From positions 25,394,020-25,458,019 of the forward strand of contig CM020620.1 of assembly GCA_009829735.1 (NCBI GenBank): DNA of 64,000 bases, written 5' to 3'. Source of the stretch: Pyropia yezoensis. Lineage: Eukaryota > Rhodophyta > Bangiophyceae > Bangiales > Bangiaceae. Below are positions 1 to 64,000 of the stretch, one piece after another. The notes beneath the pieces were generated by a model. The model saw nothing but the letters and a program-made list of their open reading frames with translations, was not told the DNA's origin and did no database searches. Both the position numbers and the translations under genes were made by a program. Position 1 is the first letter of the stretch, and the number at the start of each line of letters is the position of its first letter.

Positions 1-2300
1 TCCCAATGGCGAGGATTGCATCCTGGCCAATCCTCGCGCCCAAGTCTTATCGCTCCGCCCTCTCTAATACGTCGCCCAGGGTATACAATAACCGGTGGAC
101 GAAGAATACAGTGGGGTGTTTTTGTGTGCATTGTGCGTACTTCTGAGTGACACATTGCATAGATAGCTTCGTCGTGGACCTGTGGAAAGCGTTTGTAGCT
201 CACGTCATAGGCGTTTGAACTCGCTAGATAAGGCTTGTTCCCTGCAACGTGTAGGAAACTAAAAGTTTTAGATGCCTCAGTGTGCCCGCGCGTGCCGCCG
301 TCGATCCGCCGGTCACGTCGAGGCTCCCGCCGCTTGCCGACAGCGGCACTGCACTTCCTCAAAGTCTGTGGCGATCCAAAAAACGTTCCAGATTCGGTCC
401 CAGAATCTGAGAAGGGATTGGGACTCGTCAGCGAAACAAAAGAAATACTCCTATCCTCTCCGCGAGACCCAGAGCGCTTGAGACTTCCCGGCCACCAGTC
501 GTTTCTCTTGCCGGACGAACGGGATATGTTTTCATTTCTTATAGTGCCGCAATTCCCCATTTCTCTTGCGCAGGACGACCGATTCTGCCGCGCGCGCCTC
601 ACATTTCAGGACACCTATCCCAGGCATGGAGGAGTTAGACGGCGGTTATCGCGTACCCATGCCGTGTGACCCGCCTTCCGACGCGGTCACGTCGTTGGCC
701 ATGGACTTGCCCGTATTGCGCGCTCTCCCGGTAGCCCCGTCCGCCCCCGCCCACCTCCACCTCTACAACCACCATCGACTCGTCCCCCATGTCGCTGGCC
801 GCCTCGGCAGGCGCCGCCGCAGTCGCCGACCACCACGCCCGGTCCGTGGCGGTCTCCCACCGCTCAGCGTCTGAGCGGTGGGCACCCGCGCCGGCGTGCC
901 CGGGCGTTGACCGTCATCGTCGCTCCAGCCTCCGCTGGCCGCTGCTGACGCCCACGCACACCGTCGCCGAGGCGAAGGGGGGAGTTGGGGGGGTCGGCGG
1001 TGGGCCGTGCGGCGATCGCCCTCGCCGCCGCTGCCAATGCTGACCAGTTGGCCCTCCACGGTGCGCCGTCTTCACTTCGGCGGGCGGTAGCGATGTCCTG
1101 CTGGCGGGTGTGTGCGGTGGCCGCCATGATTGTTGTCGCGTGGGCGGCGGTGGTGCACGTGGCGTGGGAGCGGGCGTTTGAGGGGGCGGGAGTGACGCCT
1201 TTGCCTATCGTGCCCTTCCCCGCTCGATGGGTCTTCTTTGATATCTGTCTCGTTCCGACCTGCCCCCTTCTGCTGTCCATTTCTTCTCTGTGTCCATTCC
1301 TCGCGTCCCTTGTTCCCTTTGCCTCTATACCTCCTCTCTTTTTTTCGCGCCGACAGGGCAGGCTGCCAGCATCCCGATGGACATGATAAGGTTAGGGGCT
1401 GGGTGCCTGTTTCGTGCTCGTGAATGCGGGGGGGGGGCATCGGTGTGGAGGCGAGCGGTCAAGAAGTTAGTGGGAGTGGCTATTGGTAGGCAGGGAAGTG
1501 GTCAAGACCACTCTAGGGCACAAGAACTGGGTGCGATATGGGGGACTCTTTTTTGACGCTCCTCCCTTTACCCGCTGCTTGCCATGATTGTTCCTCTCCA
1601 TCCTGCTTCTTCTGCCTGCTGTCTGCCGCCTCTCTTCCACCACTCTTTCCACCGTCATCTCGCCACCCTCTCCCCCCTTCCTAGTAGATCACTTCGGCCC
1701 CTTCTTCCCGTGGAGGCGGGTTGGGTGGTGCTGAGTCAGTGTACTGAGCTCTGGGAATTAGACATGTAAACAAAGTGGTGTCTGTCCATCAATGACCGAT
1801 CCCGGACAACAGCCCAGGAGGCTTCAGAACACTCTTCTCAAGATCTCTTTCTCTCTCCGCTCCCTCATATCCTTTAGTGGGGTATCTTTGAAGGCTGGTG
1901 GCAAGACGCTTTCAAATTCTCCCTCCACGGACATCTCATCTGTCCTGTTCGCGCTTTTCAGGAAGTGCCGTTGGACGCCCACGCGCCCGCCCCGGCCCCT
2001 GCCGCCCCTGGTCCCTTTATAGCGGCGGCGGCAAGCTAGCCGCTCCGCTTCGCACGCCCGACACACGGGACGGCGGCAGCGCCACTGCGGCTACTATACG
2101 ACACGTTGCACAGCGTTTTTACATTCGGGGGGGCTATTGTACTGTACAAATATCTAGCCGTAGGTAGGTAAACCCCACGATTCGCAGTTGAAACTGCGAC
2201 TGCGCCGGCGTGGTCCCTTGGACGCCGACCTCACCCTCTGCCCCGGTCCCTCGTCCCAGTCTCCCCCCTCTTCAACCGAAGCCCCCTTTCGGACGCCACC
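1..2300. other. no supported gene
   Basis: No reading frame here has recognisable motifs, splice structure or a convincing start. Frames of 60-150 codons on both strands look compositional. A TGTACTGTACA palindromic element lies at about 2139-2149, roughly 150 bases before the next start codon, and could belong to that gene's promoter. The 3' end of a gene lying left of the window cannot be excluded. Confidence 0.5.
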
Positions 2301-2415
2301 ATGCTCGGCCTTTTCCGCCCAGCGGCCGCAGCAGCGAGCACCGCGGCGCGGCGGCGCTTGGCGGGCGCGGCGGCGACGGGGACGTCGCCGCCCCTGCCGC
2401 CCGTGTCGCGAGCAG

Positions 2416-2446
<31 letters not shown>

Positions 2447-3305
2447 CGGCAGCAGCAAGAACAGCACCAGCCGTGGCAGCCTTTCCCCCAACAAGAACGC
2501 CCGCCAGCCCGCCGCTGCGGGAAATGCGGTGTCGTCCGCACGCGCCGCGCCCGCCGGCGGCAGTCGGCCGCCCCCCGACGGGGGCACCCCCCACGCTCCC
2601 CTGGCGGTACCCGCCGGTCTGTCGCTCCCCCCCCCCGTCCAGCGTGCCGCACTGCGCTCCGCGGGCATGCCGGCGCGGCGAAAGCGGCGGGCGGTCGCCG
2701 CCCCAGCCGCCCCCGCCGCCGCCGCTCCCACGCGCGCGGTGCCGCTGCCCGCCCCGGCGGCGGCCGCCGCCAGCTCCGAGCCCCTCTCTCCCGCCATCCG
2801 CGTCTTCCGGGCGGTCGCTGTCGCGTCGGCGCTGGCGGTGGGCGGGTCCATGGTGCCGCTGCTGGCGGGCGCGGCCATCCCGTCGTCGCTCGCGCTGGGC
2901 CGCTCGACGCACGCGGGCTTCCGCGCCGCCGGCGCGTGGCGGCTGGGGATGGTGGCGTGGGTGGGCGGGGCACGTGGGCAGGCGGCGGTGGCCGACGCGG
3001 GGGGGGTGGTGCTGCTGCTACGGCTTGTGGGCGAGGGTGAGGCGGATGGGGGGGTGCGCGCCGCGGCGACGGAAGCGTTGGGGCTGGTGTTGGGCGTGGC
3101 GAAGGGAGGAGGGGGTGGGGGGGTGGGAGTGCTATCGCCAGAGCAACTGGGCCAGCTGCATCGGGCAGCGGCCGCAGAGGCGGCGCGGGGAGAGATGGAG
3201 GGGGACGGGGAGGGGGACGTCGCCACGTTGCTTCGCGCAGTGACCGCGGCAGGAGTTGAGGGGGAAGGAGGGGGAGAGACGCCATCGGGAACGCCGACGA
3301 CGTGA
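2301..3305 (+). CDS. Ala/Gly-rich protein of unknown function, possibly organelle-targeted
   Basis: The 334-residue frame starts in an ideal context (GCCACC before the ATG) and stops 171 bases before the convergent pyrophosphatase gene. I do not recognise the family. The first ~50 residues are rich in Ala, Arg and Ser with almost no acid, which suits a mitochondrial or plastid presequence. A poly-Gly run and a Pro/Arg-rich linker follow. Residues ~165-200 form a moderately hydrophobic stretch that could be a membrane segment. The C-terminal third has helical text (GGVVLLLRLVGEGE, AAATEALGLVLGVAKG) resembling ARM/HEAT-type helices, but no full repeat can be defined. Overlapping antisense frames reach 390 codons; I prefer this strand because of the start context and the ordered C-terminal half. 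Function unassigned. Confidence 0.6.
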
Positions 3306-3476
3306 CAGAGCGTCGACAGGGCGGCAGCGGCTGCACCACAACAGATGCCTCCAGTGTAGGATCCGAGGGCGCGCGGGCCCACCTCGGCAATGCCAAGAGA
3401 CAAAGTATTGGAGTAAAAAAAAGAGACACGGCATACGCAAACGAGGCACCCTACGCCACCCTCCTACGGGACATGC

Positions 3477-4409
3477 TTACTTGAGGGTGAGCCCATCCTC
3501 ATTGGCAATCTCCCCCGAGCACAGCTTGGCCCAGCTGGCATTGGTGTTGGCAATCACCTTCATGGCATAGTCCCTGTCGAGGGCCTTGCCGTCAAACGCG
3601 TACTCGTTAAGGCCCTTGCCCTCGGCGGTCTTGTACACGCGGAACCACTCGCGAACCTCCCCGACAATGCCCGGGTAGTGGGCCTCGACGTCGTCAATGT
3701 CGTTCACGAGTGCCGCCTTCTCGTCGGCCGCGTTGACGGCCAGGATTTTCCAGTCCGTCTCGCCCTCGTCCAGGAGGGCGAGCGTGCCCAGCACCTTGAC
3801 AGGGTACACCGCCCCCCGGGGCATCACCTTCGGGCTAATGTCAATGCAGTCGAGCGGGTCCCCGTCGCCGCCGAGGCCCGTGTCTGGCACAATATCCGCG
3901 GGGTCCTCCCACGTCTGGGGCAGCGCCCCATAGTTGACCAGCGACTTGGAATACTTGTAGAAACGGAGCGCCCCCTTCTTCACGTCCTGCTTGATGGGCG
4001 TCGACGCCTCGTCCGTCGCAATCTCCATCTTAGCGTCGGTGCCCTTGGAGATTTCATTCACATAGTTCACCACGTTGGCTTCCCCCGTGTAGAGGGGAAT
4101 GTCGTGCCACGGCGACACGTCCGCCCCCGCGGCGGTATAGAAGAGGCGATACTCGAGGGTACCCTCAGCGCCGCGGGCCTCAGTGGACAGGGACGAGACG
4201 TCATAGCCGGGGCTCCGAGTCGCGGCCGCCGACGCCACCAGAGTAGAAGACGACGTGCTGCGCACCTTCGCCGGCAGTACCGACCGCACCGACCGGCGGG
4301 CGGTGAAGGCTGACGCGGCCGCCGACGAGCAGGCCGCGACCGCGACGGGCGCGCGGAGGGAGCGCGACGCAATGGCTGCAGGGGATGCGGAAAAGCCGAG
4401 GCACGCCAT
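3477..4409 (-). CDS. ppa: soluble inorganic pyrophosphatase, family I, probably organellar
   Basis: Hydrolyses pyrophosphate to two phosphates, pulling biosynthetic reactions forward. The 310-residue protein carries the family I signature DGDPLDCIDI with its metal-binding acidic residues, preceded by the conserved block PWHDIPLY near residue 100 and followed by KVLGTLALLDEGETDWKI, where the essential Asp/Lys pair is expected. The first ~65 residues are rich in Ser, Ala and Arg with few acids, matching a chloroplast or mitochondrial transit peptide; the mature part has the usual length of eukaryotic family I enzymes. The start is the only ATG that keeps this leader. The frame is uninterrupted, so the gene is single-exon. 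An AT-rich patch at about 4630-4675 lies upstream. Plastid location is inferred from the leader; enzyme identity is firm. Confidence 0.95.
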   Translation of the reverse strand: MACLGFSASPAAIASRSLRAPVAVAACSSAAASAFTARRSVRSVLPAKVRSTSSSTLVASAAATRSPGYDVSSLSTEARGAEGTLEYRLFYTAAGADVSPWHDIPLYTGEANVVNYVNEISKGTDAKMEIATDEASTPIKQDVKKGALRFYKYSKSLVNYGALPQTWEDPADIVPDTGLGGDGDPLDCIDISPKVMPRGAVYPVKVLGTLALLDEGETDWKILAVNAADEKAALVNDIDDVEAHYPGIVGEVREWFRVYKTAEGKGLNEYAFDGKALDRDYAMKVIANTNASWAKLCSGEIANEDGLTLK

Positions 4410-7244
4410 GATGGGAAACTTGGTCTAGAGGAACGAGGAAGAAAAGAAAGAGAACGAAAAAACGACGCAACAAGGCACTGACGGGGCGAAGAGGGGAAGA
4501 CAACGGCAAAGATGTGGGGTCCAGGGTGGGTGGGGAAGAAGTACCAGCGCCCGCGCACGACAGCGACAGCTCGGGGATGGGATGGAGATCGTCGTCACGA
4601 CATTCTGAGATTGGACACGTATATTCCGGCTTCATCTAGAATTAATATAATATTTTTTTGTATTTACAAAGTAGTTTTGCGGTGCTTCCTGCAGTATGTC
4701 AGTATCCTGGTCACCCGCAAAGCTCCTGCTTCGTCTGCCCACGCGACGAAGGCGGCGCCAGCAGCACTTTCCCCCGCACCCCCAACACTTTCGCCCACCT
4801 CGCTGCCCGTCTGAGTGTTGTTCACCACACTTGCCACACCACTGACTACAGGACCATGAACCTGCCAGTCGCCCGTCGGCAGAGGCTCTGCTCTTGGTCG
4901 GAGAGGGTGCGCGAATTCAGTACCTTCTGAGAGTGGACCGTCATCCTTAGCCCCGCCGACGACTGTACAGCTCATCTCCACGCCCACGTCGATGACCTTC
5001 TTGCCGCTCACGGCCACGGGTTAGGGGGAGGGGGGGGCGGTGCTGCTGGCTCAGCAGAGGGATCAGCCGCCACACATCAAGAGAACAGCAAAACCAATCA
5101 CGGACTGCTCATTTGCATCGAGGGCGCCGCGTCCGCATTGTGCGCGTGGCGGCCGTCACAAGCGTGATACCGCTGGCGGCGCGGCGGCCGTGGCGGTGAG
5201 GGGGGGTGAGGAAGAGGGAGGGAGCCGGGGGATGGGGGGCAGGTGAGGGGTCGGAAAGGAACGTGGTTGTGCACACGAGGGCGGCACGAGTCCAACTGCG
5301 GTTGACGACTCAACGGCCCGACACCTGTGATCCCAAAGCATTACTTCGCATTCAGGACGAAACTATTTCCGTACTCTGTATGTCAGAGATATTCAATCAT
5401 CACGTATCGGTCGAAACTTGTCAATAAATCGAACGAATAACACGTGGCGGCGGTCATAGTAGGCCGACCATCCGGCTAAGAACGAGACGTCTCTTCAGCA
5501 TGCGCTCGTCCTACAAACGGCGGCGCACAAGGATAAGGTCTGGAGTGCCGCACGTACTGTAGGCAATGGCCCGCGTAGCCGGCCACACCCGGGCTGTAGT
5601 GGCCTAAGGGACACCCGTAGCCTCGGGTCCGAGAAAAGGCGCACCGCTTCCTCGCTGCGGGCCCCAGTCTGATAGCGCTGCATGACCACGTTCAAGTGGA
5701 GGGCGTGAAGACGAGAGGGATTGGGAGGGTGCATCACCCACGACAACGTGGCCGTCGCTGTCGCTTTCGTCGCCGCCACGCCACTCGGTCAGGGGTGGGC
5801 CTTGCCGAGGTTGAGGGCGCTGCGCCGGCGGCGGGGGCCACGCGGCAGGAGGGAGGGGCGAAGGACAGGTGGGGAGCGGACGAACAGGTGGTAGGCAGGC
5901 TGCTGCTCCCCCTCGTCCTCCTTTTTATGTTTTCTGTCCTTCTTCTCTCTGCTCCTCTCATTTTCCATGCCCGTGCGCCCGGGGAACGGCTGTGACGGGG
6001 CAAACCTCAATGGCGCAGGGCGGCAAGATAAGACGCGCAGGACAATCCTCCCAGGTGCAGGGCGGTAAGATATCACCACACGGGCGTCAGGGCGTCGGAC
6101 CGCCCGTCCCCCCCGGCGGTGCACCGCTGCCAACAGACGGGTTCGACAAACTTCCCCCCTGTGCGTCTTGAGTGCGCGCGCGCGCACTGGGGGCGCGCGC
6201 GAGGGGGGGGCGGCTGAGGGGAGGGGGGGGCGCCGGAGGGCGGGGAAGGGTGGCGGGCCACGCCCACTGCGCCCATTTCACAGCAGCCTGCCGTCTGGGG
6301 TCATCTCTCCCCCCCCCTCACCACACCCACTCCCCCTACCTCATAGCTACAGACGGACCACAAGAAGGGATAGGGAGAAAAAGAAAACTGTCCAGCGGGC
6401 CCGGCAAGCGCGGCCGTGCACAGCGGCAGCGCCCGCGAGGGGCACTTCCCAAGCTGGGACCCCCCAGCCGCCCTCCCCCACCGCTCGCGTCGGCGCGGCG
6501 GCGCGATTCAAAATGGAGGGCCCGCACACTGCGCGGATCCTATCCCTCATATCCGAGCGCCCCCAATCCTGCCGCCGCGGTCGCTGCGAGCCGGCGGCCC
6601 ACCCTCGCCCCCCCCCCCCCCCCCCCTGGTATATACATAGGCTGGATCGGATAGACACACCCCCACCCACCCACGGCCCCACGCGCCTTCGGACGGCCGT
6701 CACGCCGTCGACGGGCGGGCGCCACGCAGGCGCCGCCCCGCCCGGCGGAAGCGGCGGAGGCCAGCGGCCGGCAGCACAGCTGTGGCAGCTAGCTGCAGAG
6801 GCCAGCCGCTGCTGCCGCAGGCAGTGGTGTGGGTGTGTGGGCGGCGGCGGGGAGGGGGTCGTTTGGTTTGTGCCGTGGGATCTCCTGGTCGTGTGGCTAC
6901 CTATCTATGTGGATATGCCTGTGGCAAAGGGTGGGTGGTGGTGTCGAGGGAGCGGGAGGAAATTCGATGAGCGACGTCGATAGGCGGAGTGCCACTGGGC
7001 CTGGCGCGTCTGTGGGGCCATGAAAGAGGGGGTCGAGGGAGAGGGGGCCGGGAGAGGGGGGAACGGGGGGGGAAAGGGAGGGGTGGGGGGCCCCAGGCGC
7101 AACGCTCCCCCCGGGGGGGGTGCGCCTGCCAGCCTCTGCGTGCCGGCCCTGCTGCCGCGCTTGTGGGTGTGGGATTTTCAGCTTCGCACCGCCCCGGCAC
7201 GGAACATCCCGCACCACCCACCCCCCCCACCACCGACCCGATTG

Positions 7245-7278
7245 GTTATATATATTCACTGTACAGTACTGTACTGTA
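7245..7278 (+). promoter_or_regulatory. TATA-like stretch next to palindromic ACTGTACAGT
   Basis: GGTTATATATATTCACTG is followed at once by a perfect 10-base palindrome at 7258-7267 and a partial repeat of it (ACTGTACTGTATG). In such GC-rich DNA this is a rare AT-rich core-promoter-like sequence. It lies about 1.2 kb before the preferred SET start, so a 5' UTR with intron would be needed to link them. Role inferred only. Confidence 0.3.
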
Positions 7279-8396
7279 TGCAGCGTTTCCTCCCTGCCAC
7301 CTGCCTGCCACGCCCCCCCCCGCGTCTTATCTCTTTCTGTTTTTTTTTGAATGCGGGCGGGACCCCCCCTCCGGCGGCCCGCCGTGGCGCCCCCCCACCG
7401 CGTCGCCGGCGGCGGCGCGTTCAAATTGGGGCGCGCCGCCGCCCAGCGGCCCCCCGTCGACCGAGCCCTGCGCCCCGCGGGCCTTCGGCCGCGCGCCCCG
7501 TGGATACATTGCCCGGCGTGGCGGCCGTCTATGTTCCGCACCCCCCCCCCACACACACACGAGGCGGCTGTGCTCCCCCCTTTCTTTCCCTCCGCTTCCC
7601 CCCCCGCCCCCTCCCCTCCTCCTCCGCCGCTGTGGCCGGCGGCAACACGCGCTTGGCGCACTGGCCACGCCGCCCCCCTCCCCACTCCCCCCCACGCGGG
7701 TAGGTAGCGCACCAGCCTGGTGGTGCGCCGCCGCCGCTACCCCCTGCTGCTGCCGTTGCTCGGCGTTGGCGGCCGCCTGCCCGCCGCCCCCACCCCACCT
7801 GGGCAGCCCCGGAACCACCCCCCCCGCCGCCACGTCAGTACCCCACGGCACTTGGGCCACTGGCGCGCGGCCGGCTGCCGTCCGTCCCCCCCCCCCCCCC
7901 CCCCCCCCCCCGCCCTCACCCTCTCCTTGGTGTTGGCCTCTCGCCCCATTACCCTCGCGCCGCCTTGCCTGCGCGCCAACCTTCCCACCCCCCACCCCCC
8001 ACCCCCCCCCCCCCCCCGCTCCCCCTCCCCCCCTGGCGGGTATCCACCCCCACCCAGACGGCGGCGGCAGCCACGCAGCGGGCGCCCCCCATGCGCGGCG
8101 CGCCCGGCAGCGTGTGCCCCTTGTGCCGGCCGCGGCAGCCGCGGTGAGGCGTGGCGCGCCCGGCCCCCCCTCCCGCCGGGCCGTTGCTTCCCTGACACCC
8201 CCCCCCCCCCCTGCCACTCCCCGCCCCCTCCCCCCCCCCCCCCCTCCCCTTTGTTCTTCCTCCTGTGTTTGTTTCAGCCCTCCTTGCTGGCCACTCGCCG
8301 CTTCCGCCGCCGTGTCTACCCCCTTCCCCCTCTGCCCTCCCCACGACCTAGGGCTTTCCCCCGCCTTTTTTCGCTCCAGCCCTGCCAACGCACTCG

Positions 8397-8397
<1 letters not shown>

Positions 8398-8440
<43 letters not shown>

Positions 8441-8468
8441 CCCCCCCCCCCCCCCCCCCCCCCCCCCC
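8398..8468. repeat. poly-C tract at the presumed start of the SET gene
   Basis: Roughly 70 nearly uninterrupted C residues (two G near 8439) sit immediately before the ATG at 8473. Tracts this long are unstable in copying and sequencing, so length and frame upstream of 8473 are unreliable. The tract could fold as an i-motif, with a G-quadruplex on the other strand. Confidence 0.8.
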
Positions 8469-8472
8469 ACGG

Positions 8473-11400
8473 ATGGGCGTGCCCTCCCCCCCCTCCTGGC
8501 GGCGCCCCCCGCGGGGCGCCACCGTCCGCTTTTCCCTCCCCGCCGGCACGTCGGGGGCGGCGGGCCCGTGGGCGTCGTCGCCCCCGTCGCCACCGCCGCT
8601 GCCGCCGGCGGTGGCGTCGCTGGCGCCCGTCGCGACGCCCCCCGCGTCGGCACGGTCGGGGCTCCTCGCCGCCGCCGAGGCCGCCGCCGTCGCGGCGGCA
8701 GAGGCCGCGGCAGAGGCCGCGGCAGCGGCGGCAGAGGCCGCGGCGGCGGCGGCGGCCGACGGGGCGGCAGCGGCGGCGGCGGCGGCGGGGGCGGTGGTGG
8801 CGCCGGGAAGAGCGGCGTTGACGACGGGGGGGGGGGGCGCGGCGGCCGCTGGAGGGGCTGTCGGACGGAGGCGCAGCGCGCGTCGCGGCGGCGGCGGCGC
8901 CGCCGGCGGCGGCGTCGGTGACAGCGGTGGCGGCGGTGGCGACACGGATGTGGGCGCCACTGCCGGCGCGACGGCGGCGGGCGCCGCTGCCATCCCGTGG
9001 GCGGCTGCTGTCATTGGCGGCGGCGACACCCCCCCCCCACCGCTGGTGGCGGGCGCCCGCCTGTCGGCTGCCGCCAATGGGGGGGGGGCGGCGGCGGGCT
9101 CGCAGGCCGACATGGCGGCGGCCCTGGCCGCCACCACCGGCCGCGGCACCGAGCTCACCGTCTGGTGGGCAAAGATCCCAGACCACGGGGGGTGGTGGCC
9201 CGTCCAGGTTATGCCCGCCGCGTACGCCGCGGCGGCGTACGGGCACCTGCCGGAGGTGGGGGACCGCCTGGTCGCAGCCGCCGCCGCCGTCGCGGCCTCC
9301 GCCGCTGCGGCTTCAACGGCGCCGCCGGCGGCGGCGTCGGCGGCAGGGTCGGCGGCGGGGGCGGGGGCGGCGGCCGCGGCGGCGGTGGGGGCGGCGGCGG
9401 GGGCGGCGGCGGGGGCGGCGGCGGGGGCGGCGGCGGGGGCGGGGTCGGTGACGGCCGGGTCGGGGGGGGGGGGCGCCGCAACGGCGACGGCGACGGCGGC
9501 AAAGGCGACGGCGGCGGCGGCCGCCGCGGCTGTTACGGTGGGAGTCATGTGCTTTGGCACCCGCCAGGTGGCGGCTGTGTGTGCGTCGGACACCCTGTCG
9601 TGGGGCGACGGGCTCGCGGCGTCGCTGCCGTTAAAGTACCAGCGGCCGGGCTTTCAGCAGGCCGTTGGGGAGGCGGTCGGGCTGCTGCGGAGCCGCGGCC
9701 GCACCATTGGTCACGGTTGGTGGTTTGCCCTCGACGGGGCGGGACTGGGCGTCACCCCGTCACCGGGGGGCACCCCGAGCGGCAGCGGCGGCGGCGGCGG
9801 TGGTAGTCGCGGTGGCGGCCCGTCCCTTTCCTCGGCCGCGTCTGCCGCCGCTGCCGCTGTCGCCGCGGCTGTTGCCGCGGTGCGTGCAGAGGGCCCTGGC
9901 GCCCGCTCCTCCCGGCTGGCCATCGCCGCGGCGGCGGGCGTTGGGTGGGTGCACTTTCGTGGCTATCCCGCCTGGCCGGTGCAGGTGGTCCCCCCGCCGC
10001 TGGCCTGGACCAGCCGCTTCCAAGACGCCCGCCCCCGGGGCATCACGGGCGGCGGCGCGCGGGCGTGTGTGCAGTTTTTCGGCACCGCCGAGGTGGCGTG
10101 GCCCGCCGCGGGCAAGATCCTCAGCTGGGCCGACGGCCTCCGCCGGCGGCTCGACGAGGGCGCCCGCAGCCGCCCGCGGCTGGCGACGGCCGTGGCTCAG
10201 GCGGTGGCGGCGGTGGAGGACCCGCCAGGGTGGGCCGGCCGCCCAGACGGTTGGTGGGCGCCGCCGCCCGCGGCGGGCGCGGGGGCAGCGACGCCAACGG
10301 CGGTGGCGAGCCTGGCCGCCGCCGCATCTACGGCGGCGGCGCTGTGGGGGGCGCCGCCGAGCAGCGGGGCGGGCGCCGCCGCCGCCGCCGCCGCCCCCGC
10401 CCCCGCCACCCGCGGGCGCACCCGCAAGCGCACCCGCCGCGGGTCGTCGGGGGGGGAGCTCGCGTCGGGGGTGGACCCGCTGGGCGGGCAGACGCCGCCT
10501 AAGGCGGGCGACAAAAGGGGGTCGGGGGGGCGGCCCATCCCCGCAGCGTCGGCGGCAGCACGGGCGGCGGCAGCGGCAGCGACGGCGGCAGCGGCAGCGG
10601 CGATAGGAGGGCCCGCAGACGCTGCTGCTGCCTTGGCCAACGGCGCTGCCCCTCCGCCGGCGGCCCGCCGCCGCCACCGCCCTGCAGCGGGCCGCCGTGG
10701 CGGCGGCGCGTCGGCCCCCAAGGTGCCCAAGTACGAGCACGTCCGCCGCTCTGTGTGGCCGGCTGACCACCCCGGGCGGCCACGGCGGCTCCCCGCCGCG
10801 GACATCCAGGTATGCAACTGTGTGCCACTGCCGGGGGCGGCGGCGGCGACGGCGGCGGCCACGGCGGCGGCGGCGACGGCGGCGGCGGCGGCAACGCCGG
10901 CGGTGTCATGCTCGGCTGCATTGGCGGGCGGGGCGGCGCCCGCCGTGCCGGTAGAGGGGACCCCTGGCACCTCGACCGGCGGCGGCACTGGCGGCAGTGG
11001 CAAAGACGGCGGCGGGGGCAGCAGCAGCAGCAGCAGCGGGGGCCCCCCTGTCCGCGTGTCGGCCCGTGCGGCGGCCCGGCGGCCGCGCTCCTCCCCCGGC
11101 GCCGGCTCGGATGAGGAGCCGCTCATTGGGGGCGGCGTGTGCGGCGAAGGATGCCTCAACCGGGTGAGCTGGATTGCGTGTGACCGTGCGTCGTGCCCCG
11201 TCGGGGCCGCGTGCACCAACGCGCCCTTCCAGGCGCGCGCCGCGCCGCGCATCACCCCCTTTTACACGGGCGACGAGGCGCGGGACTGGGCGCTGCGGTC
11301 AGAGGAGGAGCTCCCCGCGGGGACCTTTATCGCCGAGTACGCGGGGGATGTGCTCGACGAGGCGGCCGCCGCCGCACGCCACGCGGCGGAGCGGGCGGCG

Positions 11401-12519
11401 GGGGAGCGCCACTGCTACCTGATGGAGGTGCGACCGGGGCAGACCATCGACGCGCGGTACCGGGCCAACGCGTCGCGGTTTATCAACTCGTCGTGCGCGC
11501 CCAACTGTACCGCCCAAAAGTGGCTCGACGCGGCGACCGGCGAGATGCGCGTCGGCATCTTTACGCTGGAGCCCGTCGCGGCGGGCGCAGAGCTGACCTA
11601 CGACTACCGCTTTTACGACGGCGCCCCCCGGGACGGGGGTGCGTACGCCTGCCGCTGCGGGTCATCCGTGTGCCGCGGCTGGCTCGACGCCCACCCCGAC
11701 CGGATGCGCCGGTACGGCACCCGCGTGTCGGTGCGGTGGGACAATGCGCGGTGGTACACGGGCACCATCACCCGCTACGAGCCGTCCACCCGCCGCTACC
11801 GCGTCGTCTATGACGATGGGGACGTGGAGCACCTGCCCCTGGATGACGTGCCGCCGAGGCCGCCGTGCCGCCGACGGCCGTCGGGCGACTCGGCGGCGGC
11901 TGCCGCTGCCGCCGCCGATGGGTCGCCCGCCAGCAGCGGCGACGGCGACGCCGGCGGCGGCACGGCGGTGGCGGTGGCGGCGCCGCCGCCGCCGGCGCTC
12001 AAGCGGCGGCCCCCGCCGGGGACCGTCTCGCCGCCACCGTCGCCGTCCTCCCTTGCGTACCGAGTGCTCGTCGAGTCGCCGCGGGGGCGGGCGGCGGACA
12101 AGGTTGGCGCCACCATCCGCGTGCGGTGGGATGATGGGTGGTACACGGGGCGGGTGACGGCCTACCTGCCCGCCTCCCGCTCGTACCGCATCGAGTATGA
12201 GGATGGGGACTGGGAGGTGCTGCCGCTGGATGGGGAGCCGCGAGGGAAGGACCGGGGGAGGGGAGGGGGGGGGGGGGGGGCGTCAGCACCGGGTGTCAAG
12301 GGGGGGGCCAGAAAAAGTGGGGGGGGCGGCGGTGGTGGCAAAGGGGGCGGCAAGGGGGGGAATGGGAGGAGGGCGGGAGCGGGGGGGGCAGTGGCCGTCG
12401 GCAATGGTCATGGCAACGCGGATGGCGACGACGAGGACGACGACGAGTCGGTCGAATTCGAGGTCCTCCACATGCCGGGCTCGACAGACGAGTCGTCGGC
12501 GGGGGAGAGTGACGGGTGA
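8473..12519 (+). CDS. SET-domain histone lysine methyltransferase with two PWWP-like and two Tudor-like domains
   Basis: Predicted chromatin methyltransferase of the ASH1/NSD/SETD2 group (H3K36 type by domain order, not proven). From M1 at 8473 (1348 aa): PWWP-like module ~227-250, continuing after a ~105-residue Ala/Gly insert to ~358-400 (VMCFGTRQVAAV); second PWWP at ~489-560 (WVHFRGYPAWPVQVV, VQFFGTAEVAWP); an AWS zinc region starting CNC at ~780 and resuming CGEGCLNR...CPVGAACTN at ~895; SET ~922-1050 (FIAEYAGDVLDE, RFINSSCAPNC, AELTYDYRFYD); post-SET CRCGSSVCRGWL; two Tudor-like repeats at ~1077-1130 and ~1210-1258 (VRWDNARWYTGTITRYEP, VRWDDGWYTGRVTAYLP); acidic tail. The usual NHSC is NSSC here. 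The frame is open upstream to 7720 but is poly-Pro there; an in-frame ATG at 9112 is the other possible start. A single long exon looks sufficient. Confidence 0.88.
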   Translation: MGVPSPPSWRRPPRGATVRFSLPAGTSGAAGPWASSPPSPPPLPPAVASLAPVATPPASARSGLLAAAEAAAVAAAEAAAEAAAAAAEAAAAAAADGAAAAAAAAGAVVAPGRAALTTGGGGAAAAGGAVGRRRSARRGGGGAAGGGVGDSGGGGGDTDVGATAGATAAGAAAIPWAAAVIGGGDTPPPPLVAGARLSAAANGGGAAAGSQADMAAALAATTGRGTELTVWWAKIPDHGGWWPVQVMPAAYAAAAYGHLPEVGDRLVAAAAAVAASAAAASTAPPAAASAAGSAAGAGAAAAAAVGAAAGAAAGAAAGAAAGAGSVTAGSGGGGAATATATAAKATAAAAAAAVTVGVMCFGTRQVAAVCASDTLSWGDGLAASLPLKYQRPGFQQAVGEAVGLLRSRGRTIGHGWWFALDGAGLGVTPSPGGTPSGSGGGGGGSRGGGPSLSSAASAAAAAVAAAVAAVRAEGPGARSSRLAIAAAAGVGWVHFRGYPAWPVQVVPPPLAWTSRFQDARPRGITGGGARACVQFFGTAEVAWPAAGKILSWADGLRRRLDEGARSRPRLATAVAQAVAAVEDPPGWAGRPDGWWAPPPAAGAGAATPTAVASLAAAASTAAALWGAPPSSGAGAAAAAAAPAPATRGRTRKRTRRGSSGGELASGVDPLGGQTPPKAGDKRGSGGRPIPAASAAARAAAAAATAAAAAAIGGPADAAAALANGAAPPPAARRRHRPAAGRRGGGASAPKVPKYEHVRRSVWPADHPGRPRRLPAADIQVCNCVPLPGAAAATAAATAAAATAAAAATPAVSCSAALAGGAAPAVPVEGTPGTSTGGGTGGSGKDGGGGSSSSSSGGPPVRVSARAAARRPRSSPGAGSDEEPLIGGGVCGEGCLNRVSWIACDRASCPVGAACTNAPFQARAAPRITPFYTGDEARDWALRSEEELPAGTFIAEYAGDVLDEAAAAARHAAERAAGERHCYLMEVRPGQTIDARYRANASRFINSSCAPNCTAQKWLDAATGEMRVGIFTLEPVAAGAELTYDYRFYDGAPRDGGAYACRCGSSVCRGWLDAHPDRMRRYGTRVSVRWDNARWYTGTITRYEPSTRRYRVVYDDGDVEHLPLDDVPPRPPCRRRPSGDSAAAAAAAADGSPASSGDGDAGGGTAVAVAAPPPPALKRRPPPGTVSPPPSPSSLAYRVLVESPRGRAADKVGATIRVRWDDGWYTGRVTAYLPASRSYRIEYEDGDWEVLPLDGEPRGKDRGRGGGGGGASAPGVKGGARKSGGGGGGGKGGGKGGNGRRAGAGGAVAVGNGHGNADGDDEDDDESVEFEVLHMPGSTDESSAGESDG

Positions 12520-13246
12520 CTGGCGGGGGGGTGGTGGGTGGGCCGAGGTGAGGACGGCCGGTTTTTTTTTTGTGCGGTGGGCGGCGGCGAGCTTCCGTTT
12601 TTTGTGGGGGGGGTTGGGGGGGGGTACGTACGGGCAGTGGAGCGGCGGCGGCGACTCGTCCACCAGCCCTGCCGCCACGGCAGCCGCCTGTTGTCTGTCT
12701 TTCGTGTTTTTTGGGGGACGCCGGCGGCCATAGCGTGGGTGGATGGGAGCGTACCTTGTGTTTTCTGTTTTTTTGGGGAGCCGCCGCCGCCGCCGTCACT
12801 GCCGCCGCCCCACCGCCCCGGGACCTGCGTGCAAGCGCACCGACCGGTGTGGCGGCCGTGGCTGCCGGCGGCGCGCACGGTGCAGCCGCGGCGGTGGTGC
12901 GCGGCCACCCGCTGGCGGCGGCGCCGGGGCGGTGGGGTGGCGGGGACCCCGCGCCCCCACTGCGTCGACCTGTGGCCGCCCATGTGTGGCCGTGTGGCCG
13001 GGGTTGGCCGTCGGACGCTGGGTGGCGGGGGGTGGGGGGGGGAGGATGGGGGAGGGGAACGCCCGTTGGTGGTGCGTGCTTGCGTGTGCGGCGGCAGGGG
13101 GGGGGGGACCCACCGCGGCAACGGCCGCGCGGCGGCAGCGGGGGCGGCGGCGGCCAGCAACAGCGGGGGGCAGCGGGCAGCGGGCAGCGGGCAGCGGGCA
13201 GCGGGCAGCGGGCGGCGGGCAGCGGGCAGCGGGCAGCGGCGGCGGC

Positions 13247-13280
<34 letters not shown>

Positions 13281-13983
13281 CTGCCCTGCCCGCGTAAAAG
13301 GCCCGCGACGGCCGCCGCGGCCGCGACACGCGGGCGCGGCGGGTGTGGCGCGACGTCGCGGTGGCGGGGGGGCGGCAGGCAGGTCCAACCCACCCGCGGG
13401 GCGGGGGGGAGGGGGGGGCGGGCGGGCGGGCCGCCCCCCCCCGGGGGCGGTTGCGTCTGCCGTGCGGGGCCAACGTCCTGAAGGCAGGAGGGGGGGGGGA
13501 GCGGGGGGGGGGGAAGCGCTGACGACGACGGCCGCCGCCGCCGAGGCGGCGGCGGCTCGCCTCTGCCTGTCGAGAGCGGCGCGGGAGGGGGGAGCGGGGC
13601 GGGCGCGGCGCCGGCACGCCGCCCCCTGCCCGCTGCCGTCTGGGCCGCCCCCACACTAACTTGGCGAAAGCCGCTGGCGTCTCACAGCGGCGGGCGGGCG
13701 GGCGGGGGGGAGGGGGGGTAGACCCGACCGCCCGCGCGGCGCGGGGCGGGGGTGCCTGCGGAAGTGGCGCAAGAGAATAAAGAGAAGAAAAAAATAAGGA
13801 GGGTCAGGCTGGCGGGGAGGGCGGCGGCAGGTAGGCCGTGTCCCACCCCCACCCGTCCCCGGCTCTCCCCCGCTGGCAGCCCCCCCACCCCCACCCATCC
13901 CCGCGCACATTCCTACCCACTCCAAGGTGCCCACGGGGGCGCTGTGGGCCAACACGAGGGGGGGGGGGGTGGGCCGGCGCCTA
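12520..13983. other. GC-rich spacer between convergent genes
   Basis: The SET gene and the kinase gene both end into this 1.46 kb. Frames exceed 300 codons on both strands but are pure Arg/Gly/Pro/Ala text without motifs. It holds T runs at 12562-12570 and 12598-12603, G runs, and a heptamer array at 13171-13240. Probably 3' UTRs and spacer. Confidence 0.5.
13171..13240. repeat. heptamer tandem repeat (GGGCAGC)n
   Basis: About ten copies of a 7-base unit with one G-for-A variant near the middle. A seven-base period shifts frame every unit, arguing against coding use of this stretch. Confidence 0.85.
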
Positions 13984-16746
13984 CTAGTCGACCGACCGCC
14001 CGGCACTGCCGGCGGCCGCGGCGGCCGTCACCGCGGTGGGCGACACGGCGGCGGCGGCCTTGGCGGCGGCGGCGGGGGGCGGCGCCCTTGGAGGGCCCCC
14101 CGCCGCCCCGGCCGCGCCCGCCGCGGCCGCCGCCGCCCGGGGCACGCCCGCGCGGGGCGGCGGCGGGGCCTTGGCCCCCCCCGGCGCCCCCCCCCCCGGC
14201 GGCCGCCGCCCCCCCGCCCCGCGGCGGCCAACCACCGCCACCGGCGCAACGGTCTTGTCGGTGGCTGCCGCGGGCGCGCCATGGTCGACCGACCCGAGCA
14301 GCGCCGGGGAGGAGAGGTTCTTTTGGAGGGCGTCGGAGCCCTCGAGCATCCAGTCGTGGTCGAGCGCCGCCTTGGCGGTCAGCCGCCGTTTTGGGTCGAG
14401 CGACAGGAGGGCGCAGAGGAAGGCCTTGCCCGTGTCCGACACCGAGTCCCAGTCGGGGCCGGTCATGTTGGCGCCCCGGTGGAGGGACTGCACGTACTCG
14501 ACGTCGGTTTTGCCAAAAAAGGGGAAGCGCCCGCAGAGCATGATGTACAGGACGACCCCGCTCGCCCACAGGTCCACGGGCGGGCCGTAGCCCTTTTTGC
14601 CCAAAATCTCGGGGCTGATGTAGTAGCTCGTGCCCACGTGCGACAGCAGAGCATTGTCCTGGCAGTTGCTGTCGCCGTCGATAAAGTTGGACAGCCCAAA
14701 GTCCTGCAACAGCGCGACAAGAGAGGGGAAAAAAGAGAAAAGAAAGGCAGAGCGGCGGGACCAGTCACGGGAGTTCCGCAGAGCCACAGCACACCGAAAC
14801 GGAGCAGCCAGACGGCAGAGAAGCGACGTCAGGAGTGTGTCGACGCCGGCGGTCAAGCACCCTGTGCGGTGCGCTCCGTGGCTGACGTTGAGGCGCTGGA
14901 CCAACCCTGAGAGAAAAAGGAGTGCGTACGGTTCCAACAACACGTACCGTGAGCTTGACGTCGAGAGGCCACGTGGTGGAGCACGCCAGGATGTTTTCTG
15001 GCTTGATGTCCCTGTGGTGCGGCCATGCCAACACACAGTACAGGAAAGACGAGAGTACAGGAAAGACGAGGTACGCCAAAGAACTCGCCCACCAAATGAA
15101 GCGGGTCAGCATGGGGCGGGAGAGCACACACCAGGACGGGGAACCGAGATGAACGCGGCCAAAGAAAGCGCGCTGCAAATTCCGCACGCGCGAGGTACCA
15201 GTCACGGCATGCCTCCGACGGCCCGGCCAGACCCCCAGTGTGCCACGCCAGTGGCTTGCTCGTTGGCCAGCGCGTCAACTCGCGCGTCGGCCAACACACG
15301 TAGGCACGCAAACGCCGTGTAGAACCCCAGAGCAGTAAAGGCGCACGACACACAGGGAGGGCACATCAGCGTGCGGCCTCGGGGACGCTCGACGGCTCGT
15401 GGCGCGCGGCATCGCCCACGAGCGGCGCGGCGCGGCACGGTACCCCCCCCCCCCCCCACGTCACACGCCCACGCCCTAAAACATACCGGTGCACGATGCC
15501 ACGCGAGTGGAGGTAGTCCACGCCGAGCAGCACTTGCCGCATGATGTGCCGCGCCTTGTCCTCGGTAAAGCACTGGGACGCAATGATGAGGTCAAACAGC
15601 TCGCCACCCCCACAATACTCAGACACGATCGTCAGCGACCCGTCGGCGCCGTGGGACTCGAACACGTCGAGCGTCTGCACAATGTAGGCATTGTCGACGG
15701 TCTTCATGATGGCCGACTCGCGCTCGATAAACTTCTTTTGCTTGCGGTTAAACGGGTTCTTCTTGATCACCTTGATGGCGCACGGCTCGTGGGTGATGAT
15801 GTCGTGGCCGAGAAATACCTCGCCGTACGAGCCTTTGCCGATTTGGTGCTCGACAACGTAAAAGTCAGACAACAGCTGTGAGGGCCGGTAGGACGAGGAA
15901 GCGCCACCATGTCAGCCAAATGCAAAACACAGCCGGGCAGGCAGCCACACAGCGCAGACAGTCGTCAGTCGTCAGTCTCAGTGCCAACCGTTTGCTCACG
16001 CAACTCTGACGCGCAGGCCATGCAGCGCCGCAAATGATAGAGCGGGGAAGGGGCGTAGCCACATGCGCAAGCATGACACATGTGCAATGCAGCAGCGCCA
16101 TCGCCAAAACGCCCTCGCACCGGCAAGCGGCCGCACCCAGCAGCTCCTTTAACCGCACAGCCCGCATAGGGGGAGGGCGACCCCATCGCAAGGGCACACC
16201 GCGGCAGCCACCCCACCACCATCCCCGTGCAGTCACCCCGTGGTACACCAACAGGTCTTCACGAGCAGGCACAACTCCCAGTCCCCACTAGCGCGTTGCT
16301 CCAAACCCCTCCTTCCCCCCAACACGTACGCTCTGCGAATTCCTCAGTGCCCGCAGCCACCGCACGAGCTCGGCTGTGTCTTCGGCAAAGTACGAGACGG
16401 TCCGCCGGGGCGTCGCGACAACCAGCTCCAGTGGCCGCTCCCCCGGGTAGACGTGTGCATCGTCCCGCGCGACGGTCCACGACGGGGAGGCCCCCTCCTT
16501 GGGCGCCTGCGCAAGCACCTCGTCGGTGGCGATGAGGTAGCGCCGGGCGCGGCCGCGCAGGCGCTTGCCCTCCTTGTGCAGCCAACCAGACATGGTGCGC
16601 TTGCCGGAAATGGGCGCCGCGTCGGCCTTGGCGCCACCCCCAAAAACCCCATGGCCTGACCGGCCAGACGGCGTGCTCAAGCTGGACAGGGAGGGGATGG
16701 ACAGGCCGCTTCCCAGGTCTTCCCCGTCACTACCGAGGTCACTCAT
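13984..16746 (-). CDS. PH-domain plus CAMK-group Ser/Thr protein kinase, four exons
   Basis: Join, read on the minus strand: 16746-16330, 15875-15487, 15011-14948, 14703-13984, giving 529 aa. Introns have GT-AG ends (donors GTACGT, GTATGT, GTACGT; acceptors CACAG, CACAG, TGCAG), and splicing rebuilds HRDIKPEN across intron 2 and VKLTDFGLS across intron 3, which strongly supports the model. Exon 1 encodes a PH domain (~52-138: SGWLHKEGKRLRGRARRYL, then the closing helix ELVRWLRAL), normally lipid-binding. The kinase runs ~141-395: GKGSYGEVF, AIKVIKK, HRD, DFG, GTSYYISPEIL, DLWASGVVLYIMLCGRFPF. The activation-loop Thr/Tyr and APE-equivalent region are intact. A 130-residue Ala/Gly/Pro tail follows. 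PH before a CAMK kinase recalls protein kinase D, but no C1 domains are seen. An upstream exon is possible, although M1 has good context. Confidence 0.9.
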
Positions 16747-18595
16747 GGTGGGCAAAGGCGGGGAAAGGGGGCGGTCGCTGCGCCGCACACGGAGACAACG
16801 GAACGGGGCGTGGAGGGGAAAGGGGGGGGAAGGGGTTGACCGAGTGCGCTCGGGTGTGTCGCACGACCGGTACTGCCGTCAACGCACACCCTGGGATGGG
16901 TACTGGGAACGCGAGCGAGTCGACGGCCCCCCGGTAGGCGACAGCGCACGTGTGCAACAGAGGCGACACACAGCCGGCGGGGCGGGGCACAGCGGGTCGG
17001 GGCCGGGCGGGGCCGAACGGGGCGCGGTGGGGCGGCAGTGTCCTCCAGCAACGGCAGCGACTGATGCGGAAGGCGGCGAGCAACCGGCAGCGCAAAGCCC
17101 GTGGGGGCAGAGAGCCAGCGGCAGCTAGCAAGCAGCCACAGAATAGGGCGCGGGCGGGCCGCCCACCCGTCCGCGCGGCACGCGGCACCCGACGGAGCCC
17201 CCCCCCCCGGGACTCTCACCCCTTGTCTCACCAAGTGGGCACACGCGTCCACCACCGTTGCCGCCACGGAGTAGACGCCAGCCACGGGCGTGCGCCGCTC
17301 CCTCCCCTCCCCCCACACCCGTTACCCGGCAGCAACAGCAGTCGGCTCCCACCCCTCCTCCCCCGCTCCCCACCCTCGGGTCGTCGTGGACGCCAACGCC
17401 ACCAGCGGCTACCTCGCGACGAACACTGGAAAGCACACTAGCCAGTTGCCAACCGGAGGGCGCGGGGGGGGGGAGCTATAGGAGCAGGGAGGGGGGGTAG
17501 GGAAAGCGCAGATTGACCTGCCGCCCACGTAGGCGAGGGGATAAGAATAAGGGAGCGGCGGTTGAGAGGGGAGGGGGCAGGGACGGAAGGGAGGCGGCAG
17601 GTAGGGAAAGGGGGCGGGGGAGGGGGAGGCGGGGAGAAGCAGCACCCGACGGTGGGGGCAACCACCAACGGCGCCTCGTCCCTTGCCGTGGACACGTGCG
17701 CGTCACGGGCGAGGCCGGCCGAGGGGCGGTGGTCGGCAAGTATCGGCTGACGGCCACTGCTGCTGCCGGTGGGGCCGTCCTGCTGCCGCCACTGCCCTCC
17801 CCCCCTCCTCCCCCCACCCCCAACCAGTACAAATGCAGTGACGACCAGGGCGCACGCCAGGCGTGGGGGGAGGGGGGTGCTCTCGCCGCCGGCCCGGCAC
17901 GCGCCGCCCGCGCTGCGGCTACGGCAGCGGCCTACGCTGCGGCGGCAGCCCAGAGAGGGGTTGGGGCCGGCAAAGGGGGATGGGGAGGGGAGGGCGGGCC
18001 CACCCAATGACCGCACGCGCCGCCGCCACGCAGGCGGCGGCAGCGACGGCAGCCGCGGCAGCCGTGGGGCGGCGGGGAGGCGACGAAGCGCGAGGGCACT
18101 CATCAGGGAGGGGGGGCGGCAGCGGTAGGCACCATTATGGCAACAGGGGCGGGGAGGAAAAAGCCAAAAGGAAGGAAAGAGAAAACAAGAGGGGGGGAGA
18201 GGTGGTGTGGGCGGGTGGGCAGGAGAGGAAGGGGCGGGGGCCTGGAAAGGCAATCCCCACGCCCCTGCCCCTGCAAAAGTGCAAGGCCACCGCCGGCTTG
18301 CCGCTCGGCGGCGGTAGCGAGGGTACCGGGAAGACGCTGCGGAGGGGGGGGAGCGGGGAGATGGAGAGGGGGGCAGGTCAGTTGACTTGGTCCGCTCAAG
18401 GGCGAGCCCACACACGGTCATCGACGAGGGCGCAGTCCAGGAGGAAATGTGCCACGTGGGGGAAACCCGTGTGTAGTGTGTACCTGCCTGAATGCACTGC
18501 TCCAGCGAGTAGTAATTCCACTTTTTAGACAGAAATGGGGATGCATCCAGCGGCTTGCACTGCTCCCGCGGCCGCGTACGTACTGTACAGTATGC
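16747..18595. other. intergenic, no supported gene
   Basis: About 1.85 kb between the kinase start and the reductase 3' end. Frames of 100-330 codons exist on both strands but are basic, Pro/Gly-rich and motif-free. Purine-rich (GGGGA) stretches cover 17470-17640 and 17990-18380. A perfect 12-base palindrome TACTGTACAGTA lies at 18581-18592, directly after the reductase stop codon on the minus strand. Confidence 0.5.
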
Positions 18596-20476
18596 TCACC
18601 CACCGCGGCGGCGTTCCGCGGCCGCCACCGCTGCGGTCCGAGCCGCCTCCCCCCGCGCGAGCGCCAGCAGCGCGGGGAGCGCCACCACCTTTTCCCGCAC
18701 GCCCTCTGCCTTGCCTGCCGCCGCCCCCGCCGCCCGCTCCGCCGCGTCGACGCGCGCCCAGCCGGCGGCGTCCACCACCTGCCGGCTGGAGATGGCGGTG
18801 GCCATCGCCCCCTCCACCGTCGGGTCGCCATTGTCGGCCGCGGGGCGGTGCAGCCGCCCCGCCGCCCAGTCGGCCGCCACCGCCGCCGCCGTCTCTTCCG
18901 CGTCCCACTTGTTGGTCGCAATGATCCCAGACGGGCCCCGCTTGGCCCACCCGGCAACGTACAGGCCCGCCACGGGCGCTGCCCCGTCGGCACTGCGGTC
19001 GCTGTCGGCGGCAACGACGCGGCCGCCCATGTGCGCCACCCCGCCCGTGGCAGAGTCCCGCGGCAGGCCGCCGGCATCGCCAGCGAGCGGGCAGCCGGCG
19101 TAGCCGGTGGCGGTGACAACCATGTCGGCGGGCAGGGTCACCGTCTCGCCAGTGGGCGTGCCGGTCCGGCCGCCCGCCGGGCCGCCCAGCGCCACCCGTG
19201 CAAACCGAACGGCGCCCACCCGCGTGCCGTCGGTCGGGGACGGCAGGAACGCCTCCGGGCGGAGGCAGAATCGCAGCCGCGCCTCCCGCAAGGCCGCACC
19301 AGAGGGCGCGCCGCCGCCGACGCCGTCGCCGCCGTCCCCGCCGTCAACCCCTCGAGGTGCACTCGACGCGGCGGCGGCGGCGGCCTGAAGTGCCTCAATG
19401 CAGCGGCGGGCGGGGCGCGTCTTGGCAACCGACGCCGCGTCGACGGCGTCGAGGGCAACCTCCTCTGGCTCGACAGACACCGCCCACCGCCCCCCCCCTT
19501 CGACGGGAGAGGTGCCCCCGAGAAGCTCCCGCAGCTCCTTTGGCGTCCACGCCGCCTGCGCAGGCCCCCGCCGGGCGACGAGCGTCACCACCCGGCGGCG
19601 GGTGGACGACGCGGCCGCCGCCGCCTCCCACGCCGCCAACACCCCCACCGCCCCAGCCGCCGCGTCGGTGGCGGCGGCCAGGCCGGACGGGGCGGTTACC
19701 AGCGACCGCGCAACGTCCAGGGCGACGTTGCCGGCGCCCAGGACCACCGCCGACGCGACGGGGGTGTCGGGGGACAGGCCCCCCGGCGGCAGAGTCTTTG
19801 CCGCTGCTGCCCCTCCCGCCGCGGTCGCGGTCGCTGGCGAGTGGCCATTGAGCCATCCCACATACTCGAGCGCCGGGAGGACGCCGCGCAGGTGCGCGCC
19901 CGGCAAGGGTGGCACCACTCCCCCCCCGCCGCCTGCCGCGACAACCACTGCATGGTACGCAGACCGCAGGGCGGGGAGTGGCACGCTGCTGCCGACGGGG
20001 CCTCGCGCCTCCCCCTCCTCCTCTTCCCCACCCTCGGCTGACACGGGGGTGTTGGCAAACAGCCGCACGGCGGGGTTGCGGAGGACGGTCTCATCGAGCG
20101 TCGTCGCCACCCGCTTGACCGACCCGTGGTCGGGCGCGACACCCGAACGGATGAGGCCAAATGGAACCGCCGCGGCCTCATAAATGTCAATCGCCAGCGG
20201 CGCCGCCGGCGGTGGCGGAGGGGCGGCGTGGGTGTTGGTGGCGGCACTGGGGGGGGAGGCAACGTCGCCGCGGCCGCGGGCGGAGGCAGCGGCCCTAGGG
20301 GAAGCTGCCGGGTCGGCTACCGTGCGCGCCGCCGCCGCTGCTGCGGCTGCGGCGGCTGCCCCGGGCGACGGCAGCCGCGACCGAAAGTGGGTGAGCAGCG
20401 ACGAGGCGGTGTACAGGCCGGCAGGGCCCGCGCCGATAATGGCCACCCGCAATGGACCAGGTGGCGGAGGTGGCAT
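18596..20476 (-). CDS. FDXR: NADPH:adrenodoxin/ferredoxin oxidoreductase, mitochondrial type
   Basis: Passes electrons from NADPH through FAD to mitochondrial ferredoxin for Fe-S cluster assembly and heme a synthesis (Arh1/FDXR role). The 626-residue frame shows the FAD fold AIIGAGPAGLYTA from residue ~13, the family block RSGVAPDHGSVKRVA, the NADPH fold VVLGAGNVALDVARS, the conserved ARRGPAQAAWTPKELREL, a TGY motif, and the C-terminal YVAGWAKRGPSGIIATNKWDAEET. It is ~130 residues longer than usual because of Ala/Gly-rich inserts. The ATG at 20476 gives only ~11 residues before the FAD fold, so a transit peptide is missing; an upstream exon or another start is likely. The stop falls inside GGTGAGC, which could instead be a splice donor to a further 3' exon. 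Its head-to-head neighbour is holocytochrome c synthase. Confidence 0.93.
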   Translation of the reverse strand: MPPPPPGPLRVAIIGAGPAGLYTASSLLTHFRSRLPSPGAAAAAAAAAAARTVADPAASPRAAASARGRGDVASPPSAATNTHAAPPPPPAAPLAIDIYEAAAVPFGLIRSGVAPDHGSVKRVATTLDETVLRNPAVRLFANTPVSAEGGEEEEGEARGPVGSSVPLPALRSAYHAVVVAAGGGGGVVPPLPGAHLRGVLPALEYVGWLNGHSPATATAAGGAAAAKTLPPGGLSPDTPVASAVVLGAGNVALDVARSLVTAPSGLAAATDAAAGAVGVLAAWEAAAAASSTRRRVVTLVARRGPAQAAWTPKELRELLGGTSPVEGGGRWAVSVEPEEVALDAVDAASVAKTRPARRCIEALQAAAAAASSAPRGVDGGDGGDGVGGGAPSGAALREARLRFCLRPEAFLPSPTDGTRVGAVRFARVALGGPAGGRTGTPTGETVTLPADMVVTATGYAGCPLAGDAGGLPRDSATGGVAHMGGRVVAADSDRSADGAAPVAGLYVAGWAKRGPSGIIATNKWDAEETAAAVAADWAAGRLHRPAADNGDPTVEGAMATAISSRQVVDAAGWARVDAAERAAGAAAGKAEGVREKVVALPALLALARGEAARTAAVAAAERRRGG

Positions 20477-20953
20477 CGTGTGCGGGTGCCGGAAGGGGGG
20501 TAGGGTGGGGGTGCAGAAGGGTCAGGCTGGGTGGGGATGGCGCGCTGGGGAGGCGGGTGGCCGCATGGTTGCGTCACGACGGCGATGCGGAAGCAGAGGT
20601 GGAAGACGCCGATGACGTCGACGCCAAATCGACGGGCCTCCGAACTCCGCTGGGAAAGAAATGGCGGCTGGTCCACCATTCATGTAGCACCCCCTGACAA
20701 AACGAAGGATTGAAGAGGTGGTAGTTGTCACGTGGATACGTCTGTAAACGCTATTAAGTAGGCATTTGCCCGTGCACAACACTCAGCGCACGAGCAATAG
20801 AGCTTCCACCTCCCGCCGCCGTCGTCAGCGCTTTCCCTCACCACCGAGGTAACGTCACTTCACCGACAGGTGTGCTCGCCCTTCCTCATCCTTCCCCCCC
20901 TTCCTCCCCCTTGCATTCCCAATTCTTTCATTGCCTGGCCACTTGCCGCCACG
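20477..20953. promoter_or_regulatory. bidirectional promoter region of FDXR and HCCS genes
   Basis: The two start codons are 477 bases apart and diverge, so both promoters must lie here, unless the reductase has an upstream exon. The stretch 20690-20765 is less GC-rich and includes CTATTAAG at 20751, about 200 bases before the synthase ATG. No other element can be assigned by eye. Confidence 0.5.
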
Positions 20954-22981
20954 ATGTTGTGGGGCCACCGGATGGACGCTGAGGCGGCCGCGCGGGCCGC
21001 GCGTGCTGCCGCCGCCGTGGGCAGCAGCGGCGGTGGCGGCGGCGGCGGCGGCAGCGGCGTCGTAATTTCTGGTGATCCTCTCCCTGGGGGCATCCCCAGA
21101 CGCGCCCACTCGGCCGCGGCGGCGGGTACCCCCGCTGGCGAACCCCGCCGGTGCCCCGTTGGCGCCGGCGGGGCCGCTGCCACCTCCGAAGCGGCCTCTG
21201 CTGCCGCCGTTACCGCTGCCCCCCCTGCGCCGCCGTCGCTGCCGTCGTCGCAGCAAGCAGCGGCAACCGACCCACCGTCCAAGTGTCCGGTGGACCACCG
21301 CAACCTGGGCCCAGGCGGCGGTGCGGCCGCGCTGCGCCACGCCGCGGCGGCGCGGTCGCCGCCATCGTCGGCGGCGGCCGCGTCGTCAGAGACGGTGGGG
21401 GCAGCGGAGGGGGCGGCGGCGGGGGCGCCCGCGGCCGACCCGCCGTCCAAGTGCCCGGTGAATCACCGCAAGCTGGGCGAGGGCGGTGGCGCCGCTGCCC
21501 TGGCGCGGGCGGCGGCAGCGGGAGGGGCGGGTAGGCAGGCGGCGGCGTCGCCGGCGACAGGCGCGCCTGACGCGGAGGCGGCGGTGGCGGCGACGACGGC
21601 GGCCCCCCCCCCCCAGCCAGTCTACGATGTGTATGGCAACCGGCTGGACCCCCGCAACCTGATGCCCACCTCCCCCAACCAGACCCCCTCCCCTGGGCAG
21701 GGCGCGCCCCTCAGCACGGACCGGGAGCGGTCGTCCATCCCCAAGGTGTCCGACCCGAACGCACCCGACGTGTGGGTCTACCCGTCGCAGCAAATGTTCT
21801 ACAACGCCCTGAGCCGCAAGGGCAAGGCCACTGACGTGGAGGAAGCGGACATGGACGCGGTGGTGGCGGTGCACAACAGCATGAACGAGGCCACCTGGGC
21901 AGAGGTGCTGGCGTGGGAGCGCGCCTACCACGCCGGCGAGTGTGCGCACCCTTCGCTGGCCCAGTTCCGGGGGCGCCCCCACGACCGCTCCCCCGCTTCG
22001 CGCTTCCGTGGCGCCCTCCGTGGCTACCCCGCCCCGTTTGACCGCCACGACTGGGTGGTGGACCGGTGCGGCACCCCCGTCCGGTACGTCATTGACTACT
22101 ACCACTGGGACGATGGGCGAGCCGAGCCGATTGAAATCCACGTTCGGCCTGCTGCGGACAGTGCGGCGGCGGTGTGGGACCGCCTCCGCTACCGCGCGCG
22201 CGTGGCGACCAGCGGGGGGCGGGCGGACATTGGGTCCATCGCGGGGCCGCCGGGTACGGCGACGCCGGCAGCGGCAGGGGGCGCCGGCGGGACGGCCGCC
22301 GGCGCAGCGCCGGCAGCTGCGGCAGCAGCAGCGGGCGCGCCGGCCGCGGGGTTTGTGCCGGTAGGTGGTGCGGCGACGGCGCGTGCCGCACCCGCCGCCG
22401 CTGGCCCCGGCAGCGTTGTGGATGGGGAGCGGCTAGATGAGGAGGAGTTTGCCTTCCTCTCTGGCCTCACCGTGGAGCGCGTGCGGACGATCGGGAATCA
22501 CCTGGGCGGCGCGTGTGGCGGTGCCGCGGATGCGGTGCGCCACTGGACGTGTGTTGACGAGGACCGCAAGGCCAAGGCCATGGTCGCCCTCAACTACTGT
22601 GTCGCGTGTGAGGTGTGCCCACGGCCGGCGGCTGCGTTTATGGCTGCCATGGAAGCGAGTGTGGAGGCTGAAGCGGCGCCCGCTGATGTGGCTGCCGCTG
22701 CCGCTGCTGGCGGGGCACGGGCGAGGGCCGGGGAGGATGGGGGTGGGGATGGCGCGGCCGCCACCGACCCGGGCCTCGTCGACGGGGGGGCGGCGGCGGC
22801 CAAGTATGAGGCCATGACCGCCTGCCTCGACCGCTTCCACGTGATGGCCAGCCGGGTGCTGGCCAAGGAAGCGGGCATCACCGCCCTCGGACCTGAGGTG
22901 CCGCCAGCGGTGGGGATCGCAGCGGCGGTGGGGCTGGCCAAGGCGACCAAGGAGGGAGGCGCGGGGGGGGTAGGGGGCTGA
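20954..22981 (+). CDS. HCCS: holocytochrome c synthase (cytochrome c heme lyase) with C-terminal extension
   Basis: Attaches heme covalently to apocytochrome c in the mitochondrial intermembrane space (System III). In the 675-residue frame two heme-regulatory CP motifs, CPVDHR near 111 and CPVNHRKLG near 167, sit in Ala-rich linkers. The catalytic region spans ~223-415: YDVYGNRLDPRNLMP, then IPK, WVYPSQQMFYNAL, VHNSMNE (His at the place of the heme-ligand His of the family), PFDRHDWVVDRCG, VRYVIDYY, and VRPAADS. The usual enzyme is ~220-300 aa and ends about here. A further ~260 residues follow: an Ala-rich linker, then a helical, Cys-containing region (HWTCVDEDRK, YCVACEVCP, MTACLDRFHVM) that I do not recognise. 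The ATG at 20954 was chosen over the first codon of the open frame for its position and context. Single exon. Confidence 0.93.
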   Translation: MLWGHRMDAEAAARAARAAAAVGSSGGGGGGGGSGVVISGDPLPGGIPRRAHSAAAAGTPAGEPRRCPVGAGGAAATSEAASAAAVTAAPPAPPSLPSSQQAAATDPPSKCPVDHRNLGPGGGAAALRHAAAARSPPSSAAAASSETVGAAEGAAAGAPAADPPSKCPVNHRKLGEGGGAAALARAAAAGGAGRQAAASPATGAPDAEAAVAATTAAPPPQPVYDVYGNRLDPRNLMPTSPNQTPSPGQGAPLSTDRERSSIPKVSDPNAPDVWVYPSQQMFYNALSRKGKATDVEEADMDAVVAVHNSMNEATWAEVLAWERAYHAGECAHPSLAQFRGRPHDRSPASRFRGALRGYPAPFDRHDWVVDRCGTPVRYVIDYYHWDDGRAEPIEIHVRPAADSAAAVWDRLRYRARVATSGGRADIGSIAGPPGTATPAAAGGAGGTAAGAAPAAAAAAAGAPAAGFVPVGGAATARAAPAAAGPGSVVDGERLDEEEFAFLSGLTVERVRTIGNHLGGACGGAADAVRHWTCVDEDRKAKAMVALNYCVACEVCPRPAAAFMAAMEASVEAEAAPADVAAAAAAGGARARAGEDGGGDGAAATDPGLVDGGAAAAKYEAMTACLDRFHVMASRVLAKEAGITALGPEVPPAVGIAAAVGLAKATKEGGAGGVGG

Positions 22982-23449
22982 CGCGGGCGCCGCAGCGGGC
23001 CTGAGTGGTGCGCCGTGCCATGGTGTGGGCGCAGCGTCCTTGGCCAGGGGGTCGCACCTTCATTTCGTGCCGGGTGCTGGGGGGTGCGGACTGGCGGCCC
23101 GGTGCCCCTGCCCCCGCCGCCCCATTTTTTTTTGCTCCTGGTCCTCTTCGGTCTTTTGGCGGGGGGTCAGGTCGCGCGCACGTCCCCCGCCGCGACATTT
23201 ACCGTGACGGTGCGCCCGGTAGGCGGAAGGCGTGGCCCCGACGTAGGCACCAAAGCGAAGGCCCCCCTCGCCCCCTCGGCTCCGCTCGACGGCCGCGGGA
23301 GCGTGCTGAGCGCGCGTAGTCGCCTCAATTTCTCACTCAGATGCGAAGAAAGTGAAAATAAATGAAACAGAAACGGTAAAATATACGAACAAAAAAGTAG
23401 AAAAGGGTAATTGAAGAGGTCTGCCCTGACGTGCCGAATGTCATATATG
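22982..23449. other. spacer between convergent genes
   Basis: No gene seen. The AT-richer part 23335-23410 (GAAAATAAATGAAACAG) lies beyond the stop codons of both flanking genes and may contain their polyadenylation signals. Confidence 0.5.
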
Positions 23450-24028
23450 TCACACCAATCTGCTCGCGTCGACAATCATTATGTGTGGGCGACCGTCCTC
23501 AATTTCCAAATCGTCCGCCTCCCCTCCACCATCGACGCCCCACCCGTCGTTGCCAAACAGCATGATGGTGGCGTTGTCCCACTTGAGGAGGTCGCCACAG
23601 GTCAAGCTCTCCATGCCGATCGCCACCGAGTCAGACCACGCAAGCGAGTGACGGTCGTCGTTGGTCTTGTTGAATAGGAGGAACGCTTCGTCCAGGTTTA
23701 ATCTCGCCCTGAAGCGCTCGTCTACGAAAGCCATCGTACGCATGACCTCCAGCTTGCCGCCTTCACAAGCGGTGTTGTCTCGGGAGATGCTCTCGGCCAT
23801 GTAGTCCACCATCCATATGGGATTCACACCGGACCTCTGCGTGGGAGTGCCCAGCGTCAGCTTCTTGGGGCACACCCCCGACGTGTCGTCCTGGCCTCCG
23901 TAGATCTCATACGTGCCGGTTACGGCGCTGGGCCGCAGCCGCCGGGATAGAGCGACAGGGATGGCTGCCACAAGCACCACCAGCAAAGCGCCGGAAACGA
24001 CCAGGCACCGCAACCGCGGAGCTCTCAT
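23450..24028 (-). CDS. small secreted or type II membrane protein, unknown family
   Basis: The 192-residue frame begins MRAPRLRCL followed by a ~20-residue hydrophobic run (LVVSGALLVVLVAAIPVAL) ending in RRLR, a signal peptide or signal anchor with positive-inside topology. The rest is polar, ordered-looking and, unlike neighbouring frames, not low-complexity: TGTYEIYGGQDD, WMVDYMAESISRDN, LNLDEAFLLFNKTND, IMLFGNDGWGVD. Four Cys in the lumenal part could form disulfides, and NKT and NAT are N-glycosylation sequons. An acidic stretch precedes the end. Balanced composition and AT-richer codons argue it is genuinely coding. I cannot name a family. Confidence 0.75.
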   Translation of the reverse strand: MRAPRLRCLVVSGALLVVLVAAIPVALSRRLRPSAVTGTYEIYGGQDDTSGVCPKKLTLGTPTQRSGVNPIWMVDYMAESISRDNTACEGGKLEVMRTMAFVDERFRARLNLDEAFLLFNKTNDDRHSLAWSDSVAIGMESLTCGDLLKWDNATIMLFGNDGWGVDGGGEADDLEIEDGRPHIMIVDASRLV

Positions 24029-26079
24029 GGTGGGTGGTGGGGCGCCTCAGCTGAGTTGCTGCAGCGGCCTCACGGGCGTCTCACTCGGGGGTAAGAGCCT
24101 GGATAGCAGGGGGATTGTCGGCAGCAGCGGGGGAGGGGGGGCGGCGCGCTAGAGTGCTGAGCCAGTCGCGACGCTGGCGCCCGCAAATCGCCGTGCAGGC
24201 GGACAGTTCTGGCAGCGCGCAGCGCGTGGGATCGCCCCCGGGTGTGTTCGAGGGCGAGCTGTCTACATAACTATTTGATCACACCCAGCGCTGGGGCTCT
24301 GCGGGGGGCCCGCGTCTTTCTTCGCGTGCTCGGCTGGCCGGGCCCGCCGCGGCCTTTAGCGGCCGCAACGCGCGTGCGCAGCGCCGCCGGTAATGGGAGC
24401 GCGGCCGAGGTCGCATTCCTGCTGCGATGGTTGGTGCACAGAGCCTGTGTCAGTACAGGGACCGGACGGGGCGAACTAGGTGGCCCGCCTTAAAGCGATG
24501 TGCCGGTCAGGCATGAGGCTTGGGCGTCCTAGCCAGCAGCTCGCGTCTGGGTGGCGGTGTGTCCCGCACGAAACCGGGGACGATTGTGTGCGGTGGTCCC
24601 CAGATGCGGCTGCGTACCCATCCTGGTTATCTGCTCCCCCCCCGTCCAGCCTGGCACTGCTGGGCTGGCTAGGATGACTGGTGCCCTCCATCAGGAGGGG
24701 GTGCGGGCGAAATGCCGGCGGGCAGCGCAACGCGATTGGCGAGAATGCGTTTGTGGCACACCGAGACCAGGCGGGTCGTTCCCGATTGCCTGCCACCACT
24801 GACGTTGGACCACCCGTGGTGGGCCCGCTCTCATATAGTGCGCCCCGTAAAAACGTGGTCGCCATTCGCGCGCCCGCTGCGAGCCCCACGGCGGCTGAGC
24901 CGCCCGTTTACCAGTCGCGCGCCAACACGCCCAACAGCCCAGGGAGCACACTCTCGCACAGCGGGCGGCCAGTCCCCCGCTCAAGGCGCATTGCGCTGGC
25001 GCTTCCCGCGCCGGTGGCCGAACGGCTCGGCGAGCCCTCCGCACCCCACCCTTCCCGCCTTCTCTCTTTCCGCTCCCACCTGCCGCGGCCATACCGTCTC
25101 ATCCCGCTGCCCTCCCTCGGCAAGCCGGCTGTGCGACGCGCACGCTTGGAGGCCCGTGCGGGCGGCACCACTGCGCCGTAATGGCCCGCTGGTGCTCGTC
25201 GCTGGTCGCTGCCGCCGCGGCGCTGGTGCTCCTGGCTGCCCCGCTGCGGCCTGCAGCTGCGGATCGTCCCGGCCCCATCCCACCGAGCGCCCCCGGTGGG
25301 GAACAGCGGTGGTGGTGGTGGCTGCGGTCGCGTGCCTAAATGGTTTTAGACGCCGTCACCGCCGCCACCACCGCTGCGGTCGCCGCCCGCCGGCCAGTGC
25401 ATCCTCTAGTCGCGACTGAGTGGTCTTCTTAGGGAGTTCGTTTGGCGGTCGAGGTCCTGACCGCGCGGCGGCGGCGCAGTTGGCGGCTCGTGATGCCGCA
25501 ACAGGAGGCGACGGCTGGCTGGGCGCCGACGTGGCCCCTTCGTGCCGCGTTGCTACTCACGCTTCCGGCGGCAACGCGAGCGCGCTGCCAAGCACCCTCT
25601 GTCCGGCCGGCTACCCTCTTTGTGCAGCAATGGGTGGGAGTGGTGCTGCTCGTGCTAGCGGCCTCATCGACTCATTCGTACATACCTCGTTTGCCGATCA
25701 TGTGTAACCACATGGGGAACTAACCACGGAAAACACAGAAATAAATAGACACATCCAATGATCGTGGACATCAAACCAGTCTCAAAAAAAAAACACGTCT
25801 TGATGACCCACCCACCGCTGCTGGCGCTGCGCTCGCCATCCCGCCCGTCGCTGCTGAAGAGGCCCTCCGTGGGCTGCCGCTGCCGCCACTGCCGCCGCCG
25901 CCGCCGCCACTGCGGTCAGCCGCCGCCGCCGGTAAAGGCCTCCTCGCTCTCCGCCGCCGACTTGCGCAGCGCCGCGTCCAGCTTCGGCGTTAATGGCCGT
26001 AGCCACCTCCTCCACCCTTCACCACCCCTCCCCCGTCCGGCCGACTGGGACCCCCCGCCTGGGGCCTCTCCCCATCCGC
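24029..26079. other. 2 kb intergenic region, no supported gene
   Basis: Frames up to 235 codons on the plus strand (24712-25419) are Arg/Pro/Ala-rich without motifs. The AT-rich block 25690-25800 (repeated ATAAATAGAC-like text and an A9 run at 25786) stands out and marks a change from host-like to repeat-rich territory. Nothing else recognised. Confidence 0.5.
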
Positions 26080-29000
26080 TCATGCGGTCGATCCGCCGGC
26101 TGCTACCGGGTCGCCGCTCGCCACCGACCCCCCAGCCACCGACATCGCCGTCCCGTCTGCTCCCGTCCCGACCGAGTCGCTCGCCTCCCCTGGCTCTTGC
26201 CCCCGCCCACGCAGAAAAGCCGCATTGATGCGTTGCGCATGATCGAGGGACACGCCCCCGTAGCTCCGGATCGTAAGCTCCCACCTGCAGCGCAAACGGT
26301 TCTCTGCCATCCTCTCCTTCAGTTCGGCACCCTGAACGCGCTTGTCGCAACGCTTCGGTTGTTGCCACCGAACTGGCATGTCACCATTGTGGTTCTCCAA
26401 CCAAGTGATCATGTCCTTAACGACAGGCCATTGCCGCAGATGCAGGGATCGCTCTGCACGACTTGCACGATCCGCCTCCCACTGAAAGCCCTGGTCCGTG
26501 AGCCACTGCTCCTCCGCCGGGTCACCAAGTCCACGCTGAAGCCGCACGTGGTGCAATCGGGTACGGGACGCCCCATGATGTTCAGCGACCCGCAGGTCCC
26601 CGTGTTCCTCCTTGCACGTCTCGAGCGCGGCGCGTTGCCTTCGCCACTCGCGAGTGTCCCTAACAATAGGGACAAGCGGGACAGCCGATAACGACGGCGT
26701 CTTGTTGTTGAGTGCCGCCATGCCGTGTCCCTCCAGCAACCGGTAGACGGCTCGCTCCACCGCGGCCACCGCCATGCGAATGGGAATGTCCCCATCCGGG
26801 CCCGTGTAGTAGTAGACGATTGTCCGCCAAAAATCTTTTGGGTGTCGTCGATAGTGGATATCAAACGGGGGCGGGGTGTCTTGTCTATCAACAGCATCGT
26901 AGTGTACGTCGTCCCGGTTGTTGAAGGCACGCTGCACAGTCGTAAATGAAAAAGTATCCAGGCAGCTCCGCTTGCCGACGTAAACCGCTTTGACGCACGT
27001 CTTGCAACGACCCTTGACATAGACGTAGACATAGACAAGCTTTCCTCTGCTCTCCTCCGACCGTACCTTTCTGGCTGCCGGGTCGGTGGCCACCGTTTGA
27101 GGATGTTGTGCGCCTTCGGCCGCCGCACGCGCGGCCTCTTCCAGAATCGTAGGCATCGCCCTCTTGAGCAGCCGCATCACCTTCCTCCACTTTCGTTTTT
27201 CGGACCGGGTTGCCCCGGGTGGGAAAGCGTGACACCCCGACCGATCCGCCTGGCCGTCGAGTGACACCCAAGGGGCTGTCCGTGGGTCATCACCCAAAGT
27301 GGCGAGCGCGTCAGATCGCATGGCAGTCGTCCTGGTGCGGAGCGGGACGCGCATCTCCCCGAACACACCGTCGTTCTTGCTGTACCTCGAGAGGGGCAGG
27401 GTCAGTTGTCCACTGCGCCGGGCGCGCACGCAGCCACTTGATGGATTTGGTGGCTGTGCCTTGTCAACGTCCCCCGGGGCGCCACTGCTGCTCCCGCCGT
27501 CGCCGTCGCCACTGTCGTCGTCGTCACTGTCAACGACGCTCCAGTCGACTCCCCGCCGCGGCAAAAGGTCTTCCTCACCCAAGCCTTCCATGTAGTCGTC
27601 GGCACCACCATCAACGACGTCTTCCTCCGCACAGGCAGCACCGCCAACGGGCGCGGAATTTCTCCCTGTCCCTGCTTCCCATACAGCGGGGGAGACCTCT
27701 CGGGAGCCACGCCGGAGTCGTCGCTTGCGAGACCGCCTGACGGGGACGATTTCCTCACCCGACGAGTCTTCAGACATACGAGCCGACGACCAGCGCGAGG
27801 CAGACGTGGTCGGAGACCCCCCCACTGGGCGGGACGACGCGGGCGGTGAGGCGGAGGAGGTAGACGAATCACCAATCAGGATGACGGGGGATGCCGGCAC
27901 AGGGGCAGACGCGGCAGTCACCCGTGTCCCCGCAGTGTGTTCAATCGACGGTCGTCCGGCTCGTGGGCTGGTAGGCGGGTGTCCACCTGCGGTGGGCTCC
28001 ACACGCATGACCGTCGTGTTGGCCTCGTGCTCGGCCAGCCATTCATTCATGGCCCGCTCCAGACGCGCTTCTGCCTCCTCGTCCACCCCACCACCCTCTT
28101 TGTCGTCGTCGGTCGGTGTGGCTGTGGCCAGCGGACGCGCTTCTGCGTCCGCGTCCACCCCAACACCCCCTTTGTCGTCGTCAGGGGTCGGCGTGGCACT
28201 GGCCACGGCGCCGCCAGCCGCCGCACCTCCCCGGCTGCTGCCCCCGGCCGCTGCAAGCACATTGTGCCGTTCGTCACGGCCGCCGCGCCCACTGGGGGAG
28301 CGCGTGCCTCTGCGCATAGTGCTTGCAGCAGGAGGCCGCACAGTAGGTGGGACACCTTCTGCGGTGCGACGGAAACGAGCCCCGTGGGCGCCCCTCCCCG
28401 CATTCCCCGCTGACCCCACCCAGCCTTGTGCGCCGGGGGGGGCAGCTGGGAACCTGGGTGGAAAGCCATAGTAGACACCCGGGCCAGGGGGAAGACCGCG
28501 TAAATCCGGAGGATAGTGCGGACCCAGGGGAGGGGCGTGGGTCCACGGTTGAAAGCCTTGAGGGGCAACGGGGAAGATCCCTGGCCCAGGAGGGAAGGCA
28601 TGCGGCCCCGGCGCATGCGCGCCAGGAAGGACGCCATGCGGACCAAGAGGGAGGGTGTGCGTCCATGGTACGCCACCGTGATCTACTGGGCCACCGTGAC
28701 CTACTGGGAAGCCGTACGGACCGCCGGAACCATGTGGGAAGGCGTGTGGACCGCCGGGACCTTGTGGGAAGCCGTACGGACCGCCGGAACCATGTGGGAA
28801 GGCGTGTGGACCGCCGGGACCATGTGGGAAGGCGTGTGGACCGCCGGGACCTTGTGGGCAGGCGTGTGGACCGCCGGGACCATGTGGGAAGGCGTGTGGA
28901 CCGCCGGGACCTTGTGGGCAGGCGTGTGGACCGCCGGGACCTTGTGGGAAGGCGCGCGGCCCCGGCACAACGTTGTAATGACCAGCCGCTGGAGAGGCGT

Positions 29001-29154
29001 GAGGTCCCGGTGTGAAGCCATACCCGCCATGTGGGAGGGCAGGCAGGCCAGTGGACACACCTGAATGACCAGAAGCAGGTAGAGTGTTGGCACCGCCAGA
29101 GGCACGACGGCTGCGCTTTCGTCCACCCTTCCGCAGTGACGTCGTATGAGGCAT
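26080..29154 (-). CDS. large repeat protein with candidate GIY-YIG nuclease core and helicase-associated-like C-terminus
   Basis: The uninterrupted frame gives 1024 aa from the ATG at 29154 (MPHTTSLRKGG); the frame is open a little further upstream but without an earlier ATG. Residues ~58-155 are about a dozen copies of a Gly-Pro-His-Ala-Phe-Pro decapeptide. The middle (~280-640) is acidic, Ser/Gly-rich and probably disordered. Residues ~704-822 read LVYVYVYVKG, VYVGKR, QRAFNN, then AVERAVYRLLEG and ALNNKTPSL: spacing and residues match GIY-YIG nucleases (two Tyr strands, an Arg helix, a metal-binding Glu, a late Asn). Residues ~881-971 (GFQWE, W, MPVRW, ELKERM, GGVSLDHAQRINAAF) resemble the helicase-associated HA repeat. 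Both domain calls are by eye. A leader cassette sits ~156 bases upstream. Confidence 0.7.
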   Translation of the reverse strand: MPHTTSLRKGGRKRSRRASGGANTLPASGHSGVSTGLPALPHGGYGFTPGPHASPAAGHYNVVPGPRAFPQGPGGPHACPQGPGGPHAFPHGPGGPHACPQGPGGPHAFPHGPGGPHAFPHGSGGPYGFPQGPGGPHAFPHGSGGPYGFPVGHGGPVDHGGVPWTHTLPLGPHGVLPGAHAPGPHAFPPGPGIFPVAPQGFQPWTHAPPLGPHYPPDLRGLPPGPGVYYGFPPRFPAAPPGAQGWVGSAGNAGRGAHGARFRRTAEGVPPTVRPPAASTMRRGTRSPSGRGGRDERHNVLAAAGGSSRGGAAAGGAVASATPTPDDDKGGVGVDADAEARPLATATPTDDDKEGGGVDEEAEARLERAMNEWLAEHEANTTVMRVEPTAGGHPPTSPRAGRPSIEHTAGTRVTAASAPVPASPVILIGDSSTSSASPPASSRPVGGSPTTSASRWSSARMSEDSSGEEIVPVRRSRKRRLRRGSREVSPAVWEAGTGRNSAPVGGAACAEEDVVDGGADDYMEGLGEEDLLPRRGVDWSVVDSDDDDSGDGDGGSSSGAPGDVDKAQPPNPSSGCVRARRSGQLTLPLSRYSKNDGVFGEMRVPLRTRTTAMRSDALATLGDDPRTAPWVSLDGQADRSGCHAFPPGATRSEKRKWRKVMRLLKRAMPTILEEAARAAAEGAQHPQTVATDPAARKVRSEESRGKLVYVYVYVKGRCKTCVKAVYVGKRSCLDTFSFTTVQRAFNNRDDVHYDAVDRQDTPPPFDIHYRRHPKDFWRTIVYYYTGPDGDIPIRMAVAAVERAVYRLLEGHGMAALNNKTPSLSAVPLVPIVRDTREWRRQRAALETCKEEHGDLRVAEHHGASRTRLHHVRLQRGLGDPAEEQWLTDQGFQWEADRASRAERSLHLRQWPVVKDMITWLENHNGDMPVRWQQPKRCDKRVQGAELKERMAENRLRCRWELTIRSYGGVSLDHAQRINAAFLRGRGQEPGEASDSVGTGADGTAMSVAGGSVASGDPVAAGGSTA
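28690..28975. repeat. 30-base in-frame minisatellite in the GIY-YIG candidate gene
   Basis: About nine to ten copies of a 30-base unit (GGACCGCCGGGACCTTGTGG-type core), encoding the decapeptide GGPHAFPHGP on the minus strand. Copies differ at a few positions in patterns suggesting unequal exchange, and all keep frame. Confidence 0.9.
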
Positions 29155-29309
29155 TATGACAGCCACACAGTCCGTCGGTATGTACCGGGGATGGCAGGTG
29201 TTACACCGCACAACACCTCGCACTACCGACACAGATAGCGATCACCAGGCGGACAGGGACACACCGCACCTTCTCAGCACTCCAAGTGGGACCCAGTCGA
29301 GAGCGGGGG

Positions 29310-29392
29310 GAAAGGCAGACGAGGGGCAACCGGGCTACGCACAGAGCGTCACCGGTTGAAGGCCACCTCTAGCCTGCTTCTCCCAGCGCACG
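29310..29392 (-). repeat. leader cassette, copy a (3' half only)
   Basis: Diverged copy of the shared cassette (sense strand: GAGAAGCAGGCTAGAGGTGG, CTTCAACCGGTGACGC, then GGTTGCCCCTCGTCTGCC). In sense orientation, 156 bases before the start of the 1024-residue gene. No splice donor module is attached here. Confidence 0.8.
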
Positions 29393-29511
29393 CCGGACCG
29401 GAGGACAGGCGGAGGAACCGGTGAGTGGCGGGGAGGGGGGGAGGAGAAGGGCGGAAGGGGGGGGGGGGGGGGGGGGGGGTGGTGGAAAAATAGACTCCCC
29501 CAGGCGGGCAG

Positions 29512-30190
29512 GAGCTCACCGCACCGCACGGCACACCACACCACCGAGTCAGAGGGCGACCACGCCCAGGCGGGCAGAGGCACGCCGCACCACACGCCGC
29601 ACGACACCACCGAGTCAGGAGCTCACCGCACCGCACGGCACACCACACCACCGAGTCAGAGGGCGACCACGCCCAGGCGGGCAGAGGCACGCCGCACCAC
29701 ACGCCGCACGACACCACCGAGTCAGGAGCTCACCGCACCGCACGGCACACCACACCACCGAGTCAGAGGGCGACCACGCCCAGGCGGGCAGAGGCACGCC
29801 GCACCACACGCCGCACGACACCACCGAGTCAGGAGCTCACCGCACCGCACGGCACACCACACCACCGAGTCAGAGGGCGACCACGCCCAGGCGGGCAGAG
29901 GCACGCCGCACCACACGCCGCACGACACCACCGAGTCAGGAGCTCACCGCACCGCACGGCACACCACACCACCAAGTCAGAGGGCGACGACGCCCAGGCG
30001 GGAAGGGGCACACCGCACCCCACCACCAAGTCAGAGGGCGACCACGCCCATGCGGGCACGGCACACCACACCACCAAGTCAGAGGGCGACCACGCCCATG
30101 CGGGCACGGCACACCACACCACCAAGTCAGAGGGGGACCACGCCCAGGGGCACGGCACACCACACCACCAAGTCAGAGGGCGACCACGCC
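29512..30190. repeat. 107-base tandem array grading into 46-48-base units
   Basis: Five units of 107 bases start at 29512, 29619, 29726, 29833 and 29940, nearly identical, each starting GAGCTCACCGCACCGCACGG. Each contains two copies of CACC(G/A)AGTCAG. From ~30031 the period falls to 48, 48 and 46 bases (AAGTCAGAGGGCGACCACGC). A G run at 29459-29479 precedes the array. Frames through it on both strands are by-products. Units are adjacent without unique spacers, so it is a satellite, not CRISPR. Confidence 0.92.
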
Positions 30191-31248
30191 CACGCCGGTC
30201 CATCCATGGCCAACGGGACCAAGGGTAGCTCATGGGGCGCCTGTGAAGCGCTGAATGTGGGCGGTGAATGGGCCGCCATGCAATGGCTGCGAAAGCAGGA
30301 GATGACGCCAAAGCACGCCCAGGCACCCACGCGGGCAGTTTCGGGACGGCGCACCGCACCCGTTCGCCCGTCCGCCCACCTACGTGCCCGTCGGCCTGCC
30401 TGCCCGCGTACCCGCCCGCCCACCCGCCCACCCTGCCAAGCACCCGCGGGCATCGACCGGCACACGGTACGAATAGGAAAGTACGGGGCCGGCCGAAACG
30501 TGATATGTTACGATATGCATATTGAGTCTGTGAGCACCTTCCAGGTGAGACGTATAGAGTAGCGTGGGGGTCGTGGCGAGTCTGTGCAAATCCTCGGGCG
30601 CCCACAGCCGGGAGATTGTGGTCTGTGAGGTTCGTCCGCGGAGAAATTAACAAGGCTCACGGACAAGGCCCTCGGACAAGCTTTGCTTCTGCAGTGGAGC
30701 CCCGTATGTTACCGTACACCGTCCTGACAGACCGTTCCACAAACCACAACTTTTGGGCCGAAGCGGGCACCGCAACGTGCGATCTGCACGCCCATACCCA
30801 TACGTTATTGCCCGGTCCTGGCCCGTACCCACCAGTTAAGGCCCGGTCCTGCATGCCACATACCCACAAGTTACGGCGCTGTCCTGCCGCGCTGGGTCGT
30901 TCCTTGTCTCGAGACGAGCTCCTGGCGATACCCCCCCCCCCCCCCCCTTCACCCCCCTCTCTCCTCTCACCCCGTGGGTCACCTTCCCCGTATCATCTCG
31001 GAGGTGCCGCGGCCGAATGCGGCACGCGTCTATGTCTATGTAGCACAAGTGTCAGCAAGAGACCTGTGTGGCGGGGGACCAAATCGTTTGCGCCACACCC
31101 GACGTCACCCACGCCGGAAGACGGGCTGCCACAAGTGCAGGGACACTCGCCTCCCGTGTGTAATATGCACGCGCCTGCACCCAGCATCGCTCTGTCGCGT
31201 TTGGTGATCACATAATACCATGTCCGCCTCTTCGCTTCCGCTGCCGGC
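30191..31248. other. repeat-rich spacer, no supported gene
   Basis: Contains a CCGCCC(A/G) run (30360-30440), an AT-richer part around 30500-30560, and three diverged ~42-base repeats at 30788-30890 (CCCATACCCA..., CCCGGTCCTG). A plus frame ending at 31207 has two C-x2-C pairs but is short and unsupported. A C run lies at 30931-30947. Confidence 0.45.
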
Positions 31249-31430
31249 GGCCTGCTGCTACAATACATACGGTGCCTTTCGCCCCTTGCAAGGCCCTCCC
31301 GTGCATGTGTGGGCCTCGGAGCCCGGGTGGCCTGCTGCTACAATACATACCGTGCCTTTCGCCCCTTGCAAGGCCCCCCCGTGCATGTGTGGGCCACCGA
31401 GCCCGGGTGGCCTGCTGCGATCACGGCGTC
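31249..31430. repeat. 80-base tandem repeat upstream of the HIRAN gene
   Basis: GGCCTGCTGCTACAATACAT begins at 31249 and 31329; a third partial copy begins at 31409. Units are about 95 percent alike. The array lies ~500 bases before the HIRAN start and may be part of its upstream control region. Confidence 0.85.
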
Positions 31431-31923
31431 GCAGGGTCAGTCACGTATGAAGCCGCGGCTGTCCCTCTTCCGTCCACGGAACTGTCATGCGGCACCGGTC
31501 GGCAACATGGGACCGACGGATTCTGTGACGGGGCGACCAGCTCACAATTCAGACCACAGGTTAGATCGGGAAATTGGGAGGGGCGGGGAGGGGCGAGGGT
31601 GGGGAGAGGGTGGGGAGAGGAAAAAGGCACCGACTAGAACCCCTCTGCAGCACCTCCTTTGCTTTGGGGGAGGCCACGCGCCCCCAAATACCACAGACGC
31701 GAGCAGAGGACGATCTGCCCGGGACTGGCGGCGCAAGGCAACACGACTTCTGCGACTGGCTGGCAGGTCTGGTAGTGACCTGGTAGTGACCGCCGGTACA
31801 CCATCGTACACCACCGCTCACCGCCCGCCCGCCCCCTTTCCACATTGCCCGCATCTCACCCCGCGTCTGCGTACTTTCCCCCCAATCAACAAGGAATCCG
31901 GCTCGTGTCGTCTTTGGTGTACC

Positions 31924-32497
31924 ATGTCTGGGTCGGGCCAGGGGCTGGTTGATTCCCGCACCGTGACCCTGGTGGGTCGCTACTACTATCCCGACAGCTG
32001 GAATCTGCGTTTGGTACGCGGTACACCCGTGAAGCTGGTCCGGAATCCAAAGAACAAGGTGGACCCGTGTGCTGTGGAAGTGTACGTCAACGGTACTATG
32101 GTAAGTGGGCAACGCGTTTCACATGGGGTCACAACGCTTGCCTTTTTTTATGTGATGACCACTCTGGGGTACTGACTGCCACGCCAATGCACTCCCCATC
32201 CTCCTCCCGCCCCCCCTTTATGGTGGCTCGACCGGCTGGCCCGACACCTTTGCCCCGCACGGCGGTCCGACGCTCGTCACCGTGATTGGCCCTCAATGTG
32301 TATTGGAAACTCACTGATTCCCTATTTATCCTGCACAGGTTGGCCATGTGGCTCGGGTATACGCTGGTTGCCTGTCCTCCCTCATGGACAACATGCCTCC
32401 CGAGGTACACCTGACAGCTGAGCTCGGTGGTGTGTGTGGTGACCGGGGCTGGATGGTGCACCCCGACATGGACATTATTGTGTCGCTGTGGGGCTAG
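31924..32497 (+). CDS. stand-alone HIRAN-domain protein, two exons
   Basis: Join 31924-32100 and 32339-32497, giving 111 aa. The intron has a perfect donor (ATG/GTAAGT) and acceptor (CCTGCACAG), phase 0; splicing creates NGTMVGHVARVYAG. The product is essentially one HIRAN domain, the module that binds 3' single-stranded DNA ends at stalled forks in HLTF/Rad5. Matching features: VGRYYYPDSW, GTPVKLVRNPKNKVDPCAVEVY, NGTMVGHV, LSSLMDN and the closing MDIIVSLWG, in the order and spacing of the HLTF domain. No SNF2 helicase, RING or other domain follows; the frame stops six residues after the last strand. The start is the ATG in ACCATGTCTGG. Function is inferred from the domain. Neighbours are repeats and other candidate DNA-processing genes. 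Confidence 0.85.
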
Positions 32498-33183
32498 ATT
32501 GACATCGTCTTGGTCCCCTGTAGTGGGCTCGGTCGTACAGGGTGGGTGGTCAACAACCGTAAACCCTTCCTCGGCCGGGTAGCTGGGCACACCTTTGCCT
32601 CAATTGACGAGGAACTGGGGAGCAGTCAGGAGAACAGACAACAAGGGCCTCACCGCAGCGCCGACCGAGCCGGTGTTGGTCCGCCCCACCCAGCTCGGCT
32701 TGCAACGCTCCGGCCACAGCCTGATGGCGGCGCGCCGTCCCGGTACCCTCCCCTTCCCCCCTCCCACAGCCACCCACGGGTACACCGCCGGCTCGGCCGC
32801 CACCACACCCACCGACGCCGGCACGGCGGCCGGCACGGCGCCCAACCTGACCGCCGCTGCCACAAACTCCATCGCATCCACCTGCAAAGCCACCGGCACG
32901 GCGGCCTTCACGGCCACCGGCACGGCCGCCTTCACGGCCGCCGTCACGGCCGCCTTCACGGCCGCCGTCACGGCCGCCTTCACCGGCACGGCCGCCAAAG
33001 ACGGCACACCCACCAGTGCGGCCGCCAACGCGGCCGCGGCCGCTTTTCCGGCTTGGCCGCCGACACGGCCGGCGCACCCACCGAAGCGGCCGCCAACGCA
33101 GCCGCTCCTTGGGCCGGCCGCATTTCCTGCACGGCCGCCGAGGCCGGCACACCAGGCGGAGGATCCAGGTGGGAGAAGGGGGG
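32498..33183. other. 12-base GC repeats downstream of the HIRAN gene, coding status unclear
   Basis: From ~32880 to 33010 a GGCCGCCTTCACGGCC(GCC) motif repeats. Plus-strand frames read Ala/Thr-rich (TAAFTAAV) and minus-strand frames Ala/Val-rich (VKAAVTAA). Cassette copy b points minus-ward into this region, as at loci with real genes, but neither strand shows a domain. Probably a repeat, or a low-complexity gene I cannot confirm. Confidence 0.35.
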
Positions 33184-33420
33184 GGGGAAGGAGAGGGCAA
33201 GAGCGGTGGGCGGGCGGGAAGGGGCAGACGAGGGGCAACCGGTCCCCGCACAGGGCGTCACCAGTTGAGGGCCACCTCTAGCCTGCCTCTCCCCACGCAC
33301 GCACCGCCCTATACCCACCTTCCCACCCTCCCCCACCACCTCCTCAACACCACCACCTCCTCAACACCCCCCCCCCCCCCCCCCCCCCCTCTTCTTACCT
33401 TGGCCGGGACGTGGCGACAG
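33184..33420 (-). repeat. leader cassette, copy b, with splice-donor half
   Basis: Full cassette on the minus strand: CCAAG/GTAAGAAG donor at 33398, a long homopolymer (C run on plus, 33367-33389), the GGGGAGAGGCAGGCTAGAGG core, and the pyrimidine-rich end. The sequence before the donor (33400-33470) is related to the mini-exon seen elsewhere. No intact gene follows. Confidence 0.8.
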
Positions 33421-35116
33421 GGGCGGGCGCGTGCAAGGCGATGGGGCGGGCACTCTTCATTGTGGCAAAGGGGGTGCGCCTCCACGAGCGGCGGCGTTGA
33501 ACAGTGCGGAGGCAGCGGTGAACAGTGCGGAGGCGGCGGCGGTGGCCGCGTTGGCGCCATGGCGGCGGCGGCGGCGAGGGTGCCCGTGTGAGGCCCATTC
33601 ACAGGTCCCACACCTTCACATGTGATGACGGCCCCTTTCACATGTCCCGACGGCACCCACAAAAAAGCTCGGTCGTACATACTGTCACAGCAGAATATGG
33701 AGTACATAATGTTTAGTCGACATTTCCTGGGACGCCGCGCCAGGGCCGCCACCCGCCGGCGGGCTCCCGCAGGGCTCCCACAGGGCTCCCCCCCCGCACC
33801 CCCCCCCTTTCACATGCCGCCGTCGCCGCCACAGTCGCCACCCCACGCTGGCTCGCGGGCCACGGCAACGCTGCGGTCGGGGCTTCCGCGGGCACGCCCC
33901 CCTCCCAAACCTTCTCCCCCCCCTCTCGCCACCCCGCTCCGCGTCGCCGACGCGGCGGGGGCGCCGCGCGAGGCTGTCCTCTCCCGACCGGGCACTGGCC
34001 GTCAGGGGGAGCGGGGCACCGGCGCGCCCGACGCCACAGCGCTCCCACCCGCCTGCCCTGCCGCGCGGTTGGCGGCGGGCCGCCGCGACAGGCTGGCGGG
34101 CGGGCCCTGCCGCGCGGCTGCCGGCGGGCCGCCTCCGCGACAGGCGGGCGGGCCACCCGGCTCAGGGGGGGTTGCCGCGGCGGTGGCCGGAAAGCACCCC
34201 CTCCTGTTCCCGCTCCTGTTCCCGCTCCTGTTCCCGCACCAACGCGGGTGGCGGGGCGCTGCCGTTGCCGTGGTCGCAGCGGCGACGCCCGCCGCCTCCG
34301 CCCATACCGTCACGGCATCGCAGCCGGGCAACCTCGGCCGGCGGCGGTGGCTACCGGCCTCCTCTGATCCAATTGAGCGTCAGTAACTGTCGCATGGGCG
34401 CATTGCCGCAAGCACGCGCCGGGTCTGGCATCGGATTCAATGGGGTGTTTACAGTGTTGACGTGGACCATGGGCATTGACCGCGGTCCCTCGTTGGGCGT
34501 CGATTCCGACCACCCACCGACGGGGAGCTAGCTAGGCGCACGTCGGCGGCCTGGCACAAAGCGAAAAGGTGCTACGCAACGCACACAAATCCACCCGTCT
34601 CCCATTGCAATCGCCGGAAATTTTACAGGCTACACGCGCGGACGTCATTGGTGCCCTTGGTCAGATCGCACAAGCCATCGTTGCACCGTCAGTCGGACTG
34701 CACCCGTGCCGCTCGCGCGAATCATTCACATGATGTGCAGCCCCCTCCAGTGACTTTCCCGCCCCCCGACTGCCCCCTCCAGTGACTTTCCCGCCCCCCG
34801 ACTGCGAGCACACCCACCGCTTTCCGGGCCGCTTTCACGGCCGCCCGTGCGACCGCCCGTCCATCAGCCGAAGCTGGCCCACCCGCCGGTGGGGCTGCCG
34901 CTGCTGTCGCCGCTGTGACCTTTGTTGAGGCTAGCCCCTCCTCGCTGTGCACATCCCTTCTGCGTGGCCTTGCTTCCCTTCCGGTTTTTTGTTACGCGTC
35001 GCCCCCTCTCCCCGCCCCAACCCCCCGCCATCCCCCCCCCCTCCTGGCGCCGGGACGGCGGGGCCCCTTCCCTCAAGCGACGTCTCTCCCTGTCTAGTGC
35101 GGCGCCTCTGTGGGAA
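33421..35116. other. spacer with short duplications, no supported gene
   Basis: A 254-codon plus frame (33622-34386) and opposing frames are Pro/Ala/Arg-rich without motifs. A 32-base direct duplication (CCCCCTCCAGTGACTTTCCC...) lies at 34739-34802, and AACAGTGCGGAGGC repeats at 33499 and 33520. The region before 35117 should hold the F-box gene promoter, but no core element is clear. Confidence 0.45.
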
Positions 35117-36766
35117 ATGGCGGCACGCCATACTTCGCCATCTTTGCTTGACCTCCCCGACGACATACTGTTCTTGGTGTGCCAAGCGGTTTGTGCTACA
35201 CGCGGCGGCCATGCCGTGTTGGTGCGTACCTGCAAAAAGCTGGCACGCATCGCACGTGAAGCGCTCACGGAGGTCCACGTGCGCCTCCCTCGTCGTCTGC
35301 ACATCGGCTCGTCTCCCCCCTCTTTGGCTGGCGACTGCTTGTGGGGCAGCGACGGTGTTGCAGACGCAAGGGCAGTGTACAGCAGCATGCGAGACTGTCT
35401 GTCTTTGACTTCCTTGGCCTTCCTCTACAACGACCGCGAGACGAGCGATGGGGTGGTCGACCACCTCCCTTGTATAGCGGAGTGGGTGGGTCATTTTTTC
35501 AATACCCTCGTACCCCTGCTTCAGGAGGAGTACGCGTCTGGCACCCGGGGCGAGCGTCGCCACCCGCGACTTTATGCGCTTGCTGTCCACGGCGCTGCCC
35601 TGCGGATTGCAAGCCTCGTGTGGTCGCGGCCCCTGGCGCGGCTGCGTTTCCTGCGTCTGTGTTGTGTGCACACAGACGAGGACACGCCTGCTGTTGCCGG
35701 CCGAATTATTGCGGCGCACGCACCCTCCCTCGAACACTTGGCCGTGCGTTTACAGTGGGGCGATACCCTAGACACTGGAGCAGCCGCGCTCGACGCGGTT
35801 TTTCAAGGCGTTCCCCCCCTTCCGTGCCTCAGCACGCTCATTGTCGTCGGATGTGTCGGCGCCGGGCTTGCCGCGCGGATCGCAGCTCTTTCGCCGGGGT
35901 TGCGGGCGCTGGACGTGGAGGGCGGCCTCTTATCTGGTGCCATGGAGGCGTGGTCGCCCCCCTCCCTTTCCCGCCTGAGTACGGTCTCTCTGGTCTACCG
36001 CAGCGACGTTCCGCGCGACTTTAGGGCCGGCGAGGTCCAGCGGTTTCTCCGGTCGCGCGCGCTACATTACTTGACGCTGGTGCCCCCGGACCCGGACCCG
36101 CCCCCCCCCGATGCGGACCACGAGGCGGGCGTTCCACTTGACATCGCTCTCGCCATCAGCGGCTGTGCCTCCCCACCCGTGACAATCGACTTTACGGGCG
36201 ACTATGTGGGCTGGTCTCCCACCCTTTTTGGGTACCACTGCCTGGACATTATGTTCCAGGTTCCACATGCACGGAGTGTCGCCGATGTGACGATTGCCCT
36301 TCCAGACGACATTCACCAGGACGCCATGCACGTGCTCGGGCGCCTACCCCACCTGTATTCTCTGCACCTGTCTGTAGGGGCAGGGCCCGAGCGGCTTCTT
36401 GTTCCCTGGGTGGTGCCCAACGTGAAAAATCTGTCGGTAGAGTTTCGCGTCCCCCCGGGACCCGCGGCAGCGCTTATCCACGGCCTCGCCGCGGCGGCAG
36501 CGACGGTGACCACCCCCTCCCGGCTCCACACACTTGTGGTGCAGGGCGGGCCGATAATGGACAATTCCCTGGCAGTGCCCCTGCGCTCCCTCCTCCCCTC
36601 TCTTCGATGGATTACCATCGTGCCGCAGTCACCCGAGCAGGGTGGACAGATGGCGGGCTGTCGGGGTGGGGGGGTGGCCGTACCCTCTCAAGACTGTTGT
36701 GTGGAGCACATGGGCGAGTGGATGACCGCGGCGCTGTCCCCGTCGGCTACTGTGAATGTTGTTTGA
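35117..36766 (+). CDS. F-box-like protein with leucine-rich region
   Basis: The 549-residue protein starts at MAARHTSPS; the frame is open 65 codons upstream but that part is pyrimidine-rich leader-like sequence. Residues ~10-50 (LLDLPDDILFLVCQAVC, LVRTCKKLARIAREAL) match the F-box helices, which bind Skp1 in SCF ubiquitin ligases. The rest has irregular leucine-rich strands (LARLRFLRLCCVH, APSLEHLAVRL, LPCLSTLIVVGC, LSPGLRALDVEGG, HLYSLHLSVG, VPNVKNLSVEF), as in FBXL-type substrate-binding LRRs. Composition is balanced and the frame long and intact, supporting expression. No introns are needed. F-box proteins often expand in repeat-rich regions. The substrate cannot be guessed; the F-box call is by eye, moderately firm. 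Confidence 0.78.
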   Translation: MAARHTSPSLLDLPDDILFLVCQAVCATRGGHAVLVRTCKKLARIAREALTEVHVRLPRRLHIGSSPPSLAGDCLWGSDGVADARAVYSSMRDCLSLTSLAFLYNDRETSDGVVDHLPCIAEWVGHFFNTLVPLLQEEYASGTRGERRHPRLYALAVHGAALRIASLVWSRPLARLRFLRLCCVHTDEDTPAVAGRIIAAHAPSLEHLAVRLQWGDTLDTGAAALDAVFQGVPPLPCLSTLIVVGCVGAGLAARIAALSPGLRALDVEGGLLSGAMEAWSPPSLSRLSTVSLVYRSDVPRDFRAGEVQRFLRSRALHYLTLVPPDPDPPPPDADHEAGVPLDIALAISGCASPPVTIDFTGDYVGWSPTLFGYHCLDIMFQVPHARSVADVTIALPDDIHQDAMHVLGRLPHLYSLHLSVGAGPERLLVPWVVPNVKNLSVEFRVPPGPAAALIHGLAAAAATVTTPSRLHTLVVQGGPIMDNSLAVPLRSLLPSLRWITIVPQSPEQGGQMAGCRGGGVAVPSQDCCVEHMGEWMTAALSPSATVNVV

Positions 36767-36814
36767 GGGGCTCCCAGTATAAAGATTTGCTTGCCCTTGG
36801 CGCTACAGCTTGTG

Positions 36815-37166
36815 TCACTCGTGGGATGCGCGAAAGTGAACACTATCGGACAGGGAAGGCCGCCAGCTGGCCGTGGACTGCCCGCTGGTGAGGTTGAGCA
36901 CGGCCCCCCTCACTGTGGGTGTCGGCGATGTGCCCCAGCAGGCGCACCTGCGTGGGCCCCTCATTGACGCCCTTCGTAGGGTGCATCTCGAGGCCCAGCT
37001 CGCCAATGAGCCGCTCCGCGTTGCGGTAAGCGGCCGTGGCCTGTGCCTTGGTGGCCGGTCGGCCCATCAAGGCGGGCGGCGCGCCGTCAAGTCGTTCACG
37101 TAGGCGATGATGCAACAGCCCTGCTCGCACCCGCAGGCAGTACACGACGGGGCGCATCTCCTTCGT
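36815..37166 (-). pseudogene. reverse transcriptase fragment, DIRS-like, broken
   Basis: Read on the minus strand, TKEMRPVVYCLR is followed in another frame by IIAYVNDL, then back in the first frame by AYRNAERLIGELGLEMHPTKG and VRLLGHIAD. This is the order of retroelement RT palm motifs: a TK-x-MRPVV helix, the YxDD catalytic strand (here YVND, one catalytic Asp lost) and the LGL...K...LLG thumb start. Two frame changes break it. It begins exactly at the AG (37168-37167) that ends cassette copy c. It matches the part missing from the element at 51.6-56.3 kb. The left end at ~36815 is about 50 bases past the F-box stop. Confidence 0.75.
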
Positions 37167-37740
37167 CTAGGTGAGCGGCGCGTGCACGGTGGAGGGAGGA
37201 AAGGCGGAGGAGGCGGGTGGGAGAGGGGGGGAAGGAGTGGACAAGCGCGGTGGGCGGGTGGGAAGGGGCAGACGAGGGGCAACCGGGCTACGCACAGGGC
37301 GTCACCAGTTGAGGGCCACCTCTAGCCTGCCTCTCCCCACGCACGCACGCACCGCCCTATACCCACCTTCCCACCCTCCCCCACCACCTCCTCAACCCCC
37401 CCCCCCCCCGCCGCCACCTCCCTCCCCCACTCTTCCTGCCTTGGCCGGGACGGGGCAACAGGGGCGGTCACGTGCACGGTGATGGCCGGTGGGTGGCGGG
37501 CTTCACCGGCCTGGAAAAGGGGGGGGGGGGGGGGACGCCGTGGAGGGAGGAAAGGCGGAGGAGCCGGGTGGAAGAGGGGGGGAAGGAGTGGGAAAGAGCG
37601 GTGGGCGGGCGGGAAGAGGCAGACGAGGGGCAACCGGTCCCCGCACAAGGCGTCGCCAGTTGAGGGCCACCTCTAGCCTGCCTCTCCCCACGCACGCACC
37701 GCCCTATACCCACCTTCCCACCCTCCCCCACCACCTCCTC

Positions 37741-37783
<43 letters not shown>

Positions 37784-38050
37784 TTCTTACCTTGGCCGAG
37801 ACGGGGAGCGTGACAACAGGAGCGGTCACGTGCACGGTAATGGCGAACGTGCTTCCCACGCTTGGGAACGGGGGTGCGACAGCTCTTCCGCGAGCGGGCC
37901 GCGCACGCCGCATGCATGCATGCGCACACAAGCCCACAGCCACCCGGGCCGTCGCGAGGAGCGCGCGCGCGTCACACCCAGTTAAGGGCATATTGGACGG
38001 AGAAGTAGCCCCCTCTTCCACCCCTCGCTGACGACGTCATTCGCGGCGAT
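37167..38050 (-). mobile_element. inverted leader of a DIRS-like element (two intron-like modules, copies d and c)
   Basis: From 38050 downward: the element leader (GCGAATGACGTCGT, TGGAAGAGGGGGCTAC, a GC-alternating run, GCATGCATG, GAGCTGTCGCACCCCCG) also found at 51575-51781; then donor GTAAGAAG at 37790, a C-rich run, the cassette core, and acceptor TTTTCCAG ending at 37511 (280 bases); a 71-base mini-exon 37510-37440; a GC-type donor (AAG/GCAGGA) at 37439; the second cassette; and an acceptor CTAG at 37167. The RT fragment follows. An internally deleted copy of the element at 51.6 kb. Confidence 0.75.
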
Positions 38051-38310
38051 GTATATTGCCAAGTTTGTCGGCACCGTCACCACCGTTTAACCGGGAAGGG
38101 GAAGGGCAGTGTGCCAAAAACGCTAAGCCTTTACTGACCATGGGAGGGAGCTCTAGCTACCATGCAAAGAAAGCTAACTATATCCGCGTCGGCATCGCTC
38201 GACGCGTTCGTACCGTCCGCGCCGGCGTAGCCCGGCGCGGCGCAAGAAGAAAGGGCGGACAGCCCTTCCCGGACGCGCGCGCTAAAGAGCGCGGGGAGGT
38301 CAGGGGACGC

Positions 38311-39370
38311 GGCAAGAAGAAGGACGTTGCCGCCCCCCGGTCGGCAGCGGAGGGGTCGGCCCGGCCGTCTAAATGCCGCGCCCGGTGTCCCCACCGGCAG
38401 CCCGCCGCCGGGGCCGCCGGGTGGTGCGTGCGTGGGGCGGGGGTGGCTGCGGGCCGGTGCCCGCCGCGCGGCGCCGCCGCCGCCGCTCCCGCCACACCGC
38501 CGCCAAGGCGGTACACGGATCCCGGTCGAAAACAGTCCGCCGCTGCCGCCTGCCAAGCGGCGCAGACTCCCGCCAACGCCGCCTGGCGGGCGAAGGCGGC
38601 GGTCCTCAAACGAAACGGCCCGTGTGTACCCTCGCCGCTTGCCGCGACGGCCGGGCCGCCCCCTCTCAGGCGGGCCAGTTAACAGGCTTGTCCTGGTGAG
38701 GGGAAAGTGGGCGGTTGCCACTGCCGCCTCCGCCACCTCCACCGTCGCCACCGTCACCACCGCCAGCGGCGGGTGCGAGGGGGAGGATCTCGTCCGTTTC
38801 CTCATGTGCCCATCGAAGGGTGGCACTGTTGTTGCCACTGCCGCCTCCGCCACCTCCACCGTCGCCACCGTCGCCACCGCCAGCGGCGGGGGCGAGGGGG
38901 AGGATCTCGTCCGTTTCGTCATGTGCCCATCGGAGGGTTGGGGGAGGGGGGCGTGGACAGTGTGGAGGGAGGAGAGGCGGAGGAAGCGGGTGGGCGAGGG
39001 GGGGAAGGAGTGGGCAAGAGCGGTGGGCGGGCGGGAAGAGGCAGACGAGGGGCAACCGGTCCCCGCACAAGGCGTCGCCGGTTGAGGGCCACCTCTAGCC
39101 TGCCTCTCCCCACGCACGCACGCACCACCCTATACCCACCTTCCCACCCTCCCCCACCACCTCCTCAACCCCCCCCCCCCCCGCCGCCACCTCCCTCCCC
39201 CACTCTTCTTACCTTGGCCGGGACGGGGCAAAAGGGGCGGGCGTGTGCACGGGGAAGGCGGGTGGCGAGCTTCACCGGCCTGGGAACGGGGGTGCGACAG
39301 CTCTTCCGCGAGCGGGCCGCGCACGCACGCATGCATGCATGCGCACACAAGCCCACAGCCACCCGGCGCA
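38311..39370 (-). mobile_element. inverted partial copy of the DIRS-like element 5' region
   Basis: Nearly identical (about 95 percent by eye) to 51700-53421 read on the other strand, but with only one intron-like module (donor GTAAG at 39212, 67-base mini-exon 39279-39213). It includes the duplicated GATGGGCACATGA block and the Arg/Pro-rich region, and ends abruptly at ~38311 inside GCGGCAAGAAG. Long frames on both strands here mirror those of the other copy and are not separate genes. The 38051-38310 spacer to the next copy holds nothing recognised. Confidence 0.85.
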
Positions 39371-40195
39371 GCGGGGCTTAGACCCGGTACCTTATTTTCC
39401 GGGCCCGCACGTGCGCGCACTGTCAAATGCGTGTTTGCAGGCCCCCGTGGATCTGGCGTTTCGACGTTGCACGCTGTAAAACTTCACATTACGTTCTGCG
39501 CACGCCACGGAATCAGAGAATCGTCGCACGGACAGCATGGACAACAACAACAGCGTGTCGCGAGCTGATTTTTTTTCTAAGGAGTCGGGAGACACCATAG
39601 ACTGATATGGCCAAGTCTGAGCGCCATTGCTGCTCGCACGGCATTGCTGCGCTTTTTTTGTATCCGTCTCGTTATATGGAATCCACCTTTTGTCCCATGC
39701 AGAGCGGCCGCAACAGCAGCGGGAGCTCACCCTCCTCCAGGCCACAGTCGTGCCGTGCGAGCGGGCGTGCCTGCGGGTGTGCGTGTGCGGGCGCCGCCTG
39801 GAGGGAGCGTGAGCATACGTAGGCGCCCGGGGCACCCCCGCAACTTACCGACGGTGCACCGCTTCAACGGGGAAGAGCATACAACAAACAAAGCAATGCC
39901 ATGGAGGATCCAGAGCATACAACAGACAAAGCAACGCCATGGAGGATCAGCCGCTACATCGGAGCTCCCAGGGCTTCGTGCGGGGGCGACCAGGGCGGCG
40001 GCGACGGGTCGCTGAACCCGCCTCGTCGGCAGCCTCGACATCACTGCCCCCGTCTGAGGCAGGCTCGCAGGGTGGGATGCCCCGCAGACGATCAGAGGCG
40101 CGGGGCGGCCCCGCGACAGCCGCAACAGCGGCAGCCGCCAGCCGCCGTCGCGCTTACTGCCGCTTCCGGCACAGCGCCCTGTAGAGCAGTGCCTG
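39371..40195. other. no supported gene; 38-base tandem duplication
   Basis: AGAGCATACAACA(A/G)ACAAAG...CCATGGAGGAT is duplicated at 39874-39950. Small frames on both strands (70-150 codons) lack motifs. The composition of 39480-39680 is less GC-rich than its surroundings. Confidence 0.4.
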
Positions 40196-40951
40196 TCACT
40201 GGCGCTCGGTCTGCCACGGGCCGCTGCAGGGGCACCGCCGCCGTCGGCAAGGGGGGCTCAACCTCAGCAGGCAAGGTGACCTGACAAGCCGGTGGTAGTA
40301 CCGGAGCATCGAGGCGCATCGCCACGTCGAGGCCAGGGGGTGGGCGCCTGGCTGAGTGCGGCCGCCGGTCGTCCTGATGAGCAGGCCGCCCGGCAGCGCG
40401 CACGGAGCGCGCCATTCTGTCAGCGGCACGGAGCGCGCCATTCTGTCAGCGTCCCTGTCCACCAAGGGCAGACGCCGCCACACCTCTCGAGTAGCCACCG
40501 ATGCCATGGCCAGCGCGTAGCCGTCAGCAACCGTCTGAACTTCAATGCGAGACAGCACCAGAGACGCCTGCGAGCCGTCATCCGCCGAAGCGGTCGTCAG
40601 ACCGGCCTGGACGAGGGACACTGTGAACGCCCGCAGAGACACGAGTATAGCTCCCGTGATGTGGCGGAGCTCCACAGGTTCCGGGCGTGCGGGGAAGGTC
40701 CCACCAGCACCGACAGCCGTCACGGCGCCCGCGTTGTGCCACGCCTGGGCGCCCGCGTTGAACCACGCCGTCGCCAGGTCGGCGGCCACAAAGAGTAGCA
40801 CCAACTCGGGGCTGGTGGGGATGACAGGTAGCATCTCAGCCCACCCTGGAGTACCCCCCAGGATGCCAAAGAAACGAAGATGGCCCACGAGGTCCTCCAT
40901 GGCTTGAAGAAGCGCCCGGAGGGAGGCAGAAGGGCGAGCAAGGTCCGTCAT
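40196..40951 (-). CDS. hypothetical protein, Ala/Leu-rich helical
   Basis: The frame gives 251 aa from the first ATG (MTDLARPSASLRALLQAMEDL). Residues 1-150 are balanced and helical-looking (ELVLLFVAADLATAWFNAG, HITGAILVSLRAFTVSLVQAG, VQTVADGYALAMASVATREVW), with hydrophobic segments that may be membrane helices or a packed bundle. The last ~70 residues become Arg/Cys/Pro-rich, as if the true end were earlier or the frame had shifted. A 26-base tandem duplication at 40395-40446 lies inside the frame and is not a multiple of three, consistent with late disruption of the C-terminus. No family recognised; no cassette immediately upstream. Confidence 0.45.
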   Translation of the reverse strand: MTDLARPSASLRALLQAMEDLVGHLRFFGILGGTPGWAEMLPVIPTSPELVLLFVAADLATAWFNAGAQAWHNAGAVTAVGAGGTFPARPEPVELRHITGAILVSLRAFTVSLVQAGLTTASADDGSQASLVLSRIEVQTVADGYALAMASVATREVWRRLPLVDRDADRMARSVPLTEWRAPCALPGGLLIRTTGGRTQPGAHPLASTWRCASMLRYYHRLVRSPCLLRLSPPCRRRRCPCSGPWQTERQ

Positions 40952-41439
40952 GGCCGGTGAACGGAGCCGCACAGGCGGGGAGCACCTGACGGCTTCGCGG
41001 GAAGTAGGGGGCGGACCAAGACGGTCTGCAGAGGTTCCAGGCGGCAAGCACGTGACGGCCTCGCGGAGTGTAGGGGGCGGGCCAAGACGTGAAGGTCAGT
41101 GGTCAGTAGAGGTTATGTAGGCGCGGAGAGCCCCCCCCCCTTCCCATTTGAGGCCAGCGCGACCGGAAATCCGAGCACGTGCTCTCCTGGTTTTTTCCGA
41201 CTGGATTCGGACCAGGTGACCTGCGCAGCACTGCTTATCGATTGGAAGGGACCGGAGGGAAGTTGAAAGATCGGGCGAGGGCTACTGCGGCCGCGGGCCT
41301 GCCGGCAGGCTTCGCCCGCCCCCCCTGCGCACCAGCGCGGGTGTCGCCGCCCCGGCGGGCACGAAGCAGAAAAAACGAGCTCGTGGACCCCCCCCCGGCC
41401 TCCCCTTCCCCCAATGCAGCGACCACAGTGGCCTCCATG
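40952..41439. other. spacer with a 64-base direct repeat
   Basis: TGACGGC(T/C)TCGCGG...GTAGGGGGCGG(A/G)CCAAGACG occurs at 40987 and 41051. Otherwise no gene; the helicase stop codon lies at the right edge. Confidence 0.45.
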
Positions 41440-44400
41440 TCACAAGCACCCTGGCGCGGGGCGCCCCTGCTGGTGCCCCCCCCGCCCAGTGGGTACATAG
41501 CTCACACGCACGAGATTCGCTCCGCCCCACCGACCGCTCAAGACTCCCGCCCACCACGCATCCCACGGAGTGTTTGACTGTGCCACATAGTCCATGTCCC
41601 CAACAACGTGGAGATGTGCCTCTGCGCGCGACAGCATAACGTTCATGCGGCGCCTATCCCCGGTAAAGCGCATCATGCGACTCCGTGTCTGTTGGTCGTC
41701 TCTGGGGATTGAGCGGGCAAGTGACAAGAACACACAATCCACGGAAGCTCCCTGGGAGCCGTCCACGGTTGCCACGTCCACAGTGTACTTGTAGGGCGTC
41801 TGCTGTGGGCGACGGATGGTCGCACGCACTCGCCGCACAGCCGCGTCGAGCAACCGCCGCTGTGCCGTGTACGGGCTCAGCACGAGTACGCGTAGGTCAC
41901 CCATAGGATGGGACGCCCAGCCACGCAGAATGTTCCGTAGCTCGTCTTCCACTACGCGCACCTCCACCAGGTTCGAAACACCCTTGGTATCTGGATTGAA
42001 GTCCTCTTGCCGATCTTGGGGTGGTAGCTGGGAGGTGCTGGTAATCTCAAGCGGCCTCCGAGACGCGCGTACCAGCCAGTCGGGCCGTAGGGGTACAGCA
42101 TTGTCCCATGACGCCTTGTTCCCCATCATACCAGCGCCAACAGGGATTGAGGAGTAAAACAGGCCCCTCACTATCGTCCAAAAAATCGGTCGCAGTCGAT
42201 GCTGGTGAGTGAGGGTGAGCTGCGGGTGGTCCCGCTGGAGACGCTCAAACACGCTGTCGCCCATTGCGATGAGGTCGCCGGTGTACCGCATCCCACTGCT
42301 CGGCGGCAACTGTGCGGGGTCGCCCATAAACACCACACAGCGCGTCATCCTCGCGGCCTCATCGCCACCCTCTCCGGCAGCCCGGACGACAGCAGACACG
42401 GCCGCAGGGATGCTTGTCGAAGCCGCCTCGTCCACGATGATGACATGGTAGCCAAGGTCACCGATGGCGTTCCCCGTCGAGGTGGCGGTAGTAGTCACCA
42501 CAATAGGAGCACCCTGAGCGACTTGCGAATGCAGTCGCCGCACCGACTTCTTGACGGCCGCATTCGCCTCCACGAGTTCATCCCCTGCCGCTTGTGCGTC
42601 ACGGACGCTGGTTGGGTCATTCGAGCCGGAAGCTCCCAAGCTCTGGAGCAAGGCCTCATGGGCTGCCGCTGCCGCCTCCTGTCGCCTGACCACGTCGGGG
42701 TAGACGCGAGGTAGTAGGTCCTTGACAACAGCGTCAATGTGCGTGGCGGCGATCGGATCGCCCTTTGGTGGTGCCTGCCCGACTCGCAACAGTACTGGCA
42801 TCCGGGCCCCCGCCACAGAACCAAACGCCTGTGACAGGCTTTTCAGGTAACGCCGACCCCAGTCATGACGTTCCAGGAGCGCGTGAAGGGACAGCAGCGC
42901 CGACACAATCTGGTCACATGCGGCATTGGTCCTCGACACCAGCAGCAGCCTTGTCATGATCGGCCCCCCGCCTCCACACCCACAGCCGCGCCGAATTAGC
43001 TCCATGGCAACCCCCAGAATGGTCCGCGTCTTGCCCGTGCCTGGTGGACCCGTCACGAGTACACAGGAGACACGGGGCCCGCCAAAAGCATCTGCGACAG
43101 TCCGCACGACTCCCAGCTGGGACTCGTCCAGCTCGACCGATATGTCCAGAGGGGGGGGGGGCGGCGGAGGTGGCGGCAGAGGTTGGGCGTTCGGCCACGG
43201 CTCTAGTATGACCGATGACGACGTGCCTGGGACAACAACAGACGACGCTCCCGTCGGTACCGGTGGCTCAAGGCTTTCCCGTATGGTGCGTGGCAATCGC
43301 ATCCATTCTCCGAGGCCACTGTACTCGCGCCAGTCAGAGACGATGCTCATCGACAGGGTCACGACCACAAGCCCTGCCATTTTGGTGGCACAGGGTAGTA
43401 GGTGGGCGTCCGTTCGCCGTACAGAAAACCACAGCGGCGTCGCCTTTGTGCTGCCAGAGCCACGGCCCTGCAGGGCGGTGCCCTTTGTCACTGCCTCGCG
43501 GCTCACACACACCGCATCAATGGAGGTGCTGTAGGTACCGCGGGTCTCCTTCCCGCCCTTGTTCCCGTCGACATTGGCGTCTGGGACCGGGACCCAGATA
43601 TTGCAAAGATCCCCCGGGGAGGCATTCGCCGCGTACGTTGGTTGCCGTATGCGACGGTCATTGTCATCGCCGTCATCGTCGGCTGACTCGTCCGCGCGCA
43701 TCTGGAGGGGGTGCTCTTGTACGAGGATGAGCACGTCCACCGTCCCTGCTTGTTCGGCCTCGGTGTGGGTAGCCGCCAACGCGAGCGAGCGGCCATAGAG
43801 AGCGTAGAGATGCGCCGTGGGTGCCTGGACCGAGACAGGGCGGCCGCGGGGACCGCGATCACCACCGTCCTTCCAGAACATCTCATCGGCGACTGTGGAG
43901 ACTGTCAAACTGGCCTTGGTTGTCACCAGCCGCAGCACGCGGCGCCGCCACTCGGCCGCCGATCCGGTCGCGTCCTCCGCGTCCTCCCCATCATCCAGGA
44001 GACTGGAAGAGGCCGTTTTCCATGACGACGTTGAGGTCAACAGGGCGCAGACGCCCATTGCTTTGCGTTGCGCCAGGCGTCCTGACAGTTCCGGGAGGTC
44101 GCCGACGTCTGTCAGTTCGCGTGGTGTGCTCGACCCTCCTCCGTCTGCTGCCCCGGGCTGCCCACCAGCCACTGGCACGGTACCACCGCGCACTGGGTGC
44201 GCCGTCGAACCATGTGTAAGGTCAACACCCCGTACATTGAAGGCTTGCGCCGACGCTGACTCTGGAGGTAGAGCCACAAGTCCCGCTTCCTCATCGTCAT
44301 CAATAATCTCAATGGGGTCTCCCATTGTACCTGACCCGCTTGTCCGCACACGTCCAGGCCCGCGCGTGTGCGCATGCACATGCCGCGCGGCATCGGTGCC

Positions 44401-46944
44401 GCTGCCGCCGCGATGACGAGCTCCTTGACCCCCGTCGAGGTTGCCTATAATCTCATGGACGGTGGAGCGCAGTTCTCGCAAGTCCCGACTGACCTTGCCG
44501 TGAAACAGGGTGCGCTGCACGTTGGTCAGCACATGCAACAGCGCCGCGCCACCAACCAGCAGCTGCCCACGGTCGTGCGCCTGTAGCAGGCGGCTGGTAG
44601 TGCTGGCCATCGTAGTTCTTGACACTGACAATGTGGCTGGTACGCCACGCTGGCCGCGTCGCCCGACCGCGGTCCAGTAAAACTCGGCGGCGGTTGCGGC
44701 TTCCCGGGCCACGGTACCGGGGCCACCAAAGGCTAGGCACCACACCCACGGCAGGGAGTCGAACCAGGCGTCCGCCACAGCCCTCTTGAACGCCCTGTGC
44801 TCGGGGCGTTCCCACGCTTCGGACGCCAAGAAGCAAACGCAGCGCAGTAGCAGGCGCCGCAGGTTCCTGATGACAGACGCCGGGGTCCTTGCAGGTATTC
44901 TACCGCGACCTTCGTCGAGTAGACGTGCCAGGATTTGAACCAAGCGGGTTCGCGCGCCACGGCTACCAGTGGAAGCCAAGGTGGTGGCGTCACCCATCGG
45001 TAGGGCGGCCACGAATGCGTCACAGGACCGAACAAACGCCGTACAGACTGCAAGCGATTGTAGGGGCGTTGACTCCTCGGATGGTAGGTCACGTGCGGCT
45101 GCAACGTGCACCAGGCGAAGGGCAGCGTCCAGGGCCAAGGCAAAGATAAAGAGCGGGCCGGTTGTCGGGTAGAGCTCTTGATCACCTTGTACTGTGGCCT
45201 CATCCGCGGCCGTCATCCTGGCAACGCTCTTGCACAGTCGAAGTAGAACGTCTGGGGACCACGACCGTCGCTCGTCATCCGCCCTCTTCGAATCCTCCGG
45301 TACCATGTCAATCGAAGAATTATCTGGGTCGTACCAACTTGTCAGCTGGCACATCACGTGCCTTGCGCCCTTCCGCAATGACTTGTCCGTTGACAATAGT
45401 AGACCGAGCCCGGTGCCGGCAAGGGTATACACAGCGGCCGACAAGTGAGTAACGACTTCGTCGTTCTCCTCGAGGGAGGGGTTGCACAAAACGGCAGTAA
45501 CACCACGGAGAAGCTGCGAAACATACGCAACGACAGCTGCGCTCCACGACCCAAACCCGGGGATCTCCGTAGGGGTAGCAGCCGGCACAAACGCGAGGAT
45601 CCCTGGTAAGGAAAGCATCTCGCACATGGACGGACGAACAACCATGGCAAGTGCACGGGCGGCCGGGCCATGGGCGTCTTGGTCCGTTGCACCGTGCATG
45701 GATGTCGACATGGCCTGGGACATCTCACGCCAAACGCCCGTGCACAACTTGACGCGAGAATTTGGTAGATGAGACTCGCCGACGGAGTCGCCCGTCCGTG
45801 CCAGAGCGCGGTGGACCACTCTCGATGAGTCTTCGGTCACAAACGCAGCCAGAGCGTCCGTCGCCGCCGCCGACGACCAACAGCCCGAGCACCATGCCAA
45901 CGACAGAAAGCGGAGGATATCACCCGCACCTACGTAGTCCTCAACAAGCGTCCCATTTCTCAAGCCGGACAAGAGGAGGAGACACACAGCCTCCACTACA
46001 GACTCGCCCACAAAACCGGGCGCGGTCGGTAGGGGCTGGCGCGCCTGGTCACCCGCACCGCTCGCACGGGGCAGCAGCGGGACGTCGGGCTGGTCCACGC
46101 GCCGCCCCCGGGCCCCGGTCGGTAGCCCGCTCGTGGTGGTGGTGGTGGGGGTGGTGGTGGCACAGACAGCCAACACCGACAGTTGGGCCCCCGTTACCCA
46201 GGCGTCCGGGTGGGTGACAGGCAGGACCATGGCGGACAGCAGCGGGGCGACAACATTGGCCGGCAGGGTCAGGACGGGCGCACCCCCGGCGCTGCGCAGG
46301 GCCGTGCACAGGGCACGCGAAAAGATGCTCATCACATCTGGCCGATCCGCAACCGGCCACACAAGTGCGCGCAGCTTAAGAACCGTTGCCGACGCCACGA
46401 CGGGGTCGACCGGGAGGTCCTTGTGCGGTGCGATTAGGCGCACAGCCACCGCTGTCGCCCGCTCAACGGCCCCCAACAGCGAGGCCCTGGGGGGGCTTGC
46501 CCCCCCCCAAAAAAACGTCCTACACGTATCGGCAACGAGCGAGTCCAGCAGCTGTGCGTCGGCGTCACGGGTACTGTTCGCAGCGTGGAGGGAAGCTTCG
46601 CCGGTTGCTGCCGCTGCTTCTGCTACAGGTACAGTGGCAGGTGCGGGGAGGGAAGCTTCGCCGGTTGCTGCCGCTGCTTCTGCTACAGGTACTGCGACTG
46701 GTGCGGGGAGGGAAGCTTCGCCGGTTGCCGCCGCTGCTTCTGCTACGGGTACTGCGACTGGTACTGTTGCCACCATACGACCGGGAATATTCCCGTGGGA
46801 GGCGAAAGGCGCTCGGAGGGTGGCTGGCACGGGTGGGGCATCGGCACCCGTAATGCCCCCTGCGCCCACAGTAGTTGGGGTGGAGGTGGTACGCCGGACA
46901 CCGTCCCGGGAACCCGCGTCCTCGTTCTCGTCCTGGAACTCCAT
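41440..46944 (-). CDS. superfamily 1 helicase, Upf1/Sen1-like, intronless
   Basis: ATP-dependent nucleic-acid helicase. From the ATG at 46944 (MEFQDENEDAG) the frame gives 1834 aa. SF1 motifs lie in the last third: Walker A GPPGTGKTRTI ~1299, motif II VDEAAST ~1501, motif III GDPAQLPPS, the LTHQHRL block, motif V VDGSQGASVD and motif VI RRMNVMLSRAEAHLHVVGD near the end. This set is that of Upf1/SMUBP2/Senataxin helicases, not UvrD or Pif1. The ~1290-residue N-terminus has three 20-residue copies of VPVAEAAAATGEASLPAP, then long helical text with no domain I can name; Upf1-type CH zinc residues are not evident. An acidic linker (EIIDDDEEAG) lies mid-protein. The frame remains open through cassette f to 47157 without an ATG. 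Cellular role unknown. Confidence 0.9.
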   Translation of the reverse strand: MEFQDENEDAGSRDGVRRTTSTPTTVGAGGITGADAPPVPATLRAPFASHGNIPGRMVATVPVAVPVAEAAAATGEASLPAPVAVPVAEAAAATGEASLPAPATVPVAEAAAATGEASLHAANSTRDADAQLLDSLVADTCRTFFWGGASPPRASLLGAVERATAVAVRLIAPHKDLPVDPVVASATVLKLRALVWPVADRPDVMSIFSRALCTALRSAGGAPVLTLPANVVAPLLSAMVLPVTHPDAWVTGAQLSVLAVCATTTPTTTTTSGLPTGARGRRVDQPDVPLLPRASGAGDQARQPLPTAPGFVGESVVEAVCLLLLSGLRNGTLVEDYVGAGDILRFLSLAWCSGCWSSAAATDALAAFVTEDSSRVVHRALARTGDSVGESHLPNSRVKLCTGVWREMSQAMSTSMHGATDQDAHGPAARALAMVVRPSMCEMLSLPGILAFVPAATPTEIPGFGSWSAAVVAYVSQLLRGVTAVLCNPSLEENDEVVTHLSAAVYTLAGTGLGLLLSTDKSLRKGARHVMCQLTSWYDPDNSSIDMVPEDSKRADDERRSWSPDVLLRLCKSVARMTAADEATVQGDQELYPTTGPLFIFALALDAALRLVHVAAARDLPSEESTPLQSLAVCTAFVRSCDAFVAALPMGDATTLASTGSRGARTRLVQILARLLDEGRGRIPARTPASVIRNLRRLLLRCVCFLASEAWERPEHRAFKRAVADAWFDSLPWVWCLAFGGPGTVAREAATAAEFYWTAVGRRGQRGVPATLSVSRTTMASTTSRLLQAHDRGQLLVGGAALLHVLTNVQRTLFHGKVSRDLRELRSTVHEIIGNLDGGQGARHRGGSGTDAARHVHAHTRGPGRVRTSGSGTMGDPIEIIDDDEEAGLVALPPESASAQAFNVRGVDLTHGSTAHPVRGGTVPVAGGQPGAADGGGSSTPRELTDVGDLPELSGRLAQRKAMGVCALLTSTSSWKTASSSLLDDGEDAEDATGSAAEWRRRVLRLVTTKASLTVSTVADEMFWKDGGDRGPRGRPVSVQAPTAHLYALYGRSLALAATHTEAEQAGTVDVLILVQEHPLQMRADESADDDGDDNDRRIRQPTYAANASPGDLCNIWVPVPDANVDGNKGGKETRGTYSTSIDAVCVSREAVTKGTALQGRGSGSTKATPLWFSVRRTDAHLLPCATKMAGLVVVTLSMSIVSDWREYSGLGEWMRLPRTIRESLEPPVPTGASSVVVPGTSSSVILEPWPNAQPLPPPPPPPPPLDISVELDESQLGVVRTVADAFGGPRVSCVLVTGPPGTGKTRTILGVAMELIRRGCGCGGGGPIMTRLLLVSRTNAACDQIVSALLSLHALLERHDWGRRYLKSLSQAFGSVAGARMPVLLRVGQAPPKGDPIAATHIDAVVKDLLPRVYPDVVRRQEAAAAAHEALLQSLGASGSNDPTSVRDAQAAGDELVEANAAVKKSVRRLHSQVAQGAPIVVTTTATSTGNAIGDLGYHVIIVDEAASTSIPAAVSAVVRAAGEGGDEAARMTRCVVFMGDPAQLPPSSGMRYTGDLIAMGDSVFERLQRDHPQLTLTHQHRLRPIFWTIVRGLFYSSIPVGAGMMGNKASWDNAVPLRPDWLVRASRRPLEITSTSQLPPQDRQEDFNPDTKGVSNLVEVRVVEDELRNILRGWASHPMGDLRVLVLSPYTAQRRLLDAAVRRVRATIRRPQQTPYKYTVDVATVDGSQGASVDCVFLSLARSIPRDDQQTRSRMMRFTGDRRRMNVMLSRAEAHLHVVGDMDYVAQSNTPWDAWWAGVLSGRWGGANLVRVSYVPTGRGGHQQGRPAPGCL
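46561..46760. repeat. 60-base in-frame tandem repeat in the helicase gene
   Basis: Three copies of GGGAGGGAAGCTTCGCCGGT...GCTGCTTCTGCTAC(A/G)GGTAC at exact 60-base spacing, encoding 20-residue units on the minus strand. Copies are almost identical, so the duplication is recent. Confidence 0.92.
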
Positions 46945-47079
46945 CAAAGATCCAGGTGTGCAGGTTCCAGGCGCACAGTGCCACACGGGCCGCCCCGCAC
47001 CCCCGGCCCTACCAGCAACGAAGACGACGACCAGGTGCACAGGGGGCACACACGCCCACCGGAAAAGGGACAAAAGCAG

Positions 47080-47225
47080 TGGGAGAGGGGGGGAAGGAGA
47101 GGGCAAGAGCGGTGGGCGGGCGGGAAGAGGCAGACGAGGGGCAACCGGTCCCCGCACAGGGCGTCACCAGTTGAGGGCCACCTCTAGCCTGCCTCTCCCC
47201 ACGCACGCACGCACCGCTCTATACC
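47080..47225 (-). repeat. leader cassette, copy f, directly upstream of the SF1 helicase
   Basis: Core GGGGAGAGGCAGGCTAGAGG through the pyrimidine tract (CTCTTGCCCTCTCCTTCCCC), sense to the helicase, ending ~135 bases before its ATG. Left of the core GGGTATAGAGCGGTGCGTGC is present, but the homopolymer and GTAAGAAG donor are absent. Between cassette and ATG, AG dinucleotides (e.g. GGTAGGG near 47008) could be acceptors. Confidence 0.85.
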
Positions 47226-47986
47226 CAGCGGTAGCAGCATGAGTGCAAGCTAAAAGCGCGCAGGGCACAGGCGCGCCGAGGGTCGATTGTCGGTACATAG
47301 TGGAAGTGGTGCGACGAGTCCTCCTTTCCCTGGAAACATTGCGTTGCAATGAAATTCCGTCAACGCCGTTGAGCCCATTCACTGTCAACAGACATCAGCG
47401 AGGGAGTCGGTCTGACTGTCAGACACTCGGCAAGCCAAGCGGCAGCAAGGCGATTTGGGCACGCTCGTCTCCGGCGGGTCGCGGGCGCCGTCACCACCCG
47501 AATGACCCTGTGGAAGGCGGCCGCAGCGCAAGCAAGGCGCGAGGATGATGATACGGTCATTAGACATCTAATCGTCCCCTCAATGGGCGCGCGCACCTTT
47601 AGTGATGATGCCAGCACACCCAGGAAAGAGCGGACTCCTGGGTGAAAATGCACACATCTCATTGGTGTAGAACCCACACCCTCCCCCCCGTGCGCGTGTG
47701 CGTGGCCCGCAAGGAACCTTCGCACACGAGCGGGCGCGCGCGCGCGCTCGTCTACGATTCCCCGCCCCCCGCCCCCACCGCAACCTCCCTTGCTCACTGC
47801 TCTTGCCACTTCCCCCCCCTCTCCCCCTCTCCCCCCCTCGCCCCCTCCCCCTCTTCCATTCGTCTCCTCCGCCTCTCCTCTGCACGCCCTCCCCCCCGTG
47901 CGCGTGTGCGTGGCCCGCAAGGAACGCTCGTCTACGTTTCCCCGCCCCCCGCCCCCACCCCCCCCCCCCCCCCCTCCGATTCTGGC
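47226..47986. other. intergenic, direct repeats
   Basis: Separates divergent cassettes f and g and so should hold promoters for both the helicase and the Ala/Gly repeat gene. GTGCGCGTGTGCGTGGCCCG is repeated at 47691 and 47898 within ~80-base direct repeats that end at the GACAAGGGGAGAGG junction of copy g. C runs at 47807-47850 and 47959-47974. No gene seen. Confidence 0.5.
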
Positions 47987-48090
47987 CAAGACAAGGGGAG
48001 AGGCAGGCTAGAGGTGGCCCTCAACTGGCGACGCCCTGTGCGGGGACCGGTTGCCCCTCGCCTGCCTCTTCCCGCCCGCCCACCGCGCTT
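47987..48090 (+). repeat. leader cassette, copy g
   Basis: Core preceded by GGCCAAGACAAGG instead of the GGCCAAGGTAAGAAG donor; copy k shares this variant. Sense to the gene that starts at 48389. A pyrimidine tract ending CCACCCCCCTAG at 48188 is a candidate acceptor before that start. Confidence 0.85.
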
Positions 48091-48388
48091 GCCCACTTTC
48101 TCCCCTCTCTCCCACCCCCCTCGAGCGTTGCCCTTTTCCCACTCGCCCACCGCGCTTGGCCTCTTTCACCGCCTCTCCCACCCCCCTAGGGCGTTGCGGC
48201 AACGTTCTCTGGCCTCTGTTGGCGTCAACTTGGGGCGGCTCTGGGGGTGTGCCGTGTCTGTCGCCCAATTGGGAGACCCGAGCGGTGGTGGCGGCGGCGG
48301 CCGTGGGTAGGAGGCGACGGTGAACCAGGGGCTGTACCAGCCGCTAGGAGCGGTATCGCTACTGAACCTGCTACCGGTTGATGCTTCG

Positions 48389-49717
48389 ATGAAGCGCCAT
48401 CGAGATTCTTCCTCGGGTACCGTCAGCTTCGACCTGGACCTGTGCCGTGTTCCCGTGGTACGCGAGGCTGTCAAACGCATGGTTGACGTGTGGTGTGATC
48501 GGGTCTTGCGGCAGAACAGTCCTTCGAGGGACGCGTCTGGTGACGCCGGAAGACCTGATCTGCTCCCAGACAATGTTCGATTTGCTCTGGACGTCGCCAT
48601 CTGCAAGAGTCTGCGCCGTGCCTGTACTGTACAACACACCGGGCCGGGGGGTGGCAAACACGCTCGTCCCAGTGGCACAGTTTCTTTTACTGCCACTCGC
48701 TCAGGCGGCGAGGCGGGTACAGCCGGCGGTGAAGCTGCCGCTGTGGCTGGTGCAGCGGCGGGCGCAGCCGGCGGCGAGGCGGACACTGCCACTGTGGGTG
48801 GCGAGGCGGGTACAGCCGGCGGTGAAGCTGCCACTGTAACTGGTGCAGCGGCGGGCGCAGCCGGCGGCGAGGCGGACACTGTCACTCGCTCAGGCGGCGA
48901 GGCGGGCGCAGCCGGCGGTGACACTGCCGCTGCGGCTGGTGCAGCGGCAGGCGCAGTGGTGGGCGCAGCGGCTGGTGCAGGCGGCGGCAAGACAGACGCA
49001 ACTGACAGTGTCACTGTCGCAGCGGCTGGCGCAGTGGTGGGCGCAGCGGCTGGTGCAGGCGGCGGCAAGACAGACGCAACCGACAGTGTCACTGTCGCAG
49101 CGGCTGGCGCAGCGGCGAGCGCAGCCGGTGGCGGGACGGACACCGGTTCGGACGACCAGAAAGATGGTCGTCGACGGCGGAGGGGCGCCCGTCCAAGACA
49201 TCGGGGTACCCGTCGACGAGACCGCCAACGCCACAGACGCAAGGTCGTAATCAGTTGTCTCGACGATGAATTGATAGAACTCAAGGAGCTTATCGAGCGG
49301 CAGACAACGATGATCTCTGGCATGCACCGTCTTCTGGACCAGCAGTCGACGGGGGACGACTCCGCCCGTGCTGGCGGACCCGCGGACGTGGTTTTTCAAG
49401 CCCCGTCTACAGGTACTGCGGGTGGTATTGGTGGCGTTGGCGGCGGCGCGTCCGTGTCTGGTGGGCTGCCCGTCGTATTCAAGGAGTTACTTCGGCTCTG
49501 CAACGAGCTGTGGCACCACAACGTGCATGCACGGAGCCTTTGTAACGAGCCGCCGCTTTCGGAGGGCAGCACGTCGGCGCCGGAAGAAGCGGATGCAGAC
49601 GCGGACGCCCCGCCCCCGGTCCCGCCTCCGGCGGACACTCTGGAAGAAGCGAATGCAGACTCGGACGCCGAGTGGGTGCGGCGGACGGACGCCGGGGACT
49701 CTTCCAGCCATGAGTGA
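48389..49717 (+). CDS. Ala/Gly repeat protein with basic and coiled-coil segments, unknown function
   Basis: 442 aa from the first in-frame ATG (MKRHRDSSS); the open frame upstream lacks an ATG. Residues 1-95 look folded (VSFDLDLCRVPVVREAVKRMVDVW, VRFALDVAICKSLRRAC). Residues ~100-255 are repeats of a (GGEAGTAGGEAATVTGAAAG)-type unit. A strongly basic run (RRRRGARPRHRGTRRRDRQR) at ~270-295 is a likely nuclear localisation or nucleic-acid-binding segment. CLDDELIELKELIERQTTMI then reads as a short coiled coil. The C-terminus has a helix FKELLRLCNELWHHN and an acidic tail. No family recognised. Cassette copy g lies ~300 bases upstream in sense, as for the helicase and the zinc-finger gene. Single exon. 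Confidence 0.6.
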   Translation: MKRHRDSSSGTVSFDLDLCRVPVVREAVKRMVDVWCDRVLRQNSPSRDASGDAGRPDLLPDNVRFALDVAICKSLRRACTVQHTGPGGGKHARPSGTVSFTATRSGGEAGTAGGEAAAVAGAAAGAAGGEADTATVGGEAGTAGGEAATVTGAAAGAAGGEADTVTRSGGEAGAAGGDTAAAAGAAAGAVVGAAAGAGGGKTDATDSVTVAAAGAVVGAAAGAGGGKTDATDSVTVAAAGAAASAAGGGTDTGSDDQKDGRRRRRGARPRHRGTRRRDRQRHRRKVVISCLDDELIELKELIERQTTMISGMHRLLDQQSTGDDSARAGGPADVVFQAPSTGTAGGIGGVGGGASVSGGLPVVFKELLRLCNELWHHNVHARSLCNEPPLSEGSTSAPEEADADADAPPPVPPPADTLEEANADSDAEWVRRTDAGDSSSHE

Positions 49718-49744
49718 GGTATCATTTTGGGCGGGTGCCCCGTG

Positions 49745-49946
49745 CCGCGGACGCCCATCTTGTCGTCCTTTGGGGGCCACGCGGCCCCACCCGCGCATGA
49801 CGAGGGTGGGGTGCATTCTTGTTTTTTTGTCTGTTTGTCTTTACCCCCGCGGACGCCCATCTTGTCCTTTGGGGGCTACGCGGCCCCACCCGCGCATGAC
49901 GAGGGTGGGGTGCATTCTTGTTTTTTTTTGTCTGTTTGTCTTTACC
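49745..49946. repeat. 102-base direct repeat after the Ala/Gly repeat gene
   Basis: Two near-identical units starting CCGCGGACGCCCATCTTGTC at 49745 and 49847, each ending in T7-9/GTCTGTTTGTCTTTACC. Units contain an imperfect palindrome (GGGGGCCACGCGGCCCC). Located ~30 bases past a stop codon, so a duplicated 3' UTR or terminator is possible. Confidence 0.88.
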
Positions 49947-50158
49947 GCAACCCAGACGAATAGAGACACTGTCAATGGCTACATGTGGCGTCGCGCTCGT
50001 CTCTGGTATTTCTTGTGCAGTTTACAGGGCTGACGGGACACTACCGCCACAGCCACCCCGCTCATCCACAGCAGCCACCACCGCCAAGGTACAACAAACC
50101 GCGTCGCGGGCTCCCACGCGGGTGGGCTCCCAGAACCTTGCGCGTGCCTTTTTCATAT

Positions 50159-50899
50159 CTATCGCTTGTGACGTACGTCAGAATGACAGTCGCCTATGGT
50201 AGAGGGTGATGATGGCGATGTGTTGCAGGGCGCTGGCCTCTCCTTTCCGCCTGTGTACAGCCCGTCGGGGTCGGTCGCCACCACCTGTTTCGCCAATCCC
50301 AGAGGCAGCAGCGCCAGAGTTCTCCAGCGACAGCCGACCAGGGAGCTTGTTGACGTCACCACCCGCAGCCGTCTACCATAGACGGATGCGAGGCGACGCA
50401 TGACGGAGTCGCCGCCTCCCTTGTTTCTCGCCAGCAGGGTATGGTCCTTGTGCACGGGAATACCAACATCGTCACTCATCCCACGGACAATCATGGTGCA
50501 GTGTCGGTGGTTTTTGTACCAAATCATCTGCGAGGTCCTGTCCGTCCGCCGGATGTTTGTCGCCACATCCTCCGCTGCACGTAGGCGACGGGGTATGGTC
50601 CCCATCAGCACCTGGCCGTCGCCAATCGCAGCATACACACTCGTGCCTTTCGCTCTCCCGCAGGTCCACCAGTCGTCCAGCCGACCGGCTCGAACAAATA
50701 CCCGCGTCTCAGCGCCCACAACATCCAACGAAGGCGGACCCACCACAGTCGCGGGGGGCTGGTGTGAGGAACCGGGTGTATGGCCACGCGCGGCGCCTTT
50801 GGTAGAGTGTGCATCACCTGTCGAGGCTTCCGCTACAGGCGACACGTACAGCACGTCGGGGTCATGTGCAGAGGAAAACGCAGGAGCCGCACTGGCCAT
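50159..50899 (-). CDS. hypothetical protein, unknown family
   Basis: 246 aa from the ATG at 50899 (MASAAPAFSSAHD). The frame is open to 51109 but that extension is Pro-rich, lacks an ATG and crosses a G homopolymer. The first 75 residues look disordered; the middle (TRVFVRAGRLDDWWTCGRA, SVYAAIGDGQVLMGTIPRRL, MIWYKNHRHCTMIVRGMSDD, LLARNKGGGDSVMRRLASVYG) is balanced and looks like an alpha/beta fold. The C-terminal third turns Ser/Pro-rich. The start codon lies inside one arm of an inverted duplication. No homology is evident to me. Coding status is supported by the non-repetitive central region only. Confidence 0.5.
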   Translation of the reverse strand: MASAAPAFSSAHDPDVLYVSPVAEASTGDAHSTKGAARGHTPGSSHQPPATVVGPPSLDVVGAETRVFVRAGRLDDWWTCGRAKGTSVYAAIGDGQVLMGTIPRRLRAAEDVATNIRRTDRTSQMIWYKNHRHCTMIVRGMSDDVGIPVHKDHTLLARNKGGGDSVMRRLASVYGRRLRVVTSTSSLVGCRWRTLALLPLGLAKQVVATDPDGLYTGGKERPAPCNTSPSSPSTIGDCHSDVRHKR

Positions 50900-50937
50900 C
50901 TTGATAGAGATGGCCAGTGCGGGGCTCCTACGTTTTC
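50874..50937. repeat. near-perfect inverted repeat (hairpin) over a start codon
   Basis: Arm GAAAACGCAGGAGCCGCACT... (50874-50900) is the reverse complement of 50909-50937 apart from one mismatch and two extra bases; the loop is 8 bases. The minus-strand ATG at 50897-50899 lies in the arm next to the loop. Confidence 0.85.
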
Positions 50938-51010
50938 GTTCCCGTTGGTCCAGTTGTGAAGAGGATACGAGCGGCTTGGAGCGGAACCGGGGCCGGTGCC
51001 GGGGTCCGGG

Positions 51011-51046
<36 letters not shown>

Positions 51047-51574
51047 GTGAACGACGGGCGTGTTGGCTGGGGTAGAGGGCGTGGTGGGGTACGAGTGGGT
51101 GTGGAACAACGGGGCGTCGTGCGGGTCAAAAAGATGACGAAGCCAGTCCCAATGGGAGGGGCGGGGTGGATGGGGGGCGGGGTGGATGGGGGGCTGGCCC
51201 AGTAGAAGGCTTGGGTATCACGCCCCCAAAACCGGGGCGTGAAGGGCGATCGCGCCCAATCACGCCCAGCCCAATCACGCCATAATCTCGCCCTTTTGTC
51301 CGCGTGTCCCGTATGAAGCAGTCTATAAAACACGTAGACACAAACGCCGGAGAGAACAGGGCAACTCAAACGAAGACACATTGAAGCCGCCATTTCTAGA
51401 AACCAACAATTTAGGAGCGGCAACGCCTTTGTAAACACACTGGCGTTCAGGACACACCTAGTTGAGACCCCCAGAGAGCGGACATAGGGTTCTCGCCTCC
51501 TGGTTGGAGGGTCGATGGAACTGAGGCTTCTCATTGGAAGAATCTGAAACACTCCAAACTTGGCGATTTACAGC
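50938..51574. other. spacer with G homopolymer and promoter-like sequence
   Basis: A run of ~33 G at 51010-51044 is followed by GGGGCGGGGTGGATGGGG repeats (51158-51190). The AT-richer part 51290-51560 has a CCAAT/TATA arrangement reading plus-ward. A 239-codon minus frame crosses it but is Pro/Thr-rich without motifs. Confidence 0.45.
51256..51330 (+). promoter_or_regulatory. candidate CCAAT-CCAAT-TATA promoter upstream of the DIRS-like element
   Basis: Two CCAAT boxes (51256-51260 and 51271-51275, each in CCCAATCACGCC) lie 50-65 bases before TATAAAA at 51324-51330. Spacing suits an RNA polymerase II promoter reading toward the element that starts at ~51575. By eye only. Confidence 0.4.
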
Positions 51575-51862
51575 GCCGCGGATGACGTCGTTAGCGAGGG
51601 GTGGAAGAGGGGGCTACATCTCCGTCGAATATGCTATGTCCGCCCTTAACTGGGTGTGAGGAGGAGCGCGCGCGCGCGCGCTCCTCGCGACGGCTCGAGT
51701 GGCTGTGGGCTTGGGTGCGCATGCATGCGTGCGTGCGTGCGTGGCCCGCTCGCGGAAGAGCTGTCGCACCCCCGTTCCCAGGCCGGTGAAGCCCGCCACC
51801 CGCCTTCCCCGTGCACGTGACCGCCCCTGTTGCCCCGTCCCGGCCAAGGTAAGAAGAGTGGG

Positions 51863-51896
<34 letters not shown>

Positions 51897-52790
51897 GAGA
51901 AGGTGGTGGGGGAGGGTGGGAAGGTGGGTATAGGGCGGTGCGTGCGTGCGTGGGGAGAGGCAGGCTAGAGGTGGCCCTCAACTGGCGACGCCCTGTGCGG
52001 GGACCGGTTGCCCCTCGTCTGCCTCTTCCCGCCCGCCCACCGCTCTTGCCCACGCCTTCCCCCCCTCGCCCACCCGCTTCCTCCGCCTTTCCTCCCTCCA
52101 CGCCGTCCCCCCCCTCCCCCTTTCCCAGGCCGGTGAAGCCCGCCACCCACCCGCCATCGTCGTGCACGCGACCGCCCCTGTTGCCCCGTCCTGGCCAAGG
52201 TAAGAAGAGTGGGGGGGGGGGGGGGGTTGAGAGTGGGAGGGTGGGTATAGGGCGGTGCGTGCGTGGGCAGAGGCAGGCTAGAGGTGGCCCTCAACTGGTG
52301 ACGCCCTGTGCGGGGACCGGTTGCCCCTCGTCTGCCTCTTCCCGCTCGCCCACCGCTCTTGCCCTCTCCTTCCCCCTCTCGCCCACCCGCTTCCTCCGCC
52401 TCTCCTCCCGCCACGCCGTCGGCCCCCCCCCTTTCCCAGGCCGGTGAACCCCGCCACCCACCCGCCATCGCCGTGCACGTGACCGCCCCTGTTGCCCCGT
52501 CCCGGCCAAGGTAAGAAGAGTGGGGGGGGGGGGGGAGGTGTTGAGGATCGTGGGGTTGAGGAGGTGGTGGGGGAGGGTGGGAAGGTGGGTATAGGGCGGT
52601 GTGTGCGTGCGTGGGGAGAGGCAGGCTAGAGGTGGCCCTCAACTGGCGACGCCCTGTGCGGGGACCGGTTGCCCCTCGTCTGCCTCTTCCCGCTCGCGCA
52701 CCGCTCTTGCCCACGCCTTCCCCCCCTCGCCCACCCGCTTCCTCCGCCTCTCCTCCCTCCACACTGTCCACGCCCCCCTCCCCCCACCCT
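51575..52790 (+). repeat. tandem mini-exon/intron-like modules (copies h, i, j) in the element leader
   Basis: Exon-like 51782-51848 (67 bases), intron-like 51849-52128 (280), exon-like 52129-52199 (71), intron-like 52200-52439 (240), exon-like 52440-52510 (71), then donor GTAAGAAG at 52511 opening a third block. Donors are all CCAAG/GTAAGAAGAG, acceptors all TTTCCCAG/GCCGG. Each block holds a G homopolymer, GGTGGGTATAGGGCGGTG, the GAGAGGCAGGCTAGAGG core and a C/T-rich 3' end. Exon lengths are not multiples of three, so they fit an untranslated leader rather than coding sequence. Confidence 0.85.
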
Positions 52791-53497
52791 CCGATGGGCA
52801 CATGAGGAAACGGACGAAATCCTTCCCCTCGCCCCCGCCGCTGGCGGTGGTGACGGTGGCGACGGTGGAGGTGGCGGAGGCGGCAGTGGCAACAACGGTG
52901 CCACCCTTCGATGGGCACATGACGAAACGGACCAGATCCTCCCCCTCGCCCCCGCCGCTGGCGGTGGCGACGGTGGCGACGGTGGAGGTGGCGGAGGCGG
53001 CAGTGGCAACCGCCCACTTTCCCCACACCAGGACAAGCCTGTTAACTGGCCCGCCTGAGAGGGGGCGGCCCGGCCGCCGCGGCAAGCGGCGAGGGTACAC
53101 ACGGGCCGTTTCGTGTGAGGACCGCCGCCGTCGCCCGCCTGGCGGCGTTCGCGGGAGTCTGCGCCGCTTGGCAGGCGGCAGCGGCGGACCGTTTTCGACC
53201 GGGATCCGTGTACCGCCTTGGCGGCGGTGTGGCGGGAGCGGCGGCGGCGGCGCCGCGCGGCGGGCACCGGCCCGCAGCCACCCCCGCCCCACGCACGCAC
53301 CACCCGGCGGCCCCGGCGGCGGGCTGCCGGTGGGGACACCGGGCGCGGCATTTAGACGGCCGGGCCGACCCCTCCACTGCCGACCGGGGGGCGGCAACGT
53401 CCTCCTTCTTGCCGCGTGGGTACCACGGGCAAGAGGGACTTCCAGGCTGCCTAGCGGCCTTGGTTTGACGCGGCCTGCGCGCCGGCACGGCGTGGGC

Positions 53498-54584
53498 ATG
53501 GGGGAGGGCTCTCCCATCGGGACGGTGGCGGAGGGGAGTGGGGCGGCGACTGCGGTGACCCGAGCGGAGCTCGTGGCGTTCCAGGGGAAGATCGAGGAGC
53601 GCCTTGCGGAGCTGCTCTCTCTGGCCCGCACCCAACCGGGAGATGGGGACGCCACCACCCCCCCGGCGCAGCGGGTGGCTGCGCCGGCTACCGCCCAAGC
53701 TCCGAGACGCGAGCTCCCCGGCAACGGGGGCTCCCGTGAGGACCCAGAAGACAGCCACAGCGCCAACGGCGGCGCGAACGGCGGCGACGGCTGCGCCCGC
53801 GGCGGGCGCGGCGGCAGAACCGATCGTCGCGGTACTGGCCGGGGGGAGGAGGACGTCGCGACGCCCAACCAGTCAGACGACGAGCGGGGCGGCAGCGGCA
53901 GCAGCAGAGACGGCACGCTCCCCGGATGGGGCGGCGGGGGAGGGGCGGACGCGTTTGCGGAGAAGCGCCACGCCCAACGCGGCGCCATCGTCTACCACCC
54001 TGACGGGTTTGACGACTCCAACCTCCCGGCGGCCGACGACATCATTCAGGCCTACGAAGTCCCCGCAGCGGTCCGTCGGCGGGACGGCATCCCCGTGCCG
54101 TTTGAGCCGGCCGATGCGCGCTTCCTCGCCAGGTTCAAGGACGGCTCGTCCGAGTTCCATGAGGCGGCCTTCGCCGACCAAGTCGCGGCGTGGACCCAGG
54201 AGCTGTCTAACGCCGCTGTCGCCCTCTACTACGAGCGGGACTCGTTCTCCGCCGCGGGGATGGCGGACCGCCTCGCCGGTGGGTGCGGCCGTTGCGAGCC
54301 GGCAGCTGTTCCACCTCGCCACGGCGCAGTATGACTACTTGGAGTACAAGCAGCGCGACCCGGTCAGTGCGGCCCTGTACCGCGCGACCGAGGCCGTGCC
54401 TTGCAACACCCTCCGCGGCCCCAAAGGCCGGCGTTGGCTCTCCACGGTGGCCCGTGATGAGGTCAAAATCAACATCAAGACCGCCGCGGAAGAGCGCGCC
54501 AACAAGCACCGCCGGGGTCAAGTCAATCCCGGTGGTGGCGGGGGCGTCGGCAACGGGGCGTCGGCAACACGCCCAAGCGCCTGA
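53498..54584 (+). pseudogene. Gag-like ORF of the DIRS-like element, one frameshift
   Basis: From ATG 53498 (MGEGSPIGTVAEG): a short helix (ELVAFQGKIEERLAELLSLA), a disordered Arg/Gly/Asp-rich stretch, then a structured part (GAIVYHPDGFDDSNLPAADD, FEPADARFLARFKDGSSEFH, AAWTQELSNAAVALYYERDS). Near 54278 the frame shifts; sense continues as VASRQLFHLATAQYDYLEYK and PKGRRWLSTVARDEVKIN until 54584. Helical, RNA-coat-like character and position before RNase H suggest the structural protein. Upstream the frame is open to 52601 through Arg/Pro text including a 117-base direct duplication (52793 and 52910). Gag identity is by position only. Confidence 0.6.
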
Positions 54585-54882
54585 CCAAGGCCGAGCGAAA
54601 GGCAGCAGCCGCCGCCAAGGCCGCAAGCAAGGGCAGCGGTGGTGGCGGAGGCGGCGGCGGCGGCGGCGGGGGCGGGGGCGGCGGCGGGGGCGGCGGCGGC
54701 GGCGGCGGGGCCAAAGCCTAGCCGCGTGCGTTTTGGGTCGGCCCCAGGGGAGGCGGCTTCGCCCCTGGGCGCCATGGAGCGAGAAGCCCTGCCGACCAGG
54801 GGGGACCCCGGCCCCGATTGGCAGTTGCCCGCCACGCCAGCCAACCCGCCGGTGCGCCCGTACGTGGCAGCCAGAGGCGATG

Positions 54883-55473
54883 ATGGCGGAGCTGCGGCTG
54901 CTGGAGCGGTTCTGCGCGTAGAATGGGGTGCAGGTGCGGGCGAGTCACGTGCCCTCGGCGGTCAACCACGAGGCAGACCGGCTGTCCCGAATGGCGGACA
55001 GCACCGACTGGTCGCTATCCGCTGCGGCATTCCAGCGGCTGGAGGCCCTGTATGGGCCACACACCCCGGACCTGTTTGCGACAAGCGAAAACCGCAAATG
55101 CGGTCGCTTCTTCTCAGCCACGGCCAACCCCTGCACGGCTGGCGTCAACGCGTTTGCGCACCCGTGGGTCAACGAGTCAACTGGTGCAACCCGCCGTTTC
55201 AGCTATTGGGGACGGTCGTGGCCGAGATCATCCGCCGGCGGGCGGCGGTCACCCTGGTCGCGCCGGTCTGCCGGGCCCAGGGACGGTGGCACCGGGCGGT
55301 GGAGGCGTGCGTCGCCTACGAGGTGTTGCCGCGGACGGAGGGGGTCTTCACGTACGGCACGCGGGGCACCCCGGCCCCCTCCCCAAAATGGGAGGTGGCG
55401 GCCTTCCGCTTCAACGGCGGGGGCGCAACCCGGTCCCCCGCCTATTGCGGTGGCAGCGGCTCTGTGACCGAGT
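54883..55473 (+). pseudogene. RNase H end plus DAM-methylase-like region of the DIRS-like element
   Basis: Sense starts ELRLLERFCA, meets an in-frame TAG at 54919-54921, and continues NGVQVRASHVPSAVNHEADR LSR, the typical end of the retroelement RNase H domain (VP...N..AD.LSR). Then FQRLEALYGPHTPDLFATSE, RFFSATANP, AGVNAFAHPW; near 55170 one base is missing and the frame resumes as VNWCNPPFQLLGTVVAEIIRR and VAPVCRAQGRWHRAVEAC. NPPF corresponds to the (D/N)PP(Y/F) catalytic motif of N6-adenine methylases carried by DIRS1-type elements. The nonsense codon and the frameshift show it is dead. Confidence 0.78.
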
Positions 55474-55477
55474 GACC

Positions 55478-56342
55478 GGAGCCCGACTGGGCACCGGTGT
55501 GGGCGCCCTCGAGGGCGCTGGGCTGCTGGCGGCGGCGCACCAGACGAGCACCGCCGCTAAGTATATCAACGGGTGGGAGCAGTTTGTCGCGTTTTGTTCG
55601 ACGGCGCGGCTGCAGGCGCTGCCTGCGGCCGCCGAGACGGTGGTCCGGTACCTGGGCTACGTCAAGGCGCTGGGGACCGTGGCGGCCCGGTCGCTGGGCA
55701 ACCGTCTGGCGCCCATCGCCGCGGTCCACGTGCTTGCGGGCTACCCTAGCCCCACCAAGGACGGCCTGGTGCGGCAGGCCAAGCGGGGCTACCGCCACGT
55801 CTACACGGCGGCAACGGGCGCGCGGCCGGAGCGCCGCGGGCCCCTGCCTGCCTCCGCGCTGGAGGCGTTCCTAGACCTCTGGCCCTCGGCGGGCCCCGAC
55901 CTGCGAGACAAGATTGCCGGCACGGCGCTGGCGTTCTTGTTATTTAACCGCCCCGGCGCGGCCTCCCACATGCGGGCGCTGGACATCTTCCCGGCGCGCG
56001 CAGGGTTGGAGGTGCAGGTCCCTGACTACAAGGGGGCGGTGTTGAAGGACGCCGACCGGCTGGCATACACCGTGCCGGTGGCAGCGTGCGGCTGGGCGGG
56101 CGGCCGGGCGCTGCGGATTATCCGCAGCCACTGGCGGGCGCACATGGCGGCCGGGAGGCCACTCGCCGAGCGGCTGTTCGCGCCAGCCGGCACCACCAGG
56201 CCGCTGCCGACGCGCATCGTCACCCGTTGGATGCGGGAGCTGCTCGCACTGACGGCGGTGCGCGCGCCTCTGGGCACTAAGTGGTCTGGACACTCTCTGC
56301 GCGCTGGCGCGGCGTCGGAGGCCCACGCCATCGGCCTGAGCC
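55478..56342 (+). pseudogene. tyrosine recombinase (YR) of the DIRS-like element, C-terminus lost
   Basis: The open frame reads GLLAAAHQTSTAAKYINGWE and VRYLGYVKALGTVAARSLGN (N-terminal SAM-like core-binding domain), KRGYRHVYTAATGARPERR, LFNRPGAASHMRALDIF (first catalytic Arg), DYKGAVLKDADRLAYTVPV, and GHSLRAGAASEAHAIGLSQ (the H-x-x-R box). The expected next helix with the final His/Trp and the nucleophilic Tyr is replaced at ~56343 by unrelated repeated sequence, so the enzyme cannot cut DNA. Upstream the same frame is open to 54923 but is only a shadow of the RNase H/methylase frames. Confidence 0.85.
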
Positions 56343-56446
56343 AGTGTGCGGCCGTCGTAGGCGGCCAAGGAGAGAAGAGGCGCCACCAAGTGACAGGCAA
56401 TCCAGAGAGCAACGCCGCACACGACGGGAGAGTGACAACCCAGCTC

Positions 56447-56478
<32 letters not shown>

Positions 56479-56690
56479 ACCCCCCTCGGAGCGCAGGGCC
56501 ACTCGCTGGCACGGCTTGTAGCCGCAGGAGCCCGGCCAGGTAGATCTTCTCCCCATGATGGGGATGCCGTTGCTTGCGTCCGCAGGTGGCCAGCATGCGG
56601 CCGTCGTAGGTGGCCAAGAACAGAAGAGGCACTCCGAAGTGACAAGCAACTTTGAGAGTAGCTCATGTACAGTAGAGGGCAAGGTGAATC
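56343..56690. repeat. direct repeat replacing the recombinase C-terminus, with C homopolymer
   Basis: CAGTGTGCGGCCGTCGTAGG at 56342 recurs as CAGCATGCGGCCGTCGTAGG at 56588; similarity continues ~75 bases (GGCCAAG..AGAAGAGGC, AAGTGACA.GCAA). A C run at 56450-56478 lies between. The repeat unit belongs to another element that joined here. Confidence 0.7.
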
Positions 56691-57769
56691 CGGGGACCTT
56701 CAGGGTTGGCTCGGCGCTAGCCTGCTTTGTGGCGTCACCCCAGACACCACAAAACGCGTACTTCTCGCGATTGGTGCGCCAAGTCGCACGCCTGCCAAAC
56801 AGACAGTCCGGTGAAATGGTGTGATTCAGCACATCTGATTGGCTCGGCCCAAACTCGGAAACTTTCTGCGGACACGGAATCGCTCAGTTTGGTGCGCACA
56901 ATACTGGGTGGCAACTGCTTTCATGGCCGGTTCGCACGCGCAGGTGTCCTCGCGCCTAGCGACCTCCCACCCACCGTCGGCGTGACCGGGTCGGCGCCGC
57001 GCGGATGCACCGTGGGTGCTCATGCACCGTGGTCAGCGCCCCCGCCGAATGCTTTTTGGTATGCCTTTGCCGTCAGCCTGGTTGCTGTCGTCGTCGAAGG
57101 TCCTCCTGGACGCTACGTGTACCGTCCTTCGGCGTTTGCTGCCCTGACAGCTACGTCCCTACCGGGGGCTTCATCCCCAGTCTTCATCCCCAGTCTCCAC
57201 GCGTAAAGCACTGTTCCTGTCTGTCGCCCTTTCGGGTGACCACGACAAGCTACCTACGCATGGAGGGCCGGCGACCACAAGCGGCACTGTCGCTTCCGTT
57301 GGCACATTTTGGGCGGCTACAAGAAGCCGACTCACGCAAAGTGGGTCGACGACGCAAGCGGTGCTGGTGCTTCCGTGCGCCATTTTGGGCGGCCACGACA
57401 CACCATCCAGGTGCAACGTCGATCGCAAGCGGTGCTGCCTTGTACGTGCCGCACGGTAGGGCGAAGGGTTCTGGATGGGCGGGTTGGGGAGAGGACACGG
57501 CGTTGGGAGGGAGACAGGACACGTCCGTTGCAGCTGTCTGGCGAGTGGGGCGGGGTGGGGTGGAGCGGAGAAGGTGGCGATGCGCCAAGCGTCAGTGTGC
57601 GAGAGTTCATAAGCGACTCTGTTGATGTCACATGTTCCTTCCACTCACCCGCTCCCCTTCCATCATCCGTTCTGTATCGACGGCCACCCTGCCACCACAG
57701 GCACCTTTTTTTCTTTGTTTACATCCTCCCCTTCCCTCGGTGAACCCTCCTTCCCATTCTTCTTTCACC
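56691..57769. other. spacer and probable promoter of the RGG gene
   Basis: Frames on both strands up to ~200 codons lack motifs. Two related ~27-base segments containing CATTTTGGGCGGC occur at ~57306 and ~57381. The pyrimidine-rich leader 57640-57768 precedes the RGG gene start. A TATA box is not evident. Confidence 0.4.
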
Positions 57770-59446
57770 ATGTCCGACTCCGGTGGCCGTGGTCCGGGCG
57801 CAGAGGACACGGATGGCCGCGGTGAGCCACTCTCGACGCCCGTGCAGCAGGGCGCCCCCGCTGTTCGAGGGCCTGTGCTAGGCCGGGGCCCGCCTCCAGT
57901 TCCTGGGTTTGCAGGGGAGGTAGCGCTGGCACCCGCGTGGAGCTGCCCTCCTCGGAGGGTGGCTAGCGCCTGGGAGCAGCCAAGAGACGACCAGCTCCAT
58001 CGTGTCAACACCCACTACGTGCCGGGCCACACTCCGAGTACGGAGTCGACCGGCAGCCTCATGCGCGGCGCGTCTAGAGAGGCTGTCGCTGCAGCGGCTG
58101 CCGTTCCCCCTGCGCCCCCGCCCCCTCCGTCGCCGCCACCACGCTCTTTCTTCCCCCCAGCTCCGCGGCCGGCCGCGCACCCTTTGCAGGGGAGCGCCCA
58201 CGCGACGGGTGAGCCATCCGTGGGTTCGCCGTCCGACTCGACGGGAGGTGGTCTTGCAGTCAGTGGCGGGACGTTGTCGTCGCCGAGTCCCTTGGAGGAA
58301 GAGGTTGCCTATGGGCGAGAGCAAGCTGTCGGTCACGGATCGTCTTTTCTACCTCCCGGCTCACGCGGTCGCAGTCGCGGAATTCGTGGGGGCCGTGGGG
58401 GTCGTGGAGGTCGTGGAGGTCGTGGAGGTCGTGGAGGTCGTGGTGGCGGCATGGGCTTTCCGCTGATCATCGCGCCCCCTCCATCGGACACCCCGACCCC
58501 GAATGTATCTCCCTCTTCACCCGCGTCGGCTTCCGTGCGACGGGTATCGAGTGGCGGGGGGTCTCCGGCAGGGGCTCTTGTAGCTCCGTCTGGAAGGCGC
58601 CCACGGGCTTCCCGCTCCCCATCCCCGAAGCTGAGGGCTGGGGATGTGTCTGTTGCGGCAGCAATGACTGCTGCGGGCGCCACTGCCCTGGACGGCGCCT
58701 CACCAACCACCAACGCAGAGGGGACCGACCTGAAATCGCTCTTTTGTGCCATTACTGCGGCTGTCAAGGCTATGGATGGCAAGATCGTGAGGCTCCAGGG
58801 TGCCGTAGACCATCTGACCAGCCTGGTCACGACGAACGCGGGCATGGCCGACGGCTTGGCTGCTCGCATGCAGGCCACGGCAAGCGCACAGGCAAGCACT
58901 GCGTCGAATCTGGTGGAGTTTCGGGAGCGGGTGTCTGAGGCGCTCGCGGTGGTCGCGGCGGGGGCTCCTACCGGGGCCGTGGGTACCAACTGTGGAGAGT
59001 CGCCTGACGGTGGCGGAGATGGGGCGGCGCAGGAAGTTAGGATGGCTGCCCCAGTTGGGGCGGTGCCGGCCGGTGGTGTGGCACCAGCTTGGGCGGTGCC
59101 GGCCGGTGGCATTGTGGCAGCGCCGGTCAGAGGTGGGGTATTGGCGTCTGGCGGGATGTCGGTGGCGGCGGGTGGGGCACGGGCCGCGGGCCTGATGTCT
59201 GTGGCGGCCGGTAGGTGCCGGAAAGCAGGTGCGGCACGGGCAGCGGGCCTGATGCCTGGGGCGGTCGGTGGGGCGCCGGCCATGGAGTGGGCTCTGTCGA
59301 CTGACCGTGTGCTTGGTGCTGGGGAGAGGCCTGCGGCCAATGTGCCTCCGCAGCCTTCGCCGCTGCACTCTGACGGTCTGTGGGCGCCTGCGCCTGGTGG
59401 GATGCCGAGCGCCGGTGCGCCTACCCCTGGTGATGAGAGTGTCTGA
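57770..59446 (+). CDS. RGG-box protein with coiled coil, probable RNA-binding or retroelement-derived
   Basis: 558 aa from TTTCACCATGTCC; the 46 in-frame codons upstream are pyrimidine-rich leader. An RGG run (about seven RGG units) lies at ~206-230, a typical RNA/G-quadruplex-binding and condensate-forming segment. Residues ~320-400 (DLKSLFCAITAAVKAMDGKI VRLQGAVDHL, ASTASNLVEFRERVSEALAV) form a convincing helix/coiled coil. The C-terminal third consists of short repeats (PAGGVAPAWAVPAGGI, AARAAGLMSVAAGR). The rest is disordered Pro/Ser-rich. The RGG-plus-coiled-coil layout also occurs in retroelement ORF1/Gag proteins; the broken element lies just upstream, so that origin is possible. No family match seen. 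Single exon. Confidence 0.55.
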   Translation: MSDSGGRGPGAEDTDGRGEPLSTPVQQGAPAVRGPVLGRGPPPVPGFAGEVALAPAWSCPPRRVASAWEQPRDDQLHRVNTHYVPGHTPSTESTGSLMRGASREAVAAAAAVPPAPPPPPSPPPRSFFPPAPRPAAHPLQGSAHATGEPSVGSPSDSTGGGLAVSGGTLSSPSPLEEEVAYGREQAVGHGSSFLPPGSRGRSRGIRGGRGGRGGRGGRGGRGGRGGGMGFPLIIAPPPSDTPTPNVSPSSPASASVRRVSSGGGSPAGALVAPSGRRPRASRSPSPKLRAGDVSVAAAMTAAGATALDGASPTTNAEGTDLKSLFCAITAAVKAMDGKIVRLQGAVDHLTSLVTTNAGMADGLAARMQATASAQASTASNLVEFRERVSEALAVVAAGAPTGAVGTNCGESPDGGGDGAAQEVRMAAPVGAVPAGGVAPAWAVPAGGIVAAPVRGGVLASGGMSVAAGGARAAGLMSVAAGRCRKAGAARAAGLMPGAVGGAPAMEWALSTDRVLGAGERPAANVPPQPSPLHSDGLWAPAPGGMPSAGAPTPGDESV

Positions 59447-60093
59447 AGGGGTGGTGCTTGGGCTTTTGGTGTTCCGTAGATGTCGGGGATGATAGGAGGG
59501 GTGGGAGAGTGTGTAGCATGGGGGGTGGTGGGGGTGGTTGTGCTGTTGTTTAAGCAGTGGTAGTTGTGTCCTGCGGACGCACCCTCGAGATAGCGCGGCG
59601 ACGTGATGAACCCCTCCATGCCATTCAGCGGGTCGGCGCCCACGTGGCCAGGGGCTGGGCCCGGCGGCTCGCGGCCGCTGTCGCCACTCCCACCCAGCGC
59701 AACAAGGCTGTCGTCGGCGACGGGCGGGCGACGACGACGGCGACGCGCCGCGGCGAGGCGGGAACTGGTGGCGGCGGCGGTCTCGGCGTCGTGGGTGGTG
59801 GCGTGTGCGGTGGCGGGTGTGGGGCACCTGTTGGCAGCATGGGCGGCGGACGGGCGGCCATCGGGGCGCGCTTCGTGGGGGGGGGGTGTGGGGCTCCACC
59901 GACGGCGGTGGCGGTAGCGGTTGCGGTGGAGGTGACCGCGGCGCCAAACTTCCCCTGATAAGCACGATAGCACGATAGCAAGAACTGTCACCTTTTCCGG
60001 ATAGCCGTCCTACCTTCATTCTTAGACCCCGTGGCCAAGACCCCGTGGCCCAAGAGTGGATGTGATAAGAATGGAAAAAGACTGCAACGTCAC
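59447..60093. other. 3' spacer between convergent genes
   Basis: Contains GT-rich text after the RGG gene stop (59450-59560) and small basic frames without motifs. Segment 59940-60090 is AT-richer (ACGATAGCACGATAGCAAG) and probably holds the 3' end of the zinc-finger gene. Confidence 0.45.
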
Positions 60094-61926
60094 TCAAATA
60101 CCCCGACCCCTGGCCCCCCAGCTACGCGACCCCAAAGGACTCGCCGGACTAGATGGTTCACGCACAGGCCCGTGGCCGTTGCCGTAGCGGGGAGATTCGC
60201 CGTTGCCGTAGCGGGGAGAATCGCCGTTGCCGTGGCGAGGAGAATCGCCGTTGCCGTGGCGGGGAGCACCGCCGTGGCCGTGGCGGGGAGCACCGCCGTA
60301 GTCGTAGCGGGGAGCACCACCGTCGTCGTAGCGGGGAGCACCACCGTAGTCGTCGCGGGGAGCACCACCGTTGCCGTGGCGGGGAGCACCACCGTAGTCG
60401 TAGCGGGGAGCACCACCGTGGCCGTAGCGGGGAGCACCACCGTAGTCGTAGCGGGGAGCACCACCGTAGTCGTAGCGGGGAGCACCACCGTAGTCGTAGC
60501 GGGGAGCACCACCGTGGCCGTAGCGGGGAGCACCACCGTAGTCGTAGCGGGGAGCACCACCGTAGTCGTCGTAGCGGGGACCGGCGCCGTGGCCGTGGCG
60601 GGGAGAAGTGCCGTCGTCGTCGTAGCGGGGGCCGGCGCCGTGGCCGTGGCGGGGAGAAGTGCCGTGGCCGTGGCGGGGAGAAGTGCCGTGGCCGTGGCGA
60701 GGAGAAGTGCCGTGGCCGTGGCTAGGAGAATCGCCGTGGCCGTGGCGGGGAGCATTGCCGCGCACAGCGCTCACCCGAAGGTGAACTGGGCGGACGATAC
60801 GTCCCTCCGATGGGCCAGCCATATGCCCAACACCCGACACCCTGTCCCGCGATGGCAGCCTGCCCGGTATTGACAATGCAGACGACTCCTTAAACTCCCT
60901 GCACGCGACCTCGTGCAACACGCAGTCCAGGCGCTTCCAAAACCGCATCCCACAACAGCCACACGCGTTCTTGACGGGGGGGTGTCCGCGCTTCCACGAA
61001 TCGACCCTTTTCGCGAGGGTCTTGCTGAGGCTTGAGTCAGCTGTCTGCCCCTTCTTGTACTCATATGGCGGGGGGCTTCCCACCCAGCTGGGGGTCTCGA
61101 GACACCGCGCACACGCCGTGGATGGCGGGCCACCAGGAGCAGGCACGCCGCCTACTTTCACCGTTGTAGCGGTCGGGCGGGGCACAGGGGGCTCCTGGCC
61201 ACGCGCACTCCCATCCTCTTGGCGGTGCTGTTCGTCCGACCCACCACCAGACGGCACTGCTGGCCTTGACGCCATGCCAAACGACGCCAGCGGGGGAAGT
61301 GGCACCCGCGGCGGCACCTGTTGCGGAGGTGGCGTCGGCGGCATGCCCTGTCCTGCACCATCTAAGCGAGTCCCCGACGCCAGGACACCCATCCCGGCAG
61401 CTATGATGTCCGCCAGCGCACGTTGCGGTGGCGGCGGAGGCGAGCGCGCTGCCACGTCCTCTTGGCGACACCCCGAGGACAACATGCTGGTCCCGACCGC
61501 AGCCTCACCAATCCCGGCTGTAAGGCCGTCGATGCCGCGCACTTGAGCCGCCAGGACGTCCTCCCGCTTCACTTCTACATCGTCGCCTTCGCCAACACCA
61601 GGCGTATCCGCCCCACCATCGGCAGCGCTTTCCCCAGTAGGGAACACCTGACGGTCGGGGGTGTGAGGCGTTGACGACGCCGATGAACATGATCCACCGT
61701 CACCACCACCACCACCGATGCCATCCTCTACGGGAGAGCGGGTGGATGATGTGCCAGCCCCCATGCGCGCTTGGTCGGCGACAGCAGGTGCGGCCAAGCT
61801 GGCCGCAGCGGCGCTACGACGCGCGCGTCGTCGGCGCTCCGCCAGAGAAAGACGGGCTGGTGGGTTCGCACCCTCACCCGTATTACCGCCACCACCGCGC
61901 TGCCCATCATACCCACCGTCGGCCAT
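60094..61926 (-). CDS. Gly/His/Tyr repeat protein with a possible zinc finger
   Basis: 610 aa from the ATG at 61926 (MADGGYDGQRGG). Residues 1-300 are mostly disordered, with a short helix SLAERRRRARRSAAAASLAA. Residues ~300-360 include CARCLETPSWVG, then CGCCGMRFWKRLDCVLHEVAC, whose C-x2-C...H-x4-C spacing could bind zinc. The C-terminal 200 residues are ~25 copies of GGAPRYDYG/GTSPRHGHG units. A candidate acceptor CTCCTACCGCAG/GCG ends at 61937, 11 bases before the ATG, and cassette k lies ~85 bases upstream, so the gene may begin with a 5'-UTR intron. Function unknown; Tyr/Gly/Arg-rich repeats suggest RNA or condensate behaviour. Zinc binding is inferred. Confidence 0.6.
   Translation of the reverse strand: MADGGYDGQRGGGGNTGEGANPPARLSLAERRRRARRSAAAASLAAPAVADQARMGAGTSSTRSPVEDGIGGGGGDGGSCSSASSTPHTPDRQVFPTGESAADGGADTPGVGEGDDVEVKREDVLAAQVRGIDGLTAGIGEAAVGTSMLSSGCRQEDVAARSPPPPPQRALADIIAAGMGVLASGTRLDGAGQGMPPTPPPQQVPPRVPLPPLASFGMASRPAVPSGGGSDEQHRQEDGSARGQEPPVPRPTATTVKVGGVPAPGGPPSTACARCLETPSWVGSPPPYEYKKGQTADSSLSKTLAKRVDSWKRGHPPVKNACGCCGMRFWKRLDCVLHEVACREFKESSALSIPGRLPSRDRVSGVGHMAGPSEGRIVRPVHLRVSAVRGNAPRHGHGDSPSHGHGTSPRHGHGTSPRHGHGTSPRHGHGAGPRYDDDGTSPRHGHGAGPRYDDYGGAPRYDYGGAPRYGHGGAPRYDYGGAPRYDYGGAPRYDYGGAPRYGHGGAPRYDYGGAPRHGNGGAPRDDYGGAPRYDDGGAPRYDYGGAPRHGHGGAPRHGNGDSPRHGNGDSPRYGNGESPRYGNGHGPVREPSSPASPLGSRSWGARGRGI
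60150..60765. repeat. 24-base in-frame repeat array in the zinc-finger gene
   Basis: GGGGAGCACCACCGTAGTCG-type units of 24 bases (occasionally 27), about 25 copies in two subtypes coding APRYDYGG and SPRHGHGT on the minus strand. All keep frame on the minus strand; the Val/Ala/Gly text on the plus strand is a shadow. Confidence 0.9.
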
Positions 61927-62009
61927 GGTGAGACGCCTGCGGTAGGAGAGAACAGCAGGCGCCGTGCGACTTGGCCGGGATTGGGGGGGGAGGGGGGGGG
62001 GACGGCGTG

Positions 62010-62152
62010 GAGGGAGGAGAGGCGGAGGAGCCGGGTGGGAGAGGGGGGGAAGGAGTTGGTGGGCGGGCGGAAAGAGGCAGACGAGGGGCAACCGGGCTAC
62101 GCACAGGGCGTCACCGGTTGAAGGCCCACTCTAGCCTGCCTCTCCCCTTGTC
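62010..62152 (-). repeat. leader cassette, copy k
   Basis: Same core and pyrimidine tract as the other copies, sense to the gene starting at 61926. Its outer end reads AGCCAAGACAAGGGGAGAGG, the variant also seen in copy g, lacking GTAAGAAG. Confidence 0.88.
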
Positions 62153-62159
62153 TTGGCTA

Positions 62160-62460
62160 GGATGGAAGAGGGGGAGGGGGGGGGGGGGGGAAAGGGGGGG
62201 AGCGGGAAGTGTGCAAGAGCGGGAGGCGGGGGGGGGCGGGGCGGGGGGGGAAAGGGGGGGAGCGGGAAGTGTGCAAGAGCGGGAGGCGGGGGGGGGCGGG
62301 GCGGGGGGGGAAGTGTGCAAGAGCGGGGCGCGGGGGGGAAAGTGTGCAAGAGCGGGGGGCGGGGGGGAAAGTGTGCAAGAGCGGGGGGCGGGGGGGAAAG
62401 TGTGCAAGAGCGGGGGGCGGGGGGGGGGCGGGGCGGGGGGGGGATGCAGACGAGCGCGCG
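62160..62460. repeat. G-rich tandem array (64-base and ~31-base units)
   Basis: GTGTGCAAGAGCGG(G/C)(A/G)GGCG units: two longer units with GGGGAAAGGGGGGGAGCGGG, then shorter ones, at 62205, 62269, 62310, 62343, 62370 and 62400. Almost every unit has four or more G runs, giving strong G-quadruplex potential. Frames through it are artefacts. Confidence 0.88.
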
Positions 62461-62470
62461 CACTGAGAGA

Positions 62471-62783
62471 GGAGAGGCGGGGGGGGGCGGGGGGAGCGGG
62501 GGGGGCAGAGCGGGCAAGCGCGCGTACGTAAAGTACAGTACATACAGTCATTATTCGACTATATGAAGGGGGGCTAGGGGTTAAATCGGAATATCATTTA
62601 CAGCGGATTCGCAACGAGTGCGTGAACTGACAAACACCGCCGGGCGTCGCAGCAGTGTCGACCGATCAAACTACACGCTCGCAAGAAATCCGCGTCAAGG
62701 GTGATGCGAGCAGGGCGCACCAGTCAGGCGCACAAGTTGCTTCCTACGCACGACCAGTCACAACCATAATAGCACGACGGCAT
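62471..62783. other. short spacer, no gene seen
   Basis: Includes GTACGTAAAGTACAGTACAT at 62523-62542, related to the TACTGTAC palindromes elsewhere, and AT-richer sequence to 62640. Confidence 0.45.
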
Positions 62784-63180
62784 CTACTCCTCGCACTCGT
62801 CCTCCCCCTCCCCTAGCGCCATGTCGACCGTCTCATCCAACGCCTCCACATCACCTTCCGCAGCAAACCACTGCTCAGCAGCAACGAAGCGCTCACTGTC
62901 AGACACACCCTCAAAATTGCCCCACAAGCGGCTGTTAGCCATCAAAGCTACCACCTCAGAAGCGTCAGTGTGGACGTTATCCGCCACAGGTACGACCCCG
63001 TGCAGCTGCCGGCGCACTTCTGCGGTTGCCTTGTCCGGCAAGACCTCTGCAGTGAGCCAGCAGTTAGCCAGCTGCACCGCAGTGACCTTCTCCCACTCCT
63101 CAGCGATAATCATGGCGGCGTCCCTCCGGATGGTGATGGTCGGCGGCGGCGTCAGCGAGAGGGATGAGCCGAATCGGTGA
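62784..63180 (-). CDS. C-terminal part of a pogo/Tigger-like DDE transposase, partial
   Basis: The minus frame reads TITIRRDAAMIIAEEWEKV, then TAVQLANCWLTAEVLP and an acidic tail ending GEGEDECEE before TAG. The pattern dA...i...W..V....i.nCw is that of the helix after the last catalytic residue in DDE_1 (pogo/Tigger/jerky) transposases and their domesticated relatives, which also end in acidic tails. The catalytic DDE core would lie to the right, but 63181-63467 has no recognisable core in any frame, so this is either a last exon or a 5'-truncated relic. The only in-frame ATG near the start is at 63113. By-eye call. Confidence 0.4.
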
Positions 63181-63906
63181 GGCGCACACACGGTCAGTCC
63201 TGCCCAACGCAAAACATTATGGAGCAACTCTCTGGAAAACAGGAATCGCCCTCGGGCGAGGAAGCTTGATTTTTGTGACCCTGTCATATAATCGAGCCGC
63301 ATATAACCGAATAATGGCTGTATCCTAAAGAATGCACATGGAAAGGTGGTCGCGGTGCGTGCGTGCATGCTTTGCGCGATCACCTCGGGGAAATTGTACC
63401 GTGATGGTGTGGTATGTGCATACCGATGTATTCTGAATAATACTAGGGAGCTGGAATCGGAGAGCAATGGGTTGGTGCATTTTGCATATCAGTTCTGATT
63501 GCGAACATTCTCGCGTCGGGGTGCACCGACCGGCGCAGTGGGGCTACAGCCCATATCCCGTGGATACTGTACCTACGTTGGTATCTAATTTTTATTTCCG
63601 CCAGTCGCTTCTTTCCCCCGCAGTCGGCCCGGCCGTCGCGCGTCAACGCTGCTCACACCGGCCATGCCGACGCCCCCCGCCGACGGGGCGACGCGGTGGG
63701 GGGCAGTTGCGCTGGCCGGTTATGAAAGTGCCTGTAGCATGGCGGTCGACAGGAAGCGCGCCGTCTGCAGCACCGCCCAAGTCGCCATTATCATCGTCGT
63801 GGGCAGCCTCCACACCTGAAGGGCCGCCCTCCCTGCCTTCAATATGAAGGCCTGCAACCTCTAGGCTCTGTACGGCATCAGTAGAGTCAGCGGTCCGAGG
63901 TGGTGG
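63181..63906. other. no supported gene
   Basis: AT-richer than the rest of the window (63270-63480). A 51-codon plus frame from 63664 has ordinary-looking text but no motif. Continues into the gap. Confidence 0.4.
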
Positions 63907-64000
63907 NNNNNNNNNNNNNNNNNNNNNNNNNNNNNNNNNNNNNNNNNNNNNNNNNNNNNNNNNNNNNNNNNNNNNNNNNNNNNNNNNNNNNNNNNNNNNN
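63907..64000. other. assembly gap (N)
   Basis: 94 undetermined bases end the window. Confidence 1.

Follow-up and report, generated by a model that had tools for sequence, protein, structure and literature searches.

Why should one short leader sequence recur, in the sense orientation, just ahead of several different genes in the nuclear genome of the red alga Pyropia yezoensis? For the window (the whole stretch of 64,000 nucleotides analysed here), the original prediction was that a promoter or 5'-UTR intron, either mobile or repeatedly copied, is shared by four unrelated, non-element genes and a Gag gene. We found the cassette core at all 11 places named in the 64-kb window: the 20-mer GAGAGGCAGGCTAGAGGTGG is exact in eight copies and present with up to two mismatches in 11, GGTTGCCCCTCGTCTGCC is exact in ten and present with up to one mismatch in 11, and a 16-mer of the core, searched with up to two mismatches, gave 11 window matches vs. 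0.04 expected by chance. The whole-genome search likewise bore the repeat out, with 126 core matches (up to two mismatches) and none for the reversed control pattern. The mean column identity of the core is 95%. The hairpin cores of the window are:

29314..29382, minus strand: copy 1, ahead of the GIY-YIG-candidate gene
33223..33291, minus strand: copy 2, with a donor-like site, facing the 3' side of the HIRAN gene
37267..37335, minus strand: copy 3, in an array of two, facing the 3' end of the 549-aa gene
37618..37686, minus strand: copy 4, in the array of two
39040..39108, minus strand: copy 5, ahead of a Gag-like gene fragment (38307-39292, a 95% match to 53417-52427)
47129..47197, minus strand: copy 6, ahead of the helicase, TATA-like site 26 nt earlier
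47998..48066, plus strand: copy 7, ahead of the Ala/Gly gene
51955..52023, plus strand: copy 8, in an array of three
52268..52336, plus strand: copy 9, in the array of three
52616..52684, plus strand: copy 10, in the array of three, ahead of the Gag-like gene, TATA-like site 27 nt earlier
62076..62144, minus strand: copy 11, ahead of the Zn-finger gene

The genes among which these copies lie are:

26080..29154, minus strand: 1024-aa ORF, the 'GIY-YIG candidate'
31924..32497, plus strand: two-exon HIRAN gene (exons 31924-32100 and 32339-32497; Pfam 4e-13)
35117..36766, plus strand: intact 549-aa gene, LRR-like at E 0.016, below the cut-off
41440..46944, minus strand: 1834-aa SF1 helicase (AAA_11/AAA_12)
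48389..49717, plus strand: 442-aa Ala/Gly-rich gene
52802..54334, plus strand: 510-aa Gag-like ORF, so labelled in the original prediction
55520..56339, plus strand: truncated tyrosine-recombinase coding region, Cre-like at a low score
57632..59446, plus strand: 604-aa ORF with no assigned function, found also at C2:26.38 and C3:26.23 Mb
60094..61926, minus strand: 610-aa gene, the predicted 'Zn-finger' gene

For five of these genes (starts at 29154 and 46944 on the minus strand, 48389 and 52802 on the plus strand, and 61926 on the minus strand) the hairpin ends 118–323 nt before the ATG, in sense. The claim that convincing genes always follow the cassette in sense thus holds for the five genes named, but the HIRAN gene lies tail-to-tail with the cassette at 33.27 kb, and the 549-aa gene with the cassette pair at 37.3/37.7 kb. 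Among the identities proposed, that of the SF1 helicase is borne out by its AAA_11/AAA_12 domains, while neither the Gag-like nor the Zn-finger protein has a Pfam match, and both names are kept here as labels. GIY-YIG identity was dropped, the ORF being without a Pfam match and its predicted structure poor (pLDDT 45); the relatives retrieved by a protein search were limited to four proteins of P. yezoensis plus a single one, at 57%, on a 3.2-kb contig, and two of the five family members show a weak match to the HA domain (best E 0.0055, below its cut-off). The tyrosine recombinase ends at 56339, where another module starts, and lacks the C-terminal part present in most relatives. No match to a reverse transcriptase, protease or integrase was detected in the 20 window ORFs scanned (80 ORFs listed), nor to a reverse transcriptase in the further pieces scanned; the ORFs scanned gave no transposase match either.

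The helicase is under purifying selection, with dN/dS of 0.39–0.44 against four other copies (strongest p 4e-6; a fifth copy, at C1:10.82 Mb, yielded no comparison). For the Ala/Gly gene we obtained 0.44 (p 0.002) against the copy at C2:8.37 Mb and 0.64 (p 0.056) against that at C1:21.02 Mb, and for the 549-aa gene 0.31 against one copy. Selection was not shown for the GIY-like gene (1.14, 21 changes) or for HIRAN (three copies: identical, 2.3 and 0.33, with 0 to 8 changes), and the value for the 604-aa gene (0.76) is not significant. Broken copies of the helicase and the Ala/Gly gene occur at C2:26.37-26.38 Mb.

Genome-wide, the core matches listed, part of the 126, group into 75 arrays with 111 cores in all, which form 23 clusters spread over three large contigs. 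For 68 of these arrays the module that follows recurs behind at least one other array, and in no case was an identified single-copy host gene seen to follow. The remaining seven include two whose labels, x76 and x83_87, were each defined from the sole locus matched, and which were therefore counted as unassigned; the x29 and copia-like labels each likewise derive from one of the loci they match, but fit others as well. The supposedly unrelated GIY-like, helicase, Ala/Gly and Zn-finger genes turn out to be multi-copy modules of one and the same multi-gene block, cassettes included. The sequences downstream of the 68 arrays were labelled as HIRAN-side (13), GIY-like (11), helicase (11), Ala/Gly (8), LRR-gene side (6), Zn-finger (6), copia-like (5; presumably so, from our reading of the translation), x29 (4), Gag (2) and gag39, a Gag fragment (2). 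The LRR-gene side and x29 have their first 160–310 bp in common, and three arrays labelled LRR-gene side run on into x29. Flanks were matched to labels on the sense strand only; two further comparisons covering both strands found no flipped module among those assigned.

The cargo behind a given flank is not constant. All eight cassette-headed Ala/Gly genes are followed 3.8–4.3 kb on by an array with the same upstream flank, and the next slot holds the helicase in two cases, Gag in two, the HIRAN-side module in one and an x29 type in three, one of which bears the LRR-gene-side label with x29 behind it. Overall, this one upstream flank (the 3' side of the Ala/Gly gene) was seen joined to cargo of the helicase, Gag-like, HIRAN-side, x29/LRR-gene-side or copia-like type. 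In the alignment, cassette homology ends at points that vary from module to module, both upstream and downstream.

What is invariant in the cassette is a GC-rich imperfect hairpin of ~75 nt (predicted fold), with folding z-scores of -3.2 to -5.9 for six of the window's copies and, for 40 of the 42 distinct copies, energies between -45 and -59 kcal/mol. Across these 42 copies 95.7% of pair cells are kept, vs. 45.7–53.2% when the pairing is slid. Since pairing does not exceed that of column shuffles and none of the 31 pairs changed on both sides (no compensatory changes among distinct copies), selection on the pairing itself is not shown. Among the five gene-proximal copies the hairpin has a mean identity of 88.7%, vs. 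29% in the upstream and 48% in the downstream flank. No Rfam family reached the gathering threshold in the window, and a microRNA precursor was rejected, as the weak hairpin matches lie far below cut-offs on both strands, as expected of hairpin look-alikes.

In the array copies the hairpin is accompanied by a TATA-like site and, in most of them, by one resembling a splice donor. The idea of a shared promoter or leader is favored by the fixed polarity of each module, the conservation of the hairpin and the TATA-like site 26–27 nt ahead of the core at the helicase and Gag genes, but no such site was found ahead of the GIY-like, Ala/Gly and Zn-finger copies. A 5'-UTR intron is likewise plausible only for the arrays: the donor-like GGCCAAG/GTAAGAAGAG occurs in 45 of 49 aligned array rows (four of the 45 with GC for GT; the other four rows are off-target), but is absent from the four copies that stand singly at 29.4, 47.2, 48.0 and 62.1 kb, in front of the GIY-like, helicase, Ala/Gly and Zn-finger genes, respectively. 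A repeated coding exon was rejected: in array units with a placeable CAG/G start, the putative exon mostly measures 63, 64, 67, 71 or 78 nt, and these lengths do not differ by threes.

Taken together, these sequence comparisons point, with a probability of roughly 0.6, to the cassette being the common promoter/5'-leader unit of one family of large, multi-gene, probably mobile repeated P. yezoensis blocks, in which the repeated cassettes double as exchange points. The ~75-nt hairpin would be the functional heart of the unit and would begin near the transcription start, because the TATA-like site of the helicase and Gag copies lies just upstream of it; in array copies the hairpin would be preceded by a non-coding exon and its splice donor. 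Gene and leader would be copied together, which would explain the sense placement of the cassette at block genes. The tandem cassettes, ~95% alike in their core, may offer repeated homology for unequal exchange, by which cassettes would be gained or lost and the downstream module swapped; such exchange would pair one upstream flank with different cargoes. We infer that the cassette drives transcription, that modules are swapped by homologous recombination and that the blocks transpose.

At a minimum, the repeated block takes up the following part of the window, neither end being a proved terminus:

24846..63906, no strand: repeated block, minimum extent (positions 63907-64000 are N)

Its left homology edges lie near 24846, 25296 and 25530 and differ between copies. 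A block end at 25296 was dropped, as C2:8.358 Mb matches 24846-25296 and C1:19.93 Mb starts at 25530. On the right, homology still continued 3.3 kb beyond the Zn-finger cassette, and a candidate right-hand end in L045 proved to be a run of N. No transposase, element terminus or target-site duplication was established for the block in the loci and ORFs examined, which leaves room for plain segmental duplication. A viral origin was also rejected: no relatives of the GIY-like family or the recombinase, the two proteins tried, were found on IMG/VR viral contigs, and a core 18-mer matched two IMG/VR contigs, which we reckon, without a control, to be about the chance level.

Alternatively, the block may harbour a tyrosine-recombinase/Gag retroelement whose 5' terminal region, LTR- or split-repeat-like, is the cassette; recombination would have spread the cassette to neighbouring genes, without a regulatory role there. 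Arrays of ~345-bp units do stand directly ahead of the Gag-like ORF, in the window and at C2:26.38 Mb, and the truncated recombinase lies 3' of this ORF in the window. Yet, the scans for a reverse transcriptase were negative, cassettes at the helicase, GIY-like, Ala/Gly and Zn-finger genes each outnumber those at Gag, even with the arrays at its fragment, and the hairpin is better conserved than its own flanks; we consider this unlikely. It is distinctly unlikely that the cassette is a passive repeat, a functionless GC-rich quasi-palindrome spread by segmental duplication and gene conversion, its sense placement being ancestral. Cassettes have indeed been copied along with their modules, so that the sense placements are not independent, two genes lie tail-to-tail with cassettes and covariation is absent from the hairpin; however, five different genes have little in common but this hairpin, 118–323 nt before the ATG.

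The same hairpin could serve site-specific recombination. We hold it to be very unlikely that the block is a nuclear eukaryotic, integron-like gene-shuffling element of helicase, HIRAN, Zn-finger, recombinase-linked and other modules, with the hairpin as both promoter/leader and recombination site of an element-encoded tyrosine recombinase, and highly improbable that the hairpin is simply a tyrosine-recombinase site at which modules are exchanged, perhaps via folded single-stranded DNA. The long imperfect inverted repeat, the Cre-like fragment inside the block and the fixed polarity with differing cargo would suit the latter, but the variable homology ends resemble ordinary recombination and decay, the window recombinase is truncated, and the C2:26.38 Mb copy lacks the stretch 54873-56865 in which it lies. 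Least probable is the free-standing mobile promoter or 5'-UTR intron taken up by unrelated host genes, as originally proposed from one leader standing in sense before different genes and matched by the donor-like sites of the arrays, given that 68 of the 75 arrays are followed by modules that recur within a single block family, none by an identified single-copy host gene, and that the donor is missing from the four single gene-proximal copies.

If the promoter/leader reading is correct, this would be a mobile-element design where a single leader unit serves as shared control region and also as place of gene exchange, and the gene set would behave as a self-rebuilding regulon, in a cultivated, edible red seaweed (nori) with a chromosome-level genome. 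It would also call for caution, as the same promoter before 'unrelated host genes' may signal a multi-gene element with host-like cargo.

Large repeated DNA with several ORFs is also described from another red alga, in the giant DNA transposons of Chondrus crispus, for which the excerpted account describes 16–20 kb En/Spm families with 4–5 ORFs (Kojima et al., 2013, via PMC6431247). That excerpt (PMC6431247) does not mention a leader hairpin common to several genes. The block also differs in that neither a transposase nor a CACTA-type terminus was found in it. DIRS/PAT retroelements encode a reverse transcriptase together with a tyrosine recombinase. The block resembles them in having a Gag-like ORF and a tyrosine recombinase in one neighbourhood, but the ORFs scanned gave no reverse transcriptase match, the element is truncated, and, to our knowledge, the helicase, HIRAN and other block genes are not part of that family. 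Unlike the terminal repeats of an LTR retrotransposon, the arrays also head genes of other kinds. Introners are repeated units with a splice donor in sense to genes, a likeness shared by the array units, although cassettes stand before genes rather than within reading frames, and a donor plus acceptor is not present in each copy, as the four donor-less ones demonstrate. All the cassettes looked at are copies within modules or arrays, and no independent insertion was identified among them. Mouse L1 carries tandem promoter monomers at its 5' end, and here, too, a variable number of promoter-like tandem units heads a repeated element, but the cassette unit heads many different genes. As for integrons, their attC sites lead one to look for foldable imperfect palindromes and exchange at one fixed nucleotide; the cassette hairpin is such a palindrome, and hairpin-forming sites are common to both systems, while the ends of cassette homology differ by module. 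Also shared, as far as the excerpted account goes, are a nearby tyrosine recombinase and exchangeable modules of fixed polarity (PMC6431247). The block, however, belongs to a eukaryotic nuclear genome, with varying module edges and a truncated recombinase, and whereas integrons use one common promoter, here each module has its own leader.

The original prediction placed the core of the cassette, a repeated leader with a GC-rich hairpin, at eleven places in the window (C3:25394020-25458019), and all 11 were recovered, against a chance expectation of 0.04 for a 16-mer of the core at ≤2 mismatches. The search of the whole assembly (107.5 Mb) that it had called for returned 126 matches at ≤2 mismatches, and a reversed control pattern gave no genome-wide match. 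The 126 matches are clustered, frequently in tandem repeats with a unit of ~345 bp. The features of the window to which we refer are:

8473-12519, plus: SET/AWS/PWWP/Tudor protein of the histone methyltransferase type, a probable host gene lying to the left of the repeated multi-gene block
20954-22981, plus: Cytochrome c/c1 heme lyase, likewise a probable host gene on the left side of the block
26080-29154, minus: GIY-YIG candidate (GIY-like)
31924-32497, plus: HIRAN gene, two exons
35117-36766, plus: 549-aa gene
41440-46944, minus: helicase
48389-49717, plus: Ala/Gly gene
52802-54334, plus: Gag-like gene
55520-56339: tyrosine recombinase coding region
60094-61926, minus: Zn-finger gene

The cassette had been described as lying in sense wherever a convincing gene follows. 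This holds for all five genes originally named (GIY-like, helicase, Ala/Gly, Gag-like and Zn-finger), but not for the HIRAN gene, which is tail-to-tail with the cassette at 33.3 kb, nor for the 549-aa gene, tail-to-tail with those at 37.3/37.7 kb; therefore, the sense rule is true of some genes, not all. As copies of a module (a gene or flank repeated behind cassettes) are not independent, the sense placements that count as independent number about five, with two exceptions.

Among the matches listed, flanks were classified for 75 arrays (one or several tandem cassettes at one place; 111 cores), the window's 8 included. We found that 68 of these 75 lead into a module also present behind another array; of the other seven, five carry no module label, and for two the sole match was a reference taken from the array itself.

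Modules behind the 75 classified arrays (number of arrays)
HIRAN-side (3' side of the HIRAN gene): 13
GIY-like: 11
Helicase: 11
Ala/Gly: 8
LRR-gene side (3' side of the 549-aa gene): 6
Zn-finger: 6
Copia-like: 5
x29: 4
Gag: 2
gag39 (Gag fragment): 2

The first 160-310 bp are common to LRR-gene side and x29, and three arrays labelled LRR-gene side continue into x29. The 75 arrays form 23 clusters, all on the three large contigs (C1, C2 and C3), 17 of which hold at least two arrays. In the window, the repeated block covers at least 24846-63906, and similarity among three other loci (98.7-99%) persists for 2.4 kb more. Window 41365-62191 matches C2:26372304-26391022 at 91-99% identity in the main pieces, the latter having no counterpart of 54873-56865, while the order at C2:8.358-8.385 Mb is GIY-like(-), HIRAN side(-), Ala/Gly(+), helicase(+), Zn-finger(-). 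At window 25297-25796, a stretch of ~500 bp with an A-rich run at its end, which may be a separate small insertion, the C2:8.36 Mb copy has other DNA. Window 62366-63325 is without match in three related loci, where the cassette is soon followed by the sequence that starts at 63326; the ORF at 62784-63368, which reads like a pogo/Tigger-type transposase fragment, found no support in Pfam.

In all eight cases where a cassette heads an Ala/Gly gene, another cassette array follows 3765-4349 bp on, and its upstream flank is the same each time. The cargo of this slot is helicase at C2:8.37 and C3:26.22 (contig:Mb), Gag-like in the window and at C2:26.38, HIRAN-side at C1:10.83, and x29-type at C1:21.03, C3:26.40 and C1:30.87; the array at C1:30.87 bears the label LRR-gene side but is counted as x29 type, into which its sequence runs. 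Because these two labels overlap, the cargoes number four, not five. In turn, helicase arrays are preceded by their own flank in 7/11 cases and by the Ala/Gly flank in 2/11, the remaining 2/11 having no flank label. Thus, given the varied cargo behind the Ala/Gly slot and the helicase behind two flanks, cassettes are points where blocks differ. Site-specific exchange of modules by a tyrosine recombinase is an attractive explanation, and the window encodes one that weakly resembles Cre (best E 0.0007) and has thirteen closer relatives at 51-96% identity, its copy being cut at 56339, where another module's homology begins; this copy may be part of the block or a nested fragment. However, module edges differ between modules. 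The simplest account is that the shared leader would travel together with each gene and that tandem cassettes would recombine by homology; transcription and splicing of the leader are putative, as is transposition of the blocks. No description of cassette or block was found in open-licence PMC literature, judged by title and abstract start, which does not imply that they are unpublished.

Among the five gene-proximal copies, an 80-nt hairpin stretch shows mean identity of 88.7% (81-99%), whereas identity falls to 29% in the preceding 80 nt and to 48% in the following 80 nt. Folding predicts a long hairpin with imperfect pairing (six window copies: z -3.2 to -5.9), with energies of -45 to -59 kcal/mol in 40 of 42 distinct copies (the 40 listed). 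Across the 42, 95.7% of pair cells are kept versus 45.7-53.2% for slid structures, and the two commonest variants are G-U for G-C swaps. Since pair conservation does not exceed column shuffles and no hairpin pair changed on both sides in these 42 copies, the fold is possible and selection on it unproven. The helicase and Gag copies have a TATA-like site 26-27 nt ahead of the core, and the same TATAG aligns at the other array copies of the window; no such site was found before the GIY-like, Ala/Gly and Zn-finger copies. Array units carry a donor-like GGCCAAG|GTAAGAAGAG in 45 of 49 rows (four are off-target), with GC replacing GT in 4 of those 45, often downstream of a 63-78-nt stretch that follows a pyrimidine tract ending in CAG. 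In the alignment, this donor-like site is absent from the single copies at 29.4, 47.2, 48.0 and 62.1 kb. Three of the five hairpin-to-ATG leaders contain no ATG, and two contain one each, near the start codon. Just upstream of the GIY-like cassette lies a 107-bp tandem array (5.8 copies, TRF; 29509-30192), and matching sequence precedes 11/11 examined copies of this cassette.

The searched part of the helicase shares 97% identity with Pyropia yezoensis I4F81_010086. Compared with the window, dN/dS, obtained for four of five other copies, is 0.44 at C3:26.24 (p 4e-6), 0.40 at C2:26.37, where the copy is disrupted and its open part was compared (p 0.002), 0.40 at C2:8.37 (p 0.002) and 0.39 at C1:21.01 (p 0.002). 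The helicase, at least, is a functional gene in several copies, or was one until recently. The C2:26.37 Mb copy is broken into open stretches 1257 and 430 codons long; some helicase copies are therefore not intact. Two Ala/Gly comparisons gave 0.44 (p 0.002) and 0.64 (p 0.056), and the C2:26.38 copy, whose open stretch is just 63 codons, differs by 3 synonymous changes and no other. The 549-aa gene is identical to its C1:1.27 Mb copy, differs by an indel of 2 from that at C2:8.37 Mb, which is partly covered, and gives 0.31 (p 0.004) against C1:21.02 Mb. Values were 0.76 (not significant) for a 604-aa gene and 1.14, on only 21 changes, for the GIY-like gene. A 57% relative of the latter, with a weak HA-domain match, lies on a 3.2-kb contig and may come from another species.

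The joined two-exon HIRAN product matches Pfam HIRAN at 4e-13, and its reading frame is intact in 3/3 other copies compared, with dN/dS of no change, 2.3 and 0.33 (0, 8 and 2 changes). The repeated block carries a stand-alone HIRAN-domain protein of 111 aa, an unusual form, as HIRAN is mostly part of larger helicase or nuclease proteins.
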